This document shows, one piece after another, positions 1-64,000 of a stretch of DNA of 64,000 nt. Source of the stretch: Sugiyamaella lignohabitans (lineage: Eukaryota; Ascomycota; Dipodascomycetes; Dipodascales; Trichomonascaceae); assembly GCF_001640025.1 (NCBI RefSeq), contig NC_031671.1:124001-188000 (forward strand), read 5' to 3'. The first letter of the stretch is position 1. Each line of letters opens with the position of its first letter. Under the pieces are notes generated by a model that did no database searches, was not told the DNA's origin, and worked only from the letters and a program-made list of their open reading frames with translations. The position numbers were made by a program, and so were the translations under genes.

Positions 1-780
1 TGATAAACAGTTGGCTTGTAAAGATAAACGGTATGAATCTGGCGTAAAAAAAACGCCTTGTCTATCGAAATAGCCTCGTATAGGTTCTTGTCCGGAACCA
101 GCCAGACCAGGCTCTCTAGCCAGACGAATGACAGTCATTTGTAATGCCGATTTTAAAGCAATTGGAATGGAACCGTCATCATCACTAATTTTAATTTCAT
201 TCAGTTTGGTGACATTCTCGATTGCATTGATATTTCGAATATAGCTTTCTAAGAGACTTTGATAGTATTGCTCATCCACAATCAGATCTTGCTCAATAGC
301 CAATGGGGTTGCTCTATGGCTATTAATTTTCCCTACAACCCATCTGACAAACACACTGTCCACCAAGTTAGAAACACAGTATTCATTGACTTTGACATAT
401 TTGTTCTGTTCAATCTCCTGAATCAATTTCTCCTTGAGTTCTGTCACATGTCCAGACGCAAAAACGATGTTGTCTCCAGGCTTCAGGAACCATGTTTCAG
501 CTTGTTTGGCAGATTGAAGCACAAACTCTTCAATAATATCATAACTCAAATCAAGCTCTGGGTCAGCAGAAAGTAGTCTTATACTTGTTCTCCCGCTACC
601 TTCCAGTTTCCGTGTAATATCAGCGTAAGCCTGGCTCCGAGTGACCACACCATTGTTCGAGGCTGTTACAAAGAGGTCTTCCTTGGCATCTAGCTTTAAT
701 TGGTCAAGTGATTTCAGCACTATTGCCCTAAGATCCTCGTCCGTATATTGGATTTTTTGCTTAGAAGCAAAAAAGTTCAT
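1..780 (-). CDS. UFL1: UFL1-like protein, N-terminal 260 residues (partial, runs off left edge)
   Basis: An uninterrupted frame of 260 codons runs leftward from the ATG at 780 and leaves the window without a stop. An in-frame stop lies just upstream of that ATG. The protein has no low complexity and reads as successive winged-helix-like segments. The order and spacing of conserved positions resemble the N-terminal half of UFL1, the E3 ligase that attaches UFM1 to ER-bound targets such as ribosomal protein uL24. Visible anchors are a T-x-x-Q segment near residue 48, a GR-x-x-I stretch near 63-66, a DL-x-x-x-x-I helix near 77, and an RG...G-x-F-x-x-PD-x-Y block near residues 235-250. The assignment rests on remembered family patterns, so it is a candidate. 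It would be notable because most fungi lack UFMylation. TAN1 lies in tandem upstream on the same strand. Confidence 0.5.
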   Translation of the reverse strand, partial: MNFFASKQKIQYTDEDLRAIVLKSLDQLKLDAKEDLFVTASNNGVVTRSQAYADITRKLEGSGRTSIRLLSADPELDLSYDIIEEFVLQSAKQAETWFLKPGDNIVFASGHVTELKEKLIQEIEQNKYVKVNEYCVSNLVDSVFVRWVVGKINSHRATPLAIEQDLIVDEQYYQSLLESYIRNINAIENVTKLNEIKISDDDGSIPIALKSALQMTVIRLAREPGLAGSGQEPIRGYFDRQGVFFTPDSYRLSLQANCLS

Positions 781-969
781 TTTAACCAGATCCAATTCAC
801 CAATCTTGTGGTTTTCGGTTCTGGAGACCCTGCAGAATTATGAAATTTCACCGCGAGCCGTACCGAAGTTGACAATGCAGGTCTGACACACCTCGATAAT
901 TAAATGACTACAATCAGGTGAGAAACTCCCTGTTTTTTTTTGATTTTAAATTATGACAAATTGTCAGGC

Positions 970-1029
970 GACTCGAGCGCAGCGAGAGAAGTTACGGGTT
1001 CTGGGGCGGAGCCCCAGCCGCCGGAGGCA
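970..1029 (-). repeat. GC hairpin element 1, type A
   Basis: Single type-A copy between UFL1-like and TAN1, with the TGCC end on the right. The head carries a GCGCAGC variant of the loop region and the linker is diverged (GTTACGGGTT). The rest of 781-1137 shows nothing else beyond the TAN1 3' flank. Confidence 0.85.
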
Positions 1030-1137
1030 ATGGCGAATTTCGAAAGTGATTTGGCTGATCTATGCGAATATGTATTAGAATGTATATAACTTAGTGTACA
1101 AGGACTCGGTATTTAACAGTAAGCATTTTATTTTTGC

Positions 1138-2187
1138 TCATTTTTTTTCAACTGTATCAGGTTTCTCGTCTTTCTTTTCCTTTTCAGATTCTTTAGACTC
1201 TTTTTGTGCCAACCCCTCCTTTTCAGCAGTCTGTTTTTTGACCTGAGCCTCGAATATCTGTTCCAAGTTGTATCTTTTCAGGGACTCAAATTCGCCGTCT
1301 ACTACAGCCATTCCTAAAGAGCTCTTGAAACAGTTGACAATGATGAGCCGGTCGTATTGCTTTAAATCGACTTTGTGACCATGGTTATTGCCGACAGTCT
1401 CAGCGACCTTGGGAATAATTGTTTCTCTATTCAAGATATGATGGTTTCGAATTTCGGTACGAATAGCGAACTTCAGTGGTTCCTGATCTTCAGCATGAAA
1501 GCTAGGTTTCAGAACAATTTTGGCTAACCGCTCGAGACCCGCTTCATTTGCAGTATCGGTCTGACTGACTGGGATCAGTCGCTGAGTATACCGTACTTTC
1601 TTAATGCTACTTCTTTGAGCATCGACACAAATAAACTTTACTAATTTGACGGGATCTATTGGCTTTTTCAGTCTGAAAAAGAGCACGCATTCGCATCCAA
1701 TGTCAATATGGGTGAATGGCTGAGAAACTTTGGCATCTTTGATCTCGCCTAATTCTTTTGCAATGGCCGCCTCAATATCATCAACACCTCCGTCCTCGAG
1801 ATCACCATCTTCGTCGTCATCCCCTTTTTCTGTCTTCCATGAATCTCCATATAACAGCTCGATGTACTAACGGTTAGTCTGATTCACTTGCCAGTTTGAA
1901 TACCAGAGCCTAATATCAGATTTCGTACTTACTTCAGATAGCAAATTTGTCATTTCATTCTTACATTGTGATTCGTGGCCTCTAACACATGTTACGTATA
2001 GTCCAAACCAGTTGGATTCTATATTCTGAGGACCAAGGTACTATCTCATTAGTATGTCGATCTTGGGAGCTGACAATTATACAGAAAATTCTACCGAGCC
2101 CTTTCCAAAACTTACTTTGTTCTTTTTGCTTTTCTTGCCCTTTCGGTCATCGCCCGAACCTCCTTTTCTCTTCTTATCCTCTACCAT
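1138..2187 (-). CDS. TAN1: tRNA acetyltransferase TAN1 (THUMP domain), three exons
   Basis: TAN1 acts with Kre33 to form N4-acetylcytidine at position 12 of tRNA-Ser and tRNA-Leu. I read exons 2116-2187, 1933-2040 and 1138-1866 (302 aa, close to the usual length of about 290). Donors are GTAAGT-like. Intron 2 ends with CTAACGGTTAG, a branch point directly before the acceptor. All junctions are in phase 0. The N-terminus is Lys-rich (residues 3-24). A segment with CVRGHESQC near residue 45 matches the start of the family. The THUMP core (HHILNRETII to FKSSLGMAVV) lies near residues 190-235. The C-terminus is a charged Lys/Glu tail. The introns are short (75 and 66 bp) and carry no GC element. 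Confidence 0.9.
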
Positions 2188-2946
2188 ATTCAAGTGCGTT
2201 GAAATTTGAAATTGATGTAGGATTGAGGATGTGAAATTTCAGAATCAACATGGCACGGCTTTACTGATCTCAGTTCTCAAAGGTCAAGAGTCAATTTAAA
2301 AGAACCCTATACTTCTTTTTTTTTTTAAGATAAATTTATGGCCTTGTCTTCTAAGAGTTGAAATTTTGGGTCAGTTATTGCTTTCAAACTTATCTGTGAA
2401 TCGTTGTGCAATCTCATATACAGCAGAAACTGTATTGATCTGTGATAACATGCATACATGCAGGGTCCTAGATACATAGCATGTACTAAATATGCAGGGG
2501 AAACCTATTTACTGGATTTGGAATAGACAGCACAGCATTAATCAAAAGAAACTTTCAAATTGGCATGATTGATTAATTAAAAGAGTCCCAGATGTTCTTA
2601 ATATATCTATTATTCCAGTGTATAGAATAGTTTGAATAGTCTATTGTAACGGCAATTTCACTATGAAAAAACCACACAGCCGACATAATTTGGTCTGCCA
2701 AGAAAGCCAAAATGGATTATCGTCGATTGTAGTTCTGACTTACTCGAACAGAGTCTCTCATATCAAAATACAGATTCTACCGGATAATTTCAATCTCAAA
2801 CTCCTTCTTCTATTACTATATTACTATTTCTATATTTCTACTGGCACGGCGTAAACGGGGAATCAAGATCAGCCTTCACATCCACGGAAATAAAGTACTT
2901 TAACTCCGACAGTAACATATTCACGAGTTGCCAATGGTCCCTTCAA
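2188..2946. other. Intergenic region, divergent promoter of TAN1 and the Zn2Cys6 gene
   Basis: AT-rich, about 760 bp, shared by genes leaving in opposite directions. It contains a T tract near 2317 and a cluster of ATGCATACATGCA-like palindromes near 2450-2490. A 63-codon open frame at 2663-2854 has no family resemblance. No GC element is present. Confidence 0.6.
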
Positions 2947-4770
2947 ATGAAAGCAAAAGCTTGTACCGAGTGTCGACAGAACAAGTTGAGGTGTTTATAT
3001 CCTCCTAGTGGCATCGGCAGCTGTCAAAGATGTTTCAAAAAAGAATTAGCTTGTGTTTTCGACCCGAAATTTCGTCGAGTAAGCAAACGTAAATTAGCTG
3101 AGCGAAAAAGTGCCACAGGCTCGGCAGAGTCAGAAATCAGGTCAAATGGTGTATCCTCTAGTTCATCCACGACTAATTTAAACCCTAGTATACCCTCTTC
3201 AGCTCCACCATTGCACAGTATTGCTATTACTCAAGATGGTCCTACTGGTGAGCCACCGAAGACCAGTCTCGACATTCTGGACATGCCCGAGCAGCTAGAA
3301 GTAACACCTTGCAAATCAGACAAAATAATAGAAGGTTCGATATCCATCACGTCTGAAGACGTTACTCGACTATTTAATATCTTTTTGAAAAATCACTTAT
3401 ACTATATGCCATTGGACATCTGTCTTGACTGTGAAGCTATATATGCGCGGTGTGAACTACTTTTTTGGACCATTTTGGCATTAGCAGGTAGAGACTTTCC
3501 TCTTATTTCTCATATCCAGGAAAAAGTTAAACAGTTATTGAAGGATACATTATTTGAAGCAGTACGGTCTGTGGAGGTAGTTCAGGCACTTTTACTAATA
3601 TCCGGTTGGCCGCTGCCATACAAAACTCAACTTGATGATCGTTCCTTCACCTGTTCCACATTAGCACTTCAGTATTCCATGCGATTAGGCCTTCATAGAC
3701 CAACGTTTGCTCACGAGTTTAGTTCGCGTCCCGAAGTGTTACAATTCGGATCATTCAAAAGAATGACTACTTGGATGGGTTGTTTTCTGGCGGATGGCCG
3801 TGAAGCCATCAGATTGGGGCTTCCTACTTTCCTTGGCGCTGATTATACGCTGCGACAATCCTTTCAAGATGTTCGTATACCCGAAACGTTACGAAACCTG
3901 TGTATTTTGGCAGAACACACAGCGTCAATGAACAAAACGTTGGGATCTGGTGGTGAGAATCTGACCGGATTACTGGAGCCAAGTCCTAGACTAGAATTGG
4001 TCAAACAATACATAGGCAAGCTTGATTCGCTTTTTGCCACGGACCAGTTCCTGAGAACAAGAAATACATATATCGAGGTGGTTTATTTAACAGCTCGATT
4101 ACAAGTATTATCGTATATTCTCACTGAAGATATTCTCAGCTGGTCTGTGGATGCGCTTGAATTTGTTAATATTGCACTCCATGACGCTTCAAGAGTAATC
4201 AGAGTAATCGCACACTTGCCAGGGCTGGAATTTGCTCCTACAATGGTTTTCAGGTATATCATTTATGCTGCTCTAGTATTATTACGTATCTTGAGGACAT
4301 GTGAAGCTGTAGCATTGGATAGGAAGTCGATTTTATCCGACCTCACCAGCGTGTATCAAACTCTTGATAGGCTGCATTCTGGATTACGCAATGACGAGCA
4401 TATTCTCATGACGAAAAATTTCCTTCAAATATATTCGAATCTCAAGGATGTTAAAGTGACCCAGCCTATAAAATCAAGGGGTCCGGCAAATATTGTGTAC
4501 GATGCGGTTCGAATCACTCGAGAAGCACAGGCGAACCATCTCAGACAACAGGAAAAAGGACTGCTGACCAGACAACAGGGTAATCAAACTGAGGAACACA
4601 ATAGACAAGAAAATACTTCATTTCTTGCCAGCCTTTTACAAAATGGCGGTTTTGGCGCCGTTCCTAATGAGAATGGCGAAACTGCCATGCTCCCTGCTGA
4701 TCCAACCATGGTTCCAGAAATTGATGATCAGTGGTTTAATGAAATATTCAACCTAGTATATTACATGTAA
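2947..4770 (+). CDS. Zn(II)2Cys6 transcription factor
   Basis: 607 aa. The N-terminus is a binuclear zinc cluster with Cys at 6, 9, 16, 26, 29 and 36 (C-x2-C-x6-C-x9-C-x2-C-x6-C), followed by a basic linker (RRVSKRK). A Ser/Thr-rich spacer covers about residues 55-115. The middle, about 140-450, is a helical fungal regulatory domain with the LLISGWPLP and ALQYSMRLGLHRP blocks typical of this superfamily. The last residues (DDQWFNEIFNL) are an acidic-aromatic tail that could be an activation segment. The architecture recalls War1-type and related weak-acid or drug-response regulators, but the target pathway cannot be named from sequence. The start is the first ATG, directly before the zinc cluster. 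No intron is needed. Confidence 0.85.
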   Translation: MKAKACTECRQNKLRCLYPPSGIGSCQRCFKKELACVFDPKFRRVSKRKLAERKSATGSAESEIRSNGVSSSSSTTNLNPSIPSSAPPLHSIAITQDGPTGEPPKTSLDILDMPEQLEVTPCKSDKIIEGSISITSEDVTRLFNIFLKNHLYYMPLDICLDCEAIYARCELLFWTILALAGRDFPLISHIQEKVKQLLKDTLFEAVRSVEVVQALLLISGWPLPYKTQLDDRSFTCSTLALQYSMRLGLHRPTFAHEFSSRPEVLQFGSFKRMTTWMGCFLADGREAIRLGLPTFLGADYTLRQSFQDVRIPETLRNLCILAEHTASMNKTLGSGGENLTGLLEPSPRLELVKQYIGKLDSLFATDQFLRTRNTYIEVVYLTARLQVLSYILTEDILSWSVDALEFVNIALHDASRVIRVIAHLPGLEFAPTMVFRYIIYAALVLLRILRTCEAVALDRKSILSDLTSVYQTLDRLHSGLRNDEHILMTKNFLQIYSNLKDVKVTQPIKSRGPANIVYDAVRITREAQANHLRQQEKGLLTRQQGNQTEEHNRQENTSFLASLLQNGGFGAVPNENGETAMLPADPTMVPEIDDQWFNEIFNLVYYM

Positions 4771-5029
4771 CTTACCCTATTTATTATTTATTTATCAATA
4801 GAAACATTAGACGAAAGAGTAGCTCATGACCTATTTTTACGTATGAAAATAATAGTATCCTTTCATGGTCATTCCTTACAGCGCATGTGCATGATCATCT
4901 TTATAAGGTTCAGTTTTTGACTGCATATTTATATGTCCCTGCATGCTTTTCAAGATCTTTCAGAAATGTGTCATTCCGTTCGTTAACTTTCGAGGTCAAT
5001 TGATAATTAATCAATCTGTCAAGTACCAG

Positions 5030-5977
5030 ATGCATTCTCATCACTCTCACTCGAGTGATCACTGTCAGCATGCCTCGTCTCCGTTGGATGATATGATTCA
5101 GAGAGCCATTGACGAGCGACTCTTAGTTCTCTGTTTAACGGAGCACATGCCTAGAATAGACCCGAATCATTTGTATCCAGAAGAAATCAAGAGCAATACA
5201 ACTGTCGAGCAACTTAAATGTGTTTTCGATACATACTACAAGAGGGCAAGGCAGGCGCAAATAGAATATAAAGATCGTATTGATCTGTTAGTAGGATTCG
5301 AATCTGAGACGATATCAGATGAATATCTCGATTATATTGATGAGCTCAGAAAGCAGTATAAATTCGATATGGTTGTAGGATCAGTCCACCATGTCTCTAG
5401 AATTCCAATTGACTACAACGAAGAGACGTGGATAAGAGCACTGGACGCCACAGTCGGTACTTTACACTCGAAGACTGATAACATTTCCGACGAATCTCTA
5501 CAAAAATACTTTGAGGAGTATTTTGACTTACAATATCTCATGCTCAAGAGATTAAAGCCATCAGTAGTGGGCCATTTTGATTTAATCAAACTATGTGCTC
5601 CAAAGGGTGTTGTGCCCGAGTCACTTCAAAGTTGGCCCTCAGTGTGGGAGAAGATCACACGAAATGTTAAACTGGCTGTTTCTCAAGGAGGGTTATTCGA
5701 GGTAAATTCTGCAGCAGTTCGTAAAGGTTGGGACACGCCATATCCAGGACGTGATATTGCAAGTTTAATCCACGAGTTGGGTGGTGAGTTTTGCTTAAGT
5801 GACGACTCGCATCAAGTGGGCCACGTTGCTCAGAATTACAAAGCATGTATCCGATATTTAAAAGAATTAGGAGTGGAAAGAGTATACTACTTGAAGACTA
5901 AAAGACTAGCTGATACGATCTCTATTATTAAAGATAGCGTCTCACTACAAGAGCTCGACGAATGGGCTACTTTGTAA
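5030..5977 (+). CDS. HIS2: Histidinol-phosphatase (PHP family)
   Basis: Catalyses the dephosphorylation of L-histidinol phosphate, the penultimate step of histidine biosynthesis, in the cytosol. The protein opens with a metal-binding H-x-H cluster (MHSHHSHSSD) typical of yeast His2. It continues with LTEHMPR near residue 43, GFESE near 92, GSVHHV near 119, GHFDLIKL near 181, and a C-terminal SDDSH motif near 256, which together form the PHP metal centre. I chose the ATG at 5030 (315 aa) because the family begins at the His cluster. An in-frame ATG at 4943 would add 29 residues without family support. A TATA-like TTTATATG lies near 4926. Confidence 0.93.
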   Translation: MHSHHSHSSDHCQHASSPLDDMIQRAIDERLLVLCLTEHMPRIDPNHLYPEEIKSNTTVEQLKCVFDTYYKRARQAQIEYKDRIDLLVGFESETISDEYLDYIDELRKQYKFDMVVGSVHHVSRIPIDYNEETWIRALDATVGTLHSKTDNISDESLQKYFEEYFDLQYLMLKRLKPSVVGHFDLIKLCAPKGVVPESLQSWPSVWEKITRNVKLAVSQGGLFEVNSAAVRKGWDTPYPGRDIASLIHELGGEFCLSDDSHQVGHVAQNYKACIRYLKELGVERVYYLKTKRLADTISIIKDSVSLQELDEWATL

Positions 5978-6087
5978 CATTTAGTTGATTAGACAGTTAG
6001 ACAATAGATAGAATTCTCATAAGAGCTTAAAGCTTCCAGTGAGAAAGAAAATAGATCATTTTGAAATCCCAATATGTATTTATTGAA

Positions 6088-7074
6088 TTATTGCCTGGCA
6101 GCTTTGTTTATCAATTCGCGAACCTCTCGGTACTCATCAATTTTGTCTTTGTTCTGATCTCCTATAATTTGTAACCGGACTCCTATTGCAGCAAGATCCT
6201 TCAACTTAACTTTACAATTCAAAATGAGGTCACGATTTGGTAGTGGAGACTCATTGCTAGTTAATGCATCAACAGTAGACTTACAAGACGAATGTATTTG
6301 CTGATACTTTTGGCCGCACATGAGAGTTTTTGTGAGGACTCTGCTGATTGCTTTTATTTTGGCTCGCTCAACAGTTTGAATTTTACCAGGCTGTCGCCTG
6401 AACTCATTTTCAGGATGTTCAGGCCCATAAAAGATTCCATACCAGGGACCCCTATCTGGACCATCCACAATAGTTCCATCAGTGAAAACGACAGATGACT
6501 TGTCGGTGAGGGCCAAGAAGAGCTTTGCCAGTTTTAGTGATTTAAATGATTTCATCCGCGAGCCCGGATACATTGCTGATGCCTCCACAGCATTAGCCCA
6601 CAATCGGAAGATTCCTTTAACATGTCCCTTCTGAACAGCATAATAGCGATATTTCATATAGTCGCATGCGGCCTGGAAATTGGTAAAACTTTTCATAGCA
6701 CAATGTGAAAACCGATATGTCGCATCGAGGGCTGTTTGGAGCTCACTAAAGATTCCCTTCTCGCGGCCCCGTTTTACAGCGTATATCTTTATGCGAGAAG
6801 TGGAATAGCCGAATAAATCTCCGCTGTCCTCATAACCCAAGTTGTCATCATCGCTAAAGCTGTCATTATCGCTATAGTCTTCTTCATCTCTCGAGAAGTA
6901 ACCGTCGTCTGTCCCATCATCATCGCTTGAGACAGAGTCGTCTTCACAAACTTGACTGAACAGCCGAAAGCTGTCAAGTCTATCAAGCCATTTTATTCTA
7001 TTATCAATATTGGACCCAGATACATTTCTGAGACCAGCCCAACAGCTGGCATACTTCTGGGATTGACTAGGCAT
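6088..7074 (-). CDS. RNase H1-like protein with two hybrid-binding domains and a degraded catalytic domain
   Basis: 328 aa from the ATG at 7074 (the frame stays open to a GTG at 7089). Residues about 45-85 are a very acidic Asp/Ser tract. Two RNase H1 hybrid-binding domains follow at about 98-140 (YAVKRGREKGIF) and 144-185 (YYAVQKGHVKGIF), the layout of yeast Rnh1. The C-terminal part, about 194-328, aligns with the RNase H fold. The first catalytic Asp is present (FTDGT, about residue 199). The Glu of the usual RAE motif is Lys (RAKI, about 239), the third acid is Ser (IHSSCK, about 263), and the final GNE-x-AD block is not recognisable. It may bind RNA:DNA hybrids or dsRNA without cutting. 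A small unseen exon cannot be excluded. Confidence 0.75.
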   Translation of the reverse strand: MPSQSQKYASCWAGLRNVSGSNIDNRIKWLDRLDSFRLFSQVCEDDSVSSDDDGTDDGYFSRDEEDYSDNDSFSDDDNLGYEDSGDLFGYSTSRIKIYAVKRGREKGIFSELQTALDATYRFSHCAMKSFTNFQAACDYMKYRYYAVQKGHVKGIFRLWANAVEASAMYPGSRMKSFKSLKLAKLFLALTDKSSVVFTDGTIVDGPDRGPWYGIFYGPEHPENEFRRQPGKIQTVERAKIKAISRVLTKTLMCGQKYQQIHSSCKSTVDALTSNESPLPNRDLILNCKVKLKDLAAIGVRLQIIGDQNKDKIDEYREVRELINKAARQ

Positions 7075-8002
7075 TATCCCATCGGACACGATATCGTGGG
7101 AACGGAGCGGGGTTATATATGGTCATTGTGTAGGCTTGCTCGCTCACTGTACAAACTCAAATATCAAGGGAGACAGCAACGAATTGGTTAAGTTACCATT
7201 AGCATGTCTTGATTTTTCGTACATAGAGTTCATAGACTTAGAGTTGGGTGACCTAGTATTGCCGCTAGAGTTGAGTCTCGATTAGCGAGTTTGGTAGACA
7301 GGTAGGGTCTTGTCAGGGAACAAACCAGACCACGCAGATGATCAGTAAAAGTGACGAGGATTATAAGGTTCATTCAACATAATAATTGGAACATTTAATA
7401 TTTGTAAAATTCCGTCGAAAAGCTAACTACACCTCAAATACGGTTAAAACAGAATTCGGAAACCTACAGAGCTTTCAAAGGTTGTCAGAACATACGAAGA
7501 GTCGGTGAGAAGGATAATACTAAAAAATTCTCAGTTTGAAACATTCAGGGGTCATCCGAAGCTAAGAAGGAACATGGCTGTGTATATTAAAGTTAGTGTT
7601 GAAACAGGTGGAATTTAGGCTCACTACTCAGGACCATGTATGAACCAGAAAATGGCATCATGCTGATGGCGTTTGACTGTTTAGAGTTGTACAGGTAGTC
7701 CCTTGGAAACGAAGTCTAAGATGACGTGGGGCTTTTTTTTTAGTTCTGAAAGAGCAGCGGTTGTGTGTCTACTGATGCTACCGAGCCGTCCAATACTTCC
7801 TTCGTGACAAAACTGAGCTTTAAACATTAGTAAACATACGAGGAACCTGACTTCTACAGATAACAGCGCTTTTGAGATACTAGTAGATCGACTCGAGCGC
7901 AGCGAGGGGAGCCACGGGATCTGGGGCAGAGCCCCAGCCGCCGGAGGCAGAGTCCATCTGTAAAAGCAAATCATTATATTACTAGGTAGAAAGTAGATTA
8001 GT
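7075..8002. other. Intergenic region between the RNase H1-like gene and prolyl-tRNA synthetase
   Basis: About 930 bp holding the upstream region of the RNase H1-like gene and the 3' flank of ProRS. Apart from GC element 2 I see no gene or clear motif. Open frames crossing 7681-8217 are created by the element and the ProRS antisense. Confidence 0.6.
7890..7949 (-). repeat. GC hairpin element 2, type A
   Basis: Single copy, about 50 bp past the ProRS stop, with the TGCC end facing ProRS. Confidence 0.88.
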
Positions 8003-10147
8003 CTAGTAAGAACGGCCAAAGAGGGTGTGTGCCTTGGCAAGACGGTCACAGTTGACACACTTGGTGCCCTCCTTGAGTTCGGGTTGTTCGAAAGGAATAC
8101 ACAAAGACTTGGCACCCATGGAAGGAGCCTTTTCATCGACCTCTTCGTCGTCGTCGCGACGAGCAGTGGTCTCCTTGATGCTGTCCTCACACTCTTCCTC
8201 TCCACAGAAGGGAGCAAGGAGAATGTTCTTCTTGTTGAGGAGAGGAGTCATCTCAGCAACAGTGGTAACAGGGACGATGTGTTCGTCGAATTGCTTCTTA
8301 GCCTTGGTGTAAAGATCGGCTTGAATGGTCTCAAGAAGCTTAGGAATCTCGTCGGCAAGAGAAGCAATGGGGATGACGGTCTTGACACCATTGTCACGAC
8401 GAACGGCAACAACCTGGTTCTTCTTAAGATCAGCAGGACCAAACTCGACACGAAGAGGAACACCCTTAAGCTCAGCATCGGCAAACTTCCAACCAGGAGA
8501 GTAGTTATCACGGTAGTCACCAAACACACGAACACCAGCATCGCCAATAGTCTTCTCAACATTCTTAGCACCATTGATAATAGCGTCACGCTCGTCACTG
8601 GTGGTCTTGGCAGTGATTCCGACAGGAATAACGGCAACTTGGTTGCTAGCAACACGAGGAGGAAGAACAAGACCCTTGTTGTCAGAGTGGATCATGACCA
8701 TGACACCAATGACACGAGTTGAAAGACCCCACGAGTTTTGCCAGACATTGATCTTGGGCTTATCAGAGCCCTCGGGATCTTCAACGACAATGTTGAACAT
8801 CTTGGAGAAGTTCTGGCCAAGAGCGTGCGAAGTGGCTCCTTGAATACCTCTACCGGTAGTGGGAATATAACCCTCACAAGTAGTAGTGTAAAGACCACCG
8901 GCGAATTTCTCCTTATCAGTCTTGGTACCCTTGATAACAGGAACAGCAAGAAGCTCTTCATAAACACCAGCATACCACTCAAGAATTTGCAACACCTCCT
9001 CAGCAGCAGCTTCCTTAGTGAGATGGGCAGTATGGCCCTCTTGCCATAAGAACTCACGAGTTCTCAAGAATGGTTGAGGATGTTTGAACTCCCAACGAAC
9101 AACCGAGTTCCATTGGTTAAGACGCAAAGGCAAATCACGGTACGAACGAATCCACTTGGCGTAGTAAGGATACATGACAGTCTCGGAAGTAGGACGAATA
9201 GCCAAAGGCTCCTCAAGATCAGACTGACCAGCCTTGGTGACCCAAGCGACTTCAGGAGCAAAACCTTCAATATGATCCTTCTCCTTCTCCAAAACACGAG
9301 AGGAAACAAACATGGGGAAGTAAGCGTTTTGAACACCAATCGACTTGATACGGGTATCAAGATAATTCTGGACCTTTTCCCAAATAGAATAAGAACCAGG
9401 TCTCATAATGTAACAACCAGAAACATCATAGTAGTCCAGCAATTCAGCCTTGGTGACAATTTGTTGGTACCAACCGGGGAAATCAAGTTCCTTATCAGAA
9501 GTGATACCGATAAGAGCGGCACCATCAATCTTACCCTCATTAGCAGAAGCCTTAGCAACGGCACCAGCAGAACCAGATTTTGCCGACTTGTCAGCACCAG
9601 AGCCAGCAGTAGGAGTAGCAGAAGCAGCAGCAGCGGCAGCTTCTTTAGCGAAATCAACTACAGTGACATCAGCAGCAATAGACTCGTAGGCCTCGATGAG
9701 CTTATCACCAGTAATGAAAGCGGTCTTGGCATTGGAATCGGTGTGAATGGCCAATAAAGTAGATTTCTCAGCAGCCTTGGAGTCGATAAGAATCTTCAAT
9801 TTGCTAGCATTTTCCTTTGTGATAGAAATAGGACTGACATTTTGAGGCTCGGTGCCGAAGAACTCATTAATGAGGTCCTTATTAGCGAGACGAGGTTCCT
9901 TAACACCAGCAGCTTTAGCCACGATATTCGAAGCAGTCTGAGTCGAATTGAGAGCCACAACAACGACAGGAACTGGAGTAGCAGTCTTAGCGGTCTTGGG
10001 TTTAAAAACAAGAACCTTGGTCAGTTCGTAGGGACCAGCGAACTTGGCCACGTCGGACTTGGCGAGAATCGAGGCCCATTCCTCGTTATTAGCAGGAGCC
10101 TCGTGGGTCAAAGAAAGGCCCTCAAGGTCTTTAATTAAAGAAGACAT
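8003..10147 (-). CDS. Cytosolic prolyl-tRNA synthetase (class II, eukaryotic/archaeal type)
   Basis: Charges tRNA-Pro with proline. 714 aa from the ATG at 10147 (MSSLIKDLEGLS); a non-ATG extension to 10168 is unlikely to be used. The N-terminal third, about 1-170, is a YbaK/ProX-like editing domain that precedes the core in fungal enzymes. An Ala/Ser-rich linker follows at about 170-205. The class II core, about 215-500, shows RPTSETVMYPYYAKW, VVRWEFKHPQPFLRTREFLWQEGHT (motif 2) and the family's GRGIQGATSHALGQNF. The anticodon-binding domain is at about 500-630. The C-terminal region with CGEEECED and CVNCDRLAKAHTLF is the zinc-binding extension of eukaryotic ProRS. It is divergent from DED81 across about 520 bp. 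It corresponds to yeast YHR020W. Confidence 0.95.
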   Translation of the reverse strand: MSSLIKDLEGLSLTHEAPANNEEWASILAKSDVAKFAGPYELTKVLVFKPKTAKTATPVPVVVVALNSTQTASNIVAKAAGVKEPRLANKDLINEFFGTEPQNVSPISITKENASKLKILIDSKAAEKSTLLAIHTDSNAKTAFITGDKLIEAYESIAADVTVVDFAKEAAAAAASATPTAGSGADKSAKSGSAGAVAKASANEGKIDGAALIGITSDKELDFPGWYQQIVTKAELLDYYDVSGCYIMRPGSYSIWEKVQNYLDTRIKSIGVQNAYFPMFVSSRVLEKEKDHIEGFAPEVAWVTKAGQSDLEEPLAIRPTSETVMYPYYAKWIRSYRDLPLRLNQWNSVVRWEFKHPQPFLRTREFLWQEGHTAHLTKEAAAEEVLQILEWYAGVYEELLAVPVIKGTKTDKEKFAGGLYTTTCEGYIPTTGRGIQGATSHALGQNFSKMFNIVVEDPEGSDKPKINVWQNSWGLSTRVIGVMVMIHSDNKGLVLPPRVASNQVAVIPVGITAKTTSDERDAIINGAKNVEKTIGDAGVRVFGDYRDNYSPGWKFADAELKGVPLRVEFGPADLKKNQVVAVRRDNGVKTVIPIASLADEIPKLLETIQADLYTKAKKQFDEHIVPVTTVAEMTPLLNKKNILLAPFCGEEECEDSIKETTARRDDDEEVDEKAPSMGAKSLCIPFEQPELKEGTKCVNCDRLAKAHTLFGRSY

Positions 10148-10667
10148 AGCACAAACCAGCAGCAACACAGCACGCTACAAAAAACCCAAAAAAGCGATTC
10201 AAGTCGTCAACGCACTCACTCTAATCACGATCCTCATTTTTTACAAACATGCGGTGGTGAAATTTCACCCAGATCCAGCCCCTCGATATACGCATAAATC
10301 GCTGTACCGGGGTATTCGGGAAATGGAGGTCTGCCTCCGGCGGCTGGGGCTCCGCCCCAGACCTTGGTAGCTCCTCTCGCTTCGCTCGAGTCGGTTCTGA
10401 GGTCGGTTACAGCCATCTTCTGCGGAGAAGGAGCAATCATGCTCCGCCCCAGACACAGGAAGAAATGCCCCCCCCCTGGAGAGTGATCGCTGCTCAGGGG
10501 TAATCAGTCATCCAGAAACGGCAGCATCGCACGGCGCGGGAAAATTTCCCCGTTATCAGTCACTGTTTGACTCATGGAGAAGAGTACCCTTGCCCTGGTG
10601 AAATTTCATATTTAGAGTGGTGGTGAGAACCGAATCACGGAGAACCTACTGATCTCAACGTGAAACA
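10148..10667. promoter_or_regulatory. Shared divergent promoter of two aminoacyl-tRNA synthetases
   Basis: About 520 bp separate the two start codons, so both genes must draw regulation from here. Element 3 lies in the middle. A GTGAAATTTCA motif occurs near 10257 and again near 10598, one towards each gene. I see no certain TATA box. Confidence 0.5.
10332..10393 (+). repeat. GC hairpin element 3, type A
   Basis: Single copy inside the bidirectional promoter. Core stem intact, linker ACCTTGGTAG. Confidence 0.88.
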
Positions 10668-12368
10668 ATGTCCGAGTCAATTGAGAAGCCTCTTGAATCG
10701 CTTTCCGTGTCTGGAGCTGCTGTGTATGTCAACGAAGCCACCGGCATCGATGGTGCTACCGCCGATGGGTCGGAAAAGAGCCCTTATCAGACCGCTGCTT
10801 ACGCTCTGTATTCTTCGAAATCAGAGAACATTCTGGTGGCCAAGAAACTCGAGGATGGAACTGTCAGTTACGACAAAATTACTCCTTCGGCTATTAAAAA
10901 GGCTAGAAAAGGTGCTGATGGTTTAGCGAAAAAGGCCGAAAAAGCCGCCAAACAGGCTGAGGCCCAGCAATTGCGCGATGCTGAAGAGGCCAAGAAAATC
11001 GAGGCTGCCAAGTCCATTTCTCTTAAACAAGATCCTACTCTTCCAAAGGCTAAAGTGATCAAGCTGCGGGTGGCTGAACAACACCGCTTGCAAAGAGTTC
11101 AAGTCAATGGCTGGATCCATCGTCTTCGTGTCCAAAAGGGTGTGGCCTTTATTGTTCTAAGAGACGGCACTGGTTTCTTGCAATGTGTCCTGTCAGGAGA
11201 TCTTGCTAATGCTTATCAAACTTCTACTTTAACTCTGGAATCAACTGTTTCTATCTATGGAGTTATCAAACCAGTTCCTGAAGGACAGTCTGCTCCAGGT
11301 GGTCACGAACTGATTGCTGATTACTATGATATTGTCGGTTTGGCTCCTTCTGGAGATGAGGCATTCACCAACAAAGTCCAAGAGTCTGCTGACCCTTCGA
11401 TTCTGCTTGATCAACGTCATCTTGCTCTTCGTGGTGAGACTCTTTCTGCTGTTATGAAGGTCCGTGCTACTTTATTGCGTGCTGTTCGTGAAGTATATGA
11501 AGAAGAGGGTCTTTTGGAAGTCACTCCTCCTTGTATGGTACAAACCCAAGTCGAGGGTGGTTCTACTCTTTTCGGATTCCAATACTATGGCGAAGAAGCT
11601 TATCTCACACAATCGTCTCAATTATACCTTGAGACGTGTGTTCCTGCTTTGGGTGATGTATACTGTATTCAAGAGTCATTCCGTGCCGAGCGTTCTCACA
11701 CCCGTCGTCACTTGAGTGAATACACCCATATCGAAGCCGAGCTGGGTTTCTTGTCTTTTGAAGACCTTCTTGACCACATTGAGAGAGTTATCAGTAGAAC
11801 CGTTGCTAAAGTTTTGGCCGACCCAGTTGCCGGCCCACTTGTCAAGCAATTGAACCCCAACTTCGAGCCTCCTAAGACTCCATTCATGAGACTGGAGTAT
11901 GTCAAGGCCCTTGACTGGCTTAACGAGCACGGAATTCCCAATGAAGACGGTGAGAAGTTTAAATTTGGCGATGATATTGCCGAAGCTGCTGAACGTAAGA
12001 TGACCGATATCATTGGCGTTCCCATTCTCCTTAACCGATTCCCCCTGGAAATCAAGTCCTTTTACATGAAGAAGTGTGCTGACGACCCACGTGTCACTGA
12101 GTCTGTCGATGTTCTGATGCCCGGAGTCGGTGAAATCACCGGTGGTTCGATGCGTATCGATAACCTCGAGGAGCTCCTTGCTGGATTCAAGCGTGAGGGC
12201 ATCAACCCCGAGCCCTACTACTGGTTCTCGGACCAACGCAAATACGGTTCCTTCCCCCACGGAGGATACGGTCTCGGCACCGAGCGAATTCTCGCCTGGC
12301 TCTGCGACCGGTTCACCGTCCGTGACTGCTCTCTCTACCCCCGTTTCACGGGCAGATGCAAGCCTTAG
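10668..12368 (+). CDS. DED81: Cytosolic asparaginyl-tRNA synthetase
   Basis: Class IIb enzyme that charges tRNA-Asn. 566 aa, near the 554 of yeast Ded81. The N-terminal 125 residues form the fungal/animal extension, including a Lys/Ala-rich helix at about 78-115. The OB-fold anticodon-binding domain is at about 133-235 (RVQVNGWIHRLRVQKGVAFIVLRDGTGFLQCVL). The catalytic core begins near 265. Motif 2 reads FRAERSHTRRHLSEYTHIEAE, the AsnRS rather than AspRS form, and motif 3 is GYGLGTERILAWL near the end. The start is the first ATG, matching the family N-terminus. Confidence 0.94.
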   Translation: MSESIEKPLESLSVSGAAVYVNEATGIDGATADGSEKSPYQTAAYALYSSKSENILVAKKLEDGTVSYDKITPSAIKKARKGADGLAKKAEKAAKQAEAQQLRDAEEAKKIEAAKSISLKQDPTLPKAKVIKLRVAEQHRLQRVQVNGWIHRLRVQKGVAFIVLRDGTGFLQCVLSGDLANAYQTSTLTLESTVSIYGVIKPVPEGQSAPGGHELIADYYDIVGLAPSGDEAFTNKVQESADPSILLDQRHLALRGETLSAVMKVRATLLRAVREVYEEEGLLEVTPPCMVQTQVEGGSTLFGFQYYGEEAYLTQSSQLYLETCVPALGDVYCIQESFRAERSHTRRHLSEYTHIEAELGFLSFEDLLDHIERVISRTVAKVLADPVAGPLVKQLNPNFEPPKTPFMRLEYVKALDWLNEHGIPNEDGEKFKFGDDIAEAAERKMTDIIGVPILLNRFPLEIKSFYMKKCADDPRVTESVDVLMPGVGEITGGSMRIDNLEELLAGFKREGINPEPYYWFSDQRKYGSFPHGGYGLGTERILAWLCDRFTVRDCSLYPRFTGRCKP

Positions 12369-12402
12369 TTATTTAATGTATCCATTTTTGCTCATGGGGA
12401 CA

Positions 12403-12454
12403 TGCCTCCGGCAGCCGGGCTCCGCCCGGACCTGGTTGTGCTCGCTTCGCGAGC
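12403..12454 (+). repeat. GC hairpin element 4, type C, CCGGGC stem variant
   Basis: The core stem is CCGGGC-TCC-GCCCGG: the T:A pair of the common form is replaced by C:G on both arms and the G/C run is one shorter on both arms. Head GCTCGC-TTC-GCGAGC is perfect. Confidence 0.88.
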
Positions 12455-12516
12455 TTTTCCCGGGGTCAGATCTCACGATTCTCGCTGTTTGACCAGTCAG
12501 AAATGGGGTCGAACTC

Positions 12517-12568
12517 TGCCTCCGGCGGCCGGGCTCCGCCAGGATCTGACTGTGCTCGCTTCGCGAGC
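12517..12568 (+). repeat. GC hairpin element 5, type C, partly decayed
   Basis: Direct repeat of element 4. The head is intact, but the right arm of the core stem has lost pairing (GCCAGG opposite CCGGGC). Confidence 0.82.
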
Positions 12569-13030
12569 TGTTCGGCGATCAGATTTCGCGATTGCTTCCA
12601 CTTGAGCAGCCAATCGCGTCAGCTGGTATCCCCGAACCTCGTGTGCGAAGCTCGGACTATGAAACTGGAGAGACAATGGATTCGGGAGTCAGATCTCGCC
12701 ATTTCCACTTATTGACCAGTAAGAAATCAAGTCAGCTGGCATCCGAGCTTTTTAAGTGAACCACGTTTCCGAAATTCGGGAACAGATCTCGAAATTTCAC
12801 TTCCAGTTAAGTCAGAAATCAAGTCACAAGTTGCATCCCGAGCCTCTTGAGGGAAACTTGAGATGTGAATCTGGAATAGGAGAACGTCTTGGAGGTAGGA
12901 TCTCGAGACCTCAACTGTCAGAAATCAAGTCAGTTGGCGTCCAGAGCCTCCTGGGCGAAGTTCGAGCTATGAATCCTGGCTTTACAAGCTGTTCGGGGAT
13001 AGGATCTGGCGATTCCAACTGACAGGCCAA
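12569..13030. repeat. Degenerate dispersed-repeat remnants
   Basis: Phrases like GTCAGAAATCAAGTCAG, CTGGCATCCCGAGC and GCGAAGCTCGAGCTATGAATC recur four or more times with drift, each followed by GGGATCAGATCTCG-like text. The GCGAAG-CTCGAG part looks like a worn GC-element head. The same flank (GAGTCAGCTGGCATCCCCGAG) sits directly beside element 6, linking the two. Confidence 0.55.
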
Positions 13031-13410
13031 TAAATCGATAAATCATGTTTGAGTGCTATACTATAGATAATTAATACAATTCAAATAATAATTTCACGCC
13101 CCATTACTTATATATCACCAGGAGGACTACTCTCGTATTTACATGATTGCAGGCTGTTTACTCAGGCCATTTTGAATTCCGTATTTGAAGTCACTGGATT
13201 CTCCATTAAACACCAAGAATACTTCCAATATCTCAACGAGTACACGAGAAAATAGGTTCACCTGCTGGGTCTTGAAAAACTTTCAATTTTTACCGGGACA
13301 AGGCTGGTACTAGTAGAAATCGTGCCAGAACTGGCATCCCCATCTGTCAGATTTTGCAATTCCCTATAACAGAAAATCCAAAATTCGAGTCAGCTGGCAT
13401 CCCCGAGATT

Positions 13411-13462
13411 CTCGAGCGAAGCTCGAGCCACGGGTCCGGGCGGAGCCCGGCCGCCGGAGGCA
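13411..13462 (-). repeat. GC hairpin element 6, CCGGGC stem variant with perfect CTCGAGC head
   Basis: Head CTCGAGC-GAA-GCTCGAG is a perfect hairpin, unlike the usual imperfect type-A head. The core CCGGGC-GGA-GCCCGG has the compensatory C:G pair. Confidence 0.87.
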
Positions 13463-13502
13463 GAGAAAGCGATAAAGAGAAAGGACATTAGTTCATTAAA
13501 AA

Positions 13503-14333
13503 TTACCAGAAGGTGTAACCACCGTCAACGACCAGGTCGTGGCCGGTCATGTATGAAGAGGCGGCGGAGGACATGTAAATAATGGGGCCAGCGAACTCCG
13601 AGGGGTCGGCCATGCGACCAAGAGGCACTTTGCTCTCCCATTCGGCTTTGAGTCGGGCGTCGGAATCGATGATGGCTTTGGTGAGGGGGGTCAGAATGTA
13701 TCCGGGAGACAGAGAGTTGACTCGGATGTTGTGAGCAGCCCATTCAGAAGCGAGCGATTTGGCAAGGTGGATGACACCAGCTTTGGTCATGTTGTATGGG
13801 GTTTGTGGTTGAGGATAATTGATGATGGATCCAGACATGGATGCGACCAAGATGATAGAACCAGGGTGGTTGTCGGCAATAAGCGACTTGGCAAACTCTC
13901 TGGCCATGAAAAGAGATCCATTAAGGTTGACATCGACAATTCTCTTGATATTAAGAGCAGGGTACTCGACAGCAGAGATATTCTCACAGTATCCAGCAGC
14001 GTTGATGAGAATATCGAGGGGCTTGGCATGGTGGGCACGAATGGCTTGAATGGTGCTCTCGACTTGAGTAGCGTCGGAAATGTCACAGGCCCATGAAGAA
14101 ATGATTTGTTTGTGTTCGTACTCGACTTTATTGACAGGCTCGTTATACCATTTACTGAGGTCAGCAGCAGCAGGCTCTAACTTGGGGAGATTGTTATCAA
14201 TAAGAGCCAAAGAGGCACCAGCTTGCAAAAGGTACTTGGACACAGACAAACCAAGACCACCGGAACCTCCAGTGATGACGGCAGTCTTGCCAGCCAGTGA
14301 AAACATGTTCTTAAACAAAACAGGAGCAGTCAT
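13503..14333 (-). CDS. Short-chain dehydrogenase, arabinitol/mannitol dehydrogenase-like
   Basis: 276 aa, a classical SDR. The cofactor motif TGGSGGLG is at 21-28, NAAG at 111-114, and the catalytic set is N138, a Ser in VASMSG (about 165), Y180 and K184 (YNMTK). The PQPQ-x-x-YN context before the catalytic Tyr and the terminal VVDGGYTFW block are typical of fungal NADP mannitol and D-arabinitol dehydrogenases. It probably interconverts a pentitol or hexitol with the ketose in the cytosol. Substrate and cofactor preference cannot be settled from sequence. The Asp at about 46 (LALIDNN) could favour NAD. Confidence 0.85.
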   Translation of the reverse strand: MTAPVLFKNMFSLAGKTAVITGGSGGLGLSVSKYLLQAGASLALIDNNLPKLEPAAADLSKWYNEPVNKVEYEHKQIISSWACDISDATQVESTIQAIRAHHAKPLDILINAAGYCENISAVEYPALNIKRIVDVNLNGSLFMAREFAKSLIADNHPGSIILVASMSGSIINYPQPQTPYNMTKAGVIHLAKSLASEWAAHNIRVNSLSPGYILTPLTKAIIDSDARLKAEWESKVPLGRMADPSEFAGPIIYMSSAASSYMTGHDLVVDGGYTFW

Positions 14334-15207
14334 TTTTCAATTAACCAGAAGTAACTTGACGGAGGACAATAATAACAATATTAATGAGATATCACAAAAA
14401 AATGGAGTGGAATGAAATATCAACGAATGGATCTAAGTTGATCTGAACTTTTTGATTCTGAACTAAGCAGATATTCTAATAATGCAAACACAAATTAAAT
14501 CAAGATCTAGAAATATCCGTAGTATACAACTGGATTCGACTCGAGCTGTTGATCTAATATATTTTCCCTTGAAAAGTAGTAACTGGAATCACCACCAACG
14601 AAAAAACAAGGACTGAAACAAAAAACAAAAACTCTAAATTAAAAAACCAAAAAAGGTTTCTTTTCTATTAAAACTGAAAAAATTAAACGGAAAACAAGAA
14701 AACAGAGGTTCAACTGCGTTGACCAGACCCCATTTATACTTCCACCTCCATTCCAACCCCAGTTACACAGGGGGCCAATTTTTTTCACTGCCCCACGATC
14801 TAAGTGGGGGCCACTACCGCTGGTGTGGAGCTAACCGGAGATACAGGCACAGAAGTCCCAATCAATGCGGAATCATTTCTCCAGTGGGAGAGTCTTATGT
14901 CGATTAAACGCGCATTGCGCCAACTAAGAAGGACAACCACCCGACCACAAACAAAGCCACTGCCAACGATAGTCGGACTATCTCTCGATTCTAATAATAA
15001 CCGGCCAATCACCGCCCTCTTATCCCCCTAAAACCAGCCCCAACATCCGCTCCCCGAACAAACCCGACCGGCTCGGATTAACTCATCCGGCAAGCCTACT
15101 CCCGGCGGGGCTTCTATCCCCCTATCGATGTGGGGCAGCCTGCATCACGCACCGCCATCTGAAACAGCCAGCGGGGTAGATAAGACCCCACTGGAGGGGT
15201 GAGGTTA

Positions 15208-15347
15208 TGCCTCCGGCGGCTGGGGCTCTGCCCCAGACCCCGTGGCTCCTCTCGCTCCGCTCGAGTCGTTACAGGGGGGGTCCCCAAGTCAACTCCTGCG
15301 AAGCAGGAGCTACGGGGTCTGGGGCAGCGCCCCAGCCGCCGGAGGCA
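15208..15347. repeat. Composite GC element 7/8 (A then B, inverted)
   Basis: Element 7 (15208-15268, +, type A) and element 8 (15293-15347, -, type B) face each other across a 24-bp spacer that contains GGGGGTCCCC. Confidence 0.9.
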
Positions 15348-15489
15348 CAACTCCACCCCCACCGGCAGATCCCCGCACCTGCCGTTACGGATCGTGCATT
15401 CCCTGCCGTCTCTGGCTATTTATCCGACTCCAAGGGCGGGGCTCCGGGGACGTAACGCACTCGACCCCGACACCATCTCCAGAGGTGTC

Positions 15490-15647
15490 TGCCTCCGGCG
15501 GCTGGGGCTCCGCCCCAGACCCCGCGGCTCCTCTCGCTCCGCTCGAGTCGGTTTCGCCATGGGTCCAGAAACTCAGGGGAATCCCCTGAAACCTCCTGCG
15601 AAGCAGGAGCCACGGGGTCTGGGGCAGAGCCCCAGCCGCCGGAGGCA
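15490..15647. repeat. Composite GC element 9/10 (A then B, inverted)
   Basis: Element 9 (15490-15550, +, A) and element 10 (15593-15647, -, B) with a 42-bp spacer holding the perfect palindrome TCAGGGGAATCCCCTGA. Confidence 0.9.
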
Positions 15648-15742
15648 GTGCCCACCCCACAGAAACCGTTTCTAGTTTCTATTGTACGAGATAAATATTA
15701 AATAATGGCGGCCGCGGCTCTGGTCTACAGAGCAGGCTGCGG

Positions 15743-17852
15743 TTATGAGATGGTGAAGTAGGCGTTCTGCTGGAACACGGTGTAGTCGTGGTCCGAGGTA
15801 TCGACACCGAGGTCGTCGCTGTTGTTCGCAATCAGACTCGGGTCTATCATGGACGTCGACGTCATCATTGTCGGTGCTGCTGTTGCGAGGTAATAGTTCG
15901 TTGACGAGTTCGTTACGCTATCGCCCCAGTAACTATTATTTCCGTTACTGTTGCTATTTTGGTTACTGGTGTTGCTGTTGGTGGTGGCGGTGGTATCCTC
16001 GAGTCCGCTATGTCGGTTAAATGAAGGAGGACTGAGAATGGGCATGCCGTTGGCAGCGAGGTTGCTGTTGTTTTCGTCGGTTGGCGAGCTACCGGATGAT
16101 TCTGAGTACGATCCGGGACTTGAGCTCATGCCTGCCAGGCTGTCAATAAACGAGAACGAACCCAGCAGTTGTTGAGTCTGTGGTGGGAGTTGTAATTGGA
16201 CTTGCATTTGTGGATGCGAATGTCGATGTGTCGACTGGTGAGGAGCCTGGCCCGGTACCAACCCACCACCTCCTCCGGCCATTAAACTACTATCGGACAT
16301 GGCCAAGGAGCTTCTCGTGTGTGTAACACTAGGATTAAAAAACAGACTCTGCTCGCGACCAGCAGCAACTGTTGCGTCCTCCACCCGTTTTGGCGCAGTC
16401 TGCGGTCTCGACTCTCCTAACAACCGGTCGTCGTCTCCACTGCTCAAATTGACAACCTTGATCGCATTCGACGTTCTCCTCTGTCGAGGTCGTCGGTTGC
16501 CTTTACATGTTTTCTTGTGTCGAACTAATAAATCCCTGTCTTTGTTAGTCTTGCCTGATCCAGGTCTCATTCTGGAGGATGGGGGTGCTGCCTCCGGCGG
16601 CTGGGCTCCGCCCAGACCCGTAGCTCCGCTTCGCGGAAAGCGTGGGGAGACGGAATCAAAGCAGGGAAGCGGCATCTCCTCGGGAATGATATTCTTCAAA
16701 AGATCTAACCAGTCTCGAACTGGGTCTGATTCACCCTTGTACTTACTTTCTGGCAAATGTCGCTGGACAGATGTCGCATCCAAATGGCCTTTCTCGTGTA
16801 TCTGTTTCAATGTTAGACACTGTTCCCTCGCTTGGCAATCACACAATCACTCCTAGACAGCTGGATAAACTAGCTCAAGCCGAATCAACTGGAGTCAAAT
16901 CGAGTCGGATCGACTCATTACAGGTCAACTCGGATCAAATCAAGTCGAGTCAGGTCAACTCAGACCCAGACCAGCTCATGTTGAATCAACTCGAATCGAG
17001 TCAAGACCAGTCAAGTCAACTCCACTCGATTCAAGTCATGTCAAGTCGAGTCGACTCCAACCAGGTCGAAATGAGCTGAATAGAGCCAAGTCGAATCGAT
17101 GAGATAACTCAAGTTCAAGTCAAGTCGATAAGAGTCTATTAGAATCGAGTCAACTAAAATCGATTCAACTTCAGTCGAGTTAAATCGAGAAAGAGTCGAG
17201 ACGAGTCCACTCGAATTAAGTCAAATCGACTTGAGTCACGTTTCAAGTAGGCTCGAGTTGATTCGTTTGAAGTCAAGTCGAGACGATTCAAGTCAAGTTA
17301 CGACAGGTCAACTCAACTGAACTCAACTCAATTCAACTCAACTCAAGCCAACTCAAAAGAACCCAACGTCAACTCAAATCAACTCGATTCTTCTCACACG
17401 ACTCACACGACTCACAAGACTCGAACTGCCAAAACTTCAACACTCAAATGACTCCCACTAGTACCTCACCATCACTCTAGAGTCGGACCCATGATTCATG
17501 ACCCGCTCGCTCGCTCACTCGCTCCCTACGGTCCGAGCTCCACACCCGAACCCCACGCAACTCCTGCGAAGCAGGAGCCACGGGGTCTGGGGCAGAGCCC
17601 CAGCCGCCGGAGGCAAGCCTCCTCCCCCCTGAATCTCGGAGATACGACCCCACCTGTGCCCCACTTACGTGATCTCTCATGCCTGGTCAAGTGCTCGAAC
17701 CGCTTGAACTGAGCGTTACACACGCTACAAATGGACGGTCTTTTTTTCGACGATTTTAACGCCGAGTTGGCTGGCGGCATGACATCGGTCATGATTTCTT
17801 CGTTTATCGACAGGTGTCGGGTGGTTGTTGGACGGTGTGTTTTTAAATCCAT
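15743..17852 (-). CDS. Two-finger C2H2 transcription factor (Adr1-like), three exons
   Basis: Exons 17669-17852, 16747-16801 and 15743-16535 join to 343 aa. Donors are GTAAGT, and both acceptors follow CTAAC or GACTAAC within about 10 bases. Splicing restores a tandem finger pair. Finger 1 has C42, C45, H58 and H62, with the H62 codon split by intron 1. Finger 2 has C70, C73, H86 and C90, so its last ligand is Cys. The 55-nt middle exon supplies the TRERPFGCDIC linker and half of finger 2. The two adjacent fingers near the N-terminus recall Adr1-type regulators. The rest is Asn/Ser/Gln-rich with no known domain. Intron 1 (867 bp) and intron 2 (211 bp) both contain GC elements, and intron 1 also a satellite. 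The frame is open upstream to a TTG at 17912, but the first ATG is 17852. Confidence 0.85.
16589..16638 (+). repeat. GC hairpin element 11, inside intron 2 of the C2H2 gene
   Basis: Shortened core CTGGGC-TCC-GCCCAG. The head TCCGC-TTC-GCGGA is a unique, perfectly paired variant. Confidence 0.85.
16885..17400. repeat. Degenerate AAGTCGA/TCGACTC satellite in intron 1 of the C2H2 gene
   Basis: About 500 bp composed almost wholly of drifting 5-10 bp words (AAGTC, GAGTC, AACTC, TCGAATCGAG) with many local palindromes such as GAGTCGACTC. It has no reading frame and no resemblance to the GC core, although GAGTCG is also the end of type-A elements. Confidence 0.75.
17561..17615 (-). repeat. GC hairpin element 12, type B, inside intron 1 of the C2H2 gene
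   Basis: The only type-B head without an obvious type-A partner. It lies about 50 bp inside the 5' splice site of the 867-bp intron. Confidence 0.87.
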
Positions 17853-18814
17853 AGGGTACTCTGCCAGTATCGCAGCTACCTCGTTTGTCTGATATATTTT
17901 CGAGCTCCTCAACCCGCTTTGTTTTCTTCTGTGTTCTGTATCGATTTCTTTTTAATTTCTATTGGCTGTAATGATTATTTCGTGTTCACGTTCGTCACTG
18001 GGTTAATAATATTATCACCCACTGTTTTTGTTTTTTGGTTCCTTCCTTCGACGACGACTGATGTGAAAGAGGAATGGTCTGGATTTACTATATAAACCAC
18101 CACCTGCGACAGCTGTCGAGCGAGCGGGACACAGCGGCGGCGGTCCTCACGTTTGGGGGTTTTTACCCTGCATTTCCCCACAATCGCAATCGTCGGCAAA
18201 TGCCTCACAAGCTGGTATAATTACGGCCCGCACCCTAACCTGGTCATAACCCCCAAACCCTGTTACCCCAGTGCTGTGCAGTAGCTGGTTTTGCTGGGGT
18301 TGTCATCGGATCGCCATCGGCACCATGTGCCCAGGCCGGGTAAACGTTTCAACCCCATCCTTTACTCTGGTTCTAACCCGGGCTCCACACCCCCAAATTC
18401 TCTCGTTTTTTTGACCCCTCACCTCCACCTTCACCCCTCCTCCATAGCGCCAACCACTCGCTAAGTTTTTCCAGTAAGAAGGCACAAAAAAGAGCCATGT
18501 CAATCCCCGAGACGAACCCCGTCAACTGCCGTTGCCGTGGACATCGTCGGTCGGCTAAAGTTTCAAGACAGGGCCGATCCCTGCCGGAACCAAGCTAATC
18601 GCACTGGGCGTCTCAGCTGACCCCAGAAAATGCCTGTCTGAGCGACCTCGGGTCTGCATTCACCCGTTCGAGGTACCCGTTCCGTCCTCCTGCACCCATG
18701 GACCCTGCAGCCACTCCCCACACGGGATCTCCTCGGGGTCCGGGCGGGGGTGTGTCTTACGGCGGCGGGGGCTGGGACTTGGGGTTTTCAGAGGGGATTC
18801 AGGGGGTGTCGGAC

Positions 18815-18866
18815 TGCCTCCGGCGGCTGGGCTCCGCCCAGACCTGGTTGTGCTCGCTTCGCGAGC
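18815..18866 (+). repeat. GC hairpin element 13, type C
   Basis: Shortened core CTGGGC-TCC-GCCCAG on both arms, head perfect, G-run flank on the outer side. Confidence 0.87.
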
Positions 18867-19018
18867 GGCTGGGACCGTGGGGGAGGGGGTGATGGGGTTT
18901 TTGAGGCGATTTGGAGCTGCTCGGGGTTGGTGAAGTGAGCGCAGTCGGGTTCGATGGTGTAAGTACCCCTTGAGAAGTAGCCCCACTGGAGATTTTCAGG
19001 GGGTTTGGCCCGTCAGAA

Positions 19019-19163
19019 GCTCGCGAAGCGAGCACAACGGGGTCTGGGGCAGCGCCCCAGCCGCCGGAGGCAGTCTGATACCCCCACAGGCCGGGTTCAG
19101 GGGTCAGAAGCTCGCGAAGCGAGCACAACGGGGTCTGGGGCAGCGCCCCAGCCGCCGGAGGCA
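19019..19163 (-). repeat. Tandem GC elements 14 and 15, type C
   Basis: Elements at 19019-19072 and 19110-19163 are near-identical, same orientation. Both are preceded by GTCAGAA and followed by GTC, so a unit of about 91 bp was duplicated in tandem. Confidence 0.9.
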
Positions 19164-19206
19164 GTCAGGGAGCCCCAAAGACTAGAGAAGAGTGAAGCGT
19201 TCGTGT

Positions 19207-20166
19207 TCAGAGTTTAGAGGAGGAGGAGGAGTCGTGGACGGCGGTGAGAATTGAGGTGAGCCAGCGACGGGGTTCGCCGACAAAAGCGTAGTGGTTTCCC
19301 CCGTTCCAGAGTTGGACCACTCGGCCGCCCATTTTATGGGCCTCGAGAGCCGCCTGTTTACAGTAGGGAGCGGTCATTCCGTTCCACACCACCAGCACGG
19401 GAATGTCCAGTTTGGCAGTCAGCGCTTCTTGTACGGCCTGGCGCTGGTATTTGGCGCTGCCAATGGCCCAGGTGAACCCGTGGGGGATCATATGAGGCTC
19501 TTTAGCCGACAAAATCAGTTCTCTAACAGCAGCAGGCTCGCTGACATTCGTAGCAGGTTTGGCTCCTTCAATAGAATTGGGGTCCGGATACTCGTAATAA
19601 ACGCCAAACGACTTTTCAAATCGCTGAGGAAGTGTTCGGGCTTGTTCTTCTTTGGACATTCCTTCAGGGGGAGTCATGGCTTTAGTAAAAGCCGGGTCGG
19701 GTTTCAATGCAAATATGCTGCTGGGAGGTTCATAAAGTACAAACGCCGACGAGTATTTTAATCCTCTTTGTCGTAATTCTGTAGGAAGAAACGATTGACA
19801 GGCAATTGCTATCAGAAGATTCGTGCCTTTGGACCAGCCAACAACGATAGGCGGTTTCGGCAGCTTAAGATCCTCGTTGGCATATTCGAGAAACTCCACC
19901 AGATCAGTCGCATGTTCTAAAGCATACTCTTCTTTCTTAAGATTTCCTTTTGGCAGCGGTGACGACCCGCTGTATCCTCGCTGGTTATAAGCTAATAACC
20001 GGATTTTCACCTGGCCACTTCGAACCACTTCGTTCAGCGATTCAAACACCCGAATGTTGGATCCCACTCCGTGACACAGCACCACCGTCTCATACTGGCC
20101 GGTGTGCGGTCGCCCCGTGTCCGAGAAGCTCAGCAGCGTGTGATTAGGAAGAACCACCGTCGGCAT
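19207..20166 (-). CDS. Alpha/beta hydrolase, unknown substrate
   Basis: 319 aa. Oxyanion segment CHGVGSN at about 31-37, a YNQRGYSGSS block at 60-69, and the nucleophile elbow GWSKG with Ser about 112. A likely catalytic His lies in GGNHYAF near residue 297. The usual acid would be in the VLVVWNGMTAPY stretch near 262, where the expected Asp is Asn or displaced, so the acid residue is uncertain. No signal peptide or membrane segment, so probably cytosolic. A (CTGT)n tract lies in the presumed 5' leader, 37 bp upstream of the ATG. The fold is clear; the substrate is not. Confidence 0.82.
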   Translation of the reverse strand: MPTVVLPNHTLLSFSDTGRPHTGQYETVVLCHGVGSNIRVFESLNEVVRSGQVKIRLLAYNQRGYSGSSPLPKGNLKKEEYALEHATDLVEFLEYANEDLKLPKPPIVVGWSKGTNLLIAIACQSFLPTELRQRGLKYSSAFVLYEPPSSIFALKPDPAFTKAMTPPEGMSKEEQARTLPQRFEKSFGVYYEYPDPNSIEGAKPATNVSEPAAVRELILSAKEPHMIPHGFTWAIGSAKYQRQAVQEALTAKLDIPVLVVWNGMTAPYCKQAALEAHKMGGRVVQLWNGGNHYAFVGEPRRWLTSILTAVHDSSSSSKL

Positions 20167-20202
20167 TTCTTTCTTATTCTTCTAAAATACCAAAAGTATC
20201 TC

Positions 20203-20203
20203 C

Positions 20204-20236
<33 letters not shown>

Positions 20237-20237
20237 G
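20203..20237. repeat. (CTGT)n microsatellite in hydrolase 5' leader
   Basis: 35 bases, nearly nine uninterrupted copies of the tetranucleotide. Confidence 0.95.
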
Positions 20238-20374
20238 GTTCAACAACAGAAACAATCCGCTGTAAAAGAAATCTCTGGGATCAAGTTCACCCGCATCGGC
20301 TCCCTCTTTAGCCGACCGCGAACCGACCCCACACATGGGGCAGCCGCTCCGCTGATCACTACAGCTCAGGGTCC

Positions 20375-20435
20375 TGCCTCCGGCGGCTGGGGCTCCGCCC
20401 CAGACCCCGTGGCTCCTCTCGCTTCGCTCGAGTCG
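20375..20435 (+). repeat. GC hairpin element 16, type A
   Basis: Followed by GGCGTGGGGG, the flank shared by many solitary type-A copies. Confidence 0.88.
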
Positions 20436-20518
20436 GGCGTGGGGGTGTGGTCCGGGTAAAGGGTCCCATGCTCAGGGGGAATTGAAACTAACCCCTGAGT
20501 AAATAATCAACCCCTTTC

Positions 20519-20654
20519 GCTCGCGAAGCGAGCACAACCAGGTCTGGGCGGAGCCCAGCCGCCGGAGGCATGTCCGTCACCCCACTAACGGCTCCCTCGG
20601 TGGCTCGCGAAGCGAGCACAACCCGGTCTGGGCGGAGCCCAGCCGCCGGAGGCA
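20519..20654 (-). repeat. GC hairpin elements 17 and 18, type C, direct repeat
   Basis: Copies at 20519-20570 and 20603-20654, both with the shortened CTGGGC-GGA-GCCCAG core, in the 3' flank of PRE5. Confidence 0.88.
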
Positions 20655-20713
20655 TGCCTGTCCCCCAGAGTTTGTGTGTTCTAGCAAGTTTATTTATAGC
20701 TACCAGGACCGGA

Positions 20714-22349
20714 TTACTGGGTAGTGTCCATGTTAGAATCGTCATCGGGTCGAGGTTCGGCAGCAGAATCCGAGCCAGCAGCACCAGCAGCATCGGCAGG
20801 GGCATCAGCGTCAGCAGGTGCGTCGGTTGAAGTGGTAGCAGCAGCAGGCTCGGGTTGAGTTTCGGTAGCAGGCTGCTCTTCGGTTTGGACGGGGTGACTG
20901 GATCGCGAGACAGAGTCGAGTTTCTCGAGCCATGGCACGACCTCGTCGTCGTCGAGGAGTTTGAATGGTGTGTCAAGACCGACGACTGCAATCGACGTGT
21001 TCTTAGATGTGAGTTCTTTATCTTGAGCAAGCGTGTCTCTTAGAGCATTGAGTCCGTGTACAACAAGTTCTTCTAATGACGAGTCGCCGAACTTTTCGTA
21101 GTTGCGTTCTAAGTAGGTTCGAGCAGCCTGCGATCGCGCTCCAATAGCTGTTCCAACATACTCTAATACTGACCCACTGGGCAGGAACTCGTACAAATGA
21201 GGACCGGTCTCGTCGAATCCGGCAATCAGCAGACCAACTCCATAGGGTCTACGACCGTATTGTTGAGTATTGGATTGTGCCTTGTCGGCAATGGCATACA
21301 CAGCTCTTGATACGGCCAGTGGACGGTTGTATACAAGTTTAGCAGTCATGGACTGAGATCGGAGGAAGTTGGACAAAATACGGGCATCAGGAGCCAGACC
21401 TGCCAACGCCACACCCAGGTGATTGTCAATTCTGATGAGCTTCTTCTGATATGAGCCAAGGTCTTCGGCATTTCGCTGTATCTGTTAGTTTAATGTTCAA
21501 GTGGGTACGAGGTAGCTACCATGGCCTTGGTAGTTGTAGTTGTCTGGTAATATCCCAAGTGACATATCCAGTTCAAGACAAGAAGATGTGGGTTATCTCA
21601 CAAGTGACAAGCCCGTAAAATCAGTGAGAAACTAATTGGCTTCAAGTCAAGAAGCTATCATATCATCTCTCAAGTGATAAATAATCCAGCTGTTTGAGAC
21701 ATGTGGTTATCTCACAAGCAATAAATAATCTGGTACATTCTGCAAGAAACCCAGTGGATTCAAGTCAAGAAGCCGCCAGAATATCTCACAAGTGATAAAT
21801 AATCCAGCTCAAGCTAGTTGGCCGCCTGGTTATCTGTCAAGTGACAAATAGTCCTCAAGTCTAGAAGCTTTCTGATAATGACAAGTGACAAATCCGCTCA
21901 AACAAAAGACAAGAAACGATTATCTCACTAATGACAAATAACCCACAGTTCCAGATAACTGGCCCTCTGGTTTCTAAAGTGACAATAATCCTGTTCAAGT
22001 CAGTTGGCAGTCTGTTTATCTCACCCGTGAAAAATAGTCCAGCACTAGCAACACGAAATCATTCGCTCCTAGCCAATTTTCAGATTGTATGGACCCCACT
22101 TCCGGTCTTTTAAATAAAACCAATGCCTCGTAGCTACCTAAACAGATGATTCAATTGAATATCAACCTGAGCCGCCAGGGGAAAATTAGAATATAAACCT
22201 ACCTTCAATGCAACCAATACAGCGTGTGTTTTGGAAACAAGACCAACAGCAGCCGAACCTTGTTTAATAGCTTCAAGAGCATATTCCACTTGGAAAAGAC
22301 GACCGGTTGGCGAGTATGTCACCGAGTCGTTGTCATATGAATTACGGAA
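20714..22349 (-). CDS. PRE5: Proteasome subunit alpha type-1/alpha6 (Pre5), initiator exon not fixed
   Basis: Alpha-ring subunit of the 20S proteasome. Two exons are certain: 22203-22349 (49 codons, [10 protein letters not shown] then [19 protein letters not shown], the alpha-subunit signature) and 20714-21475 (starts [32 protein letters not shown]). The first exon is preceded by CTAACAGATACAG, so the initiator Met must lie in an upstream mini-exon. An ATG followed by GTATTT at 22477-22475 is one candidate, which would make the protein 303 aa. The intron at 21476-22202 is 727 bp and filled with a minisatellite. The C-terminal tail, about 70 residues of Pro/Ala/Asp/Thr, is longer than in yeast Pre5 (234 aa). 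Introns directly after ATG are common in some early-branching yeasts. Confidence 0.92.
21560..22075. repeat. Degenerate minisatellite in the PRE5 intron
   Basis: About nine drifting copies of a roughly 50-70 bp unit built from TTATCTCACAAGTGA, TAAATAATCCAG and TTCAAGTCAAGAAGC. Spacing is irregular. It fills almost the whole intron. Confidence 0.8.
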
Positions 22350-22592
22350 CTGTATCTGTTAGTATCCAATATCAAAAGGCGTGGTGATTATAATCATATC
22401 ACAAACAGAACATCCATAAAGCATCAAGAAATTAGTTATCGCAATATAATAGTTGTAATCGTCAATAGAAATACCATTGTCGGGGATCACACTGTTGTAT
22501 CACGAGGACACTAGATAAGAACTGAAGATGAAGCATAGTAGCAATGGCGATGCCAATTCTGTACAACATCCCAAAAAAGCGCTTTTCTAAGT

Positions 22593-23190
22593 TCAATGAG
22601 AACAGGCATACATCTCCTGACTGGCCGGATTGCCATAATTAAGAACTCTTGTCGTCTCTGGATCTGTGTCGAGACCATCTCTTAATACAGTGGCGATAAC
22701 ACTAGAAACCATGTCACAATACACGAATTCGGTGGCTTTCTTGCTGAAAATGTCTTCGATGTATAACTCCCTAGCTTTTAGACCAATTGTGATTTGATAA
22801 CTTGCAATTGTATGTACAATTGACAGCAATTGATTCACCAGGCATCTCGAAAGAACATTTGCCTCTTCAACACTCGAGAGCGAGCGATTCGTGAAAAATA
22901 CCTACCATTTTCTGGGTGAACTCTTCCTCTGATGTGTACTAAACTGAAGTTATACAGGAGTGATTGATCTATAGAGAAAGAAGCAATAAAACTTGTTTTA
23001 CAGTGACGGTATTCTTGTTCCAGACAATGAGGGTGTTGGTGTAAATGCTTAGTATTCAAATCGACATTTCGTGCCACTGGAAACTGCATACAACATGAAT
23101 GATCAAAAACAGCCGTTTATTGCAACTCTCACCCTGACTGTATAGAGTAGTGTATCTTCAGAGAGAATGTCAAGTATACGAATATATCGC
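22593..23190 (-). other. Possible spliced gene of unknown function
   Basis: Between PRE5 and ERV29 the minus strand has several short coding-like frames, all unrecognised. One starts at an ATG near 23191 (MRYIRILDILSEDTLLYTVR). One spans about 22900-23090 (begins FPVARNVDLNTKHL). One ends at the stop at 22593 (contains LLSIVHTIASYQITIGLKA and ELYIEDIFSKKATEFVY). GTGAGA, GTAGGT and TATGCAG could act as splice signals, but I cannot join the pieces convincingly. It may be a real multi-exon gene, a decayed gene, or chance. Confidence 0.3.
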
Positions 23191-23265
23191 ATAAAAAGCA
23201 GGATAAGCCGTACGTCCAGACCGTCCTCCCCCAGTCACCAAATCTCGAGGGCCCGTCGACGAAAC

Positions 23266-23325
23266 GACTCGAGCGAAGCGAGAGGAGCCACGGGGTCTGG
23301 GGCAGAGCCCCAGCCGCCGGAGGCA
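23266..23325 (-). repeat. GC hairpin element 19, type A
   Basis: In the 3' flank of ERV29; the inner side continues into TTTCGTCGACGGGCCC, similar to composite spacers but without a B arm. Confidence 0.87.
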
Positions 23326-23369
23326 CTCAGGGACCCTCAATTAACAAGCTATACACAGATTGAATTCGA

Positions 23370-24341
23370 TTAGTAGATCTTTTTCTTCTCGTCGATGCTG
23401 ATTCTGCCAGCGCCAGACGACACGAGCAGGATGAGACCACCGACGATGCTGAGAGTTTGGAAGTATTCGTAGCGGAGCAGGTCACGGGCAGGGTTACGTG
23501 AAGCATAGCGCCAGTAGGGGTTTGTGAGCAAGTTTTGAACCGACAAAAGAACCACCAGCAGCGAAGCAGATAGTCTGGCCTTGAAACCCACGACTACCAT
23601 AATACAGGCAACCAAACCAATGACATTGAAGAATCCGCCGATAACAGTCCAGTTTCTGGTCACCATATATGCAATGAAAAGGAAGATGAGCAGGATACGG
23701 CCGGCCAATTGTAAATACTTGCTACGGTCTTTATCCTCGAGCACTGGTAAACCAGGTAGAGAGAGAGATCTCCTGTCACGGACAAATGCATCAGACAGAA
23801 CAATCAACAGTCCTCCGACAAGCGAAACATTGCGGAAAAAGAACGAGAACTTGAAAATCAGGCCATACACAAGAGCCTGTGACACCACCACAAATAACAG
23901 AGCACCCACGCCGATTTCAAGTCTCTTTTTAAACACCACCGAAAACGAGCCAATCAACATTGCCACAACATTAATAGAAAGGAAAAGAACTGCTATGATA
24001 TGTGGCAAGCCACGGACGTTCCAAATATACCCCACCTGGTCTGACCATTGCGTGACGATTCTGAATGCATCCTCCACAAACGTGGCAATAATCAGGAACC
24101 GGCCGATTCCTGGAAGATACGGTTTAACAGGTGTTCCAACAGTACCCAGGAAATTATCGATTTTTTCCGAAACCTCGTGTGCCCGACGGGCGAACGACGG
24201 CGAACTGGCCGCGGCTCCAGGATAAGACGAAAAATTGGCTCCTCCCATAGGTGCCGAGTCATAGCCCGAAATTCCGCCACTGGCTTGTCTTCGGGTCTTA
24301 ACGTCGCCTCCATCCAGAGGCATTTGATATCGGTTTGACAT
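23370..24341 (-). CDS. ERV29: ER cargo receptor Erv29/SURF4
   Basis: Multi-pass membrane protein that packages soluble secretory cargo into COPII vesicles. 323 aa from the ATG at 24341 (MSNRYQMPLDGG); a TTG extension to 24377 is not needed. A cytosolic N-terminal region of about 75 residues is followed by the conserved FLPGIGRFLIIATFVEDAFR-type block (PYLPGIGRF...) and about seven hydrophobic segments. A second conserved block, GRILLIFLFI, lies in the C-terminal half. The protein ends in KKKIY, so Lys occupies -3 and -4, a dilysine COPI retrieval signal as in the family. Confidence 0.93.
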   Translation of the reverse strand: MSNRYQMPLDGGDVKTRRQASGGISGYDSAPMGGANFSSYPGAAASSPSFARRAHEVSEKIDNFLGTVGTPVKPYLPGIGRFLIIATFVEDAFRIVTQWSDQVGYIWNVRGLPHIIAVLFLSINVVAMLIGSFSVVFKKRLEIGVGALLFVVVSQALVYGLIFKFSFFFRNVSLVGGLLIVLSDAFVRDRRSLSLPGLPVLEDKDRSKYLQLAGRILLIFLFIAYMVTRNWTVIGGFFNVIGLVACIMVVVGFKARLSASLLVVLLSVQNLLTNPYWRYASRNPARDLLRYEYFQTLSIVGGLILLVSSGAGRISIDEKKKIY

Positions 24342-25573
24342 GGTTGTATGAAGATTATAAAGTTGATGTTGTCGCAAGAGTCGATGTATCGCTAGTGACA
24401 GTCGTGTTCTCGGGAGCTCGGAGTCACAAGTTCACTAAAAAAATATCAACAATTGAATTGAATCTGTCAAAACTAACCGAGAATCAGGTTCAATTGAACA
24501 AAGAAAATCCAATTGTGAAAAAAAAATTAATTATCAACGTCACTGTCAATTGTCCTAATGAGGTCGAGGTCCTGCTGCGAACCTGCTATCCCAGTCGCTG
24601 CTTATGAATATACCACCTGTACACAGATGAACCGGCAAGAAAACCACAAAAAAAAGAGTCGAAATTTCAGATGTCCAAAAACAAAAGCAAATCAATTGTC
24701 AACTACTGAAAAAATTGACCACAAAACTCACTGCACTTCCTCGATCCGTACCTGATGTTGACAGTCAATCTTAACACGTAAATCTGGAATGTACTATCAC
24801 GCTTCCTAACATCCCCGGTTAGGGTTGCCTCGGCATTAATTTGTCTGCCGTCCATGCACTTGCATATGCCGCACGCAGGGGTGCTGCAGGGATGCAGTGG
24901 GGGGCCGTGCCTCCGGCGGCTGGGGCTCTGCCCCAGACCCCGTGGCTCCTCTCGCTTCGCTCGAGTCGGGCGTGGGAAGTCCCGGTGTAAAATAGTACTG
25001 GTACAAATTAAGTTTAATCGAATTTTGGGAGCAGAAGAGTGGGTTTGTGACAATTCGAAGTGAACCATGAGCATGAATCTACATGACATTTTACTTCCGT
25101 ATATCCATTATCGGTCACAATTGAACCTATTGAAAGTCAAATTTTGCCGCAATTGTATCAACAGGAAAAGGAGAATGGATTCTGGCTCAAGAGATGGATT
25201 CAAATGAAAAATTAAGAAGAAAAGAAGAGCAATTTGTCAGTCGTCTGTCTCATTCTGGTCAATGCATGGCTCAATAACCTCGTATATTCTTTAAAATTAC
25301 AAGCAAAAGATCCAGTTGTTAGGTAATGCTTTGGATTCTTTAAAAGGATTATTCACAACTGGAAAATACCACCCAAATTCTCAGTTAAATAATTTAAGAG
25401 CAAATGGACCCTGGGCATCAGCTCACTTGACTGATTTGGTGGGGTAATCCGGTGGTCTGCCGCGGTTCAGGGGGATCGCCATTCTGATAAGCTGCTTGGC
25501 ATATATAAGCTCTAAAGTCCTATTTCTGATCTTGATCTCGATATAGAGACAGCTGAAAAGGCACTCTTGTATC
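24342..25573. other. Gene-free region between ERV29 and Moco sulfurase
   Basis: About 1.2 kb, AT-rich, with element 20. ATATATAAGC at about 25500 could be the TATA of the sulfurase, about 70 bp before its ATG. Confidence 0.55.
24908..24968 (+). repeat. GC hairpin element 20, type A
   Basis: Core loop TCT variant (CTGGGGC-TCT-GCCCCAG). Followed by GGCGTGGGAAGTCCC. Confidence 0.88.
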
Positions 25574-28147
25574 ATGATAATGCCAGAAGCTGCTGAAGTT
25601 CTCGATGGCTATGGCTATGATGGGAAGATAGACGAGATCAGAAAACTGTACTATGGCCAGTTAGATAAAAATGGTAATGACAGTACTGTTTATTTGGATC
25701 ATGCGGGGACCACGCTTTATCCAACTTCCATTGTCGACAAATTCAGTGCTACCCTTGTCAAAAATATTTATGGAAATCCACATTCGAAATCTCCAAGCTC
25801 GCAAAATACTGAAAGATGGATCGAACGAGCTCGTGGCCAGTTTCTGGGGTTGTTTGGTGCTGATGTGAGACAGTATTCTGTGGTGTTCACTGCCAATAGC
25901 ACAGCTGCTGTCAAGCTAATTGGCGAGGGATTGTCGACTTTGCCAAACTCAAAATACACTTATCTTAAGGATTCACATACATCTCTTGTTGGGTTAAGAA
26001 ATCTAGCTAGCTCATTTGAAGTTACTGGTGATATCGAGCAGTATCTCCTTTCGTTAGAGCGACAGCTGGAGAAGGAAAATAGCACTCACTCAAACTCTGA
26101 TCTTGAAGTTGATGATTTCAATGGAAATGGTCACAAATCAACATCTGGTAATAGTGAACTTTTGTCATGGCCAGCACAGTCCAATTTTTCTGGAAAGAGG
26201 TATCCCTGTGAAGAATGGCTCAATAGAGTCAGATTCATAAACCGTAATAACAGCTCCAGTGATCATCGACTTTACACACTGCTCGATGCAGCTGCTATTT
26301 CTTCCTCAAAACCAATTGATCTATTAAAACTAAACCCAGATTTCGTTATTATTTCTTGTTACAAGATTTTTGGATTTCCTGATCTAGGTGCATTGATTGT
26401 GAAGAACGAAGTGCTACCTCAGTTTTTCGCCAATCGCAAGTATTTTGGAGGTGGTACTTTAGACAGTCTTGCCAGTGAGACTGATTTTGTAGCTAGAAAG
26501 TCTTTGACTGGAAGTCAGGCTCTGGAAGATGGCACTTTGCCTTTTCATTCTATTATTGGTCTGTCCATTGCAATTGATGAGTACAAACGTATCTATGGAA
26601 GTTTCGACAATATATCTCTACATACGAGTTCATTGGCTGGTTACCTTCACAGACAACTTGAACGACTGAAATATAGTAATGGACAACCGCTGGTTCACAT
26701 TTATGGACCAAACACTGAGGAGTACAAGATTGGCGAGCATCAAGGGCCCATCGTAGCATTCAATCTGAAGTTCCCTTCTGGTGAATGGATAGGATACTCT
26801 GATCTCGAAACTATCGCCAGTTCACAGAATATTAATTTGAGAACAGGAACTTTGTGTAACAGTGGCAGTGCATCTACCTGGATGAATATCAGCGATAGCG
26901 AGATTATTTCCAACTACTCAAGCGGCCATGTGTGTGGTGATACAAACGATATCATGAATGGTAAGCCAACGGGCGCTGTGAGGGTCAGTCTTGGGGCATG
27001 CTCTAGTATTGGCGATGTAGACGCTCTAATCAATTGCTTGACTGACTTTTATTTAAAGCCATTTAACCAAGAGCTTGCAAAGGCACCGCTGACCAGTGCT
27101 AAATCATTGACAACTACAGCTCGAATAACAGCACTATCAATTTATCCGATAAAGTCTTGTGCTGCTTACAACATCTCAACACCCTGGGTTGTAGGTGCGA
27201 ACGGTTTAAAATGGGATCGGGAATTCTGTCTTGTTAATATGTCTAGTTATTCAGTGTTATCATTGAAAAAGTACCCCAAGATGGTTCATATCCTCCCGAA
27301 AATTGATGGAGATAGGCTGCTTATCAGGTATAACGACAATGAAATAAGCGTGCCTCTAAGACTGCTACCTTCCAACTCTAACTCAGAAACTACATTGAAA
27401 GTTTGTGGAAACAATATATTTGCTCAAATCTACACAGATGCGACGGTTGTCAAGTTCTTCACCTCGGCTCTTGGCATCGACTGTACATTAGCACGCATTC
27501 ACAATGACCCTCAACCCGCAACCAATACTGAGATTACGAGAGAACAACCAGGTACCATGGTCAATTCCTCCCCAATTTTGCTCATCTCACAATCCAGTGT
27601 GAATAAACTCTCGTCCAACACACTCAATTCGAGCTCAAGCGACGACGACCAGAGGTCTCGGCACCAGCCTGTCGACCGGCAAATCTTCCGGGCCAACATC
27701 ACCATCTCCGGACCAACTCCTTATTCAGAGGACGAATGGACTGCCATCCAAACCGATACGGTCAACTTCAAAGTATGTATAAAATCAGGCATCCCGACGC
27801 CCGACTCGAGCGAAGCGAGAGGAGCCACGGGGTCTGGGGCGGAGCCCCAGCCGCCGGAGGCAACCACCACCCGCCCGATACTAACAGGACAGCTGCTCGG
27901 GAAATGTCAGCGGTGTAATATGGTATGTGTGGATGCGAGCACGGGCCAGCGTAACCAGGCGCCGTTCAAGGCACTTCATCGCACCAGAAAAGAGAATGTA
28001 AGTTACAGCAGAAAAAAAGGAAGAAAGAGGCATTGCTAACTAACGATACAGGGAAAAATCTATTTTGGCCAGCACATGTCTCTCGAGCCAGGGTCTCCAG
28101 AGACAGTGCTGTCAGTGGGTGATATAGTGACGGGGATTGTCGGCTAG
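25574..28147 (+). CDS. Molybdenum cofactor sulfurase (MOCOS/HxB type), three exons
   Basis: Converts oxo-Moco to the sulfurated cofactor required by xanthine dehydrogenase and aldehyde oxidase. Exons 25574-27772, 27893-27997 and 28052-28147 give 799 aa. The N-terminal part, about 1-500, is a NifS-like PLP domain: YLDHAGTTLYP near 42, ANSTAAVK near 108, the PLP Lys in SCYKIFGFPDLG at K264, and the acceptor Cys in RTGTLCNSG near 430. A MOSC N-terminal domain begins near 515 (SIYPIKSCAAY). The MOSC domain ends with FRANI (near 709) and KCQRCNMVCVD (near 736), which appears only after intron 1 is removed. Both introns end in CTAAC plus 8-10 bases plus AG. Intron 1 (120 bp) contains GC element 21; intron 2 is 54 bp. 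Confidence 0.93.
27803..27862 (-). repeat. GC hairpin element 21, type A, inside the Moco sulfurase intron
   Basis: Occupies half of the 120-bp intron 1 and keeps the frame open, so it would be mistaken for coding sequence. Confidence 0.92.
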
Positions 28148-28809
28148 CTCAGGGAGTGGCAAAAAACGTGGTATCGGGAGGACCCGTAAACCGGTGAAGA
28201 TGCGATGCAGCAAGTTTAACAGCTGCTTATTTATTTGTTTATTTATTTTTAACTGAAAATATTTTTCCATGCATAAATAGTAAAGACAACTGTTTTGTTC
28301 CATGCGTCGGGCGACTATTGTCCACATTTTACTAGGCAATTTATGCGAGAAAACCGTTACATGTCAGAGCAAGGTTTTTTTTTTTTGGGTGGTGAAACCT
28401 AGTTTACATACGTTGGCGCTAGCTCATTTCCGGTATTTTTAGCACATGCCTGCCACTAGCCCCCCACGTATTTATCGGTTGTGCGTGCCGATTGTGAATA
28501 TTTTTTTGTTATTACCCCTCATTCTACCCCTCCCTGCGCGTGGGCCGGTTATCCGATTGCCGAGACAAAATTATTTGTCCATGAAATGAAAATTGAGATT
28601 GATACGAGACGATCGAGTCAAATGTTTGTAGTGCTTATTTGCGGTTTCAATCAAAAGCCACCAACCGTCCGAGTGCCTGATAATTTATTTTAAAGTTGCG
28701 AACGAGAGAAGTGCGTAACGTGAGTGCATTAAACGCGTGCTCGTACGTACACTTGCATCTGCGTATCGTATCAAGCATGCTAGCTGGTTCACCGGTTTAA
28801 AACGGGGTC

Positions 28810-28949
28810 TGCCTCCGGCGGCTGGGGCTCCGCCCCAGACCCTGGTTGCTCTTGCTTCGCAAGAGTTGGCTGGGACCGCCGACGCAACGACTCGAGCGAA
28901 GCGAGAGGAGCAGCCAGGGTCTGGGGCGGAGCCCCAGCCGCCGGAGGCA
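28810..28949. repeat. Composite GC element 22/23 (B-variant then A, inverted)
   Basis: Element 22 (28810-28865, +) has head CTCTTGC-TTC-GCAAGAG, a compensated version of type B. Element 23 (28889-28949, -) is type A. Spacer 23 bp. Confidence 0.9.
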
Positions 28950-29741
28950 TGTCCACTCGCCCACCTCGTCCGGGCCGGAGGACCCTGGGCTGCCTCGTTT
29001 TCACCTGCAGCAAGGTGGGCTCAGCAGCTAGCCCGAACGGTGTATTTGGTACCTTGTAACTGGTATGTATGTATAGTTTGTTTCGGGATTGATAATAATA
29101 ATAATAATGATCGTAAATAATATTTGTTCTATTCGTTTCTTTTTGCACCTCCCATTTCTTTTCTTCGACTTTTCTTTTGTCTTTTCTTTTAGTCTGGCAG
29201 TTGTTTGGCGGTTCCTCCTTTTTACCGACCTTATCACCCCTGAATGATGAGACCCCGAATGAGCCCCTCTTCTCCTAGCTCCAGTCTCTGGGCCCCTCTT
29301 CTCATGTTTCGTCTCTCCTTGACCCCTCTCACCTCATTTTTTACTGCTCCATTCTCCAGCCCCTCGTTTCACCGTTGGTTCCACCGCTCGTTCCACCCCT
29401 CTTCACCCCTCTTGACCCCTCTTCACCTTTCCATTCTATTCGACTCTCGCTATTTAGCCGGCCAGCCCCTTCCTTTTCCGATAACCAATCGAAGGGTTAG
29501 GAATGTTCGATAAGGTACGTGAGGGTGCATCCCACGCAATGGCTGCATGCCAGTGGGCTATGGTGCTAGTGAGATTATGCAGTGTGGGCCGGTGGTGGCC
29601 GACTGGTGGCAGGAAACTGTGCGTTTATGCGGTGTTATTCAGCAGCAGCCCCCCCCTCCCCTCAGCGTTGCTGTTGCGTTTGAGGTGGGAGAATCCGGCA
29701 GCTTAAACGCTAGCGTGACAAAGCCACCAGGCTATAATTAT

Positions 29742-29750
29742 TATAAATAG
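29742..29750 (+). promoter_or_regulatory. TATA box of the polyubiquitin gene
   Basis: TATAAATAG, 143 bp before the ATG. The same 9-mer is found before the two small paralogs and INO1. Confidence 0.7.
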
Positions 29751-29874
29751 ACGCCTCGTTGCAGAAGACCCTAGACTTTCTCTTTTTCTTACTATCTACT
29801 TTTTTTCTACATTACAAAGAAAAAAACATAGCTTCTTAGCTGTATTATATTTCGATAATACAACAACACATTAA

Positions 29875-31266
<1,392 letters not shown>

Positions 31267-31383
31267 GTGCTGGAACCCCCTTCGCCTCTCTCGAGCCTAG
31301 TGTTCTTTTCTTTATTATTATTATATTACTTACTATTATGAATATAAACGAATTTTCACGAACACACAACCACCATCACCACT

Positions 31384-31437
31384 TGCCTCCGGCGGCTGGG
31401 GCGCTGCCCCAGACCCCGTTGTGCTCGCTTCGCGAGC
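31384..31437 (+). repeat. GC hairpin element 24, type C
   Basis: About 120 bp after the polyubiquitin stop. Core loop GCT variant. Confidence 0.9.
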
Positions 31438-31789
31438 CTCAAAGCTTCACGACATGGGGCTATATAAACTGAATTTCAAGGTATTGACCAATTTAACCGA
31501 ATTCTCCTATCTCTCAAACGAATTGCAATTACAACACCCACAAACGAGACAGTCAGCCCCACCTGAGTCCAATCCCACTAAACTCGCTTCATGAGCTTCA
31601 CCACGTGGGGATAGGGACACATGCAAGTGGATTTTCAAGGTAGCAGAGACTGAAGCTGCCAGAACATGGCCACTGCCATTTGACAGAATAATCTGCGTTT
31701 GTCTCGTCAGGAACGAAGTGCAATTACAGCGTTCATGAACCAGATATAGAGCTCCCCTGAATGCAGTCGCGATGACGGACCCCTTCCAA

Positions 31790-31946
31790 GCTCGCGAAGC
31801 GAGCACAACGGGGTCTGGGGCAGCGCCCCAGCCGCCGGAGGCAGGTCTCACCCCCCTTCACGTGTGTCTGACACCGGAAACCGAGTCGTGAAGCTCGCGA
31901 AGCGAGCACTACGGGGTCTGGGGCAGCGCCCCAGCCGCCGGAGGCA
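31790..31946 (-). repeat. GC hairpin elements 25 and 26, type C, direct repeat
   Basis: Copies at 31790-31843 and 31893-31946 share head and core but differ in the linker (ACAAC versus ACTAC). Confidence 0.9.
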
Positions 31947-32469
31947 CATATGCCGTGGCTCGTGTATCCAGGACCGCGTGTCGAGGAGTGTGGCGGTAGC
32001 CGGAGGCCGACTGGATCGTTCACCGCAAAGGTTGTGGCGACTCGTTCGGAGAGCGATGGTGGGCCGATGTTGCAGATCGACGATGGCTGTGATGTTACTC
32101 GGTTTTGCGTCGGAATTTTTTTTAGTGGGCAATTTTTCGCCACCTATTTTTTTAGCAGCTTATGATTTTGAGTGCTTATTTTTGAGTGCGTATTTTTGGT
32201 GCGTTTTTTTGGGCTGCAGATGGAGCACGGTTTTTACATGATTTTTTTCGCGGTGCGTGCAGCTGTGTCATCCGAACATTTCAATACATGCGATTCACGC
32301 ATGGAGCCCCTGCTATTACATATGCAGGTCGCACTGTCGAGTCATGAAGCAACGAAATTGATCGAGGCCGAGTCATAATCGCGCAACAAATAACCACTGC
32401 GGTGGCGATTACATTTTCTTTGCGATGGAGATGTCACGGAGACCGATGGTTTTGAACTTGTGTCGAAAT

Positions 32470-32478
32470 TATAAATAG
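32470..32478 (+). promoter_or_regulatory. TATA box of small paralog 1
   Basis: TATAAATAG, 201 bp before the ATG. Confidence 0.6.
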
Positions 32479-32678
32479 ACAACTGTGATCCGTAGTTCGA
32501 GTTCTTTTTTTTTCTCTCTCATCATCAAACAATCACTTCTCTATTCAATCAATAGTCTAAACAGTCAATTGACTTGAATTTGAATCAGACTCGTTCTACG
32601 ATTACTACTACTTCTACTATTTCCACTATTTCTTCTACTATTACTACTCCTAGTACATCCCCACAATTTACTACAAAA

Positions 32679-32873
32679 ATGGTTTCTCTCTTCAACAACA
32701 ACGTCAAGGCTATGCACTCAGCTGGCTCGAGCTCTAGTTCCAGAACCACTCGAACCATCTCTTCTTTGAAGAAATTGTTCGAGCCCAGCCAAAGTGACGA
32801 CCACAAGGCCTGGAATGCCCCTGACTACAAGCAATTCAAGGGCACTGTCTCGTACAGAACCCGTCTGCTATAA
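32679..32873 (+). CDS. Small unknown protein, paralog 1
   Basis: 64 aa from the ATG at 32679 (MVSLFNNN). The upstream in-frame stretch lacks ATG and is a CT/ACT-rich leader. The protein has a Ser/Arg/Thr-rich middle (AGSSSSSRTTRTISSLKK) and a conserved C-terminal half (AWNAPDYKQFKGTVS...TRLL). The second copy lies 1.3 kb downstream. About three quarters of positions are the same by eye, while linkers differ, so coding function is under selection. TATA box, CT-rich leader and favoured codons suggest high expression. I do not recognise the family; no signal peptide or membrane segment. Confidence 0.8.
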   Translation: MVSLFNNNVKAMHSAGSSSSSRTTRTISSLKKLFEPSQSDDHKAWNAPDYKQFKGTVSYRTRLL

Positions 32874-33578
32874 TAAACGTGCACGATAAAACCGGCTCGG
32901 ATCTCACTCCTACAACAACATGTCCAGCAAATGCATTCATTGCTGCTTAAAGATGTAAACCCGAGTTCGAGCAAACTGCAAACCCTGCTTATTTATTCTG
33001 CCCACTCTATTTATTTTTAGACTCTGCTTGTATTTCTTTGTTATGCTCTAGCAATATAATAATTTTCTTTATTTCTTTTTCTTCAATTCTTTCTTCTATT
33101 ATGTTCTCTGTCTTGTACTATACTGGTACTGTACTGAGCTACACAGTATTATACCATTCTGTATTGTACAATATTGAACATATTCCGTTGTACTGCTGTA
33201 CTGTACGTTGTTCTACATCTTTCTACAGCGTGGTACAGCGTTGACCCGTTTCTCAACTTGCTCCATTGTCTATTAACGTCCATTATTAGCACTTTCAGTA
33301 GCATACATTATTAGTAATTCTGATTCTACATATCTATTACCTAAACAGACCGAAAATAAACATTTTTGACATGTCACACATTAACTCGAACTGGCTAGCA
33401 GCCCGTTGTCCCATCTACCGAAGCAGAGATGTGACATGCGGTCCCCTGCATACATCTCGCAGCCAGCAAATTTTTTCCCACCTCGTGCACCGGCCGCCTG
33501 ACCAAGTTCTCACGATCAAACTCCGAACTCCGCTGCCAACCGAGCACGCGGTCTGGGGGCTGGGGGCGGTGCAGGTGC

Positions 33579-33789
33579 TGCCTCCGGCGGCTGGGGCTTC
33601 GCCCCAGACCCCACTGCTCCTCTCGCTTCGCTCGAGTCGTTTCTCGGGGGAATCCAGCAATTGCTCGGGAAATTCACCCGAGAACCCTGTCATTGTCAAA
33701 TCTTAACCCCGAGGACCCGGTTTAACCCCCCGCCGCTCGCGAAGCGAGCACTACGGGGTCTGGGGCAGAGCCCCAGCCCGGCCGGAGGC
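33579..33789. repeat. GC hairpin elements 27 (type A, +) and 28 (type C, -)
   Basis: 33579-33639 and 33735-33789, 95 bp apart. Element 27 has core loop TTC. Element 28 has its outer end altered by an insertion (CAGCCCGGCCGGAGG). Confidence 0.85.
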
Positions 33790-34031
33790 CATGTCCCCGT
33801 TCGGAGAACCGCGGGGCCCGTCGATTGCCGACCAGTTTTGCACAGCCATCGAGGGGGCGCCCACGTTTGTTCGGAGATGCATGTGTGACATGCATTTTTT
33901 ACATTTGGTAACATTTGCTAGCGCCAAATCTGCGTCACTCATGCAGGTGCGTTGCATCGAGGATTCAGAGATAATCCGGAATCCGACGAAAAAATTTGTG
34001 TGCTTGCTGTTCCACCAGCGCCATCCAAAAA

Positions 34032-34040
34032 TATAAATAG
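34032..34040 (+). promoter_or_regulatory. TATA box of small paralog 2
   Basis: TATAAATAG, 152 bp before the ATG. The following ATCATCATCAAACAATCA leader is shared with paralog 1. Confidence 0.6.
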
Positions 34041-34191
34041 ACACCCTATTTTCTCTGTTCAGGTCTTCTTTTTTCCATTATCATCATCAAACAATCAAAC
34101 AAACAAACACTCAATTGCATTGCAATTCCAAACAACCACTATTACTACTACTACTTCCACTACAAGTACTACTACTACTTCTACAATAACA

Positions 34192-34377
34192 ATGGCTCTC
34201 TTCAACAACTCTGTTAACGCTGTCCACTCTGCTGGCTCCACCTCGAGCTCCAGAACCACCAGAACCATCTCCTCGCTCAAGAAGATCTTCGAGCCCAGCC
34301 ACCAGTCGCAAGCTTGGAACGCTCCTGACTACAAGCAATTCAAGGACACCGTCTCCTACAAGACCCGTCTTTTGTAA
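34192..34377 (+). CDS. Small unknown protein, paralog 2
   Basis: 61 aa (MALFNNSVNAVHSAG...). Shares the SSSRTTRTISSLKK core and the AWNAPDYKQFK-x-TVSY-x-TRLL end with paralog 1, and differs mainly at the acidic/His patch after FEPS. The leader has the same ACTACTACT-rich composition. The ATG is chosen because similarity starts there; the frame upstream is open but is leader sequence. Function unknown. Confidence 0.8.
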   Translation: MALFNNSVNAVHSAGSTSSSRTTRTISSLKKIFEPSHQSQAWNAPDYKQFKDTVSYKTRLL

Positions 34378-34539
34378 GCCAACCACCATTCACGCTCCTC
34401 ACTACCTGAAATGGCGGGCCCGCTTTTTCTAGCACCCGGAAAAAAAGTTATTTGTTAATTTTATTTATTTTCTTATTTATTGATGGCTCTTTGCTACCTT
34501 AATATTATTCTCTTTTATTCCTACTATTCCCTCCCCCTC

Positions 34540-34601
34540 TGCCTCCGGCGGCTGGGGCTCCGCCCCAGACCCTGGCTGCTCCTCTCGCTTCGCTCGAGTC
34601 G
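34540..34601 (+). repeat. GC hairpin element 29, type A, with worn B head beside it
   Basis: Followed by TTTCTGAGGCAGTTGCCAGC and then a mutated B head (AACTTCTGTGAAGTAGGAGC), so it was part of a composite whose right arm is lost. Confidence 0.87.
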
Positions 34602-34664
34602 TTTCTGAGGCAGTTGCCAGCGAAACTTCTGTGAAGTAGGAGCTGATACTTCATTCTCTTCCTC

Positions 34665-34680
34665 TGCCTCTGGCGGCTGG

Positions 34681-34715
<35 letters not shown>

Positions 34716-34828
34716 ACCTGGCTGCTCCTCTCGCTCCGCTCGAGTCGTTTCTGGGGAGACTCGCCAGCAAAAACTCCTGCGAAGCAGGAGCAACCAGGGT
34801 CTGGGGCGGAGCCCCAGCCGCCGGAGGC
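34665..34828. repeat. Composite GC element 30/31 (A then B) with poly-C expansion
   Basis: In element 30 (34665-34747, +) the core stem is replaced by a run of 33 C (34682-34714). Element 31 (34774-34828, -) is an intact B arm. The spacer TTTCTGGGGAGACTCGCCAGC matches the one after element 29, so 29-31 look like a tandem duplication. Confidence 0.85.
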
Positions 34829-34922
34829 TGACCACGGACCCCCTGAGCTCGCTCGGGAGATCAACCGACGCATTTACCCGTGGCTAGTGGGAGCAGGGCA
34901 CGGGTTGGTGGGGTGAGGGGGA

Positions 34923-34933
34923 TTTTTCACATG
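34923..34933 (-). promoter_or_regulatory. Possible inositol/choline response element
   Basis: TTTTCACATG matches 9 of 10 bases of the reverse of the yeast UASINO CATGTGAAAT. It lies about 850 bp before INO1, farther than usual, so its role is doubtful. Confidence 0.25.
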
Positions 34934-35155
34934 AAAGGAGCGAGTGGGTCTACATGGCCCGGCAGGAGGTGGTGGGAGACGGATGAATGGCCGTTGGAGG
35001 GGGAGGGGTCTGGCCCATGCGTTGACCAGCAGATTACCTCACAGTACAAGCCTAGCGGGAAGGTGCAGTGAACGGCACGGTTGACACGACATCAGACGTT
35101 CCGGCCGGTTCCATGCGGTTCTGTTAATTCTCCGGTACCTCTCTCCGAGGGGTCA

Positions 35156-35297
35156 GCCTCCGGCGGCTGGGGCTCCGCCCCAGACCCTGGTTGCTCCTCT
35201 CGCTTCGCTCGAGTCGTTTCAGGGGGGACTGCCCGGTAAAACTCCTGCGAAGCAGGAGCAACCCGGGTCTGGGGCGGAGCCCCAGCCGCCGGAGGCA
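35156..35297. repeat. Composite GC element 32/33 (A then B, inverted)
   Basis: 35156-35216 (+, A) and 35242-35297 (-, B), 25-bp spacer with GGGGGGACTGCCC. Confidence 0.9.
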
Positions 35298-35464
35298 CAC
35301 CCCACCCCGCTATGGTGGGGGAGCGACGTTATTGGTTGGGGTGGGCAATCCCCCATACAGGTCGGCCCATGCATCGGTCACGGCGGGTGGTGCCGCTAGT
35401 GTTGAGCCCGCGACAACGGTACCAGATTGGGTTATGGCATGTCGGTGCGTTTCGGCTAGGGGGG

Positions 35465-35473
35465 TATAAATAG
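35465..35473 (+). promoter_or_regulatory. TATA box of INO1
   Basis: TATAAATAG, 321 bp before the ATG, implying a long leader or an unseen leader intron. Confidence 0.5.
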
Positions 35474-35785
35474 GACGATAATTCCAGATTGCAGAATACT
35501 TCTTTTCTCCTTTCTTGTTTCTTCATAGAATCTATTTCTTGAGTTATTTTTCATTAAATAAACACCCATCGTTTCTACAGTCTGGTCCAATTATCTAATT
35601 GAACCAGCTTAGTCCCAACACAACGTTTTCTAATCTTCTAGGTAGTGCTCACCACCCTTATCAAAACTCCCGCTCCGCTTCTGGTACGGGTGGTAATATA
35701 AGAGAATCGAGATAAATATCCAAAGTCGTCCTTCGTCGTTTTACACGAATCTATTTTACATCATCTTCTTTTTCTCTTTTTAACA

Positions 35786-37393
35786 ATGGCTCCATCTGTT
35801 AACACTCACTCAGCTGCTACTGCTGCTTCTCAGGCTCCTGGTTATGGTAAGTCTGGCTTCACCACTGTCGAGGTTCAAACCGACAAAGTGCGTGTTGCAG
35901 ACGACGCTATTTACTCGACCTATGCTTATGAGAATGCTGTTGTCGAAAAGGTTGATGGCAAGTACAAGGTCAAACCCACTGTCCAAGAGTACGAGTTCAA
36001 GTTAGACACCAAGGTCCCCAAGACCGGTTTGCTTCTCGTTGGTCTTGGTGGTAATAACGGTTCTACCTTGACTGCTGCTGTCACTGCCAACCGTCACAAC
36101 ATCTCTTTCAATACCAAGAATGGTAAGATTGAGCCCAACTATTTCGGTTCGGTTACTCAAGCTGCTACCATCAAGCTTGGTATTGATGCTAATGGAAAGG
36201 ATGTTTATGCTCCTTTCAACGAGATTGTCCCTCTTTTGCACCCTAATGACTTCGTCATTGGCGGTTGGGATATCTCTAAGCTCAATTTGGCTGGTGCTAT
36301 GCAACGTGCTCAAGTTCTTGACTATGACCTTCAACGTCAATTGGTCAAGCACTTGGAGCAAATTGTTCCCTTGCCTTCTATCTACTACCCAGATTTCATC
36401 GCCGCTAACCAATCTGAGCGTGCTGATAACTTGATTCCTGGTGAAGACAAGTGGGCCCATGTTGAGCATATCCGTAAAGATATCCGTGAATTCAAGGAGA
36501 AGAACGACCTTGACAAGGTCATTGTTCTCTGGACCGCCAACACTGAGCGTTACGCAGATATCATTGAGGGAGTTAATGATACTGCCGATAACCTGCTCAA
36601 GGCTGTTAAGGAGTCTCACTCTGAGGTTTCTCCTTCCACTATCTTTGCTATTGCTTCTATTCTTGAGGGTGTTCCTTACATTAACGGATCTCCTCAAAAC
36701 ACTTTTGTTCCTGGCTGTATCGAGCTTGCTGAGAAGCACAATGCTTTTATTGGCGGTGACGATTTTAAGTCGGGTCAAACTAAGCTCAAGTCGGTCTTGG
36801 CTCAATACCTTGTTGATGCCGGTATCCGCCCTGTTTCCGTTGCCTCTTACAACCACTTGGGTAACAACGACGGTTACAACTTGTCTGCTCCTAAACAATT
36901 CAGATCCAAGGAGATCTCCAAGGCTTCTGTTATTGACGACATGATTGAGTCGAACCAGATTCTTTACAACGACAAGTATGGCAAGACTGTTGACCACTGT
37001 ATTGTGATCAAGTACGTTCCTGCTGTTGGAGATTCTAAGGTCGCTATGGACGAGTACCACTCAGAGCTCATGTTGGGTGGTCACAACACCGTTTCCATCC
37101 ACAACGTGTGCGAGGACTCTCTTTTGGCCACTCCTTTGATCATTGACTTGGTCGTTGTGTCTGAGTTCTTGTCCCGTGTCACTTACAAGAAGAAGAACTC
37201 TGAGGAGGACTACCACCAGTTCCACTCTGTTCTGTCCTTCCTCTCCTACTGGCTCAAGGCCCCTCTTACCAGACCCGGTTTCGACCCCGTCAACGGTCTC
37301 AACAAGCAAAGAGCCGGTCTCGAGAACCTCATCCGTGGTCTCGTCGGCCTTGCCCCCCACAATGACCTCAAGCTCGAGGAGCGTACCGTCTAA
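35786..37393 (+). CDS. INO1: Inositol-3-phosphate synthase
   Basis: Converts glucose 6-phosphate to inositol 3-phosphate using NAD, the first step of inositol synthesis for phosphatidylinositol. 535 aa, the normal length (yeast 533). The NAD-binding loop VGLGGNNGS is at about 85-93. Other family blocks are [14 protein letters not shown] near 168, [10 protein letters not shown] near 251, [15 protein letters not shown] near 304, [11 protein letters not shown] near 320 (conserved Lys), [14 protein letters not shown] near 354 and the C-terminal [15 protein letters not shown]. Strongly biased codons suggest high expression. Confidence 0.97.
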
Positions 37394-37509
37394 GCGGGCC
37401 CTCTCTTTTGTTCTCTTCTCTTACTTATTTTTTTTCTTTCTGCCGCTCTTCAACAGACGGTCCTTTAACTTCTTTTTAAATTTATAACTACTTTTTCTTC
37501 TAACGGACC

Positions 37510-37570
37510 TGCCTCCGGCGGCTGGGGCTGCGCCCCAGACCCCCTGGCTCCTCTCGCTTCGCTCGAGTCG
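37510..37570 (+). repeat. GC hairpin element 34, type A
   Basis: Core loop TGC variant (CTGGGGC-TGC-GCCCCAG), followed by GGCGTTGACGGTCCC. Confidence 0.88.
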
Positions 37571-37991
37571 GGCGTTGACGGTCCCAGCACCGTCTCGTTC
37601 CGAGTGTGAATCTGAAGAAGCCAATATCAGACTTCTATCAGAGAAACAAAATAAAAATTATTAATTATTAATTGACTCGAGATGTTTAATATACATTCGT
37701 CATTAAATCCTAGTATCGAAATACTATTCAAAATTGTGTTAATTGTACAGTTTCAAGAGCAGGAGGTTGTAGAAGATCGATCTCAAAGTTATAGTGTTCG
37801 CTGGTGGTTCAGAGTTGTCGATTTCAAGTACACCTGTTCGTGAACTAAAATATCTCCCGTCCTATCCTGTGAACTGTTCGAACTCGCTAGAAATGCCAGC
37901 AGTTCTGATGTCTACAGCGACATCTGGAACCTGAAAATGGGTTTGACTCAAAAATGTCTTCGGTCTCTCAGTTCTGAAACCAATCTGCTGC

Positions 37992-38181
37992 TAGTACATG
38001 GAACGGCACAATTAAAATATTGACCCCCGACGCCCGACTCGAGCAAAGCGAGAGGAGCAGCGGGGTCTGGGGTAGTACATGGAACGGCACAATTAAAATA
38101 TTGAACTGACCCCCGACGCCCGACTCGAGCAAAGCGAGAGGAGCAGCGGGGTCTGGGGCGGAGCCCCAGCCGCCGGAGGCA
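37992..38181 (-). repeat. Tandem duplication carrying a truncated and a complete GC element 35
   Basis: Unit 1 (37992-38072) and unit 2 (38073-38158) begin TAGTACATGGAACGGCAC and end GTCTGGGG. Unit 2 has 5 extra bases (ACTGA). The element is cut at 38072 in unit 1 and complete (38122-38181) only in unit 2. Both have head loop GCAAAGC. Confidence 0.9.
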
Positions 38182-38214
38182 GAACCGGACCCTGTACTGG
38201 CGTCAATTAGTGCA

Positions 38215-40302
38215 TTATCTATTCGTTTCTAGGGAGATTTCCGACAGTTTAGAAGTGGGGACAATGTCGGAGGGGATGTTTTCTTTGGCGGTGTCGGCGC
38301 GGTCTTCGGCGATGGGTGGTGGGGAGACGGTGTTGGAGCCGTAGTAGCGGGAGTAGGCAAGAGAGTTGGCTGCTGTGGACGAGAGCGAGGCCGCTAAGTT
38401 CTCTTTGCGTTTGTTGGAGGCGCGGAGGGCGTTGATTATTCGGTCTTTGTCTCGGTTGCTTTCCCGAAGCTCTTCGATTTCTTCTTTCAGGTCGCGGATG
38501 ATGTCGTTGTAGTGGGATCCTGAAGACAGGTGGGATTGGCCTGATTCAGAGGGCGTTTCACGACCGTTGATAGATCGGTTGATTTCTTGATTGTACAGCT
38601 GCTTTTCGAGATGGGCGATGTAAGATTTGTATTCTTCAATCTGCTGGAGATGTTTGTTACTATCACCGTCGAGATCAGACTCGTCGGCAGTGACTCCGAG
38701 AATATCTTCCAGTCTACTGTCATCACAGAGTCGCGACAGATGTTCGACTCGTTCGTGGAGAATGCGGTTTTCAGCTTCCAGTTGAGACATATGTGCCATG
38801 GATGGCAGAGTCGGAGACGGCAATCCGCTGCTTGAACCGCTGCTTGAAGCGTATCCGATTCCAAGACCTGATCCATTTGTAGAAGTAGCAGAACTGGATG
38901 AACCACTCGACCCATTGGCACGCAACTGTTCGATTTCAAGTTTCTGAGCAGCCACTTGTTGTAATAGTCGTTCGACAGTCTTGGCACTGGGGTCGGCATC
39001 GTCGTTTCGTTTGGCGGAAACGACGATATTCTTGGCTCGAGCTGCGAATCTCAAAGTACTGAGAGTCTCAATATATGAATAAGCAGTGGTTTGAATAGTA
39101 CACAGTACGCTGACTAGCGACTTTCCGGATAATGCTGGTTGTAGTAATCTCGTCAGTTTGGAGTCTCGGTATGGAATATGGCCGGCATTATTATTAGAAC
39201 TCAGTCTGGCAATGACCGTACCGAGAGTGAGAAGTGATTTGTTGATGAAAGCACCTTCTTTTCGACGTTCCGACTGCGAAACAGCTCGTTCACTGCCTGC
39301 TAAATCACATAAATACAGTGTACTTTGTAGACGTTGAAGCTGTTGATGCTGCGACTGATGGGATCTAACACCAGTAGAATCGGAATTGGGTATTGATTCA
39401 ATAGATATTTGTACCACAGCATGTGATCGAGACGACCGGCTGTTGAAATCAGTTCCCTCAGTACGACGAATAGAATCGCCCTGAGCAATATAATCTAGTA
39501 ATTCTTGCGAAGAGCGAACATCCACTTCTTTTAAACCCATAGCTCTGACTCCTCGGAGCACATCGTCTCGTAGTTTTATCGTTTCCTCGCCAGGATTAGT
39601 CTTATCACCTGGCGTCAGCAGGTCGTTGAGATGTTCATTATAGATTTCTAAGTATCCTAGAGTGACTTTGTATGATCGTGAAGGGTCATTATCGATATGA
39701 TTAAAAATGGATTCTGCTGCCAGCGGGATAATTCCCGGGTCGTTTCTAGTTCCTTGCATTGAAAATGTCTTACCTGAACCAGTCATTCCATACGCAAATA
39801 CCGTTCCATGAAACCCTTGCATTACCTGTTCTACCAGAGGTTCGACCGAGTTCTGGTAGATATGAGAATTGGGCAGTCCTGCTCCATCAAACACATGATC
39901 GAAATTGAAATCACCCACTTCCTTAGTCGAAATACAGCTGTTCGCCGGGTCCACGATCCATGATGAAGCTGCCACGGCCGCTGCTGTATGCGATTCTGGC
40001 TGTTGCGAAATGACATTCGGTTTGACCCTCACACTGACCTTGATATTACCTGTATACGACATCGACGGGGAAACTGCCGAACCGGATCCCGACATTGGAC
40101 CATACTGAGACGGAGTAGCAGGCCGCCGTAGCGACGGAGTCGGTGACCGCAGCGACAGTGAGCTCGCTGGTCGTCGCGACAGTCGCGGCGTCTGAGGCCT
40201 ACTATGGCTCGGCGACGGCATTCCCATGCCATTGAGACTCAGCACCGACGGCGGTCTCACCGGCGGTCTTTTATTTGGCGAACTGGAAATCGACATGGAC
40301 AT
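38215..40302 (-). CDS. KIP2: Kinesin Kip2 (kinesin-7-like)
   Basis: Plus-end-directed motor that stabilises cytoplasmic microtubules and carries dynein and Bik1 to plus ends. 695 aa (yeast Kip2 706). The N-terminal 85 residues are Ser/Pro/Arg-rich with repeated SPTP/RPATP, the phosphoregulated extension typical of Kip2. The motor domain is about 86-440: P-loop GMTGSGKT at 172-179, switch I NSRSSRSH, switch II DLAGSE, and IPYRDSKLTRLLQ. Coiled-coil segments follow at about 450-475, 520-550 and 560-645 (IRDLKEEIEELRESN). The start ATG at 40302 precedes the Ser-rich region in the family pattern. Confidence 0.93.
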   Translation of the reverse strand: MSMSISSSPNKRPPVRPPSVLSLNGMGMPSPSHSRPQTPRLSRRPASSLSLRSPTPSLRRPATPSQYGPMSGSGSAVSPSMSYTGNIKVSVRVKPNVISQQPESHTAAAVAASSWIVDPANSCISTKEVGDFNFDHVFDGAGLPNSHIYQNSVEPLVEQVMQGFHGTVFAYGMTGSGKTFSMQGTRNDPGIIPLAAESIFNHIDNDPSRSYKVTLGYLEIYNEHLNDLLTPGDKTNPGEETIKLRDDVLRGVRAMGLKEVDVRSSQELLDYIAQGDSIRRTEGTDFNSRSSRSHAVVQISIESIPNSDSTGVRSHQSQHQQLQRLQSTLYLCDLAGSERAVSQSERRKEGAFINKSLLTLGTVIARLSSNNNAGHIPYRDSKLTRLLQPALSGKSLVSVLCTIQTTAYSYIETLSTLRFAARAKNIVVSAKRNDDADPSAKTVERLLQQVAAQKLEIEQLRANGSSGSSSSATSTNGSGLGIGYASSSGSSSGLPSPTLPSMAHMSQLEAENRILHERVEHLSRLCDDSRLEDILGVTADESDLDGDSNKHLQQIEEYKSYIAHLEKQLYNQEINRSINGRETPSESGQSHLSSGSHYNDIIRDLKEEIEELRESNRDKDRIINALRASNKRKENLAASLSSTAANSLAYSRYYGSNTVSPPPIAEDRADTAKENIPSDIVPTSKLSEISLETNR

Positions 40303-40541
40303 GCGATCAATCCTCTCACTCTCTCTTTCTTCTTTTTCTCTCTCTCGTTCACTCTTCTAACCTTTTCCGCCTTCACACCTATGACAAAGGTATCGGCACA
40401 CCCTGGACTCGAACTCTCCGAGAACTCAACCAAACTTTCCCTGACTAATCCAGACGGCTCAGAAAACCACTCCTGGGCCAATAAACAAACCTGATACCAC
40501 TCGTTAGCACCCGCTCACCACCCGTACGGGGGTCGCCAACC

Positions 40542-40680
40542 TGCCTCCGGCGGCTGGGGCGCTGCCCCAGACCCCGTAGCTCCTGCTTCGCAGGAGTTTC
40601 TGGGGAGTCCCCCCGCAACGACTCGAGCGAAGCGAGAGGAGCAACCAGGGTCTGGGGCGGAGCCCCAGCCGCCGGAGGCA
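40542..40680. repeat. Composite GC element 36/37 (B then A, inverted)
   Basis: 40542-40596 (+, B, core loop GCT) and 40620-40680 (-, A). The 23-bp spacer contains GGGG-AGT-CCCC. Confidence 0.9.
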
Positions 40681-41005
40681 CACCCCCTGACACGATTTTC
40701 ACTTACACCGAAAAATGGATATAAAAGAGACACTTGCCGGCTGTTGTTGGTTCAACGGTCGGCTCGATCGACTTTTGACTTGTCAAACCTTGTACGACGA
40801 GATTCAAACCTTAATAGCACTCTCTCTGGCACCTCGCTTCTCGTGCCCGAAATGTCGTTTGTTGATGTTTTGCTTCTTTCGATCCTGCTCCCCCTACACG
40901 CCGTGCAGCCCTAACCCTGAAATGACCGGGCTGGTGGGTCCGACCTAGTCGGGGTGTTGGTGGTGGGTCTGGCTGGTTGGTGGGTGGGATTTGGGGAACG
41001 GGGTG

Positions 41006-41066
41006 TGCCTCCGGCGGCTGGGGCTCCGCCCCAGACCCCGTGGCTCCTCTCGCTTCGCTCGAGTCG
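41006..41066 (+). repeat. GC hairpin element 38, type A
   Basis: Flanked by GGGGTG on the outer side and GGCGTGGGGAGCCC on the inner side. Confidence 0.9.
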
Positions 41067-41740
41067 GGCGTGGGGAGCCCGTAAGAGCGAGTTTTTTGGG
41101 AATATGAGGGTGATTAAGACGGTATGTGGTGGTTTGGCGGGGTTTGGCGGGGGTGAGTTGGGTGGGTAGGAGGGGGAGAAGCGGTTTTCTTTGGCTGAAT
41201 GGGAGTAGGAGAGGTGTTTGGTGTGTTCAGCTGGGTCATTTCAGGGGTAGTTTCTGACGTTCAGGTATTATTACTTGTAATGGATGTGGATCGGTAGATC
41301 AGTGTCTTAACCGCAATAGGCGAGCGACCTCGGTCAGTGTGATATCAAGCCTGGCAGTCACTGTATCGCGACAAATTAATAATTAATGGTCCCAACTGCC
41401 CCGACTGGTGGTTGCTGCTGCTGCCGTTGCCCCCCTTGCCACCCTTAAGCAGCCAGTTTGGCAGCAGAAGGTTGCCAGGGAGGGCCAAGGGGGTTAAACT
41501 ACCGGCTGGTTGTCCTGCTAACAACGACCGAGCAGCCAGGCTCTAGCTAAGCCCATGATGCGGGAGCAGCAGGAGAGGCACGGTTCTGCAGCGTTTCCAC
41601 CTATATAAACGCGCCATCGTGTCGCCAACCGAAAACATACAAAACACAAGAAAACAACACATCAGCACTTTTTCGACCATTGCAATTGCACCGGAAATCG
41701 CTTGTTTTTTTGCCCGTTAAACCACCACACACACCACACA

Positions 41741-42356
41741 ATGGATAAACTTCGTGAAGTAAGTATTAAAAACATGATCCCCCACGCCCGACTCGAGCGA
41801 AGCGAGAGGAGCCAGGGGGTCTGGGGCGCAGCCCCAGCCGCCGGAGGCAAATCCCCCCCCCCCCCCCTCACACAACTAACGAGACCAGAAAATCAACTCT
41901 CTCAAACTCGAGACTGAGGCTGCTCAAGAGAAAGCCGACGAGGCTAATGATAAGGTCAAGACCCTGGAACAAGAGAACTTGCAAAAGGATCAAGAGATCG
42001 CTTCATTGACCCACAAGAACAGTTTGTTGGAGCAAGAAGTCGAGGAATTGGAGTCGAAATTGAACGATGCCAAGGGAGCTGCTGAAGAGGGAGCTGCTCA
42101 TGGTACTCAAAACGAGTCGCTCACTAAGAAGATTTCTCTGTTAGAAGAGGAATTGGAGAACTCGGACAAGAATTTAAGAGAGACTACTGAGAAGCTGCGC
42201 CAGACCGATGTTAAGGCCGAGCATTTCGAGCGCAAGGTCACTTCTCTTGAGCAAGAGAGAGACGACTGGGAGAAGAAGTTTGAAGAGCTGTCTGAGAAAT
42301 ACTCTGCTGCCAAGGCCGAGTTGGACGAGATCACCCAGCAATTGGAGAGTATCTAA
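41741..42356 (+). CDS. TPM1: Tropomyosin, two exons
   Basis: Coiled-coil protein that coats formin-made actin cables. Exon 1 is only 18 nt (41741-41758, MDKLRE); exon 2 is 41889-42356. Total 161 aa, the length of yeast Tpm2. Heptads run throughout (KINSLKLETEAAQEKADE..., SLLEEELENSDKNLRETTEKLR, ELDEITQQLESI). The intron has GTAAGT, branch CTAAC at 41876-41880 and acceptor at 41888. It carries GC element 39 and a run of 16 C. Without the intron the protein would lose its N-terminal MDK-R-E start, which is essential for end-to-end assembly in the family. Confidence 0.95.
41789..41848 (-). repeat. GC hairpin element 39, type A, inside the tropomyosin intron
   Basis: Core loop CGCAG variant. It is followed after AAT by 16 C (41852-41867), so element plus C-run fill most of the 130-bp intron. 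Confidence 0.92.
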
Positions 42357-42383
42357 CTGGCAAGCTCACTTGTGAATCAAGTG

Positions 42384-42641
42384 ATGGATGTAAGAAAATA
42401 TGAAAATATTATCAAACAATTGAACTCGCCGCCCCACCACCGCCTTGATCTCCATCATCAGCATTATTCTCTTCCTGCCCACCACCTCCCTCCCACCCCG
42501 AGTCCGTCTCCCCCGCCATCTATACCCTCTTCTCCAGACACAGCTACCTTTGCCGAACCCGCTAAGGCGTCGTACTCGTATTCCTATCTTCTTTTGCTTC
42601 TCAGCGTGGTTGTAGTTGTTTTCAGCATATATAAATCTTAA
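42384..42641 (+). CDS. Doubtful small tail-anchored-like frame in the tropomyosin 3' flank
   Basis: About 85 codons starting 28 bp after the tropomyosin stop (MDVRKYENIIKQLN...). The middle is His/Pro/Ser-rich, and the end is a hydrophobic run (YLLLLLSVVVVVFSIYKS) like a C-terminal tail anchor. No known family; composition could arise from pyrimidine-rich UTR. Confidence 0.2.
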   Translation: MDVRKYENIIKQLNSPPHHRLDLHHQHYSLPAHHLPPTPSPSPPPSIPSSPDTATFAEPAKASYSYSYLLLLLSVVVVVFSIYKS

Positions 42642-42669
42642 TTTTTGTTCTGTGCTGGGGTGGGGGGTG

Positions 42670-42834
42670 TGCCTCCGGCGGCTGGGGCGCTGCCCCAGAC
42701 CCCGTTGTGCTCGCTTCGCGAGCTTTGGGAGGGTTCAGATGGGGAGAATAGTGAGAGGGATATCCCGCGAATCGACTCGAGCGAAGCGAGAGGAGCAACC
42801 AGGGTCTGGGGCGGAGCCCCAGCCGCCGGAGGCA
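42670..42834. repeat. GC hairpin elements 40 (type C, +) and 41 (type A, -)
   Basis: 42670-42723 and 42774-42834, 50 bp apart. Upstream flank is GGGGTGGGGGGTG. Confidence 0.88.
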
Positions 42835-42866
42835 GACCCCTTCCCGTGAATAGAATAGGGTGAACT

Positions 42867-42876
42867 GTCACGTGAT
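42867..42876 (+). promoter_or_regulatory. CACGTG (Cbf1-type E-box) before the membrane-protein gene
   Basis: GTCACGTGAT, 118 bp before the ATG at 42994. Similar CACGTG sites occur at 44661 (87 bp before the SUZ gene) and 60115 (about 180 bp before the aminopeptidase). Confidence 0.5.
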
Positions 42877-42993
42877 TTGGAAGGGAGGATGATATTAGCG
42901 AGTTGATTGTAGATCTTTTAGTGTTGAATGTCCAGTCGTAGCTCTAGTTTGATCTGTTGTCCAATTGCGAACTGCTCAAGTGTGCTGTGAATA

Positions 42994-44097
42994 ATGGAGG
43001 TTTGTACACGATCTGGTGTTTATCGTGGGGTCGGGTGTAATAATGCGAGAACTGGATTTGGATTTAGACGGTTTCTGAGCTCAGCAAACTGGAGTCCTTG
43101 CAATGACGGCAATATTGCTACCATATTACATGTACGGAAGTTGTCTACGCTTTTAAAGAAAAAGAATAGAACAGATTCAGAATTCACACAGTTGACTAAA
43201 CATTCAGTTTCTAGAAATACTTTGCATCACTCAAGTAATATCAGAAATGGTTTAGACCAAGGACGAAGGACTATTGATCCAGTAGGAACAATTAGACATG
43301 CTAGGACATATGCCACTTATAGGGGTCCCGGACGTGGCGGCCTGATATCATCGGTCTGGAATTTGGTCCCAGCGCCTGTGAGAGCATTTACTGTAGTTGC
43401 AGGAACTGCTGCTGGATTTTTTTTCATCTCAGTCCCGCTACTAATCATATGTGGACCACCACTAGCTTTGGGTCTCTGGCTGTATACTCGCCGCATGAAA
43501 CGAATTGCAAATGAGTTGTATCATCAGAGATGGAATAACCTGGGTAGTTACCATCTGACTTTTGAAGATCAGCTTGATCAAACTGCTAAGAGCCAGAATC
43601 CCGCTGACGACTTGTTCACCATTCTAATGAACAAAGCTGGAGGTGCCACTAGCGATGCTGAGCGAATTGCTAGAGACAGGATTTTGGATGCTGTGGAATC
43701 GGATGAACAGAATTTAGCTGGTCTTCTAAATATTAAAAATCAACGTGATATTGATAACCTGGGTCTAACTGGTCTTGAAGGTATTCAACAGGACTTCAGA
43801 GGTTCGTCTCAGGGATTCCAGGAGAAAATGGAAATTCGCACTCTAGGACTTGTGGACAAAGCTCAATCCCCTCCACGCCGTCTAGCAAATGTGACACTTG
43901 TAATTCAGAGTGATGGATATCGAAACAAGAAAATGAGAGTAGAGCTGGAAGTGTTAGCTGGGTACCTTCGATCGAGTGAACGCATTATTCTTGATGCCAA
44001 CCCTGTGGGTGATAAATCTAGTGGTTCACAGAGTTCATCCTACGCTCAGGATACAATTATAGAGGTGGATCCATCTCATTACCGTAGAACTAAGTGA
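42994..44097 (+). CDS. Probable mitochondrial membrane protein, unknown function
   Basis: 367 aa. The first 110 residues are Arg/Ser/Asn-rich with few acids (FGFRRFLSS, HVRKLSTLLKKK, IRHARTYATYRG), typical of a mitochondrial presequence. One or two hydrophobic segments follow at about 129-162 (AFTVVAGTAAGFFFISVPLLIICGPP and ALGLWLY), then RRMKRIANELYHQRW. The C-terminal half is soluble and mixed alpha/beta (RLANVTLVIQSDGYRNKKMRVELEVLAGYL). The layout suggests an inner-membrane protein with a matrix or intermembrane-space domain. I do not recognise the family. No intron needed. Confidence 0.75.
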   Translation: MEVCTRSGVYRGVGCNNARTGFGFRRFLSSANWSPCNDGNIATILHVRKLSTLLKKKNRTDSEFTQLTKHSVSRNTLHHSSNIRNGLDQGRRTIDPVGTIRHARTYATYRGPGRGGLISSVWNLVPAPVRAFTVVAGTAAGFFFISVPLLIICGPPLALGLWLYTRRMKRIANELYHQRWNNLGSYHLTFEDQLDQTAKSQNPADDLFTILMNKAGGATSDAERIARDRILDAVESDEQNLAGLLNIKNQRDIDNLGLTGLEGIQQDFRGSSQGFQEKMEIRTLGLVDKAQSPPRRLANVTLVIQSDGYRNKKMRVELEVLAGYLRSSERIILDANPVGDKSSGSQSSSYAQDTIIEVDPSHYRRTK

Positions 44098-44747
44098 GCG
44101 CGATCAGACCTATCTCACTTCAAAATGCATAGACACTACCACAAGAAGCCAGGACATTGCCGAATCCTGCTCATACTAGCTGTTATATACTCTGCTCAAA
44201 TGTTAATATAAGTTATTACAGGCTATAAAGTATCAAAATAGAAGAAATAAGCGCATATGGTTACACTTGCAACAGCATCGACATGAATGTATGTGGAAAA
44301 GACTATGTTACAATTCTCTCTCGGTCTATAGAGGCGACATTTATATTCAAATCACACCGTTTCTATCGCTTAAGGCCTAAAGTCTAACTTCCCATCTTCA
44401 CTCATAAATATTTCAATTTTAGCGAGTGGTGTAGATGATAATGATTTAAGCTTGTGCAACAGATCGAAGGTGCCACAATCTCAGCAATTGAACTCTCCAC
44501 ACCGTTGTTTGATGAAGAATCATCACGTATAACAATATAATGACAACCACTAAACCGTTTTTTTTGTCTCAGCTGTTCTATAGGCAGAAAATCTAGTCAA
44601 CATTGGTCCCCTGGAATTACCTGTTACGGCTTAAACAATTATTGATTTCATCTGATACTGCACGTGATTTGACCTCCTTGTGATGCATGTTTTTTATTCT
44701 CGTCATTTTGACCACCACATTTTCTCCTCATATCATCACTGAAGGTC
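44098..44747. other. Intergenic region before the SUZ-domain gene
   Basis: 650 bp, AT-rich, no GC element and no gene. GCACGTGATT at 44660 is the only motif I would single out. Confidence 0.55.
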
Positions 44748-45219
44748 ATGTCTTCCGATCCCTGGGACGATGACTGGGTCCCAAATGCTGCCACCTCGGT
44801 AAGTATATCCACGTACCAAAAGTCAAGAACGGTATTCTAACTATTAGAACACGGCCAACAGCTCGAATAACGAGAAATTCGTTCCAGTAGCAAAGGCCAA
44901 TCCGAAATTTGAGATCCAAGACACCACATCCACACACACCTCATACAAACCTCAACTGAGACTCTTGAAAAGAGACACATCCTCGTCTCCTAGTCCTGGA
45001 GAGGGGGGTGCTTCACCAGCTGGCAGCAAGTCAGGTACGGCATCGCCGTCGCGTGCCCCAACAAGCAAATTGGATCTTGAGCAACAGTTCCAAATCAAGC
45101 ATGACAATTATTTAAAAGTTAGAGAGAAAATCTTCGGCTCATCTGGGTCAGAAACAGACTCAACTAGACCAAGCCAGCAGCGAAACACCCGATCCAACCA
45201 GCCCACCAAACGTGTATAA
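44748..45219 (+). CDS. SUZ-domain protein (SZRD1-like), two exons
   Basis: Exons 44748-44798 (MSSDPWDDDWVPNAATS) and 44848-45219 give 140 aa. The 49-bp intron has GTAAGT and CTAACTATTAG. The acidic-aromatic DPWDDDWVP start, the PQLRLLKRDT block near residue 50 and the YLKVREKIFGSSGS block near 107 are SUZ and SUZ-C type RNA-binding motifs found in small SZRD1 proteins and R3H proteins. Between them lies a Ser/Pro/Gly-rich segment. Probably an RNA-associated cytoplasmic protein; the precise role is unknown. Confidence 0.85.
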
Positions 45220-45710
45220 TGGAAGACATTTGCCATAGTTTAGAGATAGTAGTCTGGCGGTGTGCCTCGGGCAGCAGGACTCCCCTGGATTCAGCTGCCG
45301 TGTCTTAAGAGTCAGCTATTAAACTTTCACGCTCTTCATGCCACAAACAAATGTTACTGTCAAACTTTTACCAATACCAAGAGTAGATCTCTGACCAGCC
45401 GATTAAGCAAGTCAGAGTTGTTTGGGGTCAAAGCTCCAGATGCTAGAGCTGGGGTAGTAGTAGTAGAAACGGCAATCTCGATCTAGCTGTGCTTTGCGAG
45501 GGGTCGTTTCACAACCGAGGCTTCAGAGCTGGCTGACTACTGAGTATTTATTATCGTCAGCCATTGATTATGGCCCTAGAGCGTCTCAAGCAAGACGACA
45601 GCGATAAATGTGATACAGCACATCTGGTAGCTGAATAATGAACCCTTTGTTCGCTTATTCATTCGAATTTCGAATAGCCAGAGCGAAAAATGGTCTTCGA
45701 ACAGCAGACG

Positions 45711-46010
45711 GGGAGCTAGACAGAACTAGACAGGGAACTAGACAGGGAACTAGACAGAACTAGACAGGGAACTAGACAGGGAACTAGACAGGGAACTAGA
45801 CAGAGAACTAGACAGGGAACTAGACAGGGAACTAGACAGGGAACTAGACAGGGAACTAGACAGGGAACTAGACAGGGAACTAGACAGGGAACTAGACAGG
45901 GAACTAGACAGGGAACTAGACAGGGAACTAGACAGGGAACTAGACAGGGAACTAGACAGGGAACTAGACAGGGAACTAGACAGGGAACTAGACAGGGACC
46001 TAGACAGGGA
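45711..46010. repeat. 13-bp tandem minisatellite
   Basis: About 23 copies of GGGAACTAGACAG. A few early copies lack GG (11 bp) or read GAGAACTAG; the last ones decay (GGGACC, GGGAGCAGATAG). Interior copies are almost identical, pointing to recent expansion. The unit is not a multiple of three and no long frame crosses it. Confidence 0.97.
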
Positions 46011-46270
46011 GCAGATAGGAATTAGACATAGAATAATATAATCAACACGACCATGCTCACCGCAGCAAGTGTCTCAGAAGCGCCTTCTATAAAGCACATA
46101 CAACCAAAAATAGCTGGAATTAACAGACAAATATACTGTGACACAGGTTCATATCACTATTCGATGACTGGCCACTCGTCTCCACGAGAAGACGGCTCTC
46201 GATCGCAAACCACCCAAGTGCCGAACACTGGGGAGACCGAACCACACCGTCATTCTTTTCACCCCTCAAG

Positions 46271-46415
46271 TGCCTCCGGCGGCTGGGGCTCCGCCCCAGA
46301 CCCCGTAGCTCCTGCTTCGCAGGAGATTTCTGGAACCGTGGGGTCCCCACGTAACGACTCGAGCGCAGCGAGAGGAGCAGCGGGGTCTGGGGCGGAGCCC
46401 CAGCCGCCGGAGGCA
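46271..46415. repeat. Composite GC element 42/43 (B then A, inverted)
   Basis: 46271-46325 (+, B) and 46356-46415 (-, A, GCGCAGC loop). The 30-bp spacer contains the palindrome GTGGGGTCCCCAC. Confidence 0.9.
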
Positions 46416-46906
46416 GTCGTCCCGCAGAAAAAGTCGTCTAGCAGGGGTCACTGGCGAGCATGAAAGGGAGACGCGTCCCCTGAGATTGCCTGTTCTGGAG
46501 CTGCACGTGATGATTTACAAGATCACTCCGTGAACACACCGTATTTTCATTTTATACACTCTTACTGCTTAGATAGCGAATATATCACTGGCGGGACAGC
46601 GACAATATTTCCAACTCCCTCCACCGAGAGTCCCCCGGACCGTTAAAAGAGGACCCGTCCGTGGCAAACCCGAAGTCGGCGACAGCCGCAAGATGCCCAG
46701 GCACAGCAGAGGACATCACTACACGGGCCGACTGGCTGTCAGCTGGCGAGACAGCGTTTAATTGCGTCCTTTTGAGACTGGTTTCATGGAGCCGACCAGA
46801 CCATTTGGATGCGGCATGCACAGCAGTAATGGCACATTGCAGATACCCAACGGGCATTTTGTTGATTGTCGATCGTTGATTGCTGATCCGGTCGGACGTG
46901 TTTTGA

Positions 46907-46926
46907 CAGCAGCAGCAGCAGCAGCA
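46907..46926. repeat. (CAG)n tract
   Basis: 20 bases, between six and seven CAG units; an AATAATAATAAAAATA tract follows 40 bp later. Not in a recognised gene. Confidence 0.85.
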
Positions 46927-47064
46927 TCGAACCGGACTTCGGACACGGCATTCAGGAGTAACAATAATAATAAAAATACACCCCAGAGACTGTTGGGCCT
47001 GGTGTCTGTGTCTTGGAATTTGGGTTGCTCTTGCAGACCGGGACCGGGCCAGTGGTGACGGGTG

Positions 47065-47292
47065 TGCCTCCGGCGGCTCTGCCCCAGACCCCGTGGCTCT
47101 GCCCCAGACCCCGTGGCTCTGCCCCAGACCCCGTGGCTCCTGCTTCGCAGGAGATTGCTAGGACTGTGGGGGTTTAGCAGCGACTCGAGAAGATATAGGA
47201 GATTTCAGGGACCAGTGGGACCCCCTCGCAACGACTCGAGCGAAGCGAGAGGAGCAGCGGGGTCTGGGGCGGAGCCCCAGCCGCCGGAGGCA
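47065..47292. repeat. Composite GC element 44/45 (B then A) with internal triplication
   Basis: Element 44 (47065-47153, +) holds three head-to-tail copies of GGCTCTGCCCCAGACCCCGT. The left arm of the core stem (CTGGGGC) is missing, so the stem cannot form. Element 45 (47233-47292, -) is intact. An extra GCGACTCGAGAAGA remnant lies at about 47180. Confidence 0.88.
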
Positions 47293-48998
47293 GACCCGCA
47301 CCAGCAGACACAGACAGACCCCCTACAGAGGCTCCGGTCGTCCGGTTTGCATTGTAACTAGCGGAGGCGAGAGTGTGCAGGGTGAAACAGTTTCCGTTGA
47401 GTGTTGTTGGCGGGCTGGAAGGGGCAGCAAAATTGTTGAATATGCAGGGCCTATTAGATAGGGTAGGGAAGCGGATGACGGGCGATCGGGCACGAAAAGG
47501 GCAGGTTCGGTGTTCTCCCAACACACGAAGCTGCAGACGTTTATAGCCCAACAACGTTCAAACGGGAAAAAGCAGGGGGTGAAAAATCGAGATTTGTTGG
47601 CAGCACCGGATTCGGATTCGGTCTCAACTGGACACTAGGCTTGATTTTGATGGTTTGAGGACGGAGAATCGGCCGCTGTCAACAGAACCGCTGCTAGCTA
47701 GAGCAGCCACAAGAACGGACCAGGGGGTAGCAGATGCTTAACAGCAACTCAGCAGAAATCACCGGCAGCTCAGCACAGCTCAGCAGAAATTCGCCGACAG
47801 CTCAGCAGCAGCTAACCACATGGCGTTGCAGCTGGATCATGATCCTGTATCGTGAAATGCCTGTTGACTGGCAATTGGTGCTGAATTGACGACGTCAACT
47901 GACCCCGCAATCCACGTCTTAACTGTAGAAGCTGGGAAACCATTGGTTTAATGAATTGAAAATAAATAGAAAAATAGAGAAATAAATAGAAAACAGATTA
48001 GATAATCCGAGTAGTTTGGATACCATCCTCACTCGTTTTTCGAAACCCAACAGTTTGCCCATACCCACAACATTATTTTCCAGTTGGGTTATAACCATAC
48101 ATATCAATTACAAAAGTAATCTAGTATTTTTCAACGCTCCACGCCAAAACCATAGTATAATACAGACAATTTAGCGACCTACGCAGCCACAAACCGGAAC
48201 TAACCATTGATAGAGAACACGAAAAGCACCTACTGCAAACCCCAAGCGTTTTTTTTCCTACCGTTACAGTTTTAATAATTTATATTGATTGCTATTGCAT
48301 GGAAGTACAGGCCGACAGACGCACATCCACGCTGCAACCGGTGCATATTATATATTAGTGAGCCCGAGATATATCAATCTGTACAGATCATTTTTTTTTC
48401 AGATTCAGTTCTGCTTCTTGTTCTTCTTTTTCTCACAAATCTGTACACGAATCGCATCACGGTTTGTACTTAATTGTGAATTATCTTGTTACCTCACTCA
48501 CTTGGACCTGGTTTATAGATAACACTCCCTGGTCTTATTTACAATTGGTGGTGTATAGAGTGAACCGTTAGTGAGATATTCACTGTCAGATTGACAACAG
48601 TAATAAAGTAAAGATATCCAACCGAGATCTGACTAACTGACTTGACTGACTGACGACTGGTTTTGTTGATTATTTGTCTTTTTGATCAACAGTCGGTATA
48701 AATCATATTTCTTTTCATTAGACAATTTGCATCAGCTGGTCTGTCTGTCCAGCATTCTTTGCCTGAGTTTCAAGGAGATCCAGTTTCTGGTCTGAGCCCT
48801 TGATCGCTCTTTGAATCCTACTTAATTGTGGGCTTAATTAATTAATAATTTGGAGACCCTGATATCATAACGTAAGTTCCGGAACTTCCAGCCTGTTTTT
48901 ACCTTCGCCTTTATTTTCTTTCGTTTTCACGTTCTACTTCACGGACCGGTTCACCAGTTCACACGCGTGAGATCAGCCAAACTAACCCGACACAGAAC

Positions 48999-51900
48999 AT
49001 GACACAACAATCTGCGAACCAATACGACCACAAGGCGCTGCCATCGCACTTCCTGGGTCTCAACTCGCTAGAAGTTGCCCCCAAATCCAAGGTCAAGGAC
49101 TTTGTTCAAGAACAGGGCGGCCACACCGTCATCACATCGGTAAGTCTAGCCGCACAATTACCCCTGAGCCAGGGGGTGTGCCTCCGGCGGCTGGGGCTCC
49201 GCCCCAGACCCCGTAGCTCCTGCTTCGCAGGAGTTGCTGGGACCGTCGACGTCCGACTCGAGCGCAGCGAGAGGAGCAGCGGGGTCTGGGGCGGAGCCCC
49301 AGCCGCCGGAGGCAGATCCCCCTCCCCAGTACAGGCACTAACAGTGGCAGGTTTTGATTGCTAATAATGGTATTGCTGCTGTGAAGGAGATTCGTTCGGT
49401 CCGGAAGTGGGCCTATGAGACGTTTGGCGACGAGAGAGCTATCTCGTTCACAGTTATGGCCACTCCTGAGGATTTGGAGGCCAATGCCGAGTATATTCGT
49501 ATGGCCGATCAGTATGTCGAGGTGCCTGGTGGAACCAATAACAATAACTATGCCAATGTCGAGCTGATTGTCGATATTGCCGAGAGAACCAATGTTCAGG
49601 CTGTTTGGGCCGGTTGGGGTCATGCTTCGGAAAACCCCCATTTGCCAGAATCGTTGGCTGCTTCGCCAAAGAAGATTGTTTTTATTGGACCTCCTGGCTC
49701 GGCAATGAGATCTTTGGGTGATAAGATCAGTTCGACCATTGTTGCTCAACACGCCAAAGTTCCTTGTATTCCCTGGTCCGGTACTGGTGTTGACCAGGTT
49801 TCTGTTGATAAGGAGTCTGGTCTTGTTTCTGTTCCTGACGATGTATATATTAAGGGTTGTTGTACTACCCCAGAAGACGGTCTTGAGAAAGCCAAGAAGA
49901 TTGGCTTTCCTGTCATGATTAAAGCTTCGGAAGGTGGTGGTGGTAAAGGTATTCGTAAGGTCGAGCACGAGGATAAATTCATTTCTCTGTATAAGCAAGT
50001 CGAAGCCGAAATTCCTGGTTCGCCTATCTTTATCATGCAATTGGCCGGTAACGCCAGACATTTAGAAGTACAATTGTTGGCGGATCAGTACGGTAACAAT
50101 ATTTCATTGTTCGGAAGAGATTGTTCGGTTCAAAGACGTCACCAAAAGATTATTGAAGAGGCTCCTGTCACTATTGCCAGACCCGATACTTTCACTGCTA
50201 TGGAGAAGGCTGCTGTCCGTTTGGGTCAATTGGTCGGTTATGTCTCTGCCGGTACTGTCGAGTATTTGTACTCTCACGCAGATGATAAGTTCTATTTCTT
50301 AGAATTGAACCCTCGTTTGCAAGTCGAACATCCTACTACTGAAATGGTCACTGGTGTTAATCTTCCAGCAGCCCAATTGCAAATTGCCATGGGTATTCCT
50401 CTTCATAACATTCGTGACATTCGTTTGTTCTACGGAGTTGATCCCAAGACTCAAACTCCTATTGATTTCGACTTTTCCACTGAACTCAGTAAGAAGTCGC
50501 AAAGACGTCCTGTTCCCAAGGGTCACACCACTGCCTGTAGAATTACTTCCGAGGATCCTGGTGAGGGCTTTAAACCTTCCAGTGGTATGATGCACGAACT
50601 TAACTTCAGATCGTCTTCTAATGTCTGGGGTTATTTCTCGGTTGGTAATCAAGGTGGTATCCACTCATTTTCCGACTCGCAATTCGGTCACATTTTCGCG
50701 TTTGGTGAGAATAGACAGGCCTCTCGTCAACACATGGTTGTTGCTTTGAAGGAGTTGAGTATTCGTGGTGATTTCCGTACCACTGTTGAATATTTGATTA
50801 AGTTGCTGGAGACTCCTGATTTCGAGGACAATACCATCACCACTGGTTGGTTGGATGAGCTTATTTCCAAGAAACTTACTGCCGAGAGACCTGATCCTTA
50901 TTTGGCTGTTATTTGTGGTGCCGTCACCAAGGCTCATGTCCAATGTGAGGGTATTATCAACGACTACAAGACTTCTCTTGAAAAGGGTCAAGCTCCTTCT
51001 AAAGAGACCCTCAAGTCGTTGTTTGCTATTGATTTCATCTACGAGGGTGAGAGATACAAGTTCACTGCCACCAGATCTTCTCAAGATTCTTATACTTTAT
51101 TTATTAACGGATCCCGTGTTGATGTTGGTGTCCGGTCGCTTTCTGATGGTGGTTTGCTTGTGTCCATTGGTGGCAAGTCTCACTCTGTTTACTGGAAGGA
51201 AGAAGTCGGTGCTACCAGAGTATCTGTTGATGCCAAGACCTGTCTTTTGGAGGTCGAGAACGACCCCACCCAATTGAGAACCCCATCTCCTGGTAAGCTT
51301 GTTCGTTTCTTGGTTGAGAGTGGCGAGCGTGTCAAGGCTGGTCAACCTTACGCTGAAGTCGAGGTCATGAAAATGTACATGCCTTTGGTTGCTGCCGAGG
51401 ACGGTATTGTTCAACTTATCAAGCAACCCGGATCCACGTTGGAAGCTGGTGACATTCTTGGTATACTTGCTCTTGACGACCCCAGCAGAGTCAAGCACGC
51501 CAAGCCTTTTGAGGGTCAATTGCCTGAGTACGGTCCTAGCAGTCTCATTGGTAACAAGCCTTCTCAAAGATTCTATGTTTTGCATCACATTTTGGAGAAC
51601 ATTTTGTCTGGTTTCGACAATCAAGTTGTTATGAACAGCACTCTTAAGGAGTTAATTGAGGTCTTGAGAAATCCTGAATTGCCATATGGTGAATGGTCTC
51701 AACAAGCCTCTGCTTTGCACAGCAGATTACCTGCTAAGCTGGATGCTAATCTGTCAGGAATTGTTGACAAGGCCAAGCAACGTAAAGCCGAGTTCCCTGC
51801 CAAGCAGCTTTTGAAGGCCATTGAGAAGGCTGCTCCTGAAAAGGCCAGTGAAGCTGGTATCTACCAGTCGGTTGTTGAACCTCTTACCAAAATCTGTGTT

Positions 51901-54900
51901 AGATACTCCGAGGGTCTTGTTGCTCACGAGTACCACGTCATTGCTAATTTGCTGCAAGAATACATTGACGTTGAGAGTCTCTTTTCTGGCTCTCACTCTC
52001 GTGAGGAGGACGTTATTCTCAGACTTCGTGAGGAGAACAAGGATAACCTTAGAAAGGTTGTTATGAAGGTGTGGTCTCACAGCAGAGTCGGTGCCAAGAA
52101 CAATCTTATTCTTGCCATTTTATCGGAATACCAACCATCCAAGGTTGATAGTTCTTTGATTGCCGCTCACATCAGACCTGTGTTGAAGAACTTGGTCGAG
52201 CTCGAGAGCAGAGCTACTGCCAAGGTCGTGCTCAAGGCCCGTGAAATCCTCATTCAATGTGCTTTGCCTTCTCTCAAGGAGAGATCTGACCAACTTGAAC
52301 ACATCTTGCGTTCTTCTGTTGTTGAGTCAAGTTATGGTGAGGTCGGTTTGGAGAGACGTACTCCTAGCTACGAAGTTCTTAGAGAGGTTGTTGATTCTAG
52401 ATACACTGTTTTCGACGTTCTCATTCAATTCTTCACCCACCCTGATCCTTATATCGTCTTGGCTGCCCTTGAATTGTACGTCAGACGTGCTTCTAGAGCT
52501 TATGTTATTCCCGAGCTCACCTACCACATGGACTCGAGTTCGCCTGCTGTTTGTTACAAGTTTAGATTGCCTAACTTGAACAACGCTGCTTATAACGCTC
52601 TTGCCAGCGCCAGTGCCGGTTCTAGCAATGTCTCCTCTCCTGATGGGGCTTCTTCTCCTGTCAGAACTCACTTTTCTAGAGCTATTTCCATTTCTGACTT
52701 GTCTTTCTTGATTGGCAAGAACGACACTTCTCCTCTTAGAACCGGTGTTGTTGCTCCTGCTGCTTCTCTTGATGATATCGACGAAGCTCTTTCTAGAGCT
52801 CTTGAGCTTTTCCCTAGATCCAACGGTGGTCTTGAAATCAAGGTTAACGGTGGCTCTTTGGCCCAACAAAGAGGTGTCCCCTCTGCTGCCGGATCTAATA
52901 ACGGTAGCAACGGGCAAAAGAACCCATTGACCAATATCTGCAGTGTTGTTGTTAGCGATTCTGACCCAGATGCCAGCGATGACGATATTCTCGACAGAAT
53001 TGCCGATGTTCTTGAAGACAACAAGGACGATCTCGTTGCTTGTTCTGTTCGTCGTCTTACTTTCCTCATTGGAGGAGATGTTGGTGTTTACCCCAAGTAC
53101 TTTACTTTCCGCGGTCCTGACTACCAAGAAGACAAGACTATCCGTCACATTGAGCCTGCTCTTGCTTTCCAACTTGAGTTAGGAAGATTGTCTAACTTTG
53201 AAATCAAGCCTGTCTTTACTGATAACAGAAACATCCACATCTACGAAGCAGTTGCCAAGAACTCGTCTTCTGATAAGAGATTCTTCACTAGAGGTATTGT
53301 GACTCCTGGCCGTATCAGAGATGATATTTCTACCCCATCATACCTTATTTCCGAGGCTAACCGTCTCATGACTGACATTCTCGATGCTCTTGAGATTGTT
53401 GAAACTTCCAACACTGATCTTAACCACATCTTCATCAATTTTACTGCTGTTTTCACCTTGGATCCCAAGCAAGTTGAAGACGCCTTTGGTGGATTTTTGG
53501 AGAGATTCGGTCGTCGTCTGTGGCGTCTTCGTGTCACTGGTGCTGAAATTCGTATCATGATTTCCGATCCTACCTCTGGTGCCACTTTCCCTCTCCGTGC
53601 CATGATCAACAACGTATCTGGATATGTTGTCAAGACCGACATGTACGCTGAAGTTAAGAACAACAAGGGTGACTGGGTATACAAGTCGCTTGGTGCCACT
53701 CCTGGTAGCATGCACTCTAGACCTGTCAACACTCCTTATCCTACCAAGGAATGGCTTCAACCCAAGAGATATAAGGCCCATCTTATGGGAACCACCTACT
53801 GTTACGATTTTCCCGAGTTGTTCCGTCAAGCTATTATCTCGCAATGGAAGAAGGTTCCTAATGCCAAGGTTCCTGAGGATGTTTTCTCTTACTCCGAGCT
53901 TATTATTGATGAGACTGAGCAATTATCCGAAATTACCCGTGAGCCTGGTGCTAACAATGTTGGTATGGTTGCTTGGAAGTGTTTTGCCAAGACTGTCGAA
54001 TACCCTGCTGGTAGAAAGTTTGTTGTCATTGCCAACGATATCACATACAAGATCGGTTCGTTTGGTCCTCAAGAAGACAACTTCTTCAACAAGGTTACTG
54101 AATTGGCTCGTGCCGAGGGTATTCCTAGAATCTACCTTTCTGCCAACTCTGGTGCTCGTATTGGTGTTGCTGAGGAGATTATTCCTTTGTTCTCTGTTGC
54201 TTGGAATGACGCTGAGAATCCTTCTAAGGGTTTCCGTTACTTGTACTTGACCCCTGAACACTACGAACAACTAAACAAGTCTGCTAAGAAGACTGTCAGC
54301 TGTGAACATATTGTTGAGGATGGTGAAGTCAGATACAAGATCGAGTTTATCATTGGTGCCGAAGATGGTTTGGGTGTTGAGTGTTTGAAGGGATCTGGAC
54401 TGATTGCCGGTGCTACCTCAAGAGCTTACAAGGATATCTTTACCATTACTTTGGTTACTTGTAGATCTGTTGGTATTGGTGCCTACCTTGTTCGTTTGGG
54501 TCAAAGAGCCATTCAAATTGAGGGACAACCCATCATCCTTACTGGTGCTCCTGCTATTAACAAGCTTCTTGGTCGTGAGGTCTACAGCTCTAACTTGCAA
54601 TTGGGCGGTACCCAGATCATGTACCGCAATGGTGTTTCTCACTTGACTGCCAATGATGACCTTGCTGGTGTTGAGAAGATTGTTAACTGGATGTCCTATG
54701 TTCCAGCTCAAAGAAACCTTCCTGTCCCTATCTTGTCTCTTGGTGACAACTGGGATCGTGATGTTGAGTTTGTTCCATCTAAATCTGAGCCCTATGATGT
54801 TCGTTGGCTCATTGCCGGTCGTGAAAATGGCGACCACTTCGAGGCTGGTCTTTTCGACAAGGGTTCATTCCAAGAGACCTTGAGTGGATGGGCCAAGGGT

Positions 54901-55983
54901 GTCGTTGTTGGTAGGGCTCGTCTTGGTGGTATTCCTATGGGTGTTATTGGTGTTGAGACTAGAGCTGTGGAGAACATGATTCCTGCTGATCCTGCCAACC
55001 CCGATTCTACTGAAGTCATGGTCCAAGAGGCTGGTCAAGTTTGGTACCCCAACTCTGCTTTCAAGACTGCTCAAGCCATTAATGACTTTAACCACGGTGA
55101 GCAACTCCCCTTGATGATTCTTGCCAACTGGAGAGGTTTCTCTGGTGGTCAACGTGACATGTACAACGAGGTCTTGAAGTACGGATCGTACATTGTTGAT
55201 GCTCTTGTTGACTTTAAGCAACCTATTATGACTTATATTCCTCCTACTGGTGAACTCCGTGGTGGTTCTTGGGTTGTTGTTGACCCTACCATCAACAGTG
55301 ATATGATGGAGATGTATGCTGATGCTGAGGCTCGTGCTGGTGTTTTGGAACCCGAGGGAATGGTTGGTATCAAATTCCGTCGTGACAAGCTTCTCAGTAC
55401 TATGAAGCGTCTTGATCCTAAATATGCTGAACTTTGTCGCGAAGCTGAACGCAAGGATATTACTCCTGCTGAGACCAGCAGCATCAAGGTTAAGTTGGTT
55501 GAACGTGAGAAGTTGTTGTTGCCCATTTACCAACAAATCAGTGTTCAATTCGCCGACTTGCACGACCGTGCCGGTCGTATGGAAGCTAAGAACACCATCC
55601 GCAAGGTGCTCGACTGGCAAAACGCGAGAAGATTCTTTTTCTGGCGTGTGCGTCGTCGTGTGAATGAAGAGTACCTCATCTCTCGCATTGCCAAGGCTCT
55701 TCCTAAGTCTACTAGACTTGAGCAATTGGCTAGATTGAAGTCTCTCTATACTGGACATGTTGAGAACCCTGAAAGTGATAGAGAAGTTGCTGAGTGGCTC
55801 GAAGCCAATGCTCAAAAGCTTACTGCTGCCATTAGTCAACTTGCTGCTGACTCTTCTGTTCAACAGATTATCTCTACATTACGGTCTGCCACTGGTGAGA
55901 CTGCCGTTCGTGCTGTCACCGAAGCATTCAAGACCCTTTCTGCATCCGACCGTGAAGCTGTCCTGAAGTCTCTTCAGTCATAG
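48999..55983 (+). CDS. ACC1: Acetyl-CoA carboxylase, two exons
   Basis: Makes malonyl-CoA from acetyl-CoA, bicarbonate and ATP for fatty-acid synthesis. Exons 48999-49139 (47 codons) and 49351-55983 give 2257 aa (yeast 2233). The biotin carboxylase domain spans about 45-560 (SEGGGGKGIRKV ATP loop, ELNPRLQVEHPTTE). The biotinyl Lys is K721 in EVMKMYMPL. The central regulatory region is about 800-1500. The carboxyltransferase domain is about 1500-2200 (LSANSGARIGVAEE, AGQVWYPNSAFKTAQAI). Intron 49140-49350 has GTAAGT and CACTAACAGTGGCAG and encloses an inverted pair of GC elements. The junction restores HTVITS-VLIANNG, the family N-terminus. Confidence 0.98.
49179..49314. repeat. Composite GC element 46/47 (B then A) inside the ACC1 intron
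   Basis: 49179-49233 (+) and 49255-49314 (-), spacer 21 bp with GGGACCGTCGACGTCC. Flanked by GGGGGTG on the left and GATCCCCC on the right. The pair makes up 136 of the 211 intron bases. Confidence 0.94.
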
Positions 55984-56251
55984 CTCACAACCTCTTTAAA
56001 ATAGGCCACTTGTTTTAATCTTTATTTTATGTTAATTATCGTGTGTATCACAATATAATGTTATTTCAATCTCCACGCAAGATCTTATCCCCCTCGATCT
56101 ATCAAATAGACTACAACACTTGACATAATCGTATATTGTCATTATATTCACTTCTCTCCACCAAAGAAGTTGTTGTCCCTCGCTACAACAATAGGCTACA
56201 CTTTATCGTATCATGTCATTCATTAGTCGTGTCACATTACATAAAATATAT

Positions 56252-58000
56252 TTAGAGAATTGGTAGGAAATTCCCAATAATCATCATGGGAATATCAAAC
56301 ACGTCTCTCTTGACGGTCCAGGTACAGGCAGTGGGCACCTTTTCTCCGTTCGGCTTTAGCAAAGTACACTCTGTCATAGAGACACCTCTCGAGTCGCCAA
56401 ATGCCAGCCTGCTAAATACATCAAAGTAGTCGGTAACTGATTTATCATCCATTAATTCGACAATAAATGTCGTGTTGGATACTAATCGTTCCGGCGACCA
56501 GCCAGTTAATATACAAAATTCCTTGCCTACAGCGGCTATCTGCCCCGTTCGTCGCCAGATTATTGTGGGTGTTCCCGACGAGGCTATAATTTTTTCAAAT
56601 TCCATCAGTGTTCGTTGGAAACACTGCTCCATGAATATGAGATCTTGCTCCTTCAGCAGTTTTGTAGTGGCTATAAAACTTGGCCGATAAGCAGCCATTG
56701 CTCTCGCCATATGCATAAGATGTCTTTTGTCAAATCTCGAACGTAAGTAAGCAATCAATTCATGGAATCCCTGAGTGTAGGGGAACGGACTGCGCACATA
56801 TTGGTATACTTCTTCGGGTGAATTGAACCTATGTGGAATAACGTCATTTGAAAGTTGTGTTTGTAAGACAGAGTTTGATTGATTCAATTCGGTCTTTTGT
56901 TGTGGCAATGGAAGCTCCTGCTGTTGTGTTTGTTGTGGTTTTTGTTGTTGTTTTTGAAGTGATTGTCTTTGATGTGGTTGCTGTTGCTGTTGTTGTTGAG
57001 AGCCTGGTAGCAGTAGCGGGTTAGAACCGCTGTCTAAAGCTTCGAAATCCGATATTTTCAGCTCCGGAAAGTACGTTCCCTGGAGAGAGATATCAGATTC
57101 AGGAGTGCTAGTGGTTGTCTGATTACCTTGATTGCCCAGTTGGGGATGCTGTGACTCTATATTAGTACGAAGAATGTTGCTGAGAATTGAGTATTCAAGG
57201 TTCGTGGCTCTAGAACCAAATGAATACTGCGACATATCATTATGAAGAAACGGGTCTTCAAGACTCTGAGGAATAGGTGTGAAACTATTTTGATTCTGAC
57301 TTGAACCCACTGGACCTATAGGAGGACTACCATTATTTTGTCCATTGGCTGACAGTGGTATCGTACCTGTCAAACCATTACCTAGCTGCCCAGTGACACC
57401 AGCCATTGGTCCCATATTTCCAGGATTACCTGTAAGAAGGTTGTCTGGTATGGATGGTAATAATCGATTGTCGCTAGAACTTAAAGGATTGAGAGGTGAC
57501 AAACTGGCATTAGCAATATTAGGGATACCCACATTCGACTCGGGAATTAAAGTTGGGTCTTCACCTGCTAAATATTTTGCTCTCTTTCTGTTTCCATCTC
57601 TACAACTCGACTCGAGTCCTTTTTTAATGCATCTTTTACAAGGTCTGCCAGAATCGCATGTAACATGAGCTGTCTGGCAGTGAATACACGCTCGAGACGT
57701 TTTAGGTCTTTTCTCTTTACGTTCCTTACGAACTCCTCCTGAAGAATTATTGTGTGTCGAGTTTTTTTGAACCTCTTTTCTATCAGTATTGCCATTACTA
57801 TTGTCTGAAGACATCATACCTACTGACGAGTCTAGAATAGGAGTCATCGAGTTTGATGACGATGTATCCCAGTCTTCTACAAGAGGCTGAGATTGTAATT
57901 GAGGACGCAGACCAGTATCGTTTTTCGGTCCTTGACCATTATTTCCTAGACCAAGACTCACCACAGCTCGCGTATCGCGCTGGAGGCTGGTATTATTCAT
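56252..58000 (-). CDS. ERT1: Zn2Cys6/PAS regulator of gluconeogenesis, Ert1/Rds2 type
   Basis: 582 aa from the ATG at 58000. The zinc cluster has Cys 105, 108, 115, 121, 124 and 133, embedded in KTSRACIHCQTAHVTC and PCKRCIKKGL, followed by NRKRAKYL, the hallmark of the Ert1/Rds2/AcuK family that controls gluconeogenic genes. A Gln-rich stretch lies near residues 335-375. The PAS-like domain is in the last 140 residues (IIWRRTGQIAAVGKEFCILTGWSPERL ... CTWTVKRDVFDIPMMIIGNFLP). The frame is open to 58303 without an ATG; that Ser/Thr/Asn-rich stretch could belong to an upstream exon. C-terminal 3' end faces ACC1 (convergent, 270 bp). Confidence 0.88.
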   Translation of the reverse strand: MNNTSLQRDTRAVVSLGLGNNGQGPKNDTGLRPQLQSQPLVEDWDTSSSNSMTPILDSSVGMMSSDNSNGNTDRKEVQKNSTHNNSSGGVRKERKEKRPKTSRACIHCQTAHVTCDSGRPCKRCIKKGLESSCRDGNRKRAKYLAGEDPTLIPESNVGIPNIANASLSPLNPLSSSDNRLLPSIPDNLLTGNPGNMGPMAGVTGQLGNGLTGTIPLSANGQNNGSPPIGPVGSSQNQNSFTPIPQSLEDPFLHNDMSQYSFGSRATNLEYSILSNILRTNIESQHPQLGNQGNQTTTSTPESDISLQGTYFPELKISDFEALDSGSNPLLLPGSQQQQQQQPHQRQSLQKQQQKPQQTQQQELPLPQQKTELNQSNSVLQTQLSNDVIPHRFNSPEEVYQYVRSPFPYTQGFHELIAYLRSRFDKRHLMHMARAMAAYRPSFIATTKLLKEQDLIFMEQCFQRTLMEFEKIIASSGTPTIIWRRTGQIAAVGKEFCILTGWSPERLVSNTTFIVELMDDKSVTDYFDVFSRLAFGDSRGVSMTECTLLKPNGEKVPTACTWTVKRDVFDIPMMIIGNFLPIL

Positions 58001-58833
58001 GGCCGATCTTTGCGTGTCAGAAAATATTTTTGTCTGTGGATTTGATCCAGCTCCACCAGCTGACTGTATTTCAGAATTGTGAACTCTTGTGCCGTTGCTT
58101 GTTGTTACAGCGGTACTGTTTTTAGAGATATTATATCCATTACTTGCTAATGAGTTGTCGGTAGGCCGTGATGAAGACTCACTAGTAGTCGCTGTAGTCT
58201 TTGCTGTTGTATCGTACAGCTCTGCCAGCCACCAGCGTAAATTGTCGGATATAATCCAGTGAATAAACCAAAGTTCCTGATCAATCAGTGTACAAAACTT
58301 CAAAATTTCAACGATGACCCTAGCGTCTGGCTCCGTTATCTTATCAGACCCTGAATGTCAACCGCAACCGTCAAAATAGTCCCTTAACAGTTTCCAATTC
58401 GATATGTGGGGGTATTGACGTAATTCTGACTGCAACGTCCTTCACCCGTCAAAATACCCATTCAACCCGGTTTCATGGGGGGAGCAGTATAGCGCCGCAC
58501 ATCAATCAAGGGCCCGTAAGGGTCCTCAACTGTTATTATTTTTCTCGTTTTACAATTAAAAAGACATTTTCTATAAATAAAAGTGCTCAATTGAGGTGTC
58601 TGTTTGGTCCTGACTTTCGAGCGAAAGTCAGGGAGCGGGGACATGTGTGGTTGTGGACCTGTGCCTCCGGCGGCCGGGCGCTGCCCGGACCCGTTGTGCT
58701 CGCTTCGCGAGCTTCTTCGGGGGAAATGCAATTGAATTGATACGATCACACGCAATTATGTGTCATGGAATTGTTGGTGACAGTTGTGACTGGCTTTTTC
58801 ATTTTCTGGTGTCATTGGTTCCTTTTGACGTTG
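58001..58833. other. Upstream region of the Ert1-type gene
   Basis: Open reading without ATG to 58303 (possible extra exon), then plain intergenic DNA with element 48. Confidence 0.5.
58662..58712 (+). repeat. GC hairpin element 48, type C, CCGGGC stem variant
   Basis: Core CCGGGC-GCT-GCCCGG with compensatory change on both arms. The only element between ACC1 and the aminopeptidase, a 10.5-kb stretch. Confidence 0.9.
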
Positions 58834-59139
58834 CTATTTGCTAGTGGTCTCAGAGTTGTAAAGTGAGTCGATACTTTCTTTTGGCTGTCTTTTGCCATTG
58901 ATCAATGGCGTCACAAAACTGCTAGCAATGGCAAGACCACCAAGGAGAAGAAGGATTTTACCAGATCCCACCCTCGGCGTGCTTTTAGGAACTGTGCTAG
59001 CAGGGGAGCTATTACCAGGGCTTCTTCTGCTCGTAGTTCCCCCAGTACCGGGTACTGACTTGGGTGGAACCGTAGCAAAGCGACGCAATGCCTCTCTATT
59101 TACCCCGCTTGATAGCAACTGTAAACTAGGTTTTAACAT
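58834..59139 (-). CDS. Small single-pass membrane protein, probably mitochondrial
   Basis: 101 aa from the ATG at 59139 (MLKPSLQLLSS). The N-terminus is Ser/Arg-rich and nearly free of acids (GVNREALRRFATVPP), like a presequence. A Ser/Thr/Pro/Gly linker covers about 25-62. One hydrophobic segment (KILLLLGGLAIASSFVTPLI) lies at about 62-82, followed by a short charged tail. The size and layout resemble small inner-membrane assembly factors, but I do not recognise it. The coding call rests on this organised layout and clean ATG. Confidence 0.6.
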   Translation of the reverse strand: MLKPSLQLLSSGVNREALRRFATVPPKSVPGTGGTTSRRSPGNSSPASTVPKSTPRVGSGKILLLLGGLAIASSFVTPLINGKRQPKESIDSLYNSETTSK

Positions 59140-60299
59140 TTTATCCAAGATGTCATAAATGCAGCTTGCTCTTGGACTTTCTCAAATCGACTTCACCTGT
59201 TCATTTATTCATGAAATGATTTCAGCCGCACTCAAATAATCAACCTCTCGGTTGTATGTTAACAAATTGGCACTATATTAGCTACTATGATTCCCTCACG
59301 GAGATTTAGTAGTTAGAATCAGAATTTAGTTTTTTTTAAAAATATTGGATTTAAGGCTTTGATAATTTTATTTTTATTATAATATTCAACTCCAGTAAAA
59401 GTAAAAGTCCAATGGTAAGGATGTCACGGGTATCAGTCCCGAGGGGAAAATATTATTCCGACATACCCCTGAATTTGCCGTATCAAGCCATGTTGTTCAA
59501 ACTAGACTAGCTGAGTACATATCTGTTACACAAACTAAATTATAAAGAAAAACACAAAAGAAAAACAAAAACCTATTTCCTTAAACGGGTTTTGTTATTT
59601 GTAAAAGAATTGTAATTCGCTAACAAATGCCTTTTCATAAAGTGTTGTCATATTCCGCATTTGGTTCTCCATTGGAACGTATGTGGTGCCGTATGGAGTG
59701 CTTGCACCGGACGCCGTTTCAGAATCGGAATCCTTTGCAAACCATGATTAAACTACAGGATTGGTAACTCATCGCCACCATCTATGCTGATCCTTCTCAT
59801 CTTGTCTCAGCACCACCCACATTTGCATAAACGTATTACAACCATATTTCTATTAGCAACTTCCGTCGGTACATTTTACTCTTGGTGCCGTGCGCACTCT
59901 CCCAATCCTCTTCCCGGACTCCGCCACTAGGCCCTTTAAATCTAATTCCCTAAGAATGCTAATGCCACTACCAAATATCTAAACCCCGAATATACCGAAA
60001 GCTAAATAAATCTATGTAAAAAGTCCATGATAATATTACCCCGCCAATCCAAGAAGTGTCTATTACTTCAGCTACCGAGTCGCTTGAGGCCGGTCGAGAA
60101 ACCTAGGACAATTGTCACGTGACTGAAATTTCAAGTGGTGAAAATTTAAAAACCGAAATTGCATCGAATCAGGCCTGAAGTTGATTTGCAACGCGTTTCA
60201 AACCAAAACAGCTGGAAATCTATAGACAAAAAAAGGGTACGGACGAGCTAATCGACCAACCGACTGGGGGAATATCGAACTAGCGACAGTCCTGGGCCA
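59140..60299. other. Divergent upstream region before the aminopeptidase
   Basis: 1.16 kb without GC elements and with no gene I can support. AT-rich with A/T runs at 59330-59400. The palindrome GTCACGTGAC lies at 60114-60123. Confidence 0.55.
60114..60123. promoter_or_regulatory. Perfect palindromic E-box GTCACGTGAC
   Basis: Matches the Cbf1-type RTCACRTG core in both directions, about 180 bp before the upstream ATG of the aminopeptidase. Confidence 0.55.
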
Positions 60300-63200
60300 A
60301 TGTCTTTGTACGTACGGGGATCGTGGCTGATTCCGAGCGGCAATTTTCACCGCGGGGTTAGCAGGTGGTGCTTTAGCAGGGTAGCGGTGCCGTGCCTAGC
60401 CCGCCAGCCCTGCAACAGATCCCTGTCCACCGCAGCGGCACCAGCAGCAAATGCCACTTCGAGCCCATCTGGCTATAAAAGACCATTGATCTCCAGATTC
60501 GACAGTAAAAACTACCCTACCACTTCAACTCAATTTGTTAGAAACTGTTCTTGCGCACGTCACAGACCATCTCTAACAGCAATTGACCAAGGAGAAGATA
60601 CAAACATGTGTTCTACAGTGCAACCAGGCGGTGCCAGTGGCTCTGGCCGCCAGACCCTCCCCACCAACGTCAAGCCTGTCCACTATAATGTGACTCTGGA
60701 ACCCGATCTCGAGAAGTTCACTTTCACTGGCCAGGTCGTCATTGAGTAAGTTTTTATGGGGGAGATGACATGCCTCCGGCGGCTGGGGCTCCGCCCCAGA
60801 CCCCGTGGTGCTCGCTTCGCGAGCGGCGTGGGGTTCCCGATCCAAGGGGATCGTATGGTGCCACTTTAGTTACAATGAGTTGTGCTATTTGTGGAGTTTT
60901 AGTAGCTCGCGAAGCGAGCACTGCGGGGTCTGGAGCAGCGCCCCAGCCGCCGGAGGCAACACCGACCCAACAGGATCTAACCAGACAGCTTGGATGTTAA
61001 AGAGGCTACCAAAAGTGTGGTGGTGAACAGTTTGGAGCTGGAATTGAGCAATGTTAAGGTCGAGAATAATGGCAGCAGTCAGGCTGCTTTGAAGACCGAG
61101 TTCGATGAGGATTCTCAGACCGCTAAGTTCGAGTTTGAACACGAATTGAAGGCCGGATCAAAGGCCCATTTGAGCATTGACTTTGTTGGTGAGCTGAATG
61201 ATAAGTTGGCTGGATTCTATCGTAGTGTTCATACTGATGAGAATGGCAAGACTAGAGTCGTTGCTACTACTCAAATGGAGGCCACTGACTGTAGAAGAGC
61301 CTTCCCTTCGTTCGACGAGCCTGCTTTGAAGGCCACTTTTGACATTACTTTAGTGGCTGACAAGGAGTTGACTGCTTTGTCCAACATGGATGTTAAGGAG
61401 GAGAAGATTCTTGAATCTGGAAAGAAAGCTACTTCGTTTAATACCAGTCCTGTTATGAGTACTTATTTGGTTGCTTTCATTGTTGGCGAATTGAGTTATG
61501 TTGAGAGCAACTATTTCCGAGTTCCAGTTAGAGTCTACGCTACTCCTGGTATGGAGGACCGTTGCAAGTTCTCTGCTGAGCTTGGTGCTAGAACTTTGGA
61601 GTTCTTTGAGAAGAAGTTCGACGTTCCATATCCTTTGCCCAAGATGGATATGGTTGGTATCCACGATTTCAGTGCTGGTGCTATGGAGAACTGGGGTCTT
61701 GTGACTTACAGAGTGGTTGATTTGTTGTTTGACGAAGAGAATGATAATGCTAACACCAAGCAAAGAGTTGCTGAGGTTGTTCAACACGAATTGGCTCACC
61801 AATGGTTCGGTAACTTGGTTACCATGGACTGGTGGGATGGACTTTGGTTGAACGAGGGTTTTGCTACTTGGATGAGTTGGTACAGTTGTAATTCGTTCTA
61901 CCCAGACTGGAAGGTCTGGGAGACTTATGTTGGTGACAATTTACAATCGTGTTTGGCTTTGGACTCTTTAAGATCTAGTCACCCTGTTGAAGTGCCTGTG
62001 AAAAGAGCCGATGAGGTTAACCAGATTTTCGACGCTATCTCTTACTCAAAGGGTTCTTGTATCGTCAAGATGGTCTCTATCATTCTTGGTGAAGATACTT
62101 TCATTAGAGGTATTAGTCGCTACTTGAAGCGTCACCAATACGGCAACACTGAGACTGGCGATTTGTGGAAAGCCTTGAGTGAAGAGTCTGGTCTCGATGT
62201 CGCTGGTATTATGGATACTTGGACTTCCAAGGTCGGTTTCCCAGTTTTGACTGTTAGTGAAGATGGTAACACCATTCACGTGCGACAAAACAGATTCTTG
62301 GCTACCGGTGATGTAAAGCCCGAAGAAGATACTACTATCTATCCTTTGTCGCTTGCTTTACGTAACAAGTCTGGCAAGGTCGAGAATATCAATCTCGATA
62401 AGAGAGAGATTTCTATCGATTTGTCGAAATACGATGCTTCTTCTGCTTTTTACAAGCTCAATGCTGACCAAGCTGGTCTTTACAGAACTTTATACCCACC
62501 AGAGCGCGTTGTTAAGCTCAGTCAAGCTGGTGCTGATAATCTTTTGTCAGTCGAGGACCGTGTGGGACTCATTGCTGACACTGCCTCGCTCAGTGTTTCC
62601 GGTTATCAAAAGACCTCTGCTCTTCTTGACCTGATTTCGCTCTGGAAGAACGAAAAGGAGCCTAATGTGTGGATGGAGATGCTTAAGCGATTTGGTGCTA
62701 TCCGCAAGACCTGGATCTTCCAACCTGAATCTACCACTGATGCCCTTAAACAGCTTCTTGGCGAGCTTGTTTTGCCCAAGGTTAATGAGTTAGGCTGGAA
62801 TTTCCATGCTGAAGAGTCGCTTCTTCAACAACAGTTGAAGGGAACTCTTTTCAGTTCCGCTGTTTCTAGCGAGAATGATAAGATTGTTAAGGAAGCTCTC
62901 AGTCTGTTTGAGAAGTATGCTAGTGGAGATGCCAAAGCTGTCCACCCTAATATCAGAGCTGCTGTATTTGGCGCTGCCGCCAAATATGGTGATGAAGCCA
63001 CTTGGCAACGTCTTGTTGATGTGTATACATCGCCCAAGTCTTCTGTTGAGGGTTTAGCTGCCATCACTGCTTTGGGTGGTGCTAAGAACGTCGATTTACA
63101 AAAGAAGACAATCAAGCTCACTCTTGACGGAACTGTCCGTTCTCAAGATGTTTTCTATGTTCTCAACGGTCTTTCGACTAACGTTGCTGGTATTCAAATT

Positions 63201-63482
63201 CTCTGGGACTGGCTCCGTGAAGAGTGGGATGCTATCACTAAGAAGTTCCCTGCTAATATGGGTTTGCTTCTTAATATCATTTATATTTGCACTGGCTCGC
63301 TCGCTACCCCTCAACATCTGAAGGAATTTGACGAATTTTTCAAGTCCAAGGATACTAAGGGTTTCGACAAGGCTGTATCTATTTCTAGAGACCGTCTTGT
63401 CTCACGCATTGCCTGGCTTGAGCGTGACGTCAAGGACGTCGAAGAATGGCTTGCCAAGCATCAATCTTCTACCAAGCTTTAA
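60300..63482 (+). CDS. APE2: M1 zinc aminopeptidase (Ape2/Aap1 type), two exons
   Basis: Removes N-terminal residues from peptides. Exons 60300-60745 and 60989-63482 give 979 aa. The intron has GTAAGT and CTAACCAGACAG, and splices GTC-ATT-GA to C-TTG-GAT (VIDLDV). The catalytic domain carries GAMENWGLVTYR and the zinc motif HELAHQWFGN (first His about 415) with the downstream Glu in NEGFATW. Residues 1-102 look like a mitochondrial presequence (Arg-rich, FSRVAVPCLARQPCNRSLST). A second in-frame ATG at 60606 (MCSTVQPGG) gives a cytosolic-type protein of 877 aa, matching Aap1 length. The ERAP1-like C-terminal domain fills residues about 620-975. The intron holds GC elements 49 and 50. Confidence 0.95.
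60771..60958. repeat. GC hairpin elements 49 and 50 (both type C, inverted) in the aminopeptidase intron
   Basis: 60771-60824 (+) and 60905-60958 (-), 80 bp apart. Element 50 has one unpaired base in the core (CTGGAGC opposite GCCCCAG). Confidence 0.9.
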
Positions 63483-64000
63483 GCAGTTGATTGCTTTAAA
63501 AATGTAAAAATGTTTTAATATGATTTATTTGGTAATACAATAACCAGTTTTTGTGAATCTGACTGTTTGCAACATCGTGATCTTGCTCGGCGAGAGGATA
63601 TTGAAAGCCACTTCTGGGGCTCTGCTGTACGGTTGTCTGTAAGCGTTTGTAACTGAGCGTAAAGATAAGTTATTTCATATTGTCGACTGGTGATACCAAC
63701 TCTTAGCATTTGCTTTGGTCAGAGGGGTGCATAGTTTGTTAACCAGATCTGAATAGTGGGGACTTGCGAGCCTTGACTGGGTCTCCGTTTCAGAAATCTG
63801 CCCTTTCTGGGGAAGGGATGCTGCCTCCGGCGGCTGGGGCTCCGCCCCAGACCCCATTGCTCCTCTCGCTGCGCTCGAGTCGGTCCTGTCCACGGTCCGT
63901 CCCAGCGGCCTCCTGCGAAGCAGGAGCAACTAGGGTCTAGGGCGGAGCCCCAGACACCGGAGGCAGCACCTGCCCCCCCTAAGAACTACCTTGTCACCGA
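63483..64000. other. Right edge, intergenic
   Basis: 3' flank of the aminopeptidase and composite element 51/52; no gene supported. Confidence 0.6.
63822..63965. repeat. Composite GC element 51/52 (A then B, inverted), right arm decayed
   Basis: 63822-63882 (+, A, head loop GCTGCGC) and 63910-63965 (-, B). Element 52 has CTAGGGC in the stem and CAGACACCGGAGG at the outer end. Spacer 27 bp. Confidence 0.86.

Follow-up and report, generated by a model that had tools for sequence, protein, structure and literature searches.

A dense family of head-tagged hairpin repeats in a yeast nuclear genome, possibly working like bacterial REP/REPIN elements

Short GC-rich hairpins crowd the gaps between genes in this stretch of yeast DNA (64,000 nucleotides, referred to here as the window), which raises the question of what kind of element they are and how they came to be so numerous in a nuclear genome. 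Across the whole assembly (15.9 Mb, 4 contigs) the exact head TGCCTCCGGCGG occurs 5,858 times, against 2 occurrences of its reversed control. The high-density nuclear family proposed by the sequence-only reading is therefore real, and its absence elsewhere, which that reading had named as a refutation, does not apply. The window copies are nuclear; positions reach at least 0.9 Mb on all four contigs, so the search seemingly included no mitochondrial contig. Within the window, 54 positions match TGCCTCCGGCGG with at most two mismatches (3.29 ± 1.87 in 100 shuffles, largest 9): 51 full elements, one copy broken by a C run, and the matches at 45263 and 56524, judged to be chance and not elements. 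Because the element finder itself permits up to two head mismatches, head conservation is partly built in. The broken copy, at 34665, carries a 33-base C run in place of its first stem, and a further, truncated copy at about 38035-38072 originated in an 86-bp tandem duplication, so the original count of 52 copies plus one truncated was right. Copies lie in both orientations and, again as first described, contain no open reading frame (ORF) of their own; Rfam RNA families gave no match above gathering score in the window. The statement that all copies share a CTGGGGC stem was too strict, as the first stem is shorter (GGGC) in eight copies and its 5' arm is gone in one (47065). For wider counts, 207 raw calls were reduced to 197 elements by dropping 10 reversed palindrome reads or false calls; eight loci at C1:28-118 kb (L001-L008) were inspected and left out of the counts. 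The window features are as follows (a point marks features without a single strand).

972..1029, -: solo, type B
7894..7949, -: solo, type B, in sense, 55 bp downstream of the stop of a prolyl-tRNA synthetase-like ORF; its hairpin call is shortened
10332..10390, +: solo, type B
12403..12454, +: solo, type C, short first stem; sense, 36 bp past an AsnRS-like ORF
12517..12568, +: solo, type C, short first stem
13411..13462, -: solo, type D, short first stem, perfect CTCGAGC/GCTCGAG; sense, 42 bp past a stop
15208..15347, point: composite B-A (15208+ / 15347-)
15490..15647, point: composite B-A (15490+ / 15647-)
16589..16637, +: solo, short stem, in the N-terminal extension (probably non-coding) of ORF 15743-16675
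17556..17615, -: solo, type A
18815..18867, +: type C, short stem; wide inverted partner (19072-) at 255 bp
19019..19163, -: tandem type C pair, 91 bp apart (19019-19072, 19110-19163); second copy sense, 45 bp past a stop
20375..20432, +: type B; wide inverted partner (20570-) at 193 bp
20518..20654, -: tandem type C pair, 84 bp apart
23268..23325, -: solo, type B; sense, 46 bp past a SURF4-like ORF
24908..24965, +: solo, type B, tail GGGCGTGGG
27805..27862, -: solo, type B, intronic by its splice signals (GTATGT...TACTAACAG), antisense to gene 25574-28039
28810..28949, point: composite A-B, one-hairpin fold
31384..31437, +: solo, type C; sense, 119 bp past a polyubiquitin ORF
31790..31946, -: tandem type C pair, 103 bp apart
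33579..33790, point: wide inverted pair B-C
34540..34829, point: cluster of B(+), the copy broken by the 33-base C run (34665+) and A(-)
35155..35297, point: composite B-A
37510..37567, +: solo, type B; sense, 118 bp past an inositol-phosphate synthase ORF
38035..38072, -: truncated copy from the 86-bp tandem duplication
38124..38181, -: solo, type B; sense, 35 bp past a kinesin ORF
40542..40680, point: composite A-B
41006..41063, +: solo, type B; 41006-41076 is 99% complementary to 27792-27862
41792..41849, -: solo, type B
42670..42834, point: inverted pair C-B; left hairpin from direct reading of the sequence
46271..46415, point: composite A-B
47065..47292, point: pair A-B; left half rebuilt through a 20-bp tandem expansion, GGCTCTGCCCCAGACCCCGT
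49179..49314, point: composite A-B
58662..58712, +: solo, type C, short stem
60771..60958, point: wide pair C-C; + copy sense, 22 bp past a 149-aa ORF
63822..63965, point: composite B-A, right copy's head degraded

A solo unit spans about 60-80 bp and comprises the head, a first hairpin, an ACCCC linker and a terminal minihairpin. The terminal loop reads TNC in 171 of the 197 elements and in 3,296 of 3,399 type-B copies genome-wide; the opposite strand thus carries C-GNA-G, a known ultra-stable DNA minihairpin, and these 3,296 copies combine the GNA loop with C-G closure and at least two G-C pairs. The stem is conserved and the type-B loop varies at its centre base alone, which is free (T/G/C/A in 49/19/7/4 of 79 copies); loops of the first hairpin are often not GNA. 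Among the 91 non-B copies, terminal-stem pairs 3-6 are paired in 86, 86, 91 and 87, with changes on both sides that keep pairing (TA/CG/AT, CG/TA/GC, CG/TA and TA/GC/CG, respectively). When the 3' side was slid by one base, 62, 82, 10 and 74 copies still paired in one direction and 0, 37, 61 and 56 in the other, so pairing is better supported for pairs 3 and 5 than for pairs 4 and 6. These loop-aligned counts exclude 27 of the 197 elements, whose hairpins are degraded or misread.

Many copies sit in inverted pairs of about 138 bp, with unlike halves and heads facing outward. Genome-wide, 1,096 such pairs are A-B, against 4 A-A and 5 B-B. A spacing of 100-200 bp separates 52 of 77 neighbours in +- order, compared with 2 of 77 in -+ order. 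The linker types of the two halves are correlated across 34 composites (Fisher p 0.008); of the 44 inverted pairs in the 125-165 bp range, 10 were atypical and did not enter the composite alignment. Alignment and folding reveal near-perfect inverted ends and a recurrent centre in these non-coding composites: folded as DNA, the + strand of 28810..28949 forms a single hairpin of -76.3 kcal/mol, and that of 49179..49314 reaches -71.2 kcal/mol (z -12.9).

The family thus has the short, palindromic, intergenic, high-copy form of REP/REPIN repeats, as well as abundant inverted heterodimers with linked halves, which are candidates for transposing as a unit. We therefore consider, with the scales evenly balanced, that it is a dispersed element, neither coding nor autonomous, which operates in the manner of REP/REPIN and spread in the nucleus via folded single-stranded DNA. 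The unit would be either a solo or the A-B heterodimer, the head would serve as its recognition end, and the form copied would be a folded single strand, namely that with C-GNA-G in nearly every terminal loop. Insertion would take place into gaps rich in G runs and behind gene ends, by an enzyme supplied in trans.

A bacterial counterpart bears on this reading. In genomes of one bacterial family, repeats headed TGCCTCCGGCGGC account for 788 heads, against 12 for the control, and most of the copies read show the hairpin and linker of the yeast element; the family includes a Desulfovibrionaceae MAG, and the repeats also occur on two viral-collection contigs of metagenome 3300048597. With the yeast element these repeats share the 13-base head, a hairpin that begins at the identical base, an (A)ACCCC or AATCCCC linker and often a second hairpin, and they form inverted composites (at L030 and L031, with the start of another at a contig end, L032). 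The first 35 bases of bacterial copy L319 differ from the window copy at 15208 only at two mutually pairing positions. The bacterial repeats are unlike the yeast element in having at most 179 exact heads per genome (with NNNG behind, 79 genomes searched) rather than 5,858, more variable first-stem sequences, loops that as a rule are not GNA, and a second hairpin of unrelated sequence. These bacterial loops, together with the non-GNA loops of the yeast first hairpin, count against the REP/REPIN-like reading. In a phylum sample, the head with NNNG behind occurred in 45 of 247 genomes, in 40 of them once or twice; the reversed control also matched in 22 of the 247, which leaves few genomes that stand out. 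Locus L029 and most viral-contig matches are probably chance: at loci taken from among the matches listed, a hairpin directly follows 31 of 255 head sites, against 92 of 2,590 random positions. Matches in plasmids and phages (Streptomyces, Roseivivax, a microvirus) are mostly partial, covering the first hairpin and ACCCC, and may be convergent. It is conceivable, though we lean against it, that a REP-like repeat headed TGCCTCCGGCGG entered the yeast nucleus, gained GNA minihairpins and the A-B form, and reached about 6,000 copies with machinery common to bacteria and eukaryotes.

The genomic context allows a different interpretation. Only 9 of the 197 elements lie inside ORFs of at least 200 aa (about 101 expected), and 2 of 51 in the window (24.8 expected). 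The first of these two, at 27805-27862, is flanked by the splice signals GTATGT and TACTAACAG, by which it appears intronic in a gene whose product has MOSC and aminotransferase-V domains; the second, at 16589-16637, is probably in a non-coding N-terminal extension. The avoidance of coding exons noted at the outset therefore stands. So does the presence of copies in almost every intergenic gap, as 16 of the 19 window gaps of at least 100 bp between such ORFs hold one; outside the window occupancy is less even (37 of 61 gaps, C1:190001-390000). Of the solo copies that have a stop codon within 150 bp, 20 are sense and 2 antisense, and only 2 solos lie within 150 bp 5' of genes. This bias, which counts against the REP/REPIN-like reading, is what a functional 3'-end element would produce: once transcribed, the hairpins would act as terminators or shield the 3' ends of mRNAs, and the likeness of the copies would be due to selection and gene conversion instead of mobility. 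The bacterial relatives, too, seem to follow closely on genes in sense orientation. Among 12 stretches of one bacterial genome, 7 have a same-strand open frame of at least 80 codons that ends 1-12 nt ahead of the first head, and one lies directly ahead of the head at L032; these frames are mechanical calls, several cut by stretch ends. However, divergent gaps hold 57 elements, one copy is antisense in an intron, one 36-kb stretch has genes and no copies, and in sense elements the constrained GNA loop is carried not by the mRNA strand but by its complement. We therefore regard this explanation as unlikely.

For the REP/REPIN-like reading, evidence of dispersal is indirect. A partner of 100% identity exists elsewhere for 80 of 186 elements (11 of the 197 had no length-matched partner or had cut flanks), and in pairs at least 98% identical the left flanks are as unrelated as random ones (identity 0.276 vs 0.284). 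These copies suggest dispersal, with mobility that may be active or recent, but gene conversion or selection could also produce such near-identity, which counts against the reading. So do the missing insertion footprint, as target duplications show no clear excess over shuffles (43 composites, 96 other elements), and the missing counterpart of the enzyme: the Y1_Tnp profile (PF01797) has no match in the genome and matched 5 of 14 control genomes. The Helitron profile PF14214 is uninformative, with no match here or in any control genome, and no transposase was found among 19 window ORFs scanned for domains. Separately, shared flank substrings around the 96 other elements measured 5.33 vs 5.00 (sd 0.11), an excess that tandem copies may cause.

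Could the copies instead have been captured by host repair? Template switching would copy minihairpins that withstand degradation, and these would become trapped where G-rich, break-prone DNA is broken; no dedicated enzyme would be involved, and homodimers would be lost since near-perfect palindromes are deleted. Such capture is consistent with the nuclease resistance of GNA hairpins (excerpt of PMC4686876), the lack of a clear target duplication, and the G-rich flank at -14 to -4 of the elements. Outer composite flanks have no inverted similarity beyond G-richness (p 0.25), so this flank looks like a preference and not part of the palindrome. Element density per 10 kb also tracks GC (rho 0.84 for ORFs, 0.91 for gaps; 26 bins, omitting the last 4 kb of the window), and slippage is evident from the 20-bp expansion and the 86-bp duplication. 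Moreover, when 264 kb were compared against themselves after masking the elements, a single duplication proved useful (C1 offsets 132-134.6 kb and 186-188.9 kb). This 93% segmental duplication ends within a composite; both of its copies carry elements and homology starts inside the composite, so these 264 kb offer no empty site from paralogous DNA. An exact 12-base head repeated 5,858 times, however, goes beyond mere hairpin stability and suggests specific recognition, and the recurring centre of A-B heterodimers is unexpected from chance capture. On balance this origin seems quite improbable.

Composites with near-perfect terminal inverted repeats, a recurring centre, linked halves and no coding capacity also resemble MITEs, in which case they would be remnants of a cut-and-paste transposon and the solos broken copies. 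Against this, there is no clear fixed-length target-site duplication, solos tend to end in another tail (TCGGGCG or near it in 13 of 33 type-B solos vs 3 of 46 type-B halves of composites), which makes many of them more than detached halves, and no autonomous relative was seen in genome-wide profiles of the Y1_Tnp and Helitron domains; we give this account little credence. A nuclear offshoot of mitochondrial GC clusters, although the element resembles GC42 in size, in its hairpin form and in having loops that vary more than stems, is highly implausible, given that GC42 has a putative AG target duplication (excerpt of PMC4478555) and the yeast element shows none, and that the sequence matches found are bacterial, from searches that covered no mitochondrial genomes.

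The heterodimers (about 1,100) and minihairpins (about 3,400) constitute a natural mutation experiment on what folded single-stranded DNA requires in a eukaryotic cell. If the kinship with bacterial repeats is true, this would be a rare non-coding mobile element common to both domains. REP-like palindromes are known in bacteria and GC clusters in mitochondria, the latter at far lower copy number, and d(GCGNAGC) minihairpins are known as synthetic and isolated natural motifs. The TNC/C-GNA-G loops, the A-B heterodimer rule, the sense solos near stop codons and the bacterial heads are newly reported here. GNA minihairpins are described as ultra-stable, nuclease-resistant DNA (excerpt of PMC4686876); terminal hairpins of all five types, A to E, carry the d(GCGNAGC) motif on their bottom strand, and no genome family built on it was found in the partial texts searched. 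Nor did these texts contain a nuclear family of such density and rule-bound build, although the genome paper, Bellasio et al. 2016 (cited in an excerpt of PMC5499181), lies outside them and may describe one. In two of the texts containing TGCCTCCGGCGG or its complement, the match proved to be coding sequence and a primer.

Compared with known systems, the yeast element shares the shape of yeast mitochondrial GC clusters, which are short GC-rich hairpins whose loops vary more than their stems and whose amplification mechanism is unsettled (excerpt of PMC4478555). That part of the analogy first drawn for it holds; compartment, sequence and the AG target duplication, of which none was detected here, set the two apart. 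With REP (BIME/REPIN; GTAG and CGTC families) it has in common short intergenic palindromes in high copy, inverted dimers and heterodimer preference. It is unlike REP in its nuclear eukaryotic host, extra terminal minihairpin and GNA loop code, in carrying TGCCTCCGGCGG in place of a GTAG or CGTC tag, and in having no counterpart in its genome to the RAYT-type Y1 transposase. In most REP/REPIN families the preference for heterodimers 'has no obvious explanation' (excerpt of PMC3733652), and it becomes testable in yeast. Overall, the bacterial TGCCTCCGGCGGC repeats, in head and architecture, and REP/REPIN dimers, in working principle, are closer matches than mitochondrial GC clusters.

The sequence-only reading had described a dense family of GC-rich hairpin repeats, and the family proved to be real: the window holds 54 matches to the head of the element against 3.29 expected. 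Of the 54, 51 are full elements, one is a copy broken by a run of C and two are chance matches; one truncated copy comes in addition. The whole assembly (15,932,016 bp in four contigs, with the window at C3:124001-188000) contains the exact head 2,942 + 2,916 times on the two strands, against 0 + 2 for the reversed head used as a control, and an 18-mer 2,695 + 2,683 times, against a control of 0. A detailed set of 197 elements, one per about 1.3 kb, was drawn from the window and 200 kb of a second contig (C1:190001-390000). The same reading had placed no copy in about 35 kb of coding exon in the window; in the set of 197, only 9 elements lie inside ORFs of at least 200 aa, against 24.8 + 76.6 expected from coverage in the window and on C1. 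Seven of these are on C1 and two in the window, where one lies in an intron and the other in an N-terminal extension that is doubtful.

A Pfam scan of 19 window ORFs returned ordinary yeast genes, three ORFs without a family, and no transposase. The nearest named relatives of a SURF4-like protein are from Trichomonascus vanleenenianus (69%) and Blastobotrys adeninivorans (65%). Across 26 bins of 10 kb from the window and C1:190001-390000, elements are more numerous where the GC content of ORFs (rho 0.84) and of gaps (rho 0.91), with elements masked, is higher; GC-poor stretches of tens of kb have few or no elements, and one 36-kb stretch of C1 is element-free. Other repeats in the window comprise a 12-bp unit, AGACAGGGAACT, in 27 tandem copies at 45706-46028, outside ORFs of at least 200 aa, and a degenerate region with a 5-bp phase and GAGTCAAGTC-like words at 16872-17385.

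On its head-first strand the element starts with TGCCTCCGGCGG, followed by hairpin 1, which is CTGGGGC-3 nt-GCCCCAG in 154/197 elements, with the variants CCGGGC/GCCCGG in 8 and CTGGGC/GCCCAG in 7. A linker, mostly ACCCCGN or ACCCTGG, then leads into a terminal hairpin, which is of several types:

Type A: CTCCTGC-TNC-GCAGGAG
Type B: CTCTCGC-TNC-GCTCGAG
Type C: GCTCGC/GCGAGC
Type D: CTCGAGC/GCTCGAG
Type E: CTCCGC/GCGGAG

Both sides of the terminal stem vary, and pairs 3 to 6 keep pairing in 86, 86, 91 and 87 of 91 non-B copies, counts that are not independent events because the copies are related. When the 3' side is shifted by one base, the pairings number 62, 82, 10 and 74 (+1) or 0, 37, 61 and 56 (-1), which leaves pairs 4 and 6 with less support than pairs 3 and 5. 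In the broken copy of the window, the first stem is replaced by a run of 33 C (34682-34714), which is either slippage or an assembly fault.

The loops follow a code. In type B, loop positions 1 (T in 79/79) and 3 (C77 T2) hardly vary and position 2 is free (T49 G19 C7 A4), and the TNC loop recurs in 3,296/3,399 type B copies genome-wide. The opposite strand reads C-GNA-G, and on that strand of the type B stem GA faces GA; tandems of this sort form sheared pairs. PMC4686876 describes GNA loops with G-C closing pairs as extraordinarily stable, nuclease-resistant DNA minihairpins. The loop of hairpin 1 is TCC in 112/170 (GGA on the other strand), alongside the non-GNA loops TCT (26) and GCT (13); the rule is therefore strict in the terminal hairpin and looser in hairpin 1. 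This code speaks for a constraint on one DNA strand in its folded form, without proving it.

Neighbours in +- orientation lie 100-200 bp apart in 52/77 cases, and those in -+ orientation in 2/77. The peak of the +- spacing, at 133-143 bp, corresponds to a composite whose heads face outward and whose centre reads about GGGACCGTCGACGG. Folded as single-stranded DNA, both strands of two composites pair over their full length (-70 to -76 kcal/mol, z -11 to -16). Scripted typing of 57 +- pairs at 90-260 bp, 16 of which had a half that the script could not type, gave 30 A-B, 6 B-E, 2 B-C, 2 C-C, 1 A-A and 0 B-B. Genome-wide, A-B patterns number 544 + 552, B-B 5 and A-A 4, each place being counted once for the self-complementary B-B and A-A. 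From the A (51) and B (79) copies sampled, about one pair in two would be a homodimer if halves joined at random. Preferential heterodimers of REPs have been recorded, in PMC3733652, with 'no obvious explanation'. Linker types of the two halves are associated (14, 9, 1, 10; p 0.008), an association that suggests the copying of each composite as one unit; base pairing of the two linkers with each other is another possible cause. One element of the window (47075-47139) has grown internally to three 20-bp units in tandem, GGCTCTGCCCCAGACCCCGT, which indicates slippage on the hairpin, and a similar element lies at C1 offset 186053.

Mobility is likely, on indirect evidence. A 100% identical, length-matched partner exists for 80/186 elements, and in pairs at least 98% identical the left flanks are no more alike than random (0.276 vs 0.284); right-flank identity is 0.316, a figure without a random control. 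No clear target duplication was found at the elements tested. Positions -14 to -4 of the left flank are rich in G, and T precedes GCCTCC in 96% of 170 elements. An inverted 2.4-kb segmental duplication, 93% identical, joins offsets 131.9-134.6 kb and 185.9-188.9 kb of the joined C1 loci L009-L028; it includes a hypothetical ORF some 400 codons long, and the homology starts inside a composite element.

The elements might instead serve a function at gene 3' ends, for which the best argument is the orientation of solo copies (those without a +- partner at 120-260 bp; 83/197): among those up to 150 bp downstream of a stop codon, distances being approximate because ORF calls were mechanical and ignored introns, 20 are sense and 2 antisense. 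Only 2 in all lie within 150 bp on the 5' side of genes. Composites were left out of this count because, being symmetrical, they turn a head to the gene whichever side it is on. The sense bias also fits insertion into DNA opened at the ends of transcription.

Similar repeats occur in bacteria. A core pattern with 31 fixed bases matched one stretch among prokaryote genome contigs, in a Desulfovibrionaceae MAG, where the copy lies directly behind, and in sense with, an argG-like ORF; an inverted half begins after the copy and is truncated where the contig ends. Two loci from one metagenome, L030 and L031, hold inverted composites of 128 and 130 bp; the ORFs of L030 resemble those of phages or GTAs. 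The head plus NNNG occurs in 45/247 genomes of the MAG's phylum, in 40 of them once or twice; since the control occurs in 22/247, only five genomes stand out: G041 (26 vs 0), G214 (9 vs 1), G001 (7 vs 0), G037 (4 vs 0) and G054 (3 vs 0). G041 and G001 belong to one family, and in 53/79 genomes of that family the head plus NNNG is present, at 788 places in all (control, 12) and at up to 179 in a single genome. All 12 stretches inspected in G041 have the head, a hairpin starting at the same base and then (A)ACCCC or AATCCCC, in some cases with a mismatch; four have additional tandem heads without hairpin and linker, and in seven a same-strand open frame of at least 80 codons stops 1-12 nt upstream of the first head. 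In eight further bacterial stretches, chosen for TGGG following the head, a hairpin lies behind 8/9 heads. Because head identity was set by the choice of query, the independent evidence is the hairpin, linker and position. The resemblance may reflect common descent, transfer or convergence; the whole genomes sampled besides that of the yeast all belong to one bacterial phylum.

CTGGGGC-NNN-GCCCCAGACCCC occurs without the head in a microvirus (MH992176.1), a Streptomyces plasmid (NZ_CP108097.1) and a Roseivivax plasmid (NZ_CP090159.1); judged by sequence matches, the first-hairpin module is spread more widely than the head. Among the matches listed, five viral contigs carry the same 13-base head followed by a hairpin, with differing linkers (ACGATCA, ATCGATC, GAAAGAGC).

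Bacterial REP families are defined by a GTAG/CGTC tag and a Y1 (RAYT) transposase. Unlike these, the yeast element is without the REP tag and an associated transposase was not found, so it falls outside the families as defined and is a REP/REPIN-like repeat residing in a nucleus.
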